Source: Sabellastarte sp. h YS-2021 | Taxonomy: Eukaryota; Annelida; Polychaeta; Sabellida; Sabellidae | Reading direction: 5' to 3' | Assembly (NCBI GenBank): GCA_964017235.1 | Contig: OZ024934.1 | Coordinates: 85,402,706 to 85,466,705 of the forward strand | Length of the DNA stretch: 64,000 bases | In this document: positions 1-64,000 of the stretch, piece by piece | How the letters are laid out: each line of letters begins with the position of its first letter | Numbering within the stretch: position 1 is the first letter of the stretch | Program-made: the position numbers and the translations under genes | The notes under the pieces: model-generated | Databases searched by the model: none | The model's input: the letters and a program-made list of their open reading frames with translations, nothing else | Told to the model about the DNA's origin: nothing

Positions 1-185
1 GTATAATTTGTGTAATGACAACCTGCTGACCCGTGACTTATTTCTTTCTTTTGGTAATGCACGGGCGCAGTATGAACACTTGAAACAACAAGAGGCTTTA
101 CATTTAAAGGTGAAACATTGTTTAAAGTCTGTGGTGAGCTCCCGGCCAGCAGCCGTGCCTGTAACATTTTTACACATTGATGGTC
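1..185 (-). other. Left-edge continuation of DIRS-like element, unresolved
   Basis: On the minus strand this stretch follows the stop codon that ends the basic gag tail near 186. By DIRS gene order it should be the gag-RT junction or the start of the pol region. One minus-strand frame stays open for roughly 55 codons to the window edge, but I cannot match it to a specific reverse transcriptase motif. The plus-strand reading frame over 8-259 is most likely an antisense shadow. Identity is inferred from context only. Confidence 0.25.
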
Positions 186-2196
186 ATTTATACGGCTGCT
201 GGCCCTTGGCTGGTAGGGTGGAGTATTGGCGTTTTCCTTTCCCTCTGCGGTGCCCATGAGAAGAGATGTTCTTCCAAGCTGGTCGGTCTGACTTTTTACT
301 GTCCGACTTCTTGTCCTGTCTCTAATACGGGTGGTATCTACCCTTCTTGTATACTGATCCGGAGCGATTTCTATCGAAAGCTGCTATATCCTCCTCTGCC
401 TGTTTGATAATGTTATCAGGGAAGAGGGTATCCAGATCCAGAGGGGCTGCTCTAAGAGCATTTACAGTATCTGCCTTAACCCCGGCCTTCAGATACGACA
501 GGTAGGAGTCTCCTCTCAACAAGGTAGAATTTGCAATGTTCACAAACACAGTCAGTCAAATGTTCCATAGCTTTCGCCATGGCATGGCACACACCGGCAT
601 TAAAATCTAACGGGAACTGTAGTTCATCAGTAGCTGTTGCAATCTTGTTCGAAGACTTGCCTTTGGACTCTGTCCGGATAGATTTGAGTTGGGTTTGCAT
701 ATTCTGCTGGACCTTAAGAAGGCAGCAATTGAATCCGGCAGCCTGGTTGCATATAACAGAGGACTCTCTTGCCAACCTTTCCCACTTCCTGAAGTTCTCT
801 TGTGATATTGGTCTGGACAGAGGTGGGTTTGAGGCAATGCTGGCCTGTCGGGCTATCCTCAAGTACTATTTAACCGGGAATATCCGGTATGCCAAGAATT
901 AACAGAGTCACTAGAGTCTTTCTTAGGTTCTGTATGAAGGTGGTACCACTTTGATTGCGATTTAGCTGTCCGGACGAACTGGTCCCTCTGGAGGGTTCCT
1001 GCCTCAGTGGTACGGGATGGATAACCCTGTACTAGGGTAAGGTTGAGTTTGTTCAGTTTGCTGCATAACCACTCGTCGGTGGGGAGGGAGACAGAAACTT
1101 TTCCGCATGTCTGTAGCTTGGGTCCCGCGAAGGGGTTATCATCCGATGATTTGGTGCCTGAATCCATGTCAGGGATGTGGGTCCAGCCCATATATGACCG
1201 AATCCCTCTCATAGTTTCCCTATAGGACTGTTCTTCTGAGAGAGATTGGTCAGGATCAGTAAAGGAAACATCATGTTCATCGGAAAGTTCACCCTCTTCT
1301 GGGTATAGGTCAACTACAGGCCGGTCGGAAGCTACACTGTCTGAATCCGAAGTGCTCGAGGGGTCGTCCCTCCTAGTAGAGTCAAAAGCACTGGACATGT
1401 GTTTCTGTAAGACAGACTGGCCGGTCATTCCGGAAGTTTCCGGTGGCTGAGAGGGTTGAGAAGTGTCTGATCTGGCCTTTGAGGCAGCAGCTGAACTGGC
1501 AGGTTCGGTAACCGGTAAAGTTGAGGAAGGTCGGTGTGAAGGCTGGTCGGAAGGCTTCAAAAAGGGTTGTGTGCTGAGAACATTGGTCGGTGGAGCATGG
1601 GTCGGTGTGACCTTCACAGCAGAGAAGACCGGCTCCTGAGGATGGTCCAATGACTTGGCAAGAAGTAGAGCTTCTAACCGGTTGAACCGGTCTGACCATT
1701 TTTGTTCCATGACTTCCAGTTTCTGGTCGGTACTGTCTGAAGAGGAAGGTCGGTGAGAGGTAGATTTGCCCGACTTCTCTGGTTTAACAGACTTGGAACT
1801 AGTAGCCTTCTTGTCGTCCTTCTTTTTCTTCTCTACCGGCTGCTCACTCAAGCCAGGCGACCTAGAGGTGCTCTGGCCATCCACGATCCCCACTACCGAC
1901 ACTAAGGCAGGGTCCACAAGGGTGGGACTGAGAGTGGCATCAGACGCTGGAGGGTTCTTAACTGGAGTAGAAGACTTCAACTCATGTCTCTTCTTTTTGA
2001 TCTTTTATGACGGTGTAGATAACAGAGCCAACTGCTCTGGGGTGAGTGAATTACAATGCAGGCAGTCAGAACCTGGCTTTTCTACACAAAGATCCTGTCC
2101 TTTTTTCTTGTCACGACAGCGGGCACATACTGTGTGAAAATCAAACCCAGCCATCATATGGCCACAACTACCCCATCGCTGACTGGGAGAAGACAT
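186..2196 (-). pseudogene. DIRS-like retrotransposon gag pseudogene
   Basis: Structural (gag-like) protein of a tyrosine-recombinase retrotransposon, expected to package element RNA. The start at 2196 opens with a Cys/His cluster (Cys11, His21, Cys24, Cys27, Cys37, Cys45, Cys48), including the CARCRDK motif typical of animal DIRS gag N-termini. After an in-frame TAA (2005-2007), the same frame continues into a Lys/Ser/Pro-rich low-complexity region (about 1980-1500), an acidic stretch (DLYPEEGELSDEHD, about 1320-1280), and a more conserved C-terminal half. Frameshifts occur near 870 and 550, because the matching protein continues in another frame each time (FRKWERLARES, then LLRGDSYLSYLKAGVKADTV and LRAAPLDLDTLFPD). 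A TAG at 322-324 interrupts the basic tail (GHRRGKGKRQYSTLPAKGQQ) before a final TGA near 186. Two in-frame stops and two frameshifts make it non-functional. The family call is from memory of gag sequence style and was not searched. A related LTR element gag is the alternative. Confidence 0.65.
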
Positions 2197-2520
2197 AATG
2201 GTCTATAAGTCTTCTAGAATCCGTAGAACGTAAAATAAAATGTAGTAGTAAAGAGTTCTCACAAAAACTTTGGAATTAAATTTCGCTCAGATAATCCGTG
2301 CAACATGTACATGTGCCAAACGAAAAACATGCTATGACGTCACACTGTCTAGACAGGAAGGGAGTATGACACGCCATCTGGCGAGTGCACAGTACTGGAC
2401 CGGCCTAGCCGGTGGAGACACAGGACGTCTTTTCTGACGTTTGGCGGGTCGGTCTGCGCCGACCGGATAAGCAATGGTCCACTGGATAGGATGTATTAAC
2501 GCAATAAAATGGATACTTTG
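2197..2520 (-). other. Probable 5' leader/terminal region of the gag-bearing DIRS copy
   Basis: This is non-coding DNA between the gag start (2196) and the abrupt end of recombinase homology (about 2521). It is locally GC-richer than its flanks and full of short dyads: the 12-bp palindrome ACATGTACATGT at 2303-2314, a perfect CRE-type octamer TGACGTCA at 2335-2342, CCGGC-CTA-GCCGG near 2400-2412, and GTCGG...CCGAC near 2448-2463. Position immediately 5' of gag suggests leader or terminal-repeat/promoter sequence of that copy. I could not find its partner repeat, which would lie left of the window. Whether the CRE octamer acts as a promoter element is unknown. Confidence 0.35.
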
Positions 2521-3095
2521 TTTGCAACCCAGGCATGAATTTCGCTGCGATGCTTGCCAGAGGCCAAAGCTAGCAAGAAAGCAGTTTTGAGAGTAAGATG
2601 TTGGAGGTCTGTGTCTTTCATAGGCTCAAAGGGTGCTTTGGTGAGCTCGTTAAGTACAACAGAAAGGTTCCACTTTGCAAAATTCCTGGAAATTTTGAGA
2701 CGATCCCTTTGATTTTATTTATTTGGGGTTTTACGTCGCTTTCAACACTGTACAGATCATATCACAACAGCTAGCAAGTAATTTGTTAAGGTCGGAGCTT
2801 TGAGAAATATGGAGCCCCACTGAGCCCAAGGTGTCAACAATGGCTACCTATAACCATTAATGGTTGAAGGGCACCTGTTTAGATCTTGGTACAGGTACAT
2901 GAAAAAGTCTGAGACTTGTTTCACAGAGGGAGTGGAGAAATCCACCAAATTTTCTCTGCACCATTTTTCAAATAGGGACCACTTTGACTTGTAGATAGCC
3001 CTTGTTGATAACCTCTGAGGGGCAGCAATTCTCTTTGCCACTTCCATAGAGAAGCCTTGTTCTTGGAGCTGTCCACTCCTAGACACCAGGTGTGA
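2521..3095 (-). pseudogene. DIRS-like tyrosine recombinase, 5' part only, interrupted
   Basis: Tyrosine recombinase (YR), which in DIRS elements integrates the circular DNA copy. The N-terminal core-binding (SAM-like) domain is visible from about 3090 to 2845: LSTRAIYKSKWSLFEKWC, then SVKQVSDFFMYLYQDL and STINGYR. A stop and frameshift follow near 2848, after which the next frame resumes with AIVDTLG and ISQSSDLNKLLAS. A roughly 50-bp foreign insertion (about 2708-2757) splits the gene. Beyond it, the catalytic domain begins (KWNLSVVLNELTKAPFEPMK, then LALASGKHRSEIHAW, which should carry the first catalytic Arg). Homology stops near 2521, so the His-x-x-Arg and the nucleophilic Tyr are absent from this window. 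It lies directly downstream of RNase H on the same strand, the normal DIRS order. Non-functional. Confidence 0.7.
2708..2757 (-). mobile_element. SINE 3'-tail-like insertion in recombinase
   Basis: Read on the minus strand, this stretch contains GTTGAAAGCGACGTAAAACC followed by CCAAATAAATAAAAT. That closely resembles the conserved 3' tail of molluscan tRNA-derived SINEs (a TTGAAA-CGACGTTAAAC-type core with an A-rich repeat end). It sits where the recombinase reading frame is interrupted: conserved protein is recognisable on both sides (LLAS before, RDR-KIS after) and the inserted bases do not fit. No tRNA-like head is present, so it is either 5'-truncated or coincidental. The call comes from remembered motif similarity; target-site duplications are not obvious. 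Confidence 0.45.
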
Positions 3096-3199
3096 ATGTT
3101 GAGAGTTTATCGAATGTGAAACACTTGGTTGTGGGACTGTTTGAGAATGGTTGTTGACACTGGTAACTGGAGTAGGATCTGCACTAGGCCCCAAAAGCA

Positions 3200-3490
3200 G
3201 GGTATCCCTGCCCAGCCTGGAGCTATTGCAATAATAAGGGCAGTTGCATTGCCTGATTTTTTGGATCACCCTATGAAAAAGAGCCAAGGGACGGCAAGCA
3301 TAAGCAGCGAGACCCAACCAGTTTATGTTCAGAGCATCTATGTCCCAAGCATGTTGGTCTGGGACTGGAGGCAGGTACAATGAACTTTGTGATTCAGAGG
3401 AGTGGCAAATAGATCTACATGAGCAGTGAACCACTTTTTAACAGATCTGTTTGAACACCCGCAGATGCAGTGACCATTCTCTTGATTGGA
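3200..3490 (-). pseudogene. DIRS-like RNase H C-terminal fragment
   Basis: C-terminal part of the RT-linked RNase H domain that degrades the RNA of the RNA:DNA intermediate. In one minus-strand frame or another I can read EWSLHLRVFKQIC (about 3485-3447), HVDLFATPLNHKV (about 3425-3385), YLPPVPDQHAWDIDALNINW (about 3380-3320), and AAYACRPLALFHRVIQKIRQ (about 3310-3250). This is the characteristic DIRS series VDLFAT...NHK...W.IDAL...W.GL.AYA...L...V..KI. The motifs change frame at least once (near 3420), so it is broken. The recombinase N-terminus follows after a linker of about 100 bp. It is joined to the RT fragment upstream with most of the RT palm and RNase H N-terminus missing. Confidence 0.65.
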
Positions 3491-3519
3491 CTTGGTTTGA
3501 CCAGGACAGTTGTCAACTG

Positions 3520-3745
3520 GAACACCCAGGAATCTTTCTCGAGTTTTGGTGGATGAGGGTGTGAAGATAGGCGTCTGACAGGTCTATCAACAACACCCAT
3601 TCACCTGGAATCAGAGGCCCTGATGGACTCTGGTGTTTCCATTTTGAACCTTTCTACTAGTAGAGGTGTTGAGCCTGCCTAGATCTGTCACTGGCCTCTA
3701 CCTTTGGTGAGGCTTGGGGACTAGACGACTGTAAAACCCGAGAGA
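3520..3745 (-). pseudogene. DIRS-like reverse transcriptase N-terminal fragment
   Basis: Start of the reverse transcriptase domain. On the minus strand, GFYSRL begins at 3739, followed by a VPKP-type motif, a RPVTDLGRLN motif (about 3695-3670), RKVQNGNT/KMET-like sequence near 3645, and LIDLSDAYLH at 3590-3561, which carries the first catalytic Asp region of DIRS-type RT. The motifs are spread over different frames with stops, so the copy is decayed. The catalytic YxDD motif does not follow: within about 30-70 bp the sequence is already RNase H, implying a large internal deletion. Motif order and spacing fit DIRS rather than Ty3/gypsy, judged from memory of the families. Confidence 0.62.
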
Positions 3746-3773
3746 TTTTACATTTTCCACTCTTTCTATAGTG

Positions 3774-4480
3774 TTATTTGACAAAAGAGGCTATATTCAA
3801 GAGGACAAAGCTAGATCTTTTTGATGAACCTTGTATCCTGAGTGAATCAGGGAAATTCTGGCTAATTTTGGTTTTGTGATGGTTGTAGAACGGAGACGAC
3901 CTCCTACTGGTGGACTGAGAGAGACTTTTAAGGAGGCATTGGGAGGAGGGGGTTTCCACATCCAGGTCCCCTTGGGTGGGGTCAGAACCGACTTCTGGAG
4001 CCTCTTTTACTCGATTTCTCCCGCCTGCTTTGAGAGGAATTGCCCCCATAGAGGTGTTTCCTGTACTAGCCTCTTTTCTTATTGTAGTGGGGACCATGAA
4101 AGGGCTGGTTTTTAAAGGAGAACTCTTCTCCCTCCTTGACAATTGAAAATGAAACAAAGGAGTGTGGGAGCTCCTAAGTTCCTGATGTCTGGTATCTCCC
4201 AAATGAGGTTCATTTCAGCCTCACAACTAAGAACCGAATTCCCCATAGTATACATTTCCTTCTGGAAAATGAGGGCTAAGGCCTTAATTTAACCGGCTAA
4301 GGCTCTCCGCTAAATAGAATCCTCTTATTCAGGATGTCTAGATAGTTAATCCGAGTTATGACCCTTGATACGGTCTCTACAGTTTTCCAATGACCAGGTT
4401 ACATTCAAAAGGCAGCCGAAATGCTCAAAATCTTAGACCACCTGTTGGGGGACCTTACCCATGGGAGCTCCATAGGAGTT
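3774..4480 (-). pseudogene. Decayed gag C-terminal/linker region of upstream DIRS copy
   Basis: A minus-strand stretch immediately 5' of the RT fragment. Readable pieces include an INYLDILNKRILFSGEP-like segment (about 4355-4300), comparable in position to the RGDSYLSYLK segment of the gag pseudogene at 186-2196. A Lys/Arg/Ser/Pro-rich basic region follows (about 4200-3880). One frame is open for about 142 codons (4202-3774) but has low-complexity composition and no diagnostic domain, so I do not call it a gene. Placement between gag and RT is the main support; the comparison is weak and multiply frameshifted. Confidence 0.3.
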
Positions 4481-5254
4481 AGGGGATATGCAGATTTGGG
4501 CTTAGTCTGTATTAAAGTCCTGTTCAAAAGTAACTAAGGCTTCCTTAAGAATAGGGCTGACTGTTATAAAATAAAGAAACTGATGTAGCTTCAATGTCCA
4601 ACGACAATAAAATCCACATAAAAGATTTAAATTTCTTTCTTTGCAATAAAGCACTGGTGTAAATATTGCTGCCAACTAGAAGAAGGGGAATTTTGCGGTA
4701 CTTCACTACGAGGGGTCACTTTCAGTGTTGAAGGAATCGGGTCAGTACTAAACATCTATTTTCTTGGACATTGGCCAATACCTGCGGCCTCCCGAGATAG
4801 CATTCAGTTCCACATGGTAAGCTATTAAATAAAATTAAATATTTCACAAACATATGCAAAACTGTTCAGATTGAAATAGGGATGTTCAAAATACTAAAGT
4901 GGCCGAAATTTAACTAGAAAAACTAAAGTGGCCTTTAATTTTTATAAAAAGGCCAATATAGTATATTGTCTCTCAATTACGAATGGTATACATGTAAATT
5001 ATTTTTCCTCAATACGATACCTGTATTTAGATTAAACAGAAAAAGAGAAAATTTAGATTAAACAGAAAAACCAAAAAAGGAATAATAAATTATTCATGCA
5101 TGCTTCAGATAAATCATTTATTTATTTCTGGATACTGTAATTTGCATCAATAATTTATAACTTTATTTATTCATTATCATGCTTTCAGAACTAGACACAA
5201 AAATGAAAATTTATTTTAACAATGACATATCCACAAACCGACCCATAGCAAACA
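4481..5254. other. AT-rich intergenic DNA, no gene seen
   Basis: No coding frame, RNA gene or recognisable transposon is supportable here. The one structure I can point to is a short direct duplication of about 27 bp (ATTTAGATTAAACAGA at 5024 and again at 5051). Base composition drops sharply in GC to the right of about 4820. Confidence 0.4.
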
Positions 5255-5470
5255 GTACTTTCATGTAAGAAATGCATGCACTTTTTCAAACATCTTAACA
5301 ATTGAAAAGTAGAAGCTTTACTCGACTTCCATGCAAGAAATGCATGACTTTCCTGACATGATACACAACAATTAGGAAGAAAATGTTTTACTGCACTTAC
5401 ATGTAAGAATTACACACGTTTTTCTCAGACATGACGTATGTTAATTGGACTAAAAAGTTTTAATGCATAT
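5255..5470. repeat. Tandem repeat, about 69 bp x 3
   Basis: Three degenerate head-to-tail copies. Landmarks CATGTAAGAAATGCATG (5262), CATGCAAGAAATGCATG (5330) and CATGTAAGAATTACAC (5400) give periods of 68 and 70 bp. Each copy also contains an ACAATTG/ACAATTA/TTAATTG block followed by a TTTACT-type block. Copies have diverged by both substitutions and indels. Confidence 0.6.
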
Positions 5471-5639
5471 TACATTTTTGTTATGTGTAATGTCAATTTG
5501 TATTTATTTTGATAGACAAAATTGATCAGAAATGAAAAAGGATTTTCCATTTTAACTCACACTGTCATTATTAATGCTCTGTCATAGTCTTCTGTTATTG
5601 AAATGTTGAAATAATAAAGGAGTCTGACACAGGTGATTA

Positions 5640-5905
5640 AAACTAGTATCAAATCAGACCCACAAAAAGATTCAGGGTACTTGATTTCATATAAGCTATC
5701 TTCACATTCTAAACCTGAAGGACCAGTAATAAAGGTAATAAAAGGCATTAAAAGTATGAACAATCTCATTTGATCTTCAAGGAAGGATCAAATTTGATCC
5801 CACCAAAATATGCAAGCCACATGATTTCCCGTAAGTGACCTTCTAATCCCAAACCTCTAGGATCAATAATAAAGGAGATAAAAGAACTTTTTAATATTAA
5901 AACTG
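5640..5905. repeat. Tandem duplication, about 139 bp x 2
   Basis: Two diverged copies, with ATCAAAT at 5648 and 5787, each running through TGATTTC and a (A/T)AAACCT element and ending in the near-identical AATAAAGG-(T/A)(A/G)ATAAAAG block (about 5727 and 5867). The reading frame on the minus strand over 5557-5769 falls inside the first copy and is not supported as a gene. Confidence 0.55.
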
Positions 5906-5922
5906 CGTAAGAGTAAGTTGCC

Positions 5923-6535
5923 ATTACTCATTCACGCATTGAACAACCAGTCTGAAAGTTTACCATGTTATGGTTCACAAAAAAGTAAGTGAACAACACC
6001 TTTGAGAGAAATGGTGTACCTTGCATACTTTTGGAGATAGTGTCCATTTACTCATTATGGCAACTGTTAAAAAGTGAGAAAGAAAATATTACTCAGTCAT
6101 ACACTGAGTAACAACTTTGAAACTTAACTACATTACAGGTCATCAAAAGGTTGATGAACACCTCCAAAAGAAATTGTATAGCTGCAACACTTTTGAAGAT
6201 ACAAGCCATTTACTTATCAGGTAACTGCTGAAAATTAGATATTACTCACTTAGCTATGGAGATAGACTTCCAAATTTCTGACCAAGCTGTAGCTATGAAA
6301 AAAGTGCTGAATAGCACATTTCAAGAAAATGCTCTACATGTAACAGTTTTCAAGTTATAAGTGACTTAACTGAATATTGAAGGTTCTGAAAAGTCAGAAA
6401 GTAGCTATTACTCACTTAGCTTTTGGGATAGACTCCCAAATTACTTACCATATTGTATCTATGGAAAAAGTAGCTAACATATTTTGACAAAATTCTCTTA
6501 ATGCAATTCTTTTCAAGTTATAAGTGATTAGATGC
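5923..6535. repeat. Degenerate tandem repeat, about 153-166 bp x 4
   Basis: Each unit opens with an ATTACTCA box (5923, 6088, 6241, 6407; spacings 165, 153, 166). It then has AGTCT/GACTTCC/GACTCCCAAATT-type sequence, a run around ATGAAAAAAGTGCTGAA or its variants, and a TTTTCAAGTTATAAGTGA-like end in the last two units. The same ATTACTCA(C/G)TTAGCTAT opening recurs in the units at 8584, 8741, 9514 and 9672, which supports reading this block as the left arm of the composite element that follows. Confidence 0.55.
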
Positions 6536-6809
6536 ATAATTTCATGAATTTTAATGCATTACAAATTATTTTAAAAACTGATTAAAACTACAAATAGGAC
6601 GTCCTGTTGATAGTAGATGCGAATAGAAACAGGATAGCATAGAAGAACACACATTATCATGTGTAATGTCCAACCCATGAACCTTGCCCAAATTGTACAG
6701 TAGTCTTACAAGACCCTGTTTCATTTGTAAAATATATCAATGATGCTTAAATATTTATTAGTGTAGATGTAAATTATTTCAGCTTCATCCCTTTTTGCAT
6801 TGGTTGGGT
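6536..6809. other. Spacer between ATTACTCA repeats and 169-bp core
   Basis: AT-rich DNA with no open frame of note. It contains a short dyad around 6650-6670 (ACATTATCATGTGTAATGT). It may be the left, non-repetitive part of the composite element, but nothing in it identifies a terminus. Confidence 0.25.
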
Positions 6810-8530
6810 TGAAAATTTTGACGAAATGACTCTATCTTGCACGGTTAAGAAGATAGAAGCAAATTCCTGTTTTTCTATTTTTGGCAAAAATTTGAAAATT
6901 CAAAATGGCCGCCATTTTTGGGAAAAGGAAAATTTTTTGAAAATTGCCAAGAGTACATTTCTTAGATACCCTATGGGTCGAAAATTTCAACGAAATAACT
7001 CTATTTTGCACGGTTAAGGCCAGTTTGTGTTTTTCCATTTTGGGCAAAAATTCGAAAATTCAAAATGGCCGCCATATGTGGGGAGGGGAAAATTTTTTGA
7101 AAATTGCAAAGAGTACATTTTTAGATACCCCTTGGGTCGAAAATTTCGACGAAATCGCTCTATCTCGCACGGTTAAGGAGATAGAAGCAAATATGTGTTT
7201 TGCCATTGTTGGCAAAAATTCGAAAATTCAAAATGGCAGCCATTTTTGGGGAGGGGAAAATTTTTTGAAAATTGTAAAGATTACATTCCTTAGATACCCT
7301 GTGGGTTGAAAATTTCGACGAAATCGCTCTATCTCGCATGGTTAAGGAGATAGAAGGAAATTTGTGTTTTGCCATTTTTGGCAAAAATTTGAAAATTCAA
7401 AATGGCCACCATTTTAGGGGAGGGGAAATTTTTTTTAAAATTGCCAAGAATACAATGCTCAAATACCTGTGGGTCGAAAATTTTGACGAAATCGCTCTAT
7501 CTCGCATGGTTAAGGAGATAGAAGGAAATTTGTGTTTTGCCATTTTTGGCAAAAATTCAAAATGGCTGCCATTTTTGGGGAGGGGAATATTTTTTGAAAA
7601 TTGTAAAGATTACATTCCTTAGATACCCTGTGGGTCGAAAATTTCAACGAAATCGCTCTATCTCGCATGGTTAAAGAGATAGAAGCAAATTTGTGTTTTG
7701 CCATTTTTGGCAAAAATTCGAAAATTCAAAATGGCCGCCATTTTTGGGGAGGGGAAAATTTTTGGAAAATTGCAAAGAGTACACTCCTTAGATACCCTGT
7801 GGGTTGAAAATTTCGACGAAATCGCTCTATCTCACACAGTTAAGGAGATAGAAGCAAATTTGTGTTTTGCCATTTTTGGCAAAAATTCTAAAATTCAAAA
7901 TGGCCGCCATTTTTGGGGAGGGGAAAATTTTTTAAAAATTGGCAAGAGTAGAATTCTCAGATACCCTGTGGGTCGAAAATTTTGCCGAAATCGCTCTATC
8001 TTGCACGGTTAAGGAGATAGAAGCAAATTAGTGTTTTGCCATTTTTGGCAAAAATTCGAAAATTCAAAATGGCCGCCATTTTTGGGGAGGGGAAAATTTT
8101 TTAAAAACTACCAAGAGTACAATGCTCAGTTACCCTGTGGGTCAAAAATTTCGACGAAATCGCTCTATCTCGCACGGTTAAGGAGATAGAAGCAAATTTG
8201 TGTTTTGCCATTTTTGGCAAAAATTCGAAAATTCAAAATGGCCGCCATTTTTGGGGAGGGGAAAATTTTTTGAAAATTGCAAAGATTACATTCCTTAGAT
8301 ACCCTGTGGGTCGAAAAGTTCGACGAAATCGCTTTATCTCGCACAGTTAAGGAGATAGAAGCAAATTTGTGTTTTGCCATTTTTGGCAAAAATTCGAAAA
8401 TTCAAAATGGCCGCCATTTTTGGGGAGGGGAAAATTTTTGGAAAATTGCAAAGAGTACATTCCTTAGATACCCTGTGGGTGCAAAATTTCGACGAAATCG
8501 CTCTATCTCGCACGGTTTAGGAGATGTGAG
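6810..8530. repeat. 169-bp core tandem array (about 10 copies)
   Basis: Landmark CGAAAT(C/G/A)(G/A)CTCTAT occurs at 6822, 6991, 7150, 7319, 7487, 7648, 7817, 7986, 8155, 8324 and 8493. Spacings are mostly 168-169 bp, with two or three short copies (159-161). Each unit holds GGTTAAGGAGATAGAAG, TTTTTGGCAAAAATTCGAAA, AAAATGGCCGCCATTTTTGG (itself nearly palindromic), GGGGAGGGGAAAATTTTTT and TAGATACCCTGTGGGTCGAA. Open frames of 60-140 codons on both strands simply follow the repeat and carry no independent coding evidence. The unit is homologous to the 152-bp unit at 8933-9465. Confidence 0.8.
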
Positions 8531-8583
8531 CACATTTGCCTTTTTCAGTATTCAAAATAGCCAATTACTCATTTATTTAATTA

Positions 8584-8872
8584 ATTACTCACTCATCTAT
8601 GAAGCAATTCCCCCCAAAAGCAATCCCATACAAGCTATTAACCCAATGAACCTCCATACCAAATTTCAGAAAGCTAGGCTTAATAGCATTCCTTAAAATG
8701 TCTGGAAACCAAAGAGCTACTCAAAAGTAGCAAAGTAGCTATTACTCAGTTAGCTATAGAGCTATTATCACCAAACGCAATCCCATACAAGCTATTAACC
8801 CAATAAACCTGCATGCCAAATTTGGTAAAGATAGGATAAGAACTGTTGCCTAAAATGTCTGGAAACCAAGTG
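8584..8872. repeat. ATTACTCA tail repeat, about 157 bp x 2 (first set)
   Basis: Two units starting at 8584 and 8741. Both contain AGCAATCCCATACAAGCTAT or the C-A-C-A-A-A-C-G variant, TTAACCCAAT(G/A)AACCT, CCAAATTT and TAAAATGTCTGGAAACCAA. They follow the 169-bp core and run directly into the GC-rich hairpin end, so they look like the right arm of the element. Confidence 0.65.
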
Positions 8873-8932
8873 GGACGCCGGACGGCGGAAAAAGCAAAAA
8901 TAATATGTCCACCACCCAGTGGGGTGGACATA
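8873..8932 (+). mobile_element. GC-rich motif plus 10-bp terminal hairpin (first)
   Basis: GGACGCCGGACGGCGGAAAA leads into AAGCAAAAATAAT and then a perfect 10-bp stem, TATGTCCACC (8904-8913) pairing with GGTGGACATA (8923-8932), with a 9-nt loop. A near-identical 32-bp lead sequence and a similar hairpin recur at 9818-9880. A stem-loop close to the 3' end is a hallmark of Helitron-like non-autonomous elements, and bivalve elements of this layout (tandem core plus conserved arms) are known. I infer an element terminus but cannot demonstrate exact ends. Confidence 0.55.
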
Positions 8933-9465
8933 ATACTTTCCTACTACCCTACGGGTCAAAAATTCTGTCCAAATCGCTCTATCTCTTACGGTTTCTGAGA
9001 TATTAAGATTTTTTTCGTTTTTCGCAAAAATTCAAGATGGCCGCCAAAAGTGGCGAAAATTGAAATTTTTTAATTTTGTACAGAATACTTTTCTACTACC
9101 CTATGAGTCAAAAATTCTGTCCAAATCGCTCTATCTCTTACGGTTTCTGAGATATTAAGATTTTTTCATTTTTCGCAAAAATTCAAGATGGCCACCAAAA
9201 GTGGCGAAAATTGAAAATTTTCAATTTTGTACAGAATACTCTTCTACTACCCTGTGAGTCAAAAATTGTGTCGAAATCGCTCTATCTCTTACGGTTTCCG
9301 AGATATTAAGATTCTTTCATTTTTCGCAAAAAATTAAGATGGCCGCCAAAAGTGGCGAAAATTGAAATTTTTTAAAATTTTGTATAGAATACTTTTCTAC
9401 TACCCTGTGGGTCAAAAATTCTGTCGAAATTGCTTTATCTCTTACGGTTTCTGAGATATTAGCAA
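8933..9465. repeat. 152-bp core tandem array (about 3.5 copies)
   Basis: Landmark C(C/G)AAATCGCTCTATCTCTTACGG (8969, 9121, 9272; a variant at 9425) gives periods of 152, 151 and 153. The unit has TTTCTGAGATATTAAGATT, TTTTTCGCAAAAATTCAAGA, TGGCCGCCAAAAGTGGCGAA and TACTACCCTGTGGGTCAAAA. Its blocks occur in the same order as in the 169-bp unit (CGAAATCGCTCTATCTC, GCAAAAATTC, ATGGCCGCCA, TACCCTGTGGGTC), so the two arrays are divergent versions of one repeat family. Confidence 0.75.
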
Positions 9466-9513
9466 ATTACTCAAAAGTAGTACTGAAAATACACAATGAA
9501 GTACCTAAATGGC

Positions 9514-9817
9514 TATTACTCATGTACTGACAAAGCTATCAGTCCCAAATGCAATACCAAGCGAGCTATGGACATAACAATCTTGTATTCAAAACTGTAG
9601 TAAAATATCTTTAATTATTTTGGCTTAAATGCACGGAAACCAATGGGTACTGAAAATAGCTGTACTTAAGTATTACTCAGTAAGCAAAAGAGGTACAACA
9701 GCCAAAAGCAATCCCAAGCAAGCTACTGACCAAATAAGCCTGCATACCAAATTTGGTGACAATAGCTCTAATACTTTTCCTTTAAATCAGCGGAAACCAT
9801 GCGTGACGCCAGACATC
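9514..9817. repeat. ATTACTCA tail repeat, about 158 bp x 2 (second set)
   Basis: Units start at 9514 and 9672. They share with the 8584-8872 set the ATTACTCA opening, an (A/C)AAGC(A/G)AGCTA block, CCAAATTTGGT and GGAAACCA before the GC-rich end. The second unit is the closest match and leads straight into the second hairpin. Divergence from the first set is clear, so this is not a recent copy. Confidence 0.6.
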
Positions 9818-9880
9818 GGACGCCGGACGGCGGAAAAAGCAAAAATAATATATCCACCCCCAGGGGGGGGTGGACGTAAT
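9818..9880 (+). mobile_element. GC-rich motif plus terminal hairpin (second)
   Basis: The same GGACGCCGGACGGCGGAAAA lead as at 8873 is followed by a C-rich/G-rich stem: TCCACCCCC (9853-9861) pairs with GGGGGTGGA (9866-9874) around a 4-nt loop. The sequence then passes into GTAATAATTAAG, outside any repeat I can see. This is probably the right end of the whole composite element. Confidence 0.55.
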
Positions 9881-9885
9881 AATTA

Positions 9886-10950
9886 AGAAAGATCCAGGCC
9901 TGATACTCACATACAGGAATCTACTTGTGAGTTAGTAAATACATACAAGGTAAGAGACAAATCCCTTCAATAGTCAATGAGAAAAATGTGATAAAGTGTT
10001 GAAATTTTCACACTTTGGGTCGGGATACCTCCCTTCTAACAGCTCTAGGTAACAGACAAACAAACAGATCTGCATGCCTTGAACAATTTTTTCATCCTCG
10101 ATAGATAAGGTATCTTTTAAAACAAACTGCATGTCTCTGAACCTTGTACTTTTGGAGAATTTGTTCAGGCAGATACAGACTCATTTGTGTATGTGCATGT
10201 GGACATTACAGTGATGCCATAATGCCAGTTGACTGACAAGTCAGCTGACATACTAAAAATGTGTATTGAAAAAACTGCCAACAAATCAACAGTGGTCCTG
10301 ATTGACTTGAGTTGCTTTTATTGTTACTGGCTTTATTCCAATTCTGGGTGTGAAAACAGTTGATTAAGATGTAGTTAAAATCAGAAAAATTATATTCCCA
10401 CTGTAAAAAAGAACCTTTTAACAGGATTGCTTTGAGGCTAGGTTTGATGTAGTTGGTTTCATGCTGTTTAAATACATTGCAAAGTTGATACACCCATAGC
10501 TCAGTGGTGGATTCAGCAATTATTTTTTCTGCATGTACAGTGTTGTTATTTCTTGGTCACCTGGAAGAATTTGTTGTCATCTGCAAATTACTTTTGCAGG
10601 TTACATAATATGCCATTTGAATCTGCATTAACACAGAATCGGTGAAACTTTGGTTAAAGTAAAATGACAAAACTGTCTTCAGTTATTAAATTAGCAAGAT
10701 TGATTTTTTTCTCCAGCATAATTAATTTTTATTCACCTTTTTTGCACAAATTTGAGCCTTACCCTGGGGTTGAGGGTGGACAACCCCCATCAGGAGCTTA
10801 CAAAAATCAGCCATACACAGATGGCGGGCACATTGGTATTTAGTTAAATTCATAAATGAAGGGTATTATAGTTCACAGCTTAGACTATTACCTTCAAAGC
10901 TGGATTTTATTAATCTATGGAAAAGAGAGAGAGGGGAAAATGTTTATTTA
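9886..10950. other. No gene or repeat recognised
   Basis: Low-copy-looking, AT-rich sequence. A 95-codon minus-strand frame at 10206-10493 has no domain, signal or composition that supports coding. No tRNA-like or SINE structure was recognised. Confidence 0.35.
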
Positions 10951-10952
10951 CA

Positions 10953-10986
10953 CCCCTAACCCCTACCCCTTCCCCCCTATCCCCCA
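10953..10986 (-). other. G-quadruplex / i-motif forming tract
   Basis: On the plus strand: CCCCTAACCCCTACCCCTT followed by CCCCCCTATCCCCC. The minus strand therefore has five G-runs of 4-6 bases with loops of 2-3 bases, which easily satisfies the four-run G-quadruplex rule. It resembles degenerate telomere-type repeats only superficially (CCCTAA appears once). No neighbouring gene is available to suggest a regulatory role. Confidence 0.7.
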
Positions 10987-11306
10987 TCCTGTTGTGGTGC
11001 TGCCTGTGGGTTTTTCCCAAGTTACCGAGTCTCAATTGAGATTGATTTTAGCTGACCTAACATAAATAAGTGCCCATAAAGTTATACATGAAATATCCCA
11101 GAGTTGAATCCTGTAAACTTGTCATATTCTATCTAAACATACATCTCACCACCATGCACAGTACCAGAAACAGATGCCAAAATAATAAATGCTTTCATAT
11201 CAACCAAACTGAAGGTAAAATAATCAATGATCACTACAAACAAGGGTTTTGTTTGAACAAATGGGTAGCATGCATTTAAGCAAAAATAAACATCTATTTA
11301 ATTTAA

Positions 11307-11770
11307 TTATTCAATTACACCCTTTATTAGGGCTAAAAGTTAGGCAAATTCGGATAATGAGCCTCTAAATAATATCAAAAGCATATATGCGCTGTGTCAA
11401 AATTCACATAAGCATATGCCATGCTGTTAATATGCTTCAGAGCTAAATGAATGAGGTAAATAGATCATGTAATGGGAGTGTTAATGCTTATGATGTGACA
11501 ATCTAATTCAATGATATCAATGTTTTTCACTAATAAGCATTTATTTAATTTCTTTATTCAAATTAGGGCTAACAGTTTGGAATAATAGTGAGCCTCGAAA
11601 TTAACATCAAAGGCACATATGCACTGTGTCAAAATTCACATAGGCATATGCCATGCTGTAAATATGCTTCAAAGCTAATGAATGAGGTAAATAGATCATG
11701 CAATGGAAGTCTCAATGCTTATGAGGGGATAATCTAATTCAATGATATCGATGTTCTTCACTAGTAAGCA
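11307..11770. repeat. 232-bp tandem duplication (2 copies)
   Basis: Copy 1 is about 11307-11538 and copy 2 about 11539-11770. Shared blocks include TTAGGGCTAA, GTGTCAAAATTCACATA (232 bp apart), GCATATGCCATGCTGT, AATGAGGTAAATAGATCATG, AATCTAATTCAATGATATC and TTCACTA(A/G)TAAGCA at the two ends. Identity is high but not perfect, so the duplication is fairly old. Confidence 0.75.
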
Positions 11771-13645
11771 CAATTTTCAAAAATAGGTTAAACTTAGAGA
11801 TAAATTCTACATTGGCAAAATATAAAATAAAATTGAAATGACAAGTATAATAGAATACATTTCATGCAAACGTAAACACTTAACTGAATACAAACATTAA
11901 TTCACTAAAGTGCCATACCAGAATATATCACACTGCCACAATTAAAATGCTGTGGATGACAGAACCACCTGTGTGAATACAGAACATATTTTTTTATGCA
12001 ATGGAGAAGTAATTTCTTGTTCAAGTGTCCATTACACTTAAAAGGTTTTTAATGGTAACATGTTTTTACTCTTTACAAAAATGAAAACAACAAAATGAAG
12101 AAAAAATAACAAGTAAGACCACACAGTCAGAGGTTTATATTGTCCAAGAATTCCATGCTAAGTAAGGTGATGCTGAAGAACATGGTGAGCTTTTCTTGTC
12201 TCTTGCCACAATGAGCTGAAATGAAACAGATGGAATGCTAAATCCTGCTCACTTCAACTTATTTGAAGCCACAATACAAAATAAAATATTTTCTTTAGTT
12301 GTAAGGAAAAGCCTGGACTTTTAGAAACCACTAATGTCAACCAATTAATGGTAATTACAAGCAGATTTATATTTGTTTCTTCAAATAAACTTTTGATTAA
12401 TGGTTAACAGTTACCAATAACTTATAATTCTAAAGTTTTGATGTGGGAAAAACTAGGATGACCCATCCATTGTCCAATGGTGCATTGTATGGTCGAATTA
12501 TATTATCAAAGTACCTCAAGCAAATGGCAACCTTAACACTCAAGGTTCTGATGAGAAAGGTCTGTTACACTTACCAAATACAGTTGTGAAAAGATATTGC
12601 ACCAGTATAAGCCGCTTAGTATTTACTGAATGAAACATTTTACTGTGATTCAGCAAACACTTCTATATATTACTCATATTTTTTACAATGAGTGTGACTT
12701 TTAAATGTATAAGTCACAGCTCTTTATTAAGAGCAGTCTCCAGGTTAGGCTTATGGTCACGCAACCTGCATATCAGAGGTACTGGTAATCCCCTACCCAT
12801 ATAGAGCATTTCAGATCCACCCAAAACTCTGCCAGATTATGAAATATGCAAACTGCCATCTACAACACACAACTAAATGAAATAAGTGAAATTGGGTGCA
12901 TAACACCCTATGAAATTTATAGCAGTCCACCTTTCCCAAACATGTCAAATATTAAATCAGTGACATCATAATGGAGAGACCAGTCAAGTATTCAGAAACA
13001 GAAGCTATGAATACAGATTCCCTATTTCAAAATCCAGGGAAAATAGAGTCACCCTGGGGTGTGGGGTCATTTTATGTAGACCATTTATCTTTCTATCAAG
13101 TTATTATTTTCCCTAAAATACAACACAGCCAATCTGTGGATAGGAAAATGTAAGAGAAATAGTTGATGTAGAATATTGGGAAAGATATCCAATATTTATT
13201 TAATTTAATCAATCTAATCACTGAAGGTCCACTTTCACATTACACACTCAAAATATATCTGGTTTTATTCTATTGTAAATTTATACACATAAAAATGTTT
13301 ATCTAAATATATACCTTGAATGTGTTTGGTTAATTCTTCATCACAGATCCAATGCATAGTATCCGATCATTTTAGATACAGATCTGAAAATTAGAAAAAC
13401 ATTTTATAACACTTATAATTAATGAAACACTGGTTGGTAATACAAGGATCAACTGTGGGTCAGACAGTTATGCAAATGACTATGGGGCAGGGGACTATGA
13501 GGACCCCTAGAGTAACAACAAAAAGTTTACAACTGGACAGTGGTAGGCTTAGGCCTGGTAGCTTTTAAAGCCTAGAGAAAGCCAGACATAAATTCAATAT
13601 TTCACAATCCAAACTGAGCCAATCAGGGAACAAGCAATCTGTCGA
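11771..13645. other. Unassigned DNA between duplication and satellite
   Basis: No tandem repeat or transposon is recognised. On the minus strand, TTTCATTTCAG ending at 12216 would be an acceptable splice acceptor. It is followed by a short open stretch and AT-rich sequence resembling a 3' untranslated region, but no frame there matches a protein family I know. A 60-codon plus-strand frame at 12971-13153 is unsupported. The satellite starts without an obvious boundary element near 13646. Confidence 0.3.
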
Positions 13646-13913
13646 CAAAATGATTTCAGACTTAAATCTAGGAGGGAAACTCATGTCATAACCTGTATTT
13701 GATCCCGCAGAGCCTTTTTTCCTCCGTAACTAAGTCAAATATTGAGATGTAATGCTGGAATTTAGGCAAGACATTATTTGGATGGAAATAGTGTTTATGG
13801 GAATGATTTCAGACTTACATCCAGGTGGGAAACTCATGTTACCACCTGTGAGGGCTCCGACACCCAAGTACCCAGTGTGCCTTTTTTCCTCCATAACTAA
13901 GTCAAATATTGAG
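13646..13913. repeat. Degenerate left-edge monomers of the satellite
   Basis: A partial monomer begins near 13646 (ATGATTTCAGACTTA) with an unusual middle (GTCATAACCTGTATTTGAT). The next has private changes such as TTTAGGCAAGACATTATTTG and ATGGAAATAGTGTTTATGGG. From about 13914 the monomers match the homogenised types seen further right. Divergence at the edge of an array is expected when unequal exchange homogenises the interior more than the ends. Confidence 0.75.
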
Positions 13914-14869
13914 ATGTAATGCTGGAATTTGGGCAGGACATTAGGCGGGTGGCACTAGTAATTATGGGAATCATTTCAAACTTACATCCAAGTGGGAAAC
14001 TCATGTTACCACCTATGAGGGCTCTGACACCCAAGTACCCGGTGCGCCTTTTTTCCTCCAAAACTAAGTCAAATATTGAGATGTAATGCTGGAATTTGGG
14101 CAGGACATTATTTGGGTGGCAATAGTGATTATGAGAATGATTTCAGACTTAAACCTAGGTGGGAAGATCATGTCATGAGGAGACCCAAATCCGATACCCA
14201 AGTACCCAGTGCACCTTTTTTCCTCTGTAACTAAGTCAAATATTGAGATGTAATGCTGGAATTTGGACAGGATATTAGGTGAGTGGCACTAGTGATTATT
14301 GGAATCATTTCAAACTTAAATCCAGGTCAGAAACTCATGTGAGGACCTTTCAGGGCTCTGACACCCAAGTACCCTGTGCGCCTTTTTCCCTCCGTAACTA
14401 AGTCAAATGATGAGATGTAATGCTGGAATTTGGGCAGCACATTAGGTGGGTGGCACTAGTGATTATGGGAATGATTTCAGACTTACATCCAAATGGGAAA
14501 CTCATGTTACCACCTGTGAGGGCTCTGATACCCAAGTACCCGGTGCGCCTTTTTTCCTCTGTAACTAAGTCAAATATTGAGATGTAATGCTGGAATTTGG
14601 GCAGGACATTAGGTGGGTGGCACTAGTAATTATGGGAATCATTTCAAACTTACATCCATGTGGGAAACTCATGTTACCACCTGTGAGGGCTCCAACACCC
14701 AAGTACCCAGTGCGCCCTTTTTTCCTCCATAACTAAGTCAAATATTGAGATGTAATGCTGGAATTTGGGCAGGACATTATTTGGGTGGCAATAGTGATTA
14801 TGAGAATGATTTCAGACTTAAACCTAGGTGGGAAGATCATGTCATGAGGAGACCCAAATCCGATACCCA

Positions 14870-17800
14870 AGTACCCAGTGCGCCCTTTTTTCCTCTGTAA
14901 CTAAGTCAAATGATGAGATGTAATGCTGGAATTTGGGCAGCACATTAGGTGGGTGGCACTAGTGATTATGGGAATGATTTCAGACTTACATCCAAATGGG
15001 AAACTCATGTTACCACCTGTGAGGGCTCTGATACCCAAGTACCCGGTGCGCCTTTTTTCCTCTGTAACTAAGTCAAATATTGAGATGTAATGCTGGAATT
15101 TGGGCAGGACATTAGGTGGGTGGCACTAGTAATTATGGGAATCATTTCAAACTTACATCCATGTGGGAAACTCATGTTACCACCTGTGAGGGCTCCAACA
15201 CCCAAGTACCCAGTGCGCCCTTTTTTCCTCCATAACTAAGTCAAATATTGAGATGTAATGCTGGAATTTGGGCAGGACATTATTTGGGTGGCAATAGTGA
15301 TTATGAGAATGATTTCAGACTTAAACCTAGGTGGGAAGATCATGTCATGAGGAGACCCAAATCCGATACCCAAGTACCCAGTGGACCTTTTTTCCTCTGT
15401 AACTAAGTCAAATATTGAGATGTAATGCTGGAATTTGGACAGGATATTAGGTGAGTGGCACTAGTGATTATTGGAATCATTTCAAACTTAAATCCAGGTC
15501 AGAAACTCATGTGAGGACCTTTCAGGGCTCTGACACCCAAGTACCCTGTGCGCCTTTTTCCCTCCGTAACTAAGTCAAATGATGAGATGTAATGCTGGAA
15601 TTTGGGCAGCACATTAGGTGGGTGGCACTAGTGATTATGGGAATGATTTCAGACTTATATCCAAATGGGAAACTCATGTTACCACCTGTGAGGGCTCTGA
15701 TACCCAAGTACCCGGTGCGCCTTTTTTCCTTTGTAACTAAGTCAAATATTGAGATGTAATGCTGGAATTTGGGCAGGACATTAGGTGGGTGGCACTAGTA
15801 ATTATGGGAATCATTTCAAACTTACATCCATGTGGGAAACTCATGTTACCACCTGTGAGGGCTCCAACACCCAAGTACCCAGTGCGCCCTTTTTTCCTCC
15901 ATAACTAAGTCAAATATTGAGATGTAATGCTGGAATTTCGGCATGACATTAGGTGGGTGGCACTAGTGATTATGGGTATGATTTCAGACTTACATCCAGG
16001 TGGGAAGATCATGTCACGACCAGTCTCGGATCCGACACCCAAGTACCCAGTATGCCTTTTTTCCTCTGTAACTAAGTCAAATATTGAGATGTAATGCTGG
16101 AATTTGGGCAGAACATGAGGTGGGTGGCACTAGTAATTATGGGAATCATTTCAAACTTACATCCAGGTGGGAAACTCATGTTACCACCTGTGAGGGCTCC
16201 GACACCAAGTACCCAGTGCGCCTTTTTTCCTCCATAACTAAGTCAAATATTGAGATGTAATGCTGCAATTTTGGCAGGACATTAGGTGGGTGGCACTAGT
16301 GATTATGGGAATGATTTCAAACTTACATCCAGGTGGGAAACTCATGTTACACCTATGAGGGCTCTGACACCCAAGTACCTGGTGTGCCTTTTTTCCTCCG
16401 TAACTAAGTCAAATATTGAGATGTAATGCTGGAATTTGGGCAGGACATTAGGTGGCTGGCACTAGTAATTATGGGAATCATTTCAAACTTACATCCAGAT
16501 GGGAAACTCATGTTACCACTATGAGGGCTCTGACACCCAAGTACCCGGTGCGCCTTTTTTCCTCCGAAGCTAAGTCAAATATTGAGATGTAATGCTGGAA
16601 TTTGGGCAGGACATTAGGTGGGTGCCACTAGTGATTATGGGTATGATTTCAAACTTACATCCAGGTGGGAAACTCATGTTACCACCTGTGAGGGCTCCGA
16701 CACCCAAGTACCCGGTGCGCTTTTTTTCCTCCATAACTAAGTCAAATATTTTAGATGTAATGCTGGAATTTGGGCAGGACATTAGGTGGGTGGCACTAGT
16801 AATTATGGGAATCATTTCAAACTTACATCCAGGTGGGAAACTCATGTTACCACCTGTGAGGGCTCCAACACCCAAGTACCCGGTGCGCCTTTTTTCCTCC
16901 ATAACTAAGTCAAATTTTGAGATGTAATGCTGGAATTTGGGCAGGACATTAGGTGGGTGGCACTAGTAATTATGGGAATCATTTCAAACTTACATCCAGG
17001 TGGGAAACTCATGTTACCACCTATGAGGGCTCCGACACCCAAGTACCCAGTGCGCTTTTTTTCCTCCAAAACTAAGTCAAATATTGAGATGTAATGCTGG
17101 AATTTGGGCAGGACATTAGGCGGGTGGCACTAGTAATTATGGGAATCATTTCAAACTTACATCCAAGTGGGAAACTCATGTTACCACCTATGAGGGCTCT
17201 GACACCCAAGTACCCGGTGCGCCTTTTTTCCTCCAAAACTAAGTCAAATATTGAGATGTAATGCTGGAATTTGGGCAGGACATTATTTGGGTGGCAATAG
17301 TGATTATGAGAATGATTTCAGACTTAAACCTAGGTGGGAAGATCATGTCATGAGGAGACCCAAATCCGATACCCAAGTACCCAGTGCACCTTTTTTCCTC
17401 TGTAACTAAGTCAAATATTGAGATGTAATGCTGGAATTTGGACAGGATATTAGGTGAGTGGCACTAGTGATTATTGGAATCATTTCAAACTTAAATCCAG
17501 GTCAGAAACTCATGTGAGGACCTTTCAGGGCTCTGACACCCAAGTACCCTGTGCGCCTTTTTCCCTCCGTAACTAAGTCAAATGATGAGATGTAATGCTG
17601 GAATTTGGGCAGCACATTAGGTGGGTGGCACTAGTGATTATGGGAATGATTTCAGACTTACATCCAAATGGGAAACTCATGTTACCACCTGTGAGGGCTC
17701 TGATACCCAAGTACCCGGTGCGCCTTTTTTCTTCTGTAACTAAGTCAAATATTGAGATGTAATGCTGGAATTTGGGCAGGACATTAGGTGGGTGGCACTA

Positions 17801-17876
17801 GTAATTATGGGAATCATTTCAAACTTACATCCATGTGGGAAACTCATGTTACCACCTGTGAGGGCTCCAACACCCA
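14870..17876. repeat. Satellite HOR, 3,007 bp (18-mer), copy 1
   Basis: An ordered series of distinguishable monomers: the GATGAGATG type, the CCATGTGGG type, the TTATTTGGGTGGCAATAG type, the TGGACAGGATATTAGG type, the TTTCGGCATGACATT type, the GCAGAACATGAGG type, the GCTGCAATTTTGGC type, the GGTGGCTGGCAC type, the GGTGCCACTAG type, then the ATTTTAGATG (168-bp) type and others. Each recurs 3,007 bp later. Left-boundary evidence is that the monomer before about 14870 differs in type from the one before 17877. Confidence 0.8.
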
Positions 17877-20800
17877 AGTACCCAGTGCGCCCTTTTTTCC
17901 TCTGTAACTAAGTCAAATGATGAGATGTAATGCTGGAATTTGGGCAGCACATTAGGTGGGTGGCACTAGTGATTATGGGAATGATTTCAGACTTACATCC
18001 AAATGGGAAACTCATGTTACCACCTGTGAGGGCTCTGATACCCAAGTACCCGGTGCGCCTTTTTTCCTCTGTAACTAAGTCAAATATTGAGATGTAATGC
18101 TGGAATTTGGGCAGGACATTAGGTGGGTGGCACTAGTAATTATGGGAATCATTTCAAACTTACATCCATGTGGGAAACTCATGTTACCACCTGTGAGGGC
18201 TCCAACACCCAAGTACCCAGTGCGCCCTTTTTTCCTCCATAACTAAGTCAAATATTGAGATGTAATGCTGGAATTTGGGCAGGACATTATTTGGGTGGCA
18301 ATAGTGATTATGAGAATGATTTCAGACTTAAACCTAGGTGGGAAGATCATGTCATGAGGAGACCCAAATCCGATACCCAAGTACCCAGTGGACCTTTTTT
18401 CCTCTGTAACTAAGTCAAATATTGAGATGTAATGCTGGAATTTGGACAGGATATTAGGTGAGTGGCACTAGTGATTATTGGAATCATTTCAAACTTAAAT
18501 CCAGGTCAGAAACTCATGTGAGGACCTTTCAGGGCTCTGACACCCAAGTACCCTGTGCGCCTTTTTCCCTCCGTAACTAAGTCAAATGATGAGATGTAAT
18601 GCTGGAATTTGGGCAGCACATTAGGTGGGTGGCACTAGTGATTATGGGAATGATTTCAGACTTATATCCAAATGGGAAACTCATGTTACCACCTGTGAGG
18701 GCTCTGATACCCAAGTACCCGGTGCGCCTTTTTTCCTTTGTAACTAAGTCAAATATTGAGATGTAATGCTGGAATTTGGGCAGGACATTAGGTGGGTGGC
18801 ACTAGTAATTATGGGAATCATTTCAAACTTACATCCATGTGGGAAACTCATGTTACCACCTGTGAGGGCTCCAACACCCAAGTACCCAGTGCGCCCTTTT
18901 TTCCTCCATAACTAAGTCAAATATTGAGATGTAATGCTGGAATTTCGGCATGACATTAGGTGGGTGGCACTAGTGATTATGGGTATGATTTCAGACTTAC
19001 ATCCAGGTGGGAAGATCATGTCACGACCAGTCTCGGATCCGACACCCAAGTACCCAGTATGCCTTTTTTCCTCTGTAACTAAGTCAAATATTGAGATGTA
19101 ATGCTGGAATTTGGGCAGAACATGAGGTGGGTGGCACTAGTAATTATGGGAATCATTTCAAACTTACATCCAGGTGGGAAACTCATGTTACCACCTGTGA
19201 GGGCTCCGACACCAAGTACCCAGTGCGCCTTTTTTCCTCCATAACTAAGTCAAATATTGAGATGTAATGCTGCAATTTTGGCAGGACATTAGGTGGGTGG
19301 CACTAGTGATTATGGGAATGATTTCAAACTTACATCCAGGTGGGAAACTCATGTTACACCTATGAGGGCTCTGACACCCAAGTACCTGGTGTGCCTTTTT
19401 TCCTCCGTAACTAAGTCAAATATTGAGATGTAATGCTGGAATTTGGGCAGGACATTAGGTGGCTGGCACTAGTAATTATGGGAATCATTTCAAACTTACA
19501 TCCAGATGGGAAACTCATGTTACCACTATGAGGGCTCTGACACCCAAGTACCCGGTGCGCCTTTTTTCCTCCGAAGCTAAGTCAAATATTGAGATGTAAT
19601 GCTGGAATTTGGGCAGGACATTAGGTGGGTGCCACTAGTGATTATGGGTATGATTTCAAACTTACATCCAGGTGGGAAACTCATGTTACCACCTGTGAGG
19701 GCTCCGACACCCAAGTACCCGGTGCGCTTTTTTTCCTCCATAACTAAGTCAAATATTTTAGATGTAATGCTGGAATTTGGGCAGGACATTAGGTGGGTGG
19801 CACTAGTAATTATGGGAATCATTTCAAACTTACATCCAGGTGGGAAACTCATGTTACCACCTGTGAGGGCTCCAACACCCAAGTACCCGGTGCGCCTTTT
19901 TTCCTCCATAACTAAGTCAAATTTTGAGATGTAATGCTGGAATTTGGGCAGGACATTAGGTGGGTGGCACTAGTAATTATGGGAATCATTTCAAACTTAC
20001 ATCCAGGTGGGAAACTCATGTTACCACCTATGAGGGCTCCGACACCCAAGTACCCAGTGCGCTTTTTTTCCTCCAAAACTAAGTCAAATATTGAGATGTA
20101 ATGCTGGAATTTGGGCAGGACATTAGGCGGGTGGCACTAGTAATTATGGGAATCATTTCAAACTTACATCCAAGTGGGAAACTCATGTTACCACCTATGA
20201 GGGCTCTGACACCCAAGTACCCGGTGCGCCTTTTTTCCTCCAAAACTAAGTCAAATATTGAGATGTAATGCTGGAATTTGGGCAGGACATTATTTGGGTG
20301 GCAATAGTGATTATGAGAATGATTTCAGACTTAAACCTAGGTGGGAAGATCATGTCATGAGGAGACCCAAATCCGATACCCAAGTACCCAGTGCACCTTT
20401 TTTCCTCTGTAACTAAGTCAAATATTGAGATGTAATGCTGGAATTTGGACAGGATATTAGGTGAGTGGCACTAGTGATTATTGGAATCATTTCAAACTTA
20501 AATCCAGGTCAGAAACTCATGTGAGGACCTTTCAGGGCTCTGACACCCAAGTACCCTGTGCGCCTTTTTCCCTCCGTAACTAAGTCAAATGATGAGATGT
20601 AATGCTGGAATTTGGGCAGCACATTAGGTGGGTGGCACTAGTGATTATGGGAATGATTTCTGACTTACATCCAAATGGGAAACTCATGTTACCACCTGTG
20701 AGGGCTCTGATACCCAAGTACCCGGTGCGCCTTTTTTCCTCTGTAACTAAGTCAAATATTGAGATGTAATGCTGGAATTTGGGCAGGACATTAGGTGGGT

Positions 20801-20883
20801 GGCACTAGTAATTATGGGAATCATTTCAAACTTACATCCATGTGGGAAACTCATGTTACCACCTGTGAGGGCTCCAACACCCA
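17877..20883. repeat. Satellite HOR, 3,007 bp (18-mer), copy 2
   Basis: Matches copy 1 monomer for monomer, including private variants such as CTTATATCCA (15655 and 18662 regions) and the one-base-short GACACCAAGTACC. The few differences I noted include GATTTCTGACTTAC near 20659 (GATTTCAGACTTAC in the equivalent of copy 1) and TTTCTTCTG versus TTTCCTCTG near 17732/20739. Similarity this high implies a recent duplication or strong gene conversion. Confidence 0.8.
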
Positions 20884-22124
20884 AGTACCCAGTGCGCCCT
20901 TTTTTCCTCCATAACTAAGTCAAATATTGAGATGTAATGCTGGAATTTGGGCAGGACATTATTTGGGTGGCAATAGTGATTATGAGAATGATTTCAGACT
21001 TAAACCTAGGTGGGAAGATCATGTCATGAGGAGACCCAAATCCGATACCCAAGTACCCAGTGCGCCCTTTTTTCCTCTGTAACTAAGTCAAATGATGAGA
21101 TGTAATGCTGGAATTTGGGCAGCACATTAGGTGGGTGGCACTAGTGATTATGGGAATAATTTCAGACTTACATCCAAATGGGAAACTCATGTTACCACCT
21201 GTGAGGGCTCTGATACCCAAGTACCCGGTGCGCCTTTTTCCTCTGTAACTAAGTCAAATATTGAGATGTAATGCTGGAATTTGGGCAGGACATTAGGTGG
21301 GTGGCACTAGTAATTATGGGAATCATTTCAAACTTACATCCATGTGGGAAACTCATGTTACCACCTGTGAGGGCTCCAACACCCAAGTACCCAGTGCGCC
21401 CTTTTTTCCTCCATAACTAAGTCAAATATTGAGATGTAATGCTGGAATTTGGGCAGGACATTATTTGGGTGGCAATAGTGATTATGAGAATGATTTCAGA
21501 CTTAAACCTAGGTGGGAAGATCATGTCATGAGGAGGCCCAAATCCGATACCCAAGTACCCAGTGGACCTTTTTTCCTCTGTAACTAAGTCAAATATTGAG
21601 ATGTAATGCTGGAATTTGGACAGGATATTAGGTGAGTGGCACTAGTGATTATTGGAATCATTTCAAACTTAAATCCAGGTCAGAAACTCATGTGAGGACC
21701 TTTCAGGGCTCTGACACCCAAGTACCCTGTGCGCCTTTTTCCCTCCGTAACTAAGTCAAATGATGAGATGTAATGCTGGAATTTGGGCAGCACATTAGGT
21801 GGGTGGCACTAGTGATTATGGGAATGATTTCAGACTTACATCCAAATGGGAAACTCATGTTACCACCTGTGAGGGCTCTGATACCCAAGTACCCGGTGCG
21901 CCTTTTTTCCTTTGTAACTAAGTCAAATATTGAGATGTAATGCTGGAATTTGGGCAGGACATTAGGTGGGTGGCACTAGTAATTATGGGAATCATTTCAA
22001 ACTTACATCCATGTGGGAAACTCATGTTACCACCTGTGAGGGCTCCAACACCCAAGTACCCAGTGCGCCCTTTTTTCCTCCATAACTAAGTCAAATATTG
22101 AGATGTAATGCTGGAATTTCGGCA
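20884..22124. repeat. Satellite, short rearranged HOR segment between blocks
   Basis: The same monomer alphabet as the neighbouring blocks, in a shortened order: the TTATTTGGGTGGCAATAG type, the GATGAGATG type and the CCATGTGGG type alternate before the TTTCGGCATGAC type appears. It contains small private variants (GGAATAATTTCAG near 21155, AGGAGGCCC near 21535). It does not keep either the 3,007-bp or the 5,682-bp register across its full length. Confidence 0.6.
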
Positions 22125-25100
22125 TGACATTAGGTGGGTGGCACTAGTGATTATGGGAATGATTTCAGACTTACATCCAAATGGGAAACTCATGTTACCA
22201 CCTGTGAGGGCTCTGATACCCAAGTACCCGGTGCGCCTTTTTTCCTCTGTAACTAAGTCAAATATTGAGATGTAATGCTGGAATTTGGGCAGGACATTAG
22301 GTGGGTGGCACTAGTAATTATGGGAATCATTTCAAACTTACATCCATGTGGGAAACTCATGTTACCACCTGTGAGGGCTCCAACACCCAAGTACCCAGTG
22401 CGCCCTTTTTTCCTCCATAACTAAGTCAAATATTGAGATGTAATGCTGGAATTTCGGCATGACATTAGGTGGGTGGCACTAGTGATTATGGGAATGATTT
22501 CAGACTTACATCCAAATGGGAAACTCATGTTACCACCTGTGAGGGCTCTGATACCCAAGTACCCGGTGCGCCTTTTTTCCTCTGTAACTAAGTCAAATAT
22601 TGAGATGTAATGCTGGAATTTGGGCAGGACATTAGGTGGGTGGCACTAGTAATTATGGGAATCATTTCAAACTTACATCCATGTGGGAAACTCATGTTAC
22701 CACCTGTGAGGGCTCCAACACCCAAGTACCCAGTGCGCCCTTTTTTCCTCTGTAACTAAGTCAAATGATGAGATGTAATGCTGGAATTTGGGCAGCACAT
22801 TAGGTGGGTGGCACTAGTGATTATGGGAATGATTTCAGACTTACATCCAAATGGGAAACTCATGTTACCACCTGTGAGGGCTCTGATACCCAAGTACCCG
22901 GTGCGCCTTTTTTCCTCTGTAACTAAGTCAAATATTGAGATGTAATGCTGGAATTTGGGCAGGACATTAGGTGGGTGGCACTAGTAATTATGGGAATCAT
23001 TTCAAACTTACATCCATGTGGGAAACTCATGTTACCACCTGTGAGGGCTCCAACACCCAAGTACCCAGTGCGCCCTTTTTTCCTCCATAACTAAGTCAAA
23101 TATTGAGATGTAATGCTGGAATTTGGGCAGGACATTATTTGGGTGGCAATAGTGATTATGAGAATGATTTCAGACTTAAACCTAGGTGGGAAGATCATGT
23201 CATGAGGAGACCCAAATCCGATACCCAAGTACCCAGTGGACCTTTTTTCCTCTGTAACTAAGTCAAATATTGAGATGTAATGCTGGAATTTGGACAGGAT
23301 ATTAGGTGAGTGGCACTAGTGATTATTGGAATCATTTCAAACTTAAATCCAGGTCAGAAACTCATGTGAGGACCTTTCAGGGCTCTGACACCCAAGTACC
23401 CTGTGCGCCTTTTTCCCTCCGTAACTAAGTCAAATGATGAGATGTAATGCTGGAATTTGGGCAGCACATTAGGTGGGTGGCACTAGTGATTATGGGAATG
23501 ATTTCAGACTTACATCCAAATGGGAAACTCATGTTACCACCTGTGAGGGCTCTGATACCCAAGTACCCGGTGCGCCTTTTTTCCTTTGTAACTAAGTCAA
23601 ATATTGAGATGTAATGCTGGAATTTGGGCAGGACATTAGGTGGGTGGCACTAGTAATTATGGGAATCATTTCAAACTTACATCCATGTGGGAAACTCATG
23701 TTACCACCTGTGAGGGCTCCAACACCCAAGTACCCAGTGCGCCCTTTTTTCCTCCATAACTAAGTCAAATATTGAGATGTAATGCTGGAATTTCGGCATG
23801 ACACTAGGTGGGTGGCACTAGTGATTATGGGTATGATTTCAGACTTACATCCAGGTGGGAAGATCATGTCACGACCAGTCTCGGATCCGACACCCAAGTA
23901 CCCAGTATGCCTTTTTTCCTCTGTAACTAAGTCAAATATTGAGATGTAATGCTGGAATTTGGGCAGAACATGAGGTGGGTGGCACTAGTAATTATGGGAA
24001 TCATTTCAAACTTACATCCAGGTGGGAAACTCATGTTACCACCTGTGAGGGCTCCGACACCAAGTACCCAGTGCGCCTTTTTTCCTCCATAACTAAGTCA
24101 AATATTGAGATGTAATGCTGCAATTTTGGCAGGACATTAGGTGGGTGGCACTAGTGATTATGGGAATGATTTCAAACTTACATCCAGGTGGGAAACTCAT
24201 GTTACACCTATGAGGGCTCTGACACCCAAGTACCTGGTGTGCCTTTTTTCCTCCGTAACTAAGTCAAATATTGAGATGTAATGCTGGAATTTGGGCAGGA
24301 CATTAGGTGGCTGGCACTAGTAATTATGGGAATCATTTCAAACTTACATCCAGATGGGAAACTCATGTTACCACTATGAGGGCTCTGACACCCAAGTACC
24401 CGGTGCGCCTTTTTTCCTCCAAAGCTAAGTCAAATATTGAGATGTAATGCTGGAATTTGGGCAGGACATTAGGTGGGTGCCACTAGTGATTATGGGTATG
24501 ATTTCAAACTTACATCCAGGTGGGAAACTCATGTTACCACCTGTGAGGGCTCCGACACCCAAGTACCCGGTGCGCTTTTTTTCCTCCATAACTAAGTCAA
24601 ATATTTTAGATGTAATGCTGGAATTTGGGCAGGACATTAGGTGGGTGGCACTAGTAATTATGGGAATCATTTCAAACTTACATCCAGGTGGGAAACTCAT
24701 GTTACCACCTGTGAGGGCTCCAACACCCAAGTACCCAGTGCGCCCTTTTTTCCTCCATAACTAAGTCAAATATTGAGATGTAATGCTGGAATTTCGGCAT
24801 GACATTAGGTGGGTGGCACTAGTGATTATGGGAATGATTTCAGACTTACATCCAAATGGGAAACTCATGTTACCACCTGTGAGGGCTCTGATACCCAAGT
24901 ACCCGGTGCGCCTTTTTTCCTCTGTAACTAAGTCAAATATTGAGATGTAATGCTGGAATTTGGGCAGGACATTAGGTGGGTGGCACTAGTAATTATGGGA
25001 ATCATTTCAAACTTACATCCATGTGGGAAACTCATGTTACCACCTGTGAGGGCTCCAACACCCAAGTACCCAGTGCGCCCTTTTTTCCTCTGTAACTAAG

Positions 25101-27806
25101 TCAAATGATGAGATGTAATGCTGGAATTTGGGCAGCACATTAGGTGGGTGGCACTAGTGATTATGGGAATGATTTCAGACTTACATCCAAATGGGAAACT
25201 CATGTTACCACCTGTGAGGGCTCTGATACCCAAGTACCCGGTGCGCCTTTTTTCCTCTGTAACTAAGTCAAATATTGAGATGTAATGCTGGAATTTGGGC
25301 AGGACATTAGGTGGGTGGCACTAGTAATTATGGGAATCATTTCAAACTTACATCCATGTGGGAAACTCATGTTACCACCTGTGAGGGCTCCAACACCCAA
25401 GTACCCAGTGCGCCCTTTTTTCCTCCATAACTAAGTCAAATATTGAGATGTAATGCTGGAATTTGGGCAGGACATTATTTGGGTGGCAATAGTGATTATG
25501 AGAATGATTTCAGACTTAAACCTAGGTGGGAAGATCATGTCATGAGGAGACCCAAATCCGATACCCAAGTACCCAGTGGACCTTTTTTCCTCTGTAACTA
25601 AGTCAAATATTGAGATGTAATGCTGGAATTTGGACAGGATATTAGGTGAGTGGCACTAGTGATTATTGGAATCATTTCAAACTTAAATCCAGGTCAGAAA
25701 CTCATGTGAGGACCTTTCAGGGCTCTGACACCCAAGTACCCTGTGCGCCTTTTTCCCTCCGTAACTAAGTCAAATGATGAGATGTAATGCTGGAATTTGG
25801 GCAGCACATTAGGTGGGTGGCACTAGTGATTATGGGAATGATTTCAGACTTACATCCAAATGGGAAACTCATGTTACCACCTGTGAGGGCTCTGATACCC
25901 AAGTACCCGGTGCGCCTTTTTTCCTTTGTAACTAAGTCAAATATTGAGATGTAATGCTGGAATTTGGGCAGGACATTAGGTGGGTGGCACTAGTAATTAT
26001 GGGAATCATTTCAAACTTACATCCATGTGGGAAACTCATGTTACCACCTGTGAGGGCTCCAACACCCAAGTACCCAGTGCGCCCTTTTTTCCTCCATAAC
26101 TAAGTCAAATATTGAGATGTAATGCTGGAATTTCGGCATGACACTAGGTGGGTGGCACTAGTGATTATGGGTATGATTTCAGACTTACATCCAGGTGGGA
26201 AGATCATGTCACGACCAGTCTCGGATCCGACACCCAAGTACCCAGTATGCCTTTTTTCCTCTGTAACTAAGTCAAATATTGAGATGTAATGCTGGAATTT
26301 GGGCAGAACATGAGGTGGGTGGCACTAGTAATTATGGGAATCATTTCAAACTTACATCCAGGTGGGAAACTCATGTTACCACCTGTGAGGGCTCCGACAC
26401 CAAGTACCCAGTGCGCCTTTTTTCCTCCATAACTAAGTCAAATATTGAGATGTAATGCTGCAATTTTGGCAGGACATTAGGTGGGTGGCACTAGTGATTA
26501 TGGGAATGATTTCAAACTTACATCCAGGTGGGAAACTCATGTTACACCTATGAGGGCTCTGACACCCAAGTACCTGGTGTGCCTTTTTTCCTCCGTAACT
26601 AAGTCAAATATTGAGATGTAATGCTGGAATTTGGGCAGGACATTAGGTGGCTGGCACTAGTAATTATGGGAATCATTTCAAACTTACATCCAGATGGGAA
26701 ACTCATGTTACCACTATGAGGGCTCTGACACCCAAGTACCCGGTGCGCCTTTTTTCCTCCAAAGCTAAGTCAAATATTGAGATGTAATGCTGGAATTTGG
26801 GCAGGACATTAGGTGGGTGCCACTAGTGATTATGGGTATGATTTCAAACTTACATCCAGGTGGGAAACTCATGTTACCACCTGTGAGGGCTCCGACACCC
26901 AAGTACCCGGTGCGCTTTTTTTCCTCCATAACTAAGTCAAATATTTTAGATGTAATGCTGGAATTTGGGCAGGACATTAGGTGGGTGGCACTAGTAATTA
27001 TGGGAATCATTTCAAACTTACATCCAGGTGGGAAACTCATGTTACCACCTGTGAGGGCTCCAACACCCAAGTACCCGGTGCCCCTTTTTTCCTCCATAAC
27101 TAAGTCAAATTTTGAGATGTAATGCTGGAATTTGGGCAGGACATTAGGTGGGTGGCACTAGTAATTATGGGAATCATTTCAAACTTACATCCAGGTGGGA
27201 AACTCATGTTACCACCTATGAGGGCTCCGACACCCAAGTACCCAGTGCGCTTTTTTTCCTCCAAAACTAAGTCAAATATTGAGATGTAATGCTGGAATTT
27301 GGGCAGGACATTAGGCGGGTGGCACTAGTAATTATGGGAATCATTTCAAACTTACATCCAAGTGGGAAACTCATGTTACCACCTATGAGGGCTCTGACAC
27401 CCAAGTACCCGGTGCGCCTTTTTTCCTCCAAAACTAAGTCAAATATTGAGATGTAATGCTGGAATTTGGGCAGGACATTATTTGGGTGGCAATAGTGATT
27501 ATGAGAATGATTTCAGACTTAAACCTAGGTGGGAAGATCATGTCATGAGGAGACCCAAATCCGATACCCAAGTACCCAGTGCACCTTTTTTCCTCTGTAA
27601 CTAAGTCAAATATTGAGATGTAATGCTGGAATTTGGACAGGATATTAGGTGAGTGGCACTAGTGATTATTGGAATCATTTCAAACTTAAATCCAGGTCAG
27701 AAACTCATGTGAGGACCTTTCAGGGCTCTGACACCCAAGTACCCTGTGCGCCTTTTTCCCTCCGTAACTAAGTCAAATGATGAGATGTAATGCTGGAATT
27801 TGGGCA
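22125..27806. repeat. Satellite macro-HOR, 5,682 bp (34-mer), copy 1
   Basis: Landmarks repeat at exactly 5,682 bp: AAAGCTAAGTC at 24421, 30103 and 35785, and TTTCGGCATGAC at about 22450, 28132 and 33814. Internally the unit is a 14-mer sub-block plus a 20-mer sub-block, which differ in whether the 168-bp monomer is followed by the CCAAAACT/GGCGGGTGG/TTATTTGGG series or jumps straight to the TTTCGGCATGAC type. Before about 22125 the register breaks. Confidence 0.82.
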
Positions 27807-30800
27807 GCACATTAGGTGGGTGGCACTAGTGATTATGGGAATGATTTCAGACTTACATCCAAATGGGAAACTCATGTTACCACCTGTGAGGGCTCTGATA
27901 CCCAAGTACCCGGTGCGCCTTTTTTCCTCTGTAACTAAGTCAAATATTGAGATGTAATGCTGGAATTTGGGCAGGACATTAGGTGGGTGGCACTAGTAAT
28001 TATGGGAATCATTTCAAACTTACATCCATGTGGGAAACTCATGTTACCACCTGTGAGGGCTCCAACACCCAAGTACCCAGTGCGCCCTTTTTTCCTCCAT
28101 AACTAAGTCAAATATTGAGATGTAATGCTGGAATTTCGGCATGACATTAGGTGGGTGGCACTAGTGATTATGGGAATGATTTCAGACTTACATCCAAATG
28201 GGAAACTCATGTTACCACCTGTGAGGGCTCTGATACCCAAGTACCCGGTGCGCCTTTTTTCTTCTGTAACTAAGTCAAATATTGAGATGTAATGCTGGAA
28301 TTTGGGCAGGACATTAGGTGGGTGGCACTAGTAATTATGGGAATCATTTCAAACTTACATCCATGTGGGAAACTCATGTTACCACCTGTGAGGGCTCCAA
28401 CACCCAAGTACCCAGTGCGCCCTTTTTTCCTCTGTAACTAAGTCAAATGATGAGATGTAATGCTGGAATTTGGGCAGCACATTAGGTGGGTGGCACTAGT
28501 GATTATGGGAATGATTTCAGACTTACATCCAAATGGGAAACTCATGTTACCACCTGTGAGGGCTCTGATACCCAAGTACCCGGTGCGCCTTTTTTCCTCT
28601 GTAACTAAGTCAAATATTGAGATGTAATGCTGGAATTTGGGCAGGACATTAGGTGGGTGGCACTAGTAATTATGGGAATCATTTCAAACTTACATCCATG
28701 TGGGAAACTCATGTTACCACCTGTGAGGGCTCCAACACCCAAGTACCCAGTGCGCCCTTTTTTCCTCCATAACTAAGTCAAATATTGAGATGTAATGCTG
28801 GAATTTGGGCAGGACATTATTTGGGTGGCAATAGTGATTATGAGAATGATTTCAGACTTAAACCTAGGTGGGAAGATCATGTCATGAGGAGACCCAAATC
28901 CGATACCCAAGTACCCAGTGGACCTTTTTTCCTCTGTAACTAAGTCAAATATTGAGATGTAATGCTGGAATTTGGACAGGATATTAGGTGAGTGGCACTA
29001 GTGATTATTGGAATCATTTCAAACTTAAATCCAGGTCAGAAACTCATGTGAGGACCTTTCAGGGCTCTGACACCCAAGTACCCTGTGCGCCTTTTTCCCT
29101 CCGTAACTAAGTCAAATGATGAGATGTAATGCTGGAATTTGGGCAGCACATTAGGTGGGTGGCACTAGTGATTATGGGAATGATTTCAGACTTACATCCA
29201 AATGGGAAACTCATGTTACCACCTGTGAGGGCTCTGATACCCAAGTACCCGGTGCGCCTTTTTTCCTTTGTAACTAAGTCAAATATTGAGATGTAATGCT
29301 GGAATTTGGGCAGGACATTAGGTGGGTGGCACTAGTAATTATGGGAATCATTTCAAACTTACATCCATGTGGGAAACTCATGTTACCACCTGTGAGGGCT
29401 CCAACACCCAAGTACCCAGTGCGCCCTTTTTTCCTCCATAACTAAGTCAAATATTGAGATGTAATGCTGGAATTTCGGCATGACACTAGGTGGGTGGCAC
29501 TAGTGATTATGGGTATGATTTCAGACTTACATCCAGGTGGGAAGATCATGTCACGACCAGTCTCGGATCCGACACCCAAGTACCCAGTATGCCTTTTTTC
29601 CTCTGTAACTAAGTCAAATATTGAGATGTAATGCTGGAATTTGGGCAGAACATGAGGTGGGTGGCACTAGTAATTATGGGAATCATTTCAAACTTACATC
29701 CAGGTGGGAAACTCATGTTACCACCTGTGAGGGCTCCGACACCAAGTACCCAGTGCGCCTTTTTTCCTCCATAACTAAGTCAAATATTGAGATGTAATGC
29801 TGCAATTTTGGCAGGACATTAGGTGGGTGGCACTAGTGATTATGGGAATGATTTCAAACTTACATCCAGGTGGGAAACTCATGTTACACCTATGAGGGCT
29901 CTGACACCCAAGTACCTGGTGTGCCTTTTTTCCTCCGTAACTAAGTCAAATATTGAGATGTAATGCTGGAATTTGGGCAGGACATTAGGTGGCTGGCACT
30001 AGTAATTATGGGAATCATTTCAAACTTACATCCAGATGGGAAACTCATGTTACCACTATGAGGGCTCTGACACCCAAGTACCCGGTGCGCCTTTTTTCCT
30101 CCAAAGCTAAGTCAAATATTGAGATGTAATGCTGGAATTTGGGCAGGACATTAGGTGGGTGCCACTAGTGATTATGGGTATGATTTCAAACTTACATCCA
30201 GGTGGGAAACTCATGTTACCACCTGTGAGGGCTCCGACACCCAAGTACCCGGTGCGCTTTTTTTCCTCCATAACTAAGTCAAATATTTTAGATGTAATGC
30301 TGGAATTTGGGCAGGACATTAGGTGGGTGGCACTAGTAATTATGGGAATCATTTCAAACTTACATCCAGGTGGGAAACTCATGTTACCACCTGTGAGGGC
30401 TCCAACACCCAAGTACCCAGTGCGCCCTTTTTTCCTCCATAACTAAGTCAAATATTGAGATGTAATGCTGGAATTTCGGCATGACATTAGGTGGGTGGCA
30501 CTAGTGATTATGGGAATGATTTCAGACTTACATCCAAATGGGAAACTCATGTTACCACCTGTGAGGGCTCTGATACCCAAGTACCCGGTGCGCCTTTTTT
30601 CCTCTGTAACTAAGTCAAATATTGAGATGTAATGCTGGAATTTGGGCAGGACATTAGGTGGGTGGCACTAGTAATTATGGGAATCATTTCAAACTTACAT
30701 CCATGTGGGAAACTCATGTTACCACCTGTGAGGGCTCCAACACCCAAGTACCCAGTGCGCCCTTTTTTCCTCTGTAACTAAGTCAAATGATGAGATGTAA

Positions 30801-33488
30801 TGCTGGAATTTGGGCAGCACATTAGGTGGGTGGCACTAGTGATTATGGGAATGATTTCAGACTTACATCCAAATGGGAAACTCATGTTACCACCTGTGAG
30901 GGCTCTGATACCCAAGTACCCGGTGCGCCTTTTTTCCTCTGTAACTAAGTCAAATATTGAGATGTAATGCTGGAATTTGGGCAGGACATTAGGTGGGTGG
31001 CACTAGTAATTATGGGAATCATTTCAAACTTACATCCATGTGGGAAACTCATGTTACCACCTGTGAGGGCTCCAACACCCAAGTACCCAGTGCGCCCTTT
31101 TTTCCTCCATAACTAAGTCAAATATTGAGATGTAATGCTGGAATTTGGGCAGGACATTATTTGGGTGGCAATAGTGATTATGAGAATGATTTCAGACTTA
31201 AACCTAGGTGGGAAGATCATGTCATGAGGAGACCCAAATCCGATACCCAAGTACCCAGTGGACCTTTTTTCCTCTGTAACTAAGTCAAATATTGAGATGT
31301 AATGCTGGAATTTGGACAGGATATTAGGTGAGTGGCACTAGTGATTATTGGAATCATTTCAAACTTAAATCCAGGTCAGAAACTCATGTGAGGACCTTTC
31401 AGGGCTCTGACACCCAAGTACCCTGTGCGCCTTTTTCCCTCCGTAACTAAGTCAAATGATGAGATGTAATGCTGGAATTTGGGCAGCACATTAGGTGGGT
31501 GGCACTAGTGATTATGGGAATGATTTCAGACTTACATCCAAATGGGAAACTCATGTTACCACCTGTGAGGGCTCTGATACCCAAGTACCCGGTGCGCCTT
31601 TTTTCCTTTGTAACTAAGTCAAATATTGAGATGTAATGCTGGAATTTGGGCAGGACATTAGGTGGGTGGCACTAGTAATTATGGGAATCATTTCAAACTT
31701 ACATCCATGTGGGAAACTCATGTTACCACCTGTGAGGGCTCCAACACCCAAGTACCCAGTGCGCCCTTTTTTCCTCCATAACTAAGTCAAATATTGAGAT
31801 GTAATGCTGGAATTTCGGCATGACACTAGGTGGGTGGCACTAGTGATTATGGGTATGATTTCAGACTTACATCCAGGTGGGAAGATCATGTCACGACCAG
31901 TCTCGGATCCGACACCCAAGTACCCAGTATGCCTTTTTTCCTCTGTAACTAAGTCAAATATTGAGATGTAATGCTGGAATTTGGGCAGAACATGAGGTGG
32001 GTGGCACTAGTAATTATGGGAATCATTTCAAACTTACATCCAGGTGGGAAACTCATGTTACCACCTGTGAGGGCTCCGACACCAAGTACCCAGTGCGCCT
32101 TTTTTCCTCCATAACTAAGTCAAATATTGAGATGTAATGCTGCAATTTTGGCAGGACATTAGGTGGGTGGCACTAGTGATTATGGGAATGATTTCAAACT
32201 TACATCCAGGTGGGAAACTCATGTTACACCTATGAGGGCTCTGACACCCAAGTACCTGGTGTGCCTTTTTTCCTCCGTAACTAAGTCAAATATTGAGATG
32301 TAATGCTGGAATTTGGGCAGGACATTAGGTGGCTGGCACTAGTAATTATGGGAATCATTTCAAACTTACATCCAGATGGGAAACTCATGTTACCACTATG
32401 AGGGCTCTGACACCCAAGTACCCGGTGCGCCTTTTTTCCTCCAAAGCTAAGTCAAATATTGAGATGTAATGCTGGAATTTGGGCAGGACATTAGGTGGGT
32501 GCCACTAGTGATTATGGGTATGATTTCAAACTTACATCCAGGTGGGAAACTCATGTTACCACCTGTGAGGGCTCCGACACCCAAGTACCCGGTGCGCTTT
32601 TTTTCCTCCATAACTAAGTCAAATATTTTAGATGTAATGCTGGAATTTGGGCAGGACATTAGGTGGGTGGCACTAGTAATTATGGGAATCATTTCAAACT
32701 TACATCCAGGTGGGAAACTCATGTTACCACCTGTGAGGGCTCCAACACCCAAGTACCCGGTGCCCCTTTTTTCCTCCATAACTAAGTCAAATTTTGAGAT
32801 GTAATGCTGGAATTTGGGCAGGACATTAGGTGGGTGGCACTAGTAATTATGGGAATCATTTCAAACTTACATCCAGGTGGGAAACTCATGTTACCACCTA
32901 TGAGGGCTCCGACACCCAAGTACCCAGTGCGCTTTTTTTCCTCCAAAACTAAGTCAAATATTGAGATGTAATGCTGGAATTTGGGCAGGACATTAGGCGG
33001 GTGGCACTAGTAATTATGGGAATCATTTCAAACTTACATCCAAGTGGGAAACTCATGTTACCACCTATGAGGGCTCTGACACCCAAGTACCCGGTGCGCC
33101 TTTTTTCCTCCAAAACTAAGTCAAATATTGAGATGTAATGCTGGAATTTGGGCAGGACATTATTTGGGTGGCAATAGTGATTATGAGAATGATTTCAGAC
33201 TTAAACCTAGGTGGGAAGATCATGTCATGAGGAGACCCAAATCCGATACCCAAGTACCCAGTGCACCTTTTTTCCTCTGTAACTAAGTCAAATATTGAGA
33301 TGTAATGCTGGAATTTGGACAGGATATTAGGTGAGTGGCACTAGTGATTATTGGAATCATTTCAAACTTAAATCCAGGTCAGAAACTCATGTGAGGACCT
33401 TTCAGGGCTCTGACACCCAAGTACCCTGTGCGCCTTTTTCCCTCCGTAACTAAGTCAAATGATGAGATGTAATGCTGGAATTTGGGCA
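27807..33488. repeat. Satellite macro-HOR, 5,682 bp (34-mer), copy 2
   Basis: Same monomer order as copy 1, with almost no substitutions seen by eye. It carries GACACTAGG at about 29483 and 31830 (copy 1 equivalents also C), and GTGCCCCTTTTTTCC near 32759 like copy 1 at 27077. The 14-mer/20-mer internal alternation is preserved. Confidence 0.82.
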
Positions 33489-36100
33489 GCACATTAGGTG
33501 GGTGGCACTAGTGATTATGGGAATGATTTCAGACTTACATCCAAATGGGAAACTCATGTTACCACCTGTGAGGGCTCTGATACCCAAGTACCCGGTGCGC
33601 CTTTTTTCCTCTGTAACTAAGTCAAATATTGAGATGTAATGCTGGAATTTGGGCAGGACATTAGGTGGGTGGCACTAGTAATTATGGGAATCATTTCAAA
33701 CTTACATCCATGTGGGAAACTCATGTTACCACCTGTGAGGGCTCCAACACCCAAGTACCCAGTGCGCCCTTTTTTCCTCCATAACTAAGTCAAATATTGA
33801 GATGTAATGCTGGAATTTCGGCATGACATTAGGTGGGTGGCACTAGTGATTATGGGAATGATTTCAGACTTACATCCAAATGGGAAACTCATGTTACCAC
33901 CTGTGAGGGCTCTGATACCCAAGTACCCGGTGCGCCTTTTTTCTTCTGTAACTAAGTCAAATATTGAGATGTAATGCTGGAATTTGGGCAGGACATTAGG
34001 TGGGTGGCACTAGTAATTATGGGAATCATTTCAAACTTACATCCATGTGGGAAACTCATGTTACCACCTGTGAGGGCTCCAACACCCAAGTACCCAGTGC
34101 GCCCTTTTTTCCTCTGTAACTAAGTCAAATGATGAGATGTAATGCTGGAATTTGGGCAGCACATTAGGTGGGTGGCACTAGTGATTATGGGAATGATTTC
34201 AGACTTACATCCAAATGGGAAACTCATGTTACCACCTGTGAGGGCTCTGATACCCAAGTACCCGGTGCGCCTTTTTTCCTCTGTAACTAAGTCAAATATT
34301 GAGATGTAATGCTGGAATTTGGGCAGGACATTAGGTGGGTGGCACTAGTAATTATGGGAATCATTTCAAACTTACATCCATGTGGGAAACTCATGTTACC
34401 ACCTGTGAGGGCTCCAACACCCAAGTACCCAGTGCGCCCTTTTTTCCTCCATAACTAAGTCAAATATTGAGATGTAATGCTGGAATTTGGGCAGGACATT
34501 ATTTGGGTGGCAATAGTGATTATGAGAATGATTTCAGACTTAAACCTAGGTGGGAAGATCATGTCATGAGGAGACCCAAATCCGATACCCAAGTACCCAG
34601 TGGACCTTTTTTCCTCTGTAACTAAGTCAAATATTGAGATGTAATGCTGGAATTTGGACAGGATATTAGGTGAGTGGCACTAGTGATTATTGGAATCATT
34701 TCAAACTTAAATCCAGGTCAAAAACTCATGTGAGGACCTTTCAGGGCTCTGACACCCAAGTACCCTGTGCGCCTTTTTCCCTCCGTAACTAAGTCAAATG
34801 ATGAGATGTAATGCTGGAATTTGGGCAGCACATTAGGTGGGTGGCACTAGTGATTATGGGAATGATTTCAGACTTACATCCAAATGGGAAACTCATGTTA
34901 CCACCTGTGAGGGCTCTGATACCCAAGTACCCGGTGCGCCTTTTTTCCTTTGTAACTAAGTCAAATATTGAGATGTAATGCTGGAATTTGGGCAGGACAT
35001 TAGGTGGGTGGCACTAGTAATTATGGGAATCATTTCAAACTTACATCCATGTGGGAAACTCATGTTACCACCTGTGAGGGCTCCAACACCCAAGTACCCA
35101 GTGCGCCCTTTTTTCCTCCATAACTAAGTCAAATATTGAGATGTAATGCTGGAATTTCGGCATGACATTAGGTGGGTGGCACTAGTGATTATGGGTATGA
35201 TTTCAGACTTACATCCAGGTGGGAAGATCATGTCACGACCAGTCTCGGATCCGACACCCAAGTACCCAGTATGCCTTTTTTCCTCTGTAACTAAGTCAAA
35301 TATTGAGATGTAATGCTGGAATTTGGGCAGAACATGAGGTGGGTGGCACTAGTAATTATGGGAATCATTTCAAACTTACATCCAGGTGGGAAACTCATGT
35401 TACCACCTGTGAGGGCTCCGACACCAAGTACCCAGTGCGCCTTTTTTCCTCCATAACTAAGTCAAATATTGAGATGTAATGCTGCAATTTTGGCAGGACA
35501 TTAGGTGGGTGGCACTAGTGATTATGGGAATGATTTCAAACTTACATCCAGGTGGGAAACTCATGTTACACCTATGAGGGCTCTGACACCCAAGTACCTG
35601 GTGTGCCTTTTTTCCTCCGTAACTAAGTCAAATATTGAGATGTAATGCTGGAATTTGGGCAGGACATTAGGTGGCTGGCACTAGTAATTATGGGAATCAT
35701 TTCAAACTTACATCCAGATGGGAAACTCATGTTACCACTATGAGGGCTCTGACACCCAAGTACCCGGTGCGCCTTTTTTCCTCCAAAGCTAAGTCAAATA
35801 TTGAGATGTAATGCTGGAATTTGGGCAGGACATTAGGTGGGTGCCACTAGTGATTATGGGTATGATTTCAAACTTACATCCAGGTGGGAAACTCATGTTA
35901 CCACCTGTGAGGGCTCCGACACCCAAGTACCCGGTGCGCTTTTTTTCCTCCATAACTAAGTCAAATATTTTAGATGTAATGCTGGAATTTGGGCAGGACA
36001 TTAGGTGGGTGGCACTAGTAATTATGGGAATCATTTCAAACTTACATCCAGGTGGGAAACTCATGTTACCACCTGTGAGGGCTCCAACACCCAAGTACCC
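33489..36100. repeat. Satellite macro-HOR, partial third copy
   Basis: Continues the 5,682-bp register for about 2.6 kb. Noted differences from copy 2 include AGGTCAAAAACTC near 34716 (AGGTCAGAAACTC in copy 2) and GACATTAGG near 35165 (GACACTAGG in copy 2). The register ends near 36100, where the equivalent of 30418 (AGTGCGCCC) reads GGTGCCCC. Confidence 0.75.
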
Positions 36101-38199
36101 GGTGCCCCTTTTTTCCTCCATAACTAAGTCAAATTTTGAGATGTAATGCTGGAATTTGGGCAGGACATTAGGTGGGTGGCACTAGTAATTATGGGAATCA
36201 TTTCAAACTTACATCCAGGTGGGAAACTCATGTTACCACCTATGAGGGCTCCGACACCCAAGTACCCAGTGCGCTTTTTTTCCTCCAAAACTAAGTCAAA
36301 TATTGAGATGTAATGCTGGAATTTGGGCAGGACACTAGGTGGGTGGCACTAGTAATTATGGGAATCATTTCAAACTTGCATCCAGATGGGAAACTTATGT
36401 TACCACCTATGAGAGCTCTGACAACCAAGTACCCGGTGCGCCTTTTTTCCTCCGAAACTAAGTCAAATATTGAGATGTGATGCTGGAATTTGGGCAGGAC
36501 ATTAGGTGGGTGGCACTAGTGATTATGGGTATGATATCAAACTTACATCCAGGTGGGAAACTCATGTTACCACCTGTGAGGGCTCCGACACCCAAGTACC
36601 CGGTGCGCCTTTTTTCCTCCATAACTAAGTCAAATATTTTAGATGTAATTCTGGAATTTGGGCAGGACATTAGGTGGGTGGCACTAGTAATTATGGGAAT
36701 CATTTCAAACTTACATCCAGGTGGGAAACTCATGTTACCACCTATGAGGGCTCCGACACCCAAGTACCCGGTGCGCCTTTTTTCCTCCATAACTAAGTCA
36801 AATATTGAGATGTAATGCTGGAATTTGGGCAGGACATTAGGCGGGTGGCACTGGTAATTATGGGAATCATTTCAAACTTACATCCAGGTGGGAAACTCAT
36901 GTTACCACCTATGAGGGCTCTGACACCCAAGTACCCGGTGCGCCTTTTTTCCTCCAAAACTAAGTCAAATATTGAGATGTAATGCTGGAATTTGGGCAGG
37001 ACATTAGGTGGGTGGCACTACTGATTATGGGTATGATTTCAAACTTACATCCAGGTGGGAAACTCATGTTACCACCTATGAGGGCTCTGACACCCAAGTA
37101 CCCGGTGCGCCTTTTTTCCTCCAAAACTAAGTCAAATATTGAGATGTAATGCTGGAATTTGGGCAGGACATTAGGTGGGTGGCACTACTGATTATGGGTA
37201 TGATTTCAAACTTACATCCAGGTGGGAAACTCATGTTACCACCTATGAGGGCTCTGACACCCAAGTACCCGGTGCGCCTTTTTTCCTCCGAAACTAAGTC
37301 AAATATTGAGATGTAATGCTGGAATTTGGGCAGGACATTAGGTGGGTGGCACTACTGATTATGGGTATGATTTCAAACTTACATCCAGGTGGGAAACTCA
37401 TGTTACCACCTATGAGGGCTCCGACACCCAAGTACCCGGTGCGCCTTTTTTCCTCCATAACTAAGTCAAATATCGAGATGTGATGCTGGAATTTGGGCAG
37501 GACACTAGGTGGGTGGCACTAGTAATTATGGGAATCATTTCAAACTTACATCCAGGTGGGAAACTCATGTTACCACCTATGAGGGCTCCGACACCCAAGT
37601 ACCCAGTGCGCTTTTTTTCCTCCAAAACTAAGTCAAATATTGAGATGTAATGCTGGAATTTGGGCAGGACATTAGGTGGGTGGCTTTAGTAATTATCGGA
37701 ATCATTTCAAACTTACATCCAGGTGGGAAACTCATGTTACCACCTATGAGGGCTCCGACACCCAAGTACCCGGTGCACCTTTTTTCCTCCATAACTAAGT
37801 CAAATATTGAGATGTAAAGCTGGAATTTGGGCAGGACATTAGGTGGGTGGCACCAGTAATTATGGGAATCATTTCAAACTTACATCCAGGTGGGAAACTC
37901 ATGTTACCACCTATGAGGGCTCCGACACCCAAGTACGCGGTGCCCTTTTTTTCCTCCATAACTAAGTCAAATATTGAGATGTAATGCTGGAATTTGGGCA
38001 GGACATTAGGTGGGTGGCACTAGTAATTATGGGAATCATTTCAAACTTACATCCAGATGGGAAACTTATGTTACCACCTATGAGGGCTCTGACACCCAAG
38101 TACCCGGTGCGCCTTTTTTCCTCCGAAACTAAGTCAAATATTGAGATGTAATGCTGGAATTTGGGCAGGACATTAGGTGGGTGGCACTAGTGATTATGG

Positions 38200-41100
38200 G
38201 TATGATTTCAAACTTACATCCAGGTGGGAAACTCATGTTACCACCTATGAGGGCTCTGACACCCAAGTACCCGGTGCGCCTTTTTTCCTCCAAAACTAAG
38301 TCAAATATTGAGATGTAATGCTGGAATTTGGGCAGGACATTAGGTGGGTGGCACTACTGATTATGGGTATGATTTCAAACTTACATCCAGGTGGGAAACT
38401 CATGTTACCACCTATGAGGGCTCTGACACCCAAGTACCCGGTGCGTCTTTTTTCCTCCAAAACTAAGTCAAATATTGAGATGTAATGCTGGAATTTGGGC
38501 AGGACATTAGGTGGGTGGCACTACTGATTATGGGTATGATTTCAAACTTACATCCAGGTGGGAAACTCATGTTACCACCTATGAGGGCTCTGACACCCAA
38601 GTACCTGGTGCGGCTTTTTTCCTCCGAAACTAAGTCAAATATTGAGATGTAATGCTGGAATTTGGGCAGGACATTAGGTGGGTGGCACTAGTGATTATGG
38701 GTATGATTTCAAACTTACATCCAGGTGGGAAACTCATGTTACCACCTATGAGGGCTCCGACACCCAAGTACCCGGTGCGCCTTTTTTCCTCCATAACTAA
38801 GTCAAATATCGAGATGTGATGCTGGAATTTGGGCAGGACACTAGGTGGGTGGCACTAGTAATTATGGGAATCATTTCAAACTTACATCCAGATGGGAAAC
38901 TTATGTTACCACCTATGAGGGCTCTGACACCCAAGTACCCGGTGCGCCTTTTTTCCTCCGAAACTAAATCAAATATTGAGATGTAATGCTGGAATTTGGG
39001 CAGGACATTAGGCGGGTGGCACTAGTAATTATGGGAATCATTTCAAACTTACATCCAGGTGGGAAACTCATGTTACCACCTATGAGGGCTCCGACACCCA
39101 AGTACCCAGTGCGCTTTTTTTCCTCCAAAACTAAGTCAAATATTGAGATGTAATGCTGGAATTTGGGCAGGACATTAGGTGGGTGGCTTTAGTAATTATC
39201 GGAATCATTTCAAACTTACATCCAGGTGGGAAACTCATGTTACCACCTATGAGGGCTCCGACACCCAAGTACCCGGTGCACCTTTTTTCCTCCATAACTA
39301 AGTCAAATATTGAGATGTAAAGCTGGAATTTGGGCAGGACATTAGGTGGGTGGCACTAGTAATTATGGGAATCATTTCAAACTTACATCCAGGTGGGAAA
39401 CTCATGTTACCACCTATGAGGGCTCCGACACCCAAGTACGCGGTGCGCTTTTTTTCCTCCATAACTAAGTCAAATATTGAGATGTAATGCTGGAATTTGG
39501 GCAGGACATTAGGTGGGTGGCACTAGTAATTATGGGAATCATTTCAAACTTACATCCAGATGGGAAACTTATGTTACCACCTATGAGGGCTCTGACACCC
39601 AAGTACCCGGTGCGCCTTTTTTCCTCCGAAACTAAGTCAAATATTGAGATGTAATGCTGGAATTTGGGCAGGACATTAGGTGGGTGGCACTAGTGATTAT
39701 GGGTATGATTTCAAACTTACATCCAGGTGGGAAACTCATGTTACCACCTGTGAGGGCTCCGACACCCAAGTACCCAGTGCGCCTTTTTTCCTCCATAACT
39801 AAGTCAAATATTGAGATGTAATGCTGGAATTTGAGCAGGACATTAGGTGGGTGGCACTAGTAATTATGGGAATCATTTCAAACTTACATCCAGGTGGGAA
39901 ACTCATGTTACCACCTATGAGGGCTCCGACACCCAAGTACCCGGTGCGCTTTTTTTCCTCCATAACTAAGTCAAATATTGAGATGTAATGCTGGAATTTG
40001 GGCAGGACATTAGGTGGGTGGCACTAGTAATTATGGGAATCATTTCAAACTTACATCCAGATGGGAAACTCATGTTACCACCTATGAGGGCTCTGACACC
40101 CAAGTACCCGGTGCGCCTTTTTTCCTCCGAAACTAAGTCAAATATTGAGATGTAATGCTGGAATTTGGGCAGGACATTAGGTGGGTGGCACTAGTGATTA
40201 TGGGTATGATGTCAAACTTACATCCAGGTGGGAAACTCATGTTACCACCTATGAGGGCTCCAACACCCAAGTACCCGGTGCGCTTTTTTTCCTCCATAAC
40301 TAAGTCAAATATTTTAGATGTAATGCTGGAATTTGGGCAGGACATTAGGTGGGTGGCACTAGTAATTATGGGAATCATTTCAAACTTACAACCAGATGGG
40401 AAACTTATGTTACCACCTATGAGGGCTCTGACACCCAAGTACCCGGTGCGCCTTTTTTCCTCCGAAACTAAGTCAAATATTGAGATGTAATGCTGGAATT
40501 TGGGCAGGACATTAGGTGGGTGCCACTAGTGATTATGGGTATGATTTCAAACTTACATCCATTTGGGAAACTCATGTTACCACCTGTGAGGGCTCCGACA
40601 CCCAAGTACCCGGTGCGCTTTTTTTCCTCCATAACTAAGTCAAATATTTTAGATGTAATGCTGGAATTTGGGCAGGACATTAGGTGGGTGGCACTAGTAA
40701 TTATGGGAATCATTTGAAACTTACATCCAGGTGGGAAACTCATGTTACCACCTGTGAGGGCTCCGACACCCAAGTACCCGGTGCGCCTTTTTTCCTCCAT
40801 AACTAAGTCAAATATTGAGATGTAATGCTGGAATTTGGGCAGGACATTAGGTGGGTGGCACTAGTAATTATGGGAATCATTTCAAACTTACATCCAGGTG
40901 GGAAACTCATGTTACCACCTATGAGAGCTCCGACACCCAAGTACCCAGTGCGCTTTTTTTTCTCCAAAACTAAGTCAAATATTGAGATGTAATGCTGGAA
41001 TTTGGGCAGGACATTAGGTGGGTGGCACTAGTAATTATGGGAATCATTTCAAACTTACATCCAGGTGGGAAACTCATGTTACCACCTATGAGGGCTCTGA

Positions 41101-41520
41101 CACCCAAGTACCCGGTGCGCCTTTTTTCCTCCAAAACTAAGTCAAATATTGAGATGTAATGCTGGAATTTGGGCAGGACATTAGGTGGGTGGCACTACTG
41201 ATTATGGGTATGATTTCAAACTTACATCCAGGTGGGAAACTCATGTTACCACCTATGAGGGCTCTGACACCCAAGTACCGGGTGCGCCTTTTTTCCTCCA
41301 AAACTAAGTCAAATATTGAGATGTAATGCTGGAATTTGGGCAGGACATTAGGTGGGTGGCACTACTGATTATGGGTATGATTTCAAACTTACATCCAGGT
41401 GGGAAACTCATGTTACCACCTATGAGGGCTCTGACACCCAAGTACCCGGTGCGCCTTTTTTCCTCCGAAACTAAGTCAAATATTGAGATGTAATGCTGGA
41501 ATTTGGGCAGGACATTAGGT
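38200..41520. repeat. Satellite segment duplicated 9,856 bp away, left copy
   Basis: Markers repeat at exactly 9,856 bp: GTACCTGGTGCGGC at 38601 and 48457; GTACGCGGTGCGC at 39436 and 49292; the TACAACCAGATGGG monomer near 40388 and 50244; GTACCGGGTGCGCC near 41275 and 51131. The partner segment is about 48056-51376. One private difference is AAACTGACATCC near 51246 (AAACTTACATCC near 41390). Confidence 0.72.
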
Positions 41521-41539
41521 GGGTGGCACTACTGATTAT

Positions 41540-44500
41540 GGGTATGATTTCAAACTTACATCCAGGTGGGAAACTCATGTTACCACCTATGAGGGCTCCG
41601 ACACCCAAGTACCCGGTGCGCCTTTTTTCCTCCATAACTAAGTCAAATATCGAGATGTGATGCTGGAATTTGGGCAGGACACTAGGTGGGTGGCACTAGT
41701 AATTATGGGAATCATTTCAAACTTACATCCAGATGGGAAACTTATGTTACCACCTATGAGGGCTCTGACACCCAAGTACCCGGTGCGCCTTTTTTCCTCC
41801 GAAACTAAATCAAATATTGAGATGTAATGCTGGAATTTGGGCAGGACATTACGCGGGTGGCACTAGTAATTATGGGAATCATTTCAAACTTACATCCAGG
41901 TGGGAAACTCATGTTACCACCTATGAGGGCTCCGACACCCAAGTACCCAGTGCGCTTTTTTTCCTCCAAAACTAAGTCAAATATTGAGATGTAATGCTGG
42001 AATTTGGGCAGGACATTAGGTGGGTGGCTTTAGTAATTATCGGAATCATTTCAAACTTACATCCAGGTGGGAAACTCATGTTACCACCTATGAGGGCTCC
42101 GACAACCAAGTACCCGGTGCACCTTTTTTCCTCCATAACTAAGTCAAATATTGAGATGTAATGCTGGAATTTGGGCAGGACATTAGGTGGGTGGCACTAG
42201 TAATTATGGGAATCATTTCAAACTTACATCCAGGTGGGAAACTCATGTTACCACCTATGAGGGCTCCGACACCCAAGTACGCGGTGCGCTTTTTTTCCTC
42301 CATAACTAAGTCAAATATTGAGATGTAATGCTGGAATTTGGGCAGGACATTAGGTGGGTGGCACTAGTAATTATGGGAATCATTTCAAACTTACATCCAG
42401 ATGGGAAACTTATGTTACCACCTATGAGGGCTCTGACACCCAAGTACCCGGTGCGCCTTTTTTCCTCCGAAACTAAGTCAAATATTGAGATGTAATGCTG
42501 GAATTTGGGCAGGACATTAGGTGGGTGGCACTAGTGATTATGGGTATGATTTCAAACTTACATCCAGGTGGGAAACTCATGTTACCACCTGTGAGGGCTC
42601 CGACACCCAAGTACCCGGTGCACCTTTTTTCCTCCATAACTAAGTCAAATATTGAGATGTAATGCTGGAATTTGGGCAGGACATTAGGTGGGTGGCACTA
42701 GTAATTATGGGAATCATTTCAAACTTACATCCAGGTGGGAAACTCATGTTACCACCTATGAGGGCTCTTGACACCCAAGTACCCGGTGCGCCTTTTTTCC
42801 TCCAAAACTAAGTCAAATATTGAGATGTAATGCTGGAATTTGGGCAGGACATTAGGTGGGTGGCACTACTGATTATGGGTATGATTTCAAACTTACATCC
42901 AGGTGGGAAACTCATGTTACCACCTATGAGGGCTCTGACACCCAAGTACCCGGTGCGCCTTTTTTCCTCCAAAACTAAGTCAAATATTGAGATGTAATGC
43001 TGGAATTTGGGCAGGACATTAGGTGGGTGGCACTACTGATTATGGGTATGATTTCAAACTTACATCCAGGTGGGAAACTCATGTTACCACCTATGAGGGC
43101 TCTGACACCCAAGTACCCGGTGCGCCTTTTTTCCTCCGAAACTAAGTCAAATATTGAGATGTAATGCTGGAATTTGGGCAGGACATTAGGTGGGTGGCAC
43201 TACTGATTATGGGTATGATTTCAAACTTACATCCAGATGGGAAACTCATGTTACCACCTATGAGGGCTCCGACACCCAAGTACCCGGTGCGCCTTTTTTC
43301 CTCCATAACTAAGTCAAATATCGAGATGTGATGCTGGAATTTGGGCAGGACACTAGGTGGGTGGCACTAGTAATTATGGGAATCATTTCAAACTTACATC
43401 CAGGTGGGAAACTCATGTTACCACCTATGAGGGCTCCGACACCCAAGTACCCAGTGCGCTTTTTTTCCTCCAAAACTAAGTCAAATATTGAGATGTAATG
43501 CTGGAATTTGGGCAGGACATTAGGTGGGTGGCTTTAGTAATTATCGGAATCATTTCAAACTTACATCCAGGTGGGAAACTCATGTTACCACCTATGAGGG
43601 CTCCGACACCCAAGTACCCGGTGCACCTTTTTTCCTCCATAACTAAGTCAAATATTGAGATGTAAAGCTGGAATTTGGGCAGGACATTAGGTGGGTGGCA
43701 CCAGTAATTATGGGAATCATTTCAAACTTACATCCAGGTGGGAAACTCATGTTACCACCTATGAGGGCTCCGACACCCAAGTACGCGGTGCCCTTTTTTT
43801 CCTCCATAACTAAGTCAAATATTGAGATGTAATGCTGGAATTTGGGCAGGACATTAGGTGGGTGGCACTAGTAATTATGGGAATCATTTCAAACTTACAT
43901 CCAGATGGGAAACTTATGTTACCACCTATGAGGGCTCTGACACCCAAGTACCCGGTGCGCCTTTTTTCCTCCGAAACTAAGTCAAATATTGAGATGTAAT
44001 GCTGGAATTTGGGCAGGACATTAGGTGGGTGGCACTAGTGATTATGGGTATGATTTCAAACTTACATCCAGGTGGGAAACTCATGTTACCACCTATGAGG
44101 GCTCTGACACCCAAGTACCCGGTGCGCCTTTTTTCCTCCAAAACTAAGTCAAATATTGAGATGTAATGCTGGAATTTGGGCAGGACATTAGGTGGGTGGC
44201 ACTACTGATTATGGGTATGATTTCAAACTTACATCCAGGTGGAAAACTCATGTTACCACCTATGAGGGCTCTGACACCCAAGTACCCGGTGCGCCTTTTT
44301 TCCTCCGAAACTAAGTCAAATATTGAGATGTAATGCTGGAATTTGGGCAGGACATTAGGTGGGTGGCACTAGTGATTATGGGTATGATTTCAAACTTACA
44401 TCCAGGTGGGAAACTCATGTTACTACCTATGAGGGCTCCGACACCCAAGTACCCGGTGCGCCTTTTTTCCTCCATAACTAAGTCAAATATCGAGATGTGA

Positions 44501-45047
44501 TGCTGGAATTTGGGCAGGACACTAGGTGGGTGGCACTAGTAATTATGGGAATCATTTCAAACTTACATCCAGGTGGGAAACTCATGTTACCACCTATGAG
44601 GGCTCTGACACCCAAGTACCCGGTGCGCCTTTTTTCCTCCAAAACTAAGTCAAATATTGAGATGTAATGCTGGAATTTGGGCAGGACATTAGGTGGGTGG
44701 CACTACTGATTATGGGTATGATTTCAAACTTACATCCAGGTGGGAAACTCATGTTACCACCTATGAGGGCTCTGACACCCAAGTACCCGGTGCGTCTTTT
44801 TTCCTCCAAAACTAAGTCAAATATTGAGATGTAATGCTGGAATTTGGGCAGGACATTAGGTGGGTGGCACTACTGATTATGGGTATGATTTCAAACTTAC
44901 ATCCAGGTGGGAAACTCATGTTACCACCTATGAGGGCTCTGACACCCAAGTACCTGGTGCGGCTTTTTTCCTCCGAAACTAAGTCAAATATTGAGATGTA
45001 ATGCTGGAATTTGGGCAGGACATTAGGTGGGTGGCACTAGTGATTAT
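41540..45047. repeat. Satellite HOR, 3,508 bp (21-mer), copy 1
   Basis: GACATTACGCGGG at 41845 recurs at 45353 (3,508 bp), and GTACGCGGTGCCC at 43781 recurs at 47288 (3,507 bp). The one-base change in spacing is explained by an extra T in GGGCTCTTGACACC near 42768. Boundaries are approximate: left of 41540 the CACTACTG/CACTAGTG types no longer match. Confidence 0.75.
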
Positions 45048-48000
45048 GGGTATGATTTCAAACTTACATCCAGGTGGGAAACTCATGTTACCACCTATGA
45101 GGGCTCCGACACCCAAGTACCCGGTGCGCCTTTTTTCCTCCATAACTAAGTCAAATATCGAGATGTGATGCTGGAATTTGGGCAGGACACTAGGTGGGTG
45201 GCACTAGTAATTATGGGAATCATTTCAAACTTACATCCAGATGGGAAACTTATGTTACCACCTATGAGGGCTCTGACACCCAAGTACCCGGTGCGCCTTT
45301 TTTCCTCCGAAACTAAATCAAATATTGAGATGTAATGCTGGAATTTGGGCAGGACATTACGCGGGTGGCACTAGTAATTATGGGAATCATTTCAAACTTA
45401 CATCCAGGTGGGAAACTCATGTTACCACCTATGAGGGCTCCGACACCCAAGTACCCAGTGCGCTTTTTTTCCTCCAAAACTAAGTCAAATATTGAGATGT
45501 AATGCTGGAATTTGGGCAGGACATTAGGTGGGTGGCTTTAGTAATTATCGGAATCATTTCAAACTTACATCCAGGTGGGAAACTCATGTTACCACCTATG
45601 AGGGCTCCGACAACCAAGTACCCGGTGCACCTTTTTTCCTCCATAACTAAGTCAAATATTGAGATGTAATGCTGGAATTTGGGCAGGACATTAGGTGGGT
45701 GGCACTAGTAATTATGGGAATCATTTCAAACTTACATCCAGGTGGGAAACTCATGTTACCACCTATGAGGGCTCCGACACCCAAGTACGCGGTGCGCTTT
45801 TTTTCCTCCATAACTAAGTCAAATATTGAGATGTAATGCTGGAATTTGGGCAGGACATTAGGTGGGTGGCACTAGTAATTATGGGAATCATTTCAAACTT
45901 ACATCCAGATGGGAAACTTATGTTACCACCTATGAGGGCTCTGACACCCAAGTACCCGGTGCGCCTTTTTTCCTCCGAAACTAAGTCAAATATTGAGATG
46001 TAATGCTGGAATTTGGGCAGGACATTAGGTGGGTGGCACTAGTGATTATGGGTATGATTTCAAACTTACATCCAGGTGGGAAACTCATGTTACCACCTGT
46101 GAGGGCTCCGACACCCAAGTACCCGGTGCACCTTTTTTCCTCCATAACTAAGTCAAATATTGAGATGTAATGCTGGAATTTGGGCAGGACATTAGGTGGG
46201 TGGCACTAGTAATTATGGGAATCATTTCAAACTTACATCCAGGTGGGAAACTCATGTTACCACCTATGAGGGCTCTGACACCCAAGTACCCGGTGCGCCT
46301 TTTTTCCTCCAAAACTAAGTCAAATATTGAGATGTAATGCTGGAATTTGGGCAGGACATTAGGTGGGTGGCACTACTGATTATGGGTATGATTTCAAACT
46401 TACATCCAGGTGGGAAACTCATGTTACCACCTATGAGGGCTCTGACACCCAAGTACCCGGTGCGCCTTTTTTCCTCCAAAACTAAGTCAAATATTGAGAT
46501 GTAATGCTGGAATTTGGGCAGGACATTAGGTGGGTGGCACTACTGATTATGGGTATGATTTCAAACTTACATCCAGGTGGGAAACTCATGTTACCACCTA
46601 TGAGGGCTCTGACACCCAAGTACCCGGTGCGCCTTTTTTCCTCCGAAACTAAGTCAAATATTGAGATGTAATGCTGGAATTTGGGCAGGACATTAGGTGG
46701 GTGGCACTACTGATTATGGGTATGATTTCAAACTTACATCCAGATGGGAAACTCATGTTACCACCTATGAGGGCTCCGACACCCAAGTACCCGGTGCGCC
46801 TTTTTTCCTCCATAACTAAGTCAAATATCGAGATGTGATGCTGGAATTTGGGCAGGACACTAGGTGGGTGGCACTAGTAATTATGGGAATCATTTCAAAC
46901 TTACATCCAGGTGGGAAACTCATGTTACCACCTATGAGGGCTCCGACACCCAAGTACCCAGTGCGCTTTTTTTCCTCCAAAACTAAGTCAAATATTGAGA
47001 TGTAATGCTGGAATTTGGGCAGGACATTAGGTGGGTGGCTTTAGTAATTATCGGAATCATTTCAAACTTACATCCAGGTGGGAAACTCATGTTACCACCT
47101 ATGAGGGCTCCGACACCCAAGTACCCGGTGCACCTTTTTTCCTCCATAACTAAGTCAAATATTGAGATGTAAAGCTGGAATTTGGGCAGGACATTAGGTG
47201 GGTGGCACCAGTAATTATGGGAATCATTTCAAACTTACATCCAGGTGGGAAACTCATGTTACCACCTATGAGGGCTCCGACACCCAAGTACGCGGTGCCC
47301 TTTTTTTCCTCCATAACTAAGTCAAATATTGAGATGTAATGCTGGAATTTGGGCAGGACATTAGGTGGGTGGCACTAGTAATTATGGGAATCATTTCAAA
47401 CTTACATCCAGATGGGAAACTTATGTTACCACCTATGAGGGCTCTGACACCCAAGTACCCGGTGCGCCTTTTTTCCTCCGAAACTAAGTCAAATATTGAG
47501 ATGTAATGCTGGAATTTGGGCAGGACATTAGGTGGGTGGCACTAGTGATTATGGGTATGATTTCAAACTTACATCCAGGTGGGAAACTCATGTTACCACC
47601 TATGAGGGCTCTGACACCCAAGTACCCGGTGCGCCTTTTTTCCTCCAAAACTAAGTCAAATATTGAGATGTAATGCTGGAATTTGGGCAGGACATTAGGT
47701 GGGTGGCACTACTGATTATGGGTATGATTTCAAACTTACATCCAGGTGGGAAACTCATGTTACCACCTATGAGGGCTCTGACACCCAAGTACCCGGTGCG
47801 CCTTTTTTCCTCCGAAACTAAGTCAAATATTGAGATGTAATGCTGGAATTTGGGCAGGACATTAGGTGGGTGGCACTAGTGATTATGGGTATGATTTCAA
47901 ACTTACATCCAGGTGGGAAACTCATGTTACCACCTATGAGGGCTCCGACACCCAAGTACCCGGTGCGCCTTTTTTCCTCCATAACTAAGTCAAATATCGA

Positions 48001-48860
48001 GATGTGATGCTGGAATTTGGGCAGGACACTAGGTGGGTGGCACTAGTAATTATGGGAATCATTTCAAACTTACATCCAGGTGGGAAACTCATGTTACCAC
48101 CTATGAGGGCTCTGACACCCAAGTACCCGGTGCGCCTTTTTTCCTCCAAAACTAAGTCAAATATTGAGATGTAATGCTGGAATTTGGGCAGGACATTAGG
48201 TGGGTGGCACTACTGATTATGGGTATGATTTCAAACTTACATCCAGGTGGGAAACTCATGTTACCACCTATGAGGGCTCTGACACCCAAGTACCCGGTGC
48301 GTCTTTTTTCCTCCAAAACTAAGTCAAATATTGAGATGTAATGCTGGAATTTGGGCAGGACATTAGGTGGGTGGCACTACTGATTATGGGTATGATTTCA
48401 AACTTACATCCAGGTGGGAAACTCATGTTACCACCTATGAGGGCTCTGACACCCAAGTACCTGGTGCGGCTTTTTTCCTCCGAAACTAAGTCAAATATTG
48501 AGATGTAATGCTGGAATTTGGGCAGGACATTAGGTGGGTGGCACTAGTGATTATGGGTATGATTTCAAACTTACATCCAGGTGGGAAACTCATGTTACCA
48601 CCTATGAGGGCTCCGACACCCAAGTACCCGGTGCGCCTTTTTTCCTCCATAACTAAGTCAAATATCGAGATGTGATGCTGGAATTTGGGCAGGACACTAG
48701 GTGGGTGGCACTAGTAATTATGGGAATCATTTCAAACTTACATCCAGATGGGAAACTTATGTTACCACCTATGAGGGCTCTGACACCCAAGTACCCGGTG
48801 CGCCTTTTTTCCTCCGAAACTAAATCAAATATTGAGATGTAATGCTGGAATTTGGGCAGG
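45048..48860. repeat. Satellite HOR, 3,508 bp (21-mer), copy 2 plus start of third
   Basis: Matches copy 1 in marker order: ACGCGGGTGG, GGCTTTAGTAATTATCGG, ACAACCAAGTACC, GTACGCGG, CACTACTG x3, ATCGAGATGTGATG, GATGTAAAGC, GTGCCCTTTTTTT, GTGCGTC, CTGGTGCGGC. The register fails just past 48860, where ACGCGGG is replaced by AGGCGGG and GATGTAATGC by GATGTAAAGC. Confidence 0.72.
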
Positions 48861-51800
48861 ACATTAGGCGGGTGGCACTAGTAATTATGGGAATCATTTC
48901 AAACTTACATCCAGGTGGGAAACTCATGTTACCACCTATGAGGGCTCCGACACCCAAGTACCCAGTGCGCTTTTTTTCCTCCAAAACTAAGTCAAATATT
49001 GAGATGTAATGCTGGAATTTGGGCAGGACATTAGGTGGGTGGCTTTAGTAATTATCGGAATCATTTCAAACTTACATCCAGGTGGGAAACTCATGTTACC
49101 ACCTATGAGGGCTCCGACACCCAAGTACCCGGTGCACCTTTTTTCCTCCATAACTAAGTCAAATATTGAGATGTAAAGCTGGAATTTGGGCAGGACATTA
49201 GGTGGGTGGCACTAGTAATTATGGGAATCATTTCAAACTTACATCCAGGTGGGAAACTCATGTTACCACCTATGAGGGCTCCGACACCCAAGTACGCGGT
49301 GCGCTTTTTTTCCTCCATAACTAAGTCAAATATTGAGATGTAATGCTGGAATTTGGGCAGGACATTAGGTGGGTGGCACTAGTAATTATGGGAATCATTT
49401 CAAACTTACATCCAGATGGGAAACTTATGTTACCACCTATGAGGGCTCTGACACCCAAGTACCCGGTGCGCCTTTTTTCCTCCGAAACTAAGTCAAATAT
49501 TGAGATGTAATGCTGGAATTTGGGCAGGACATTAGGTGGGTGGCACTAGTGATTATGGGTATGATTTCAAACTTACATCCAGGTGGGAAACTCATGTTAC
49601 CACCTGTGAGGGCTCCGACACCCAAGTACCCGGTGCGCCTTTTTTCCTCCATAACTAAGTCAAATATTGAGATGTAATGCTGGAATTTGGGCAGGACATT
49701 AGGTGGGTGGCACTAGTAATTATGGGAATCATTTCAAACTTACATCCAGGTGGGAAACTCATGTTACCACCTATGAGGGCTCCGACACCCAAGTACCCGG
49801 TGCGCTTTTTTTCCTCCATAACTAAGTCAAATATTGAGATGTAATGCTGGAATTTGGGCAGGACATTAGGTGGGTGGCACTAGTAATTATGGGAATCATT
49901 TCAAACTTACATCCAGATGGGAAACTCATGTTACCACCTATGAGGGCTCTGACACCCAAGTACCCGGTGCGCCTTTTTTCCTCCGAAACTAAGTCAAATA
50001 TTGAGATGTAATGCTGGAATTTGGGCAGGACATTAGGTGGGTGGCACTAGTGATTATGGGTATGATGTCAAACTTACATCCAGGTGGGAAACTCATGTTA
50101 CCACCTATGAGGGCTCCAACACCCAAGTACCCGGTGCGCTTTTTTTCCTCCATAACTAAGTCAAATATTTTAGATGTAATGCTGGAATTTGGGCAGGACA
50201 TTAGGTGGGTGGCACTAGTAATTATGGGAATCATTTCAAACTTACAACCAGATGGGAAACTTATGTTACCACCTATGAGGGCTCTGACACCCAAGTACCC
50301 GGTGCGCCTTTTTTCCTCCGAAACTAAGTCAAATATTGAGATGTAATGCTGGAATTTGGGCAGGACATTAGGTGGGTGCCACTAGTGATTATGGGTATGA
50401 TTTCAAACTTACATCCATTTGGGAAACTCATGTTACCACCTGTGAGGGCTCCGACACCCAAGTACCCGGTGCGCTTTTTTTCCTCCATAACTAAGTCAAA
50501 TATTTTAGATGTAATGCTGGAATTTGGGCAGGACATTAGGTGGGTGGCACTAGTAATTATGGGAATCATTTGAAACTTACATCCAGGTGGGAAACTCATG
50601 TTACCACCTGTGAGGGCTCCGACACCCAAGTACCCGGTGCGCCTTTTTTCCTCCATAACTAAGTCAAATATTGAGATGTAATGCTGGAATTTGGGCAGGA
50701 CATTAGGTGGGTGGCACTAGTAATTATGGGAATCATTTCAAACTTACATCCAGGTGGGAAACTCATGTTACCACCTATGAGAGCTCCGACACCCAAGTAC
50801 CCAGTGCGCTTTTTTTTCTCCAAAACTAAGTCAAATATTGAGATGTAATGCTGGAATTTGGGCAGGACATTAGGTGGGTGGCACTAGTAATTATGGGAAT
50901 CATTTCAAACTTACATCCAGGTGGGAAACTCATGTTACCACCTATGAGGGCTCTGACACCCAAGTACCCGGTGCGCCTTTTTTCCTCCAAAACTAAGTCA
51001 AATATTGAGATGTAATGCTGGAATTTGGGCAGGACATTAGGTGGGTGGCACTACTGATTATGGGTATGATTTCAAACTTACATCCAGGTGGGAAACTCAT
51101 GTTACCACCTATGAGGGCTCTGACACCCAAGTACCGGGTGCGCCTTTTTTCCTCCAAAACTAAGTCAAATATTGAGATGTAATGCTGGAATTTGGGCAGG
51201 ACATTAGGTGGGTGGCACTACTGATTATGGGTATGATTTCAAACTGACATCCAGGTGGGAAACTCATGTTACCACCTATGAGGGCTCTGACACCCAAGTA
51301 CCCGGTGCGCCTTTTTTCCTCCGAAACTAAGTCAAATATTGAGATGTAATGCTGGAATTTGGGCAGGACATTAGGTGGGTGGCACTAGTGATTATGGGTA
51401 TGATTTCAAACTTACATCCAGGTGGGAAACTCATGTTACCACCTATGAGGGCTCTGACACCCAAGTACCCGGTGCGCCTTTTTTCCTCCGAAACTAAATC
51501 AAATATTGAGATGTAATGCTGGAATTTGGGCAGGACATTAGGCGGGTGGCACTAGTAATTATGGGAATCATTTCAAACTTACATCCAGGTGGGAAACTCA
51601 TGTTACCACCTATGAGGGCTCCGACACCCAAGTACCCAGTGCGCTTTTTTTCCTCCAAAACTAAGTCAAATATTGAGATGTAATGCTGGAATTTGGGCAG
51701 GACATTAGGTGGGTGGCTTTAGTAATTATCGGAATCATTTCAAACTTACATCCAGGTGGGAAACTCATGTTACCACCTATGAGGGCTCCGACAACCAAGT

Positions 51801-54540
51801 ACCCGGTGCACCTTTTTTCCTCCATAACTAAGTCAAATATTGAGATGTAATGCTGGAATTTGGGCAGGACATTAGGTGGGTGGCACTAGTAATTATGGGA
51901 ATCATTTCAAACTTACATCCAGGTGGGAAACTCATGTTACCACCTATGAGGGCTCCGACACCCAAGTACGCGGTGCGCTTTTTTTCCTCCATAACTAAGT
52001 CAAATATTGAGATGTAATGCTGGAATTTGGGCAGGACATTAGGTGGGTGGCACTAGTAATTATGGGAATCATTTCAAACTTACATCCAGATGGGAAACTC
52101 ATGTTACCACCTATGAGGGCTCTGACACCCAAGTACCCGGTGCGCCTTTTTTCCTCCGAAACTAAGTCAAATATTGAGATGTAATGCTGGAATTTGGGCA
52201 GGACATTAGGTGGGTGGCACTAGTGATTATGGGTATGATGTCAAACTTACATCCAGGTGGGAAACTCATGTTACCACCTATGAGGGCTCCAACACCCAAG
52301 TACCCGGTGCGCTTTTTTTCCTCCATAACTAAGTCAAATATTTTAGATGTAATGCTGGAATTTGGGCAGGACATTAGGTGGGTGGCACTAGTAATTATGG
52401 GAATCATTTCAAACTTACAACCAGATGGGAAACTTATGTTACCACCTATGAGGGCTCTGACACCCAAGTACCCGGTGCGCCTTTTTTCCTCCGAAACTAA
52501 GTCAAATATTGAGATGTAATGCTGGAATTTGGGCAGGACATTAGGTGGGTGCCACTAGTGATTATGGGTATGATTTCAAACTTACATCCATTTGGGAAAC
52601 TCATGTTACCACCTGTGAGGGCTCCGACACCCAAGTACCCGGTGCGCTTTTTTTCCTCCATAACTAAGTCAAATATTTTAGATGTAATGCTGGAATTTGG
52701 GCAGGACATTAGGTGGGTGGCACTAGTAATTATGGGAATCATTTGAAACTTACATCCAGGTGGGAAACTCATGTTACCACCTGTGAGGGCTCCGACACCC
52801 AAGTACCCGGTGCGCCTTTTTTCCTCCATAACTAAGTCAAATATTGAGATGTAATGCTGGAATTTGGGCAGGACATTAGGTGGGTGGCACTAGTAATTAT
52901 GGGAATCATTTCAAACTTACATCCAGGTGGGAAACTCATGTTACCACCTATGAGAGCTCCGACACCCAAGTACCCAGTGCGCTTTTTTTTCTCCAAAACT
53001 AAGTCAAATATTGAGATGTAATGCTGGAATTTGGGCAGGACATTAGGTGGGTGGCACTAGTAATTATGGGAATCATTTCAAACTTACATCCAGGTGGGAA
53101 ACTCATGTTACCACCTATGAGGGCTCTGACACCCAAGTACCCGGTGCGCCTTTTTTCCTCCAAAACTAAGTCAAATATTGAGATGTAATGCTGGAATTTG
53201 GGCAGGACATTAGGTGGGTGGCACTACTGATTATGGGTATGATTTCAAACTTACATCCAGGTGGGAAACTCATGTTACCACCTATGAGGGCTCTGACACC
53301 CAAGTACCGGGTGCGCCTTTTTTCCTCCAAAACTAAGTCAAATATTGAGATGTAATGCTGGAATTTGGGCAGGACATTAGGTGGGTGGCACTACTGATTA
53401 TGGGTATGATTTCAAACTTACATCCAGGTGGGAAACTCATGTTACCACCTATGAGGGCTCTGACACCCAAGTACCCGGTGCGCCTTTTTTCCTCCGAAAC
53501 TAAGTCAAATATTGAGATGTAATGCTGGAATTTGGGCAGGACATTAGGTGGGTGGCACTAGTGATTATGGGTATGATTTCAAACTTACATCCAGGTGGGA
53601 AACTCATGTTACCACCTATGAGGGCTCCGACACCCAAGTACCCGGTGCGCCTTTTTTCCTCCATAACTAAGTCAAATATCGAGATGTGATGCTGGAATTT
53701 GGGCAGGACACTAGGTGGGTGGCACTAGTAATTATGGGAATCATTTCAAACTTACATCCAGATGGGAAACTTATGTTACCACCTATGAGGGCTCTGACAC
53801 CCAAGTACCCGGTGCGCCTTTTTTCCTCCGAAACTAAATCAAATATTGAGATGTAATGCTGGAATTTGGGCAGGACATTAGGCGGGTGGCACTAGTAATT
53901 ATGGGAATCATTTCAAACTTACATCCAGGTGGGAAACTCATGTTACCACCTATGAGGGCTCCGACACCCAAGTACCCAGTGCGCTTTTTTTCTCCAAAAC
54001 TAAGTCAAATATTGAGATGTAATGCTGGAATTTGGGCAGGACATTAGGTGGGTGGCTTTAGTAATTATCGGAATCATTTCAAACTTACATCCAGGTGGGA
54101 AACTCATGTTACCACCTATGAGGGCTCCGACAACCAAGTACCCGGTGCACCTTTTTTCCTCCATAACTAAGTCAAATATTAAGATGTAATGCTGGAATTT
54201 GGGCAGGACATTAGGTGGGTGGCACTAGTAATTATGGGAATCATTTCAAACTTACATCCAGGTGGGAAACTCATGTTACCACCTATGAGGGCTCCGACAC
54301 CCAAGTACGCGGTGCGCTTTTTTTCCTCCATAACTAAGTCAAATATTGAGATGTAATGCTGGAATTTGGGCAGGACATTAGGTGGGTGGCACTAGTAATT
54401 ATGGGAATCATTTCAAACTTACATCCAGATGGGAAACTTATGTTACCACCTATGAGGGCTCTGACACCCAAGTACCCGGTGCGCCTTTTTTCCTCCGAAA
54501 CTAAGTCAAATATTGAGATGTAATGCTGGAATTTGGGCAG
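48300..54540. repeat. Satellite macro-HOR, about 6.2-6.35 kb, copy 1
   Basis: Offset to the next copy is 6,182 bp in part of the block (AAACTGACATCC near 51246 and 57428; 49.2-51.4 kb region) and 6,348-6,349 bp in the rest (GTGCGTC near 48300 and 54648; GCTTTTTTTCTCC near 53983 and 60331). The two offsets differ by exactly one monomer (167 bp), so the copies differ by gain or loss of single monomers near 48.8 and 51.5 kb. Confidence 0.7.
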
Positions 54541-54599
54541 GACATTAGGTGGGTGGCACTACTGATTATGGGTATGATTTCAAACTTACATCCAGGTGG

Positions 54600-57500
54600 G
54601 AAACTCATGTTACCACCTATGAGGGCTCTGACACCCAAGTACCCGGTGCGTCTTTTTTCCTCCAAAACTAAGTCAAATATTGAGATGTAATGCTGGAATT
54701 TGGGCAGGACATTAGGTGGGTGGCACTACTGATTATGGGTATGATTTCAAACTTACATCCAGGTGGGAAACTCATGTTACCACCTATGAGGGCTCTGACA
54801 CCCAAGTACCTGGTGCGGCTTTTTTCCTCCGAAACTAAGTCAAATATTGAGATGTAATGCTGGAATTTGGGCAGGACATTAGGTGGGTGGCACTAGTGAT
54901 TATGGGTATGATTTCAAACTTACATCCAGGTGGGAAACTCATGTTACCACCTATGAGGGCTCCGACACCCAAGTACCCGGTGCGCCTTTTTTCCTCCATA
55001 ACTAAGTCAAATATCGAGATGTGATGCTGGAATTTGGGCAGGACACTAGGTGGGTGGCACTAGTAATTATGGGAATCATTTCAAACTTACATCCAGGTGG
55101 GAAACTCATGTTACCACCTATGAGGGCTCCGACACCCAAGTACCCAGTGCGCTTTTTTTCCTCCAAAACTAAGTCAAATATTGAGATGTAATGCTGGAAT
55201 TTGGGCAGGACATTAGGTGGGTGGCTTTAGTAATTATCGGAATCATTTCAAACTTACATCCAGGTGGGAAACTCATGTTACCACCTATGAGGGCTCCGAC
55301 ACCCAAGTAGCGGGTGCACCTTCTTTCCTCCATAACTAAGTCAAATATTGAGATGTAAAGCTGGAATTTGGGCAGGACATTAGGTGGGTGGCACTAGTAA
55401 TTATGGGAATCATTTCAAACTTACATCCAGGTGGGAAACTCATGTTACCACCTATGAGGGCTCCGACACCCAAGTACGCGGTGCGCTTTTTTTCCTCCAT
55501 AACTAAGTCAAATATTGAGATGTAATGCTGGAATTTGGGCAGGACATTAGGTGGGTGGCACTAGTAATTATGGGAATCATTTCAAACTTACATCCAGATG
55601 GGAAACTTATGTTACCACCTATGAGGGCTCTGACACCCAAGTACCCGGTGCGCCTTTTTTCCTCCGAAACTAAGTCAAATATTGAGATGTAATGCTGGAA
55701 TTTGGGCAGGACATTAGGTGGGTGGCACTAGTGATTATGGGTATGATTTCAAACTTACATCCAGGTGGGAAACTCATGTTACCACCTGTGAGGGCTCCGA
55801 CACCCAAGTACCCGGTGCGCCTTTTTTCCTCCATAACTAAGTCAAATATTGAGATGTAATGCTGGAATTTGGGCAGGACATTAGGTGGGTGGCACTAGTA
55901 ATTATGGGAATCATTTCAAACTTACATCCAGGTGGGAAACTCATGTTACCACCTATGAGGGCTCCGACACCCAAGTACCCGGTGCGCTTTTTTTCCTCCA
56001 TAACTAAGTCAAATATTGAGATGTAATGCTGGAATTTGGGCAGGACATTAGGTGGGTGGCACTAGTAATTATGGGAATCATTTCAAACTTACATCCAGAT
56101 GGGAAACTCATGTTACCACCTATGAGGGCTCTGACACCCAAGTACCCGGTGCGCCTTTTTTCCTCCGAAACTAAGTCAAATATTGAGATGTAATGCTGGA
56201 ATTTGGGCAGGACATTAGGTGGGTGGCACTAGTGATTATGGGTATGATGTCAAACTTACATCCAGGTGGGAAACTCATGTTACCACCTATGAGGGCTCCA
56301 ACACCCAAGTACCCGGTGCGCTTTTTTTCCTCCATAACTAAGTCAAATATTTTAGATGTAATGCTGGAATTTGGGCAGGACATTAGGTGGGTGGCACTAG
56401 TAATTATGGGAATCATTTCAAACTTACAACCAGATGGGAAACTCATGTTACCACCTATGAGGGCTCTGACACCCAAGTACCCGGTGCGCCTTTTTTCCTC
56501 CGAAACTAAGTCAAATATTGAGATGTAATGCTGGAATTTGGGCAGGACATTAGGTGGGTGCCACTAGTGATTATGGGTATGATTTCAAACTTACATCCAT
56601 TTGGGAAACTCATGTTACCACCTGTGAGGGCTCCGACACCCAAGTACCCGGTGCGCTTTTTTTCCTCCATAACTAAGTCAAATATTTTAGATGTAATGCT
56701 GGAATTTGGGCAGGACATTAGGTGGGTGGCACTAGTAATTATGGGAATCATTTGAAACTTACATCCAGGTGGGAAACTCATGTTACCACCTGTGAGGGCT
56801 CCGACACCCAAGTACCCGGTGCGCCTTTTTTCCTCCATAACTAAGTCAAATATTGAGATGTAATGCTGGAATTTGGGCAGGACATTAGGTGGGTGGCACT
56901 AGTAATTATGGGAATCATTTCAAACTTACATCCAGGTGGGAAACTCATGTTACCACCTATGAGAGCTCCGACACCCAAGTACCCAGTGCGCTTTTTTTTC
57001 TCCAAAACTAAGTCAAATATTGAGATGTAATGCTGGAATTTGGGCAGGACATTAGGTGGGTGGCACTAGTAATTATGGGAATCATTTCAAACTTACATCC
57101 AGGTGGGAAACTCATGTTACCACCTATGAGGGCTCTGACACCCAAGTACCCGGTGCGCCTTTTTTCCTCCAAAACTAAGTCAAATATTGAGATGTAATGC
57201 TGGAATTTGGGCAGGACATTAGGTGGGTGGCACTACTGATTATGGGTATGATTTCAAACTTACATCCAGGTGGGAAACTCATGTTACCACCTATGAGGGC
57301 TCTGACACCCAAGTACCGGGTGCGCCTTTTTTCCTCCAAAACTAAGTCAAATATTGAGATGTAATGCTGGAATTTGGGCAGGACATTAGGTGGGTGGCAC
57401 TACTGATTATGGGTATGATTTCAAACTGACATCCAGGTGGGAAACTCATGTTACCACCTATGAGGGCTCTGACACCCAAGTACCCGGTGCGCCTTTTTTC

Positions 57501-60500
57501 CTCCGAAACTAAGTCAAATATTGAGATGTAATGCTGGAATTTGGGCAGGACATTAGGTGGGTGGCACTAGTGATTATGGGTATGATTTCAAACTTACATC
57601 CAGGTGGGAAACTCATGTTACCACCTATGAGGGCTCCGACACCCAAGTACCCGGTGCGCCTTTTTTCCTCCATAACTAAGTCAAATATCGAGATGTGATG
57701 CTGGAATTTGGGCAGGACACTAGGTGGGTGGCACTAGTAATTATGGGAATCATTTCAAACTTACATCCAGATGGGAAACTTATGTTACCACCTATGAGGG
57801 CTCTGACACCCAAGTACCCGGTGCGCCTTTTTTCCTCCGAAACTAAATCAAATATTGAGATGTAATGCTGGAATTTGGGCAGGACATTAGGCGGGTGGCA
57901 CTAGTAATTATGGGAATCATTTCAAACTTACATCCAGGTGGGAAACTCATGTTACCACCTATGAGGGCTCCGACACCCAAGTACCCAGTGCGCTTTTTTT
58001 CCTCCAAAACTAAGTCAAATATTGAGATGTAATGCTGGAATTTGGGCAGGACATTAGGTGGGTGGCTTTAGTAATTATCGGAATCATTTCAAACTTACAT
58101 CCAGGTGGGAAACTCATGTTACCACCTATGAGGGCTCCGACAACCAAGTACCCGGTGCACCTTTTTTCCTCCATAACTAAGTCAAATATTGAGATGTAAT
58201 GCTGGAATTTGGGCAGGACATTAGGTGGGTGGCACTAGTAATTATGGGAATCATTTCAAACTTACATCCAGGTGGGAAACTCATGTTACCACCTATGAGG
58301 GCTCCGACACCCAAGTACGCGGTGCGCTTTTTTTCCTCCATAACTAAGTCAAATATTGAGATGTAATGCTGGAATTTGGGCAGGACATTAGGTGGGTGGC
58401 ACTAGTAATTATGGGAATCATTTCAAACTTACATCCAGATGGGAAACTCATGTTACCACCTATGAGGGCTCTGACACCCAAGTACCCGGTGCGCCTTTTT
58501 TCCTCCGAAACTAAGTCAAATATTGAGATGTAATGCTGGAATTTGGGCAGGACATTAGGTGGGTGGCACTAGTGATTATGGGTATGATGTCAAACTTACA
58601 TCCAGGTGGGAAACTCATGTTACCACCTATGAGGGCTCCAACACCCAAGTACCCGGTGCGCTTTTTTTCCTCCATAACTAAGTCAAATATTTTAGATGTA
58701 ATGCTGGAATTTGGGCAGGACATTAGGTGGGTGGCACTAGTAATTATGGGAATCATTTCAAACTTACAACCAGATGGGAAACTTATGTTACCACCTATGA
58801 GGGCTCTGACACCCAAGTACCCGGTGCGCCTTTTTTCCTCCGAAACTAAGTCAAATATTGAGATGTAATGCTGGAATTTGGGCAGGACATTAGGTGGGTG
58901 CCACTAGTGATTATGGGTATGATTTCAAACTTACATCCATTTGGGAAACTCATGTTACCACCTGTGAGGGCTCCGACACCCAAGTACCCGGTGCGCTTTT
59001 TTTCCTCCATAACTAAGTCAAATATTTTAGATGTAATGCTGGAATTTGGGCAGGACATTAGGTGGGTGGCACTAGTAATTATGGGAATCATTTGAAACTT
59101 ACATCCAGGTGGGAAACTCATGTTACCACCTGTGAGGGCTCCGACACCCAAGTACCGGTGCGCCTTTTTTCCTCCATAACTAAGTCAAATATTGAGATGT
59201 AATGCTGGAATTTGGGCAGGACATTAGGTGGGTGGCACTAGTAATTATGGGAATCATTTCAAACTTACATCCAGGTGGGAAACTCATGTTACCACCTATG
59301 AGAGCTCCGACACCCAAGTACCCAGTGCGCTTTTTTTTCTCCAAAACTAAGTCAAATATTGAGATGTAATGCTGGAATTTGGGCAGGACATTAGGTGGGT
59401 GGCACTAGTAATTATGGGAATCATTTCAAACTTACATCCAGGTGGGAAACTCATGTTACCACCTATGAGGGCTCTGACACCCAAGTACCCGGTGCGCCTT
59501 TTTTCCTCCAAAACTAAGTCAAATATTGAGATGTAATGCTGGAATTTGGGCAGGACATTAGGTGGGTGGCACTACTGATTATGGGTATGATTTCAAACTT
59601 ACATCCAGGTGGGAAACTCATGTTACCACCTATGAGGGCTCTGACACCCAAGTACCGGGTGCGCCTTTTTTCCTCCAAAACTAAGTCAAATATTGAGATG
59701 TAATGCTGGAATTTGGGCAGGACATTAGGTGGGTGGCACTACTGATTATGGGTATGATTTCAAACTTACATCCAGGTGGGAAACTCATGTTACCACCTAT
59801 GAGGGCTCTGACACCCAAGTACCCGGTGCGCCTTTTTTCCTCCGAAACTAAGTCAAATATTGAGATGTAATGCTGGAATTTGGGCAGGACATTAGGTGGG
59901 TGGCACTAGTGATTATGGGTATGATTTCAAACTTACATCCAGGTGGGAAACTCATGTTACCACCTATGAGGGCTCCGACACCCAAGTACCCGGTGCGCCT
60001 TTTTTCCTCCATAACTAAGTCAAATATCGAGATGTGATGCTGGAATTTGGGCAGGACACTAGGTGGGTGGCACTAGTAATTATGGGAATCATTTCAAACT
60101 TACATCCAGATGGGAAACTTATGTTACCACCTATGAGGGCTCTGACACCCAAGTACCCGGTGCGCCTTTTTTCCTCCGAAACTAAATCAAATATTGAGAT
60201 GTAATGCTGGAATTTGGGCAGGACATTAGGCGGGTGGCACTAGTAATTATGGGAATCATTTCAAACTTACATCCAGGTGGGAAACTCATGTTACCACCTA
60301 TGAGGGCTCCGACACCCAAGTACCCAGTGCGCTTTTTTTCTCCAAAACTAAGTCAAATATTGAGATGTAATGCTGGAATTTGGGCAGGACATTAGGTGGG
60401 TGGCTTTAGTAATTATCGGAATCATTTCAAACTTACATCCAGGTGGGAAACTCATGTTACCACCTATGAGGGCTCCGACAACCAAGTACCCGGTGCACCT

Positions 60501-60890
60501 TTTTTCCTCCATAACTAAGTCAAATATTGAGATGTAATGCTGGAATTTGGGCAGGACATTAGGTGGGTGGCACTAGTAATTATGGGAATCATTTCAAACT
60601 TACATCCAGGTGGGAAACTCATGTTACCACCTATGAGGGCTCCGACACCCAAGTACGCGGTGCGCTTTTTTTCCTCCATAACTAAGTCAAATATTGAGAT
60701 GTAATGCTGGAATTTGGGCAGGACATTAGGTGGGTGGCACTAGTAATTATGGGAATCATTTCAAACTTACATCCAGATGGGAAACTTATGTTACCACCTA
60801 TGAGGGCTCTGACACCCAAGTACCCGGTGCGCCTTTTTTCCTCCGAAACTAAGTCAAATATTGAGATGTAATGCTGGAATTTGGGCAGGA
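54600..60890. repeat. Satellite macro-HOR, about 6.2-6.35 kb, copy 2
   Basis: Same order as copy 1 apart from whole-monomer indels. Private changes include GTAGCGGGTGCACCTTCTTT near 55308 and a one-base deletion GTACCGGTGCGCC near 59152. The register ends near 60890, where CACTACTG of copy 1 (54558) corresponds to CACTAGTG. Confidence 0.7.
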
Positions 60891-61499
60891 CATTAGGTGG
60901 GTGGCACTAGTGATTATGGGTATGATTTCAAACTTACATCCAGGTGGGAAACTCATGTTACCACCTGTGAGGGCTCCGACACCCAAGTACCCGGTGCACC
61001 TTTTTTCCTCCATAACTAAGTCAAATATTGAGATGTAATGCTGGAATTTCGGCAGGACATTAGGTGGGTGGCACTAGTAATTATGGGAATCATTTCAAAC
61101 TTACATTTAGATGGGAAACTCATGTTACCACCTATGAGGGCTCTGACACCCAAGTACCCGGTGCGCCTTTTTTCCTCCGAAACTAAGTCAAATATTGAGA
61201 TGTAATGCTGGAATTTGGGCAGGACATTAGGTGGGTGGCACTAGTGATTATGGGTATGATGTCAAACTTACATCCAGGTGGGAAACTCATGTTACCACCT
61301 ATGAGGGCTCCAACACCGAAGTACCCGGTGCGCTTTTTTTCCTCCATAACTAAGTCAAATATTTTAGATGTAATGCTGGAATTTGGGCAGGACATTAGGT
61401 GGGTGGCACTAGTAATTATGGGAATCATTTCAAACTTACAACCAGATGGGAAACTTATGTTACCACCTATGAGGGCTCTGACACCCAAGTACCCGGTGC

Positions 61500-64000
61500 G
61501 CCTTTTTTCCTCCGAAACTAAGTCAAATATTGAGATGTAATGCTGGAATTTGGGCAGGACATTAGGTGGGTGCCACTAGTGATTATGGGTATGATTTCAA
61601 ACTTACATCCATTTGGGAAACTCATGTTACCACCTGTGAGGGCTCCGACACCCAAGTACCCGGTGCGCTTTTTTTCCTCCATAACTAAGTCAAATATTTT
61701 AGATGTAGTGCTGGAATTTGGGCAGGACATTAGGTGGGTGGCACTAGTAATTATGGGAATCATTTCAAACTTACATCCAGGTGGGAAACTCATGTTACCA
61801 CCTATGAGGGCTCCGACACCCAAGTACCCGGTGCGCCTTTTTTCCTCCGAAACTAAGTCAAATATTTTAGATGTAATGCTGGTATTTGGGCAGGACATTA
61901 GGTGTGTCTCACTAGTAATTATGGGAATCATTTCAAACTTACATCCAGGTGGGAAACTCATGTTACCACCTATGAGGGCTCCGACAGCCAAGTACCCGGT
62001 GCGCCTTTTTTCCTCCATAACTAAGTCAAATATTTTAGATGTAATGCTGGAATTTGGGCAGGACATTAGGTGGGTGTCACTAGTAATTATGGGAATCATT
62101 TCAAACTTACATCCAGGTGGGAAACTCATGTTACCACCTATGAGGGCTCCGACACCCAAGTACCCGGTGCGCTTTTTTCCTCCATAACTAAGTCAAATAT
62201 TGAGATGTAATGCTGGAATTTGGGCAGCACATTAGGTGGGTGGCACTAGTGATTATGGGTATGATGTCAAACTTACATCCAGGTGGGAAACTCATGTTAC
62301 CACCTGTGAGGGCTCCGACATCCAAGTACCCGGTTCGCCTTTTTTCCTCCATAACTAAGTCAAATATTTTAGATGTAATGCTGGAATTTGGGCAGGACAT
62401 TAGGTGGGTGGCACTAGTAATTATGGGAATCATTTCAAACTTACATCCAGATGGGAAACCTATGTTACCACCTATGAGGGCTCTGACACCCAAGTACCCG
62501 GTGCCCCTTTTTTCCTCCGAAACTAAGTCAAATATTGAGATGTAATGCTGGAATTTGGGCAGGACATTAGGTGGGTGACACTAGTGATGATGGGTATGAT
62601 TTCAAACTTACATCCAGGTGGGAAACTCATGTTACCACCTATGAGGGCTCCGACACCCAAGTAACCGGTGCGCCTTTTTTCCTCCATAACTAAGTCAAAT
62701 ATTGAGATGTAATACTGGAATTTGGGCAGGACATTAGGTGGGTGTCACTAGTAATTATCAGAATCATTTCAAATTTACATCCAGATGGGAAACTTATGTT
62801 ACCACCTATGAGGGCTCTGACACCCAAGTACCCGGTGAGCCTTTTTTCCTCCGAAACTAAGTCAAATATTGAGATGTAATGCTGGAATTTGGGCAACACA
62901 TTAGGTGGGTGGCACTAGTGATTATGGGTATGATTTCAAACTTACATCCAGGTGGGAAACTCATGTTACCACCTGTGAGGGCTCCGACACCCAAGTACCC
63001 GGTGCGCCTTTTTTCCTCCATAACTAAGTCAAATATTGAGATGTAATGCTGGAATTTGGGCAGGACATTAGGTGGGTGGCACTAGTAATTATGGGAATCA
63101 TTTCAAACTTACATCCAGATGGGAAACTCATGTTACCACCTATGAGGGTTCTGACACCCAAGTACCCGGTGCGCCTTTTTTCCTCCGAAACGAAGTCAAA
63201 TATTGAGATGTAATGCTGGTATTTGGGCAGGACATTAGGTGGGTGTCACTAGTAATTATGGGAATCATTTCAAACTTACATCCAGGTGGGAAACTCATGT
63301 TACCACCTATGAGGGCTCCGACAGCCAAGTACCCAGTGCGCCTTTTTTCCTCCATAACTAAGTCAAATATTTTAGATGTAATTCTGGAATTTGGGCAGGA
63401 CATTAGGTGGGTGGCACTAGTAATTATGGGAATCATTTCAAACTTACATCCAGGTGGGAAACTCATGTTACCACCTATGAGGGCTCCGACACCCAAGTAC
63501 CCGGTGCGCCTTTTTTCCTCCGAAACTAAGTCAAATATTTTAGATGTAATGCTGGAATTTGGGCAGGACATTAGGTGGGTGTCACTAGTAATTATGGGAA
63601 TCATTAAAAACTTACATCCAGGTGGGAAACTCATATTACCACCTATGAGGGCTCCGACAGCCAAGTACCCGGTGCGCCTTTTTTCCTCCATAACTAAGTC
63701 AAATATTTTAGATGTAATGCTGGAATTTGGGCAGGACATTAGGTGGGTGTCACTAGTAATTATGGGAATCATTTCAAACTTACATCCAGGTGGGAAACTC
63801 ATGTTACCACCTATGAGGGCTCCGACACCCAAGTACCCGGTGCGCCTTTTTTCCTCCGAAACTAAGTCAAATATTTTAGATGTAATGCTGGAATTTGGGC
63901 AGGACATTAGGTCGGTGTCACTAGTAATTATGGGAATCATTTCAAACTTACATCCAGGTGGGAAACTCATGTTACCACCTATGAGGGCTCCGACAGCCAA
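61500..64000. repeat. Diversified right end of array, rich in 168-bp monomers
   Basis: Runs of monomers carry ATATTTTAGATG instead of ATATTGAGATG, making them 168 bp: landmarks at 61533, 61701, 61869 and 62037, and at 63206, 63374, 63542, 63710 and 63878, are all 168 bp apart. New private variants (GGTATTTGGGC, GGGTGTCACTAG, CCGACAGCCAAG, CAACACATTAGG, CATTAAAAACTTAC) are frequent and no multi-kilobase register was found. Because 168 is a multiple of three, both strands stay open here (about 215 codons on + at 61540-62187, about 213 on - at 61518-62159, and over 286 on - from 64000 to 63140). Confidence 0.8.

What the first reader, a model, noticed from the sequence alone, without database searches (positions are those of the whole stretch)
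13646..64000. 50-kb uninterrupted 167-bp satellite with true higher-order repeat structure
Around 300 monomers run without any transposon or spacer. They are not randomly mixed: distinguishable monomer types recur in fixed order over 14-38-mer units. Satellite HORs of this kind are best known from primate centromeres and are less often documented in invertebrates. The absence of insertions and the near-identity of HOR copies suggest ongoing homogenisation, as in active centromeric or pericentromeric arrays.
Basis: partly seen in the sequence, partly recalled or inferred. Interest (0 to 1): 0.75.

Follow-up and report, generated by a model that had tools for sequence, protein, structure and literature searches.

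The report
Annelid satellite array with higher-order repeats
A 58-kilobase block of repeated DNA, very probably from a feather-duster worm, is built from recurring multi-copy modules rather like human centromere DNA, but it looks like a small side array and has not been shown to be a centromere.

Summary
From 13,649 to the window end, and 7,893 bases beyond, runs one 58.2-kb array of about 350 head-to-tail monomers (167 bp, sometimes 166 or 168), all on one strand, with no inserted element. Monomer order is far from random: a 20-mer module with 18-, 19-, 14- and 10-mer forms on the left, modules starting '2 21 21' in the middle, a 15-mer on the right.

The active-centromere reading is not shown. 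The host is very probably the annelid Sabellastarte sp. h YS-2021. On the same chromosome the family is dense at 99.08-99.54 Mb, about 13.6 Mb away, with a plain 3-mer module; sampled arrays on five other chromosomes carry their own modules. A motif of the window's monomer type occurs only here (108 of 108), and a p190RhoGAP exon lies 70 kb away.

Best explanation: a recently amplified local offshoot of a genome-wide satellite, grown by out-of-register exchange; a few chimeric monomers near module ends agree. Higher-order repeats are a known kind; my searches listed none for annelids.

The parts
13649..64000 (+). 167-bp satellite array, part inside the window; continues 7,893 bases past the window end
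13649..36143 (+). zone I: forms of a 20-mer module in which some monomer types occur more than once (cascading type)
   Evidence: border from the change of monomer types at piece 135
36144..61202 (+). zone II: modules beginning with types '2 21 21', split lengths 25, 10, 11, 10, 11, 17, 13, 24, 14 plus a tail
61203..64000 (+). zone III, window part: less regular monomers; its repeated 14-monomer block at a step of 15 lies past the window
14921..17927 (+). 18-mer form of the zone I module (3,007 bp)
22776..25115 (+). 14-mer form of the zone I module (2,340 bp)
25116..28457 (+). 20-mer form of the zone I module (3,342 bp)
28458..30797 (+). second 14-mer form
30798..34139 (+). second 20-mer form
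22273..30294 (+). 48-monomer block repeated from 27,955 (shift 5,682 bp, 3 mismatches in 8,022 bp); the two copies overlap

Best explanation
A small, self-contained, locally amplified array of a genome-wide satellite family, very probably in the annelid Sabellastarte. One lineage of monomers was seeded at about 85.4 Mb of this chromosome and expanded. Blocks of up to tens of monomers were then repeatedly duplicated and deleted by homologous out-of-register exchange (unequal crossing-over between sister chromatids, or template switching in break repair), giving nested modules of varying length. Shown: array limits, module order, near-identity of copies, one clade of monomers against the sampled arrays, a monomer motif private to the array. 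Inferred: the exchange mechanism, the recent date, and that the array has no centromere role, the centromere more likely lying at 99.08-99.54 Mb.
For: Monomer order and near-identical blocks. 118 of 118 distinct window monomers form one clade without any of the 113 sampled monomers of other arrays (support 0.888). Type motif 108 of 108 here. Left flank otherwise single copy. 3 of 41 monomer types are best explained as two-parent chimeras (column-permuted controls 0, 0 and 1 of 300 as good), and they sit at or next to module ends in zone I. A toy neutral model gives order of the same general kind. Edge monomers lie further from the consensus than those of the middle zone and have poorer partners. 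A p190RhoGAP exon 70 kb away. Dense family region with a different, 3-mer module on the same chromosome.
Against: The chimera test passes for only 3 of 41 types, without correction for 41 tests, and types 7 and 15 name each other as a parent. The toy model's settings were chosen by hand, and the observed longest block (48) exceeds all 40 runs (15-41). No chromatin data. Family matches many megabases apart also occur on C1 (58.5 and 70.9-71.1 Mb), C7 and C18, so 13 Mb does not by itself place the array outside a wide pericentromere. The maps are samples, so nearer family fragments may have been missed. The right flank search did not complete.
Confidence: 0.75

Rival explanations
1. The array is the functional centromere of this chromosome or part of its pericentromere, homogenised through kinetochore-linked replication stress and repair.
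For: Near-nucleosomal monomer, long near-identical modules, edges more divergent than the middle zone, as described for primate centromere arrays (PMC8997354, passages). The family has large arrays on several chromosomes. Other chromosomes also show family matches many megabases apart.
Against: Only 58 kb and a private type. The dense family region of this chromosome is elsewhere. Surroundings hold transposon frames and a gene exon. No CENP-B box above one shuffle, though many centromeres lack it.
Confidence: 0.17
2. The module copies are partly an assembly product (collapsed or duplicated paths in a satellite).
For: Mean read length is 9.1 kb, computed from the published yield, against an 8,022-bp block with 3 mismatches. 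The published and held versions differ in length for 5 of 14 chromosomes, this one included.
Against: The longest exact repeat in the array is 6,458 bp, shorter than the mean read. No N in the window or the fetched stretches. Modules vary in composition rather than repeating one path.
Confidence: 0.05
3. The array is carried by a mobile element (as with Helentron-borne satellite-like arrays).
For: Known in another lophotrochozoan, the Pacific oyster (PMC7492417, title and start of abstract in a search listing). The same dispersed element lies on both sides of the array (window 2,714-4,840 and L022 about 3,070-7,949), though kilobases from the edges.
Against: The kilobase next to the left edge has one full-length match in the genome, itself; the other 39 rows are pieces of 64-157 bases. 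The type occurs at one place. The right flank could not be tested.
Confidence: 0.03

Closest known systems
[quoted passage not shown]
   Same: Module in which a monomer type occurs more than once; canonical module plus shortened and extended forms; near-nucleosomal monomer
   Different: Human array is megabases long and in a centromere; human monomers within a module differ by about 20-40%, here all monomers of the array average 92% identity; no CENP-B box found here
Higher-order satellites of the Drosophila ananassae subgroup (PMC11917152, passages)
   Same: Invertebrate higher-order satellite, long uninterrupted stretches with few transposons
   Different: There up to 2 Mb and pericentromeric; here 58 kb at a site not shown to be pericentromeric
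Dimeric higher-order satellites of Tribolium castaneum that differ between chromosomes (PMC10218199, passages)
   Same: Invertebrate satellite with higher-order forms that differ between chromosomes
   Different: Dimers in the passages seen; here modules of 10 to 25 monomers, and 3-mers and longer on other chromosomes
The same family elsewhere in this genome (C1, C7, C8 99 Mb, C11, C18, C20)
   Same: Same satellite family, mean monomer identity 76-80% to the window type
   Different: Short or chromosome-typical modules: 487 bp (C1, C8), 487/1,463 bp (C18), 986 bp (C7), near 987 bp (C11), 2,791 bp (C20)

Membership tests
Higher-order-repeat satellite (general class) | Copies of the multi-monomer module are much more alike than the monomers within it | tested here: met
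   12 block pairs 99.75-99.96%; mean monomer pair 92.1%; adjacent monomers differ by 7-25 positions on average by region
Higher-order-repeat satellite (general class) | Monomer types recur in order beyond chance | tested here: met
   500 and 1,000 shuffles; 14 clustering settings
Willard-type higher-order repeat | Each monomer type once per module, one dominant module length | tested here: not met
   Types 3, 4, 5 and 6 recur inside the 20-mer; module length varies
Cascading higher-order repeat | Module with repeated monomer types | tested here: met
   definition from PMC11157248
Primate alpha satellite | CENP-B box | tested here: not met
   Window array: no site with 2 or fewer mismatches to the essential bases, one shuffle had 102; the 99-Mb array sample had 5 sites with one mismatch, its shuffle 3 (motif typed from recall). 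Some alpha-satellite monomers lack the box too
Primate alpha satellite | Sequence homology to alpha satellite | not tested
   No alpha-satellite sequence was compared; host very probably an annelid
Centromeric satellite | CENP-A chromatin | not testable with these tools
   No chromatin data
Mobile-element-borne satellite (Helentron-like) | The same flanking element beside arrays at several loci | tested here: inconclusive
   Left flank single copy; right flank search did not complete (last try)

The most novel reading that the evidence does not exclude
This annelid has evolved, independently of primates, a satellite system organised like alpha satellite: a near-nucleosomal monomer, modules that differ between chromosomes, and monomer types shared by some chromosomes (C8 with C18, C1 with C20). 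The window array is a small, kinetochore-free offshoot whose long cascading modules show that complex higher-order repeats can form without kinetochore-linked break repair.
Probability: 0.35. Interest if true: 0.7.

Novelty: new member of a known kind. Interest (0 to 1): 0.45.

Why it matters
Long higher-order modules are mostly discussed with primate centromeres, and one model ties their complexity to break-induced replication at the kinetochore (PMC8997354, passages). An assembled 58-kb array with modules of up to 20 or more monomers, in a genome whose other sampled arrays of the same family carry mostly shorter modules, is a compact natural test of whether such complexity needs a centromere. 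It also points to candidate centromere repeats in an annelid genome whose published note uses neither the word stem 'centromer' nor 'satellite' in its main text.

Tried and rejected
Coding function: open frames of up to 286 aa on both strands arise because 168-bp monomers keep the frame. For two of them Pfam lists weak repeat sums with no single stretch passing, three of which exceed a curated cut-off in total; read as repeat artefacts. RNA families: none at gathering score. tRNA: none. CENP-B box: not above one mononucleotide shuffle. Mobile-element origin: left flank single copy.

Mapping other chromosomes: one variant pattern was badly chosen (its letter set still held the common base) and gave 2,493 hits, the 100 listed all on C1; the complementary set gave 0 hits. 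Two rarer variants gave usable maps (104 hits, 100 listed; 35 hits, all listed). Each map samples one variant, so a missing chromosome means little: C2, C3, C4, C6, C14, C19 and C21 were not seen. A first monomer comparison failed because its phase motif did not fit other arrays and was redone by alignment to the consensus. Dropped before counts: other-array pieces outside 145-175 bp or matching the consensus at 60% or less, and window monomers outside 160-170 bp; identical window copies were counted once; only 3 kb per array was used (two stretches for C8). In one search, types with a single member (41 of 66 types kept).

Species: named from chromosome lengths in PMC13234546 (abstract, passages and section 17). 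9 of 14 published lengths agree to 0.01 Mb with held contigs; chromosomes 8, 9, 10, 13 and 14 are shorter in the held genome by 0.02-6.6 Mb, so the version differs. No sequence-level check of the species was possible.

Literature: (bivalve, mollusc, annelid, insect, invertebrate, polychaete, Darwin Tree of Life, with satellite and higher-order repeat or centromere terms) listed no paper on higher-order satellites in an annelid; the library holds open-licence papers only. An earthworm telomere-to-telomere paper predicts centromeres and its main text holds neither 'monomer' nor 'higher-order' (PMC12130307, passages). PMC13081366: whole-word search found nothing although the listing counted one occurrence. 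One search searched Tribolium; one search followed an early guess that the host was a zebra mussel, dropped. Passages of PMC5874043 and PMC8122249 were also seen.

Full report
WHAT IS THERE. The array starts at window position 13,649, runs to the window end and 7,893 bases further, to C8:85,474,598 of the assembly; it is 58.2 kb long. The consensus unit is 167 bp. Of 350 pieces, 243 are 167 bp, 75 are 168, 26 are 166, 2 are 164 and 4 are short. All 351 blastn hits are on the + strand; none lies in the remaining 92 kb fetched contiguously to the right, in 20 kb fetched to the left, or in the window before 13,649.

HIGHER-ORDER STRUCTURE. Average-linkage clustering at 3 differences gives 66 types. 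Zone I (to about 36.1 kb) opens with 8 monomers and then splits into units of 18, 19, 10, 14, 20, 14, 20 and 15 monomers, the last cut by the change to zone II; I read them as forms of one 20-mer. Zone II (36.1-61.2 kb) splits at '2 21 21' into units of 25, 10, 11, 10, 11, 17, 13, 24 and 14 monomers plus a tail. Zone III, mostly beyond the window, repeats a block of 14 monomers at a step of 15. The best lags are 34, 14, 38, 54, 21 and 20 monomers; 34 is 14 + 20 and 54 is 34 + 20. The longest repeated block is 48 monomers; none of 20 shuffles had a block of 6 or more. Over 14 combinations of method and threshold, lags 34 and 14 stay in the top three and the longest block is 48-50, against at most 8 in 5 shuffles each; at the loosest average-linkage cut the lower-ranked lags come down to the shuffle maximum. 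The 12 block pairs compared are 99.75-99.96% identical. 335 of 346 monomers have a partner within 3 differences; monomers at the right end and the first ten lie further from the consensus than zone II and have poorer partners.

GENOME AND LOCATION. The window is G000:C8:85,402,706-85,466,705 in a genome of 1,785,957,881 bases and 647 contigs. Nine of 14 published chromosome lengths of Sabellastarte sp. h YS-2021 agree with held contigs to 0.01 Mb, so the host is very probably that annelid in another assembly version. Around the array: DIRS-like open frames to the left (that label is recalled, Pfam gave no match), reverse transcriptase or transposase frames in three of the fetched stretches, and a p190RhoGAP exon at C8:85,544,288-85,545,082, 70 kb to the right (Pfam RhoGAP-FF1 E = 7.4e-23; PDB match to ARHGAP35, E = 4.1e-23).

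THE FAMILY ELSEWHERE. A 36-base core has 928 forward and 1,341 reverse exact matches, 210 of them in this array. On C8 a match at 98.75 Mb and dense matches at 99.08-99.54 Mb are the nearest seen; five 10-kb samples from 99.18-99.51 Mb are each covered over 98%. Other places: C1 58.48-58.60 and 70.9-71.1 Mb, C5 73.6, C7 51.9 and 101.4, C11 32.25-32.49, C18 58.2, 65.6 and 74.8, C20 20.4-22.2, and contig C447. Single matches among these (C5, C7 101.4, C18 65.6 and 74.8, C447) may be fragments. Samples: C8 at 99 Mb, a 3-mer of 487 bp (153 + 167 + 167), with extra or missing type calls in the three strings printed; its three types are 80-87% identical to each other. C1, a 3-mer of 487 bp, five neighbour pairs 96.3-99.2%. 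C18, the same three types as C8 at 93-97%, with a 1,463-bp superunit (one pair, 99.6%). C7, a 986-bp unit (two pairs, 97.3 and 99.1%). C11, mixed units near 987 bp (two pairs, about 95%). C20, a 2,791-bp spacing in 21 of 32 intervals, the unit including about 0.8 kb that does not match the satellite. Modules thus differ between chromosomes, while C8 and C18 (best pair 96%) and C1 and C20 (best pair 93%) share types.

PLACE OF THE WINDOW ARRAY. Its monomers average 76-80% identity to each other group (maximum 88%) and 92% among themselves; 118 of 118 distinct window monomers form one clade free of the 113 others (support 0.888). A motif of its type occurs 108 times in the genome, and 108 times here. 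An earlier small, unrooted tree placed the three C8 types among the divergent window types rather than outside them; the larger sample separates them.

MECHANISM. Modules that vary by whole monomers point to in-phase homologous exchange between misaligned copies. Type 17 is type 8 on its left and type 5 on its right; types 15 (left part of type 6) and 7 (left part of type 3) share a right end, each naming the other as right parent. Types 7 and 15 end zone I modules and 17 stands beside 15, so module borders look like old exchange points. Only 3 of 41 types pass this test, uncorrected for 41 tests. In a toy model with random duplication and deletion of 1-40 monomers, starting from an array of distinct monomers, 40 runs gave 26-163 types, longest blocks of 15-41 and top lag scores of 0.10-0.33, against 66, 48 and 0.196 observed; the longest block lies above every run. 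Settings were chosen by hand, so this shows only that order of this general kind needs no selection or centromere role. Unequal exchange and break-induced replication are both proposed in print (PMC8997354, passages); these data do not separate them.

ASSEMBLY QUALITY. Mean HiFi read length is 9.1 kb, computed from the published yield. The longest exact repeat in the array is 6,458 bp, so a typical read can span it; copy number in the most uniform part of zone I still rests on few differences.

WHAT IS KNOWN. Higher-order satellites are widespread: 76 of 171 species with Sanger data (PMC4053949, passages). Invertebrate cases include the Drosophila ananassae subgroup (PMC11917152, passages) and dimers in Tribolium (PMC10218199, passages). 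The searches named in Tried and rejected listed none for annelids. I file the array as a new member of a known kind.

VERDICT. The centromere reading is possible but less likely than a small side array grown by exchange. The wider result, a satellite family with modules that differ between chromosomes, very probably in an annelid, is the more interesting part; it was sampled, not mapped in full.

Noticed in passing
L063 (C20:22,006,400-22,009,400) and C20:21.95-22.05 Mb: A 2,791-bp higher-order unit (21 of 32 spacings) that has about 0.8 kb of non-satellite DNA built into it, so an insertion was amplified with the module.
   Followed up: partly
C8:99.08-99.54 Mb (L036-L040): Dense family region with a 487-bp 3-mer; most listed matches are on + but a group at 99.214-99.220 Mb is on -, suggesting an inversion. 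Candidate centromere of this chromosome.
   Followed up: partly
L066 (C18:58,238,100-58,241,100): Same three monomer types as the C8 99-Mb array at 93-97%, with a 1,463-bp superunit: a type shared between two chromosomes.
   Followed up: partly
window 6805-8525; L034 1-3989; period also in L028: A second, different satellite of 169 bp (TGGGTCGAAAATTTCGACG...), dispersed as short arrays near the main array.
   Followed up: no
L031-L032 (C8:85,382,706-85,402,705): A 681-bp periodicity just left of the window (self-match 0.74 in L032); TRF with a 500-bp limit does not report it.
   Followed up: no
window 2714-4840 and L022 about 3070-7949: The same dispersed element, 78-93% identical in pieces, lies on both sides of the array at some kilobases from its edges; DIRS-like by recall only.
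   Followed up: partly
L028 7583-8377 (C8:85,544,288-85,545,082): Exon of a p190RhoGAP (ARHGAP35/ARHGAP5-like) gene 70 kb right of the array.
   Followed up: yes
window 61540-62187 (+) and 63140-64000 (-): Open frames of 215 and 286 aa inside the satellite, a by-product of consecutive 168-bp monomers.
   Followed up: yes
L021 136-312: An 89-bp-period partial monomer duplication, one of few irregular joints in the array.
   Followed up: no
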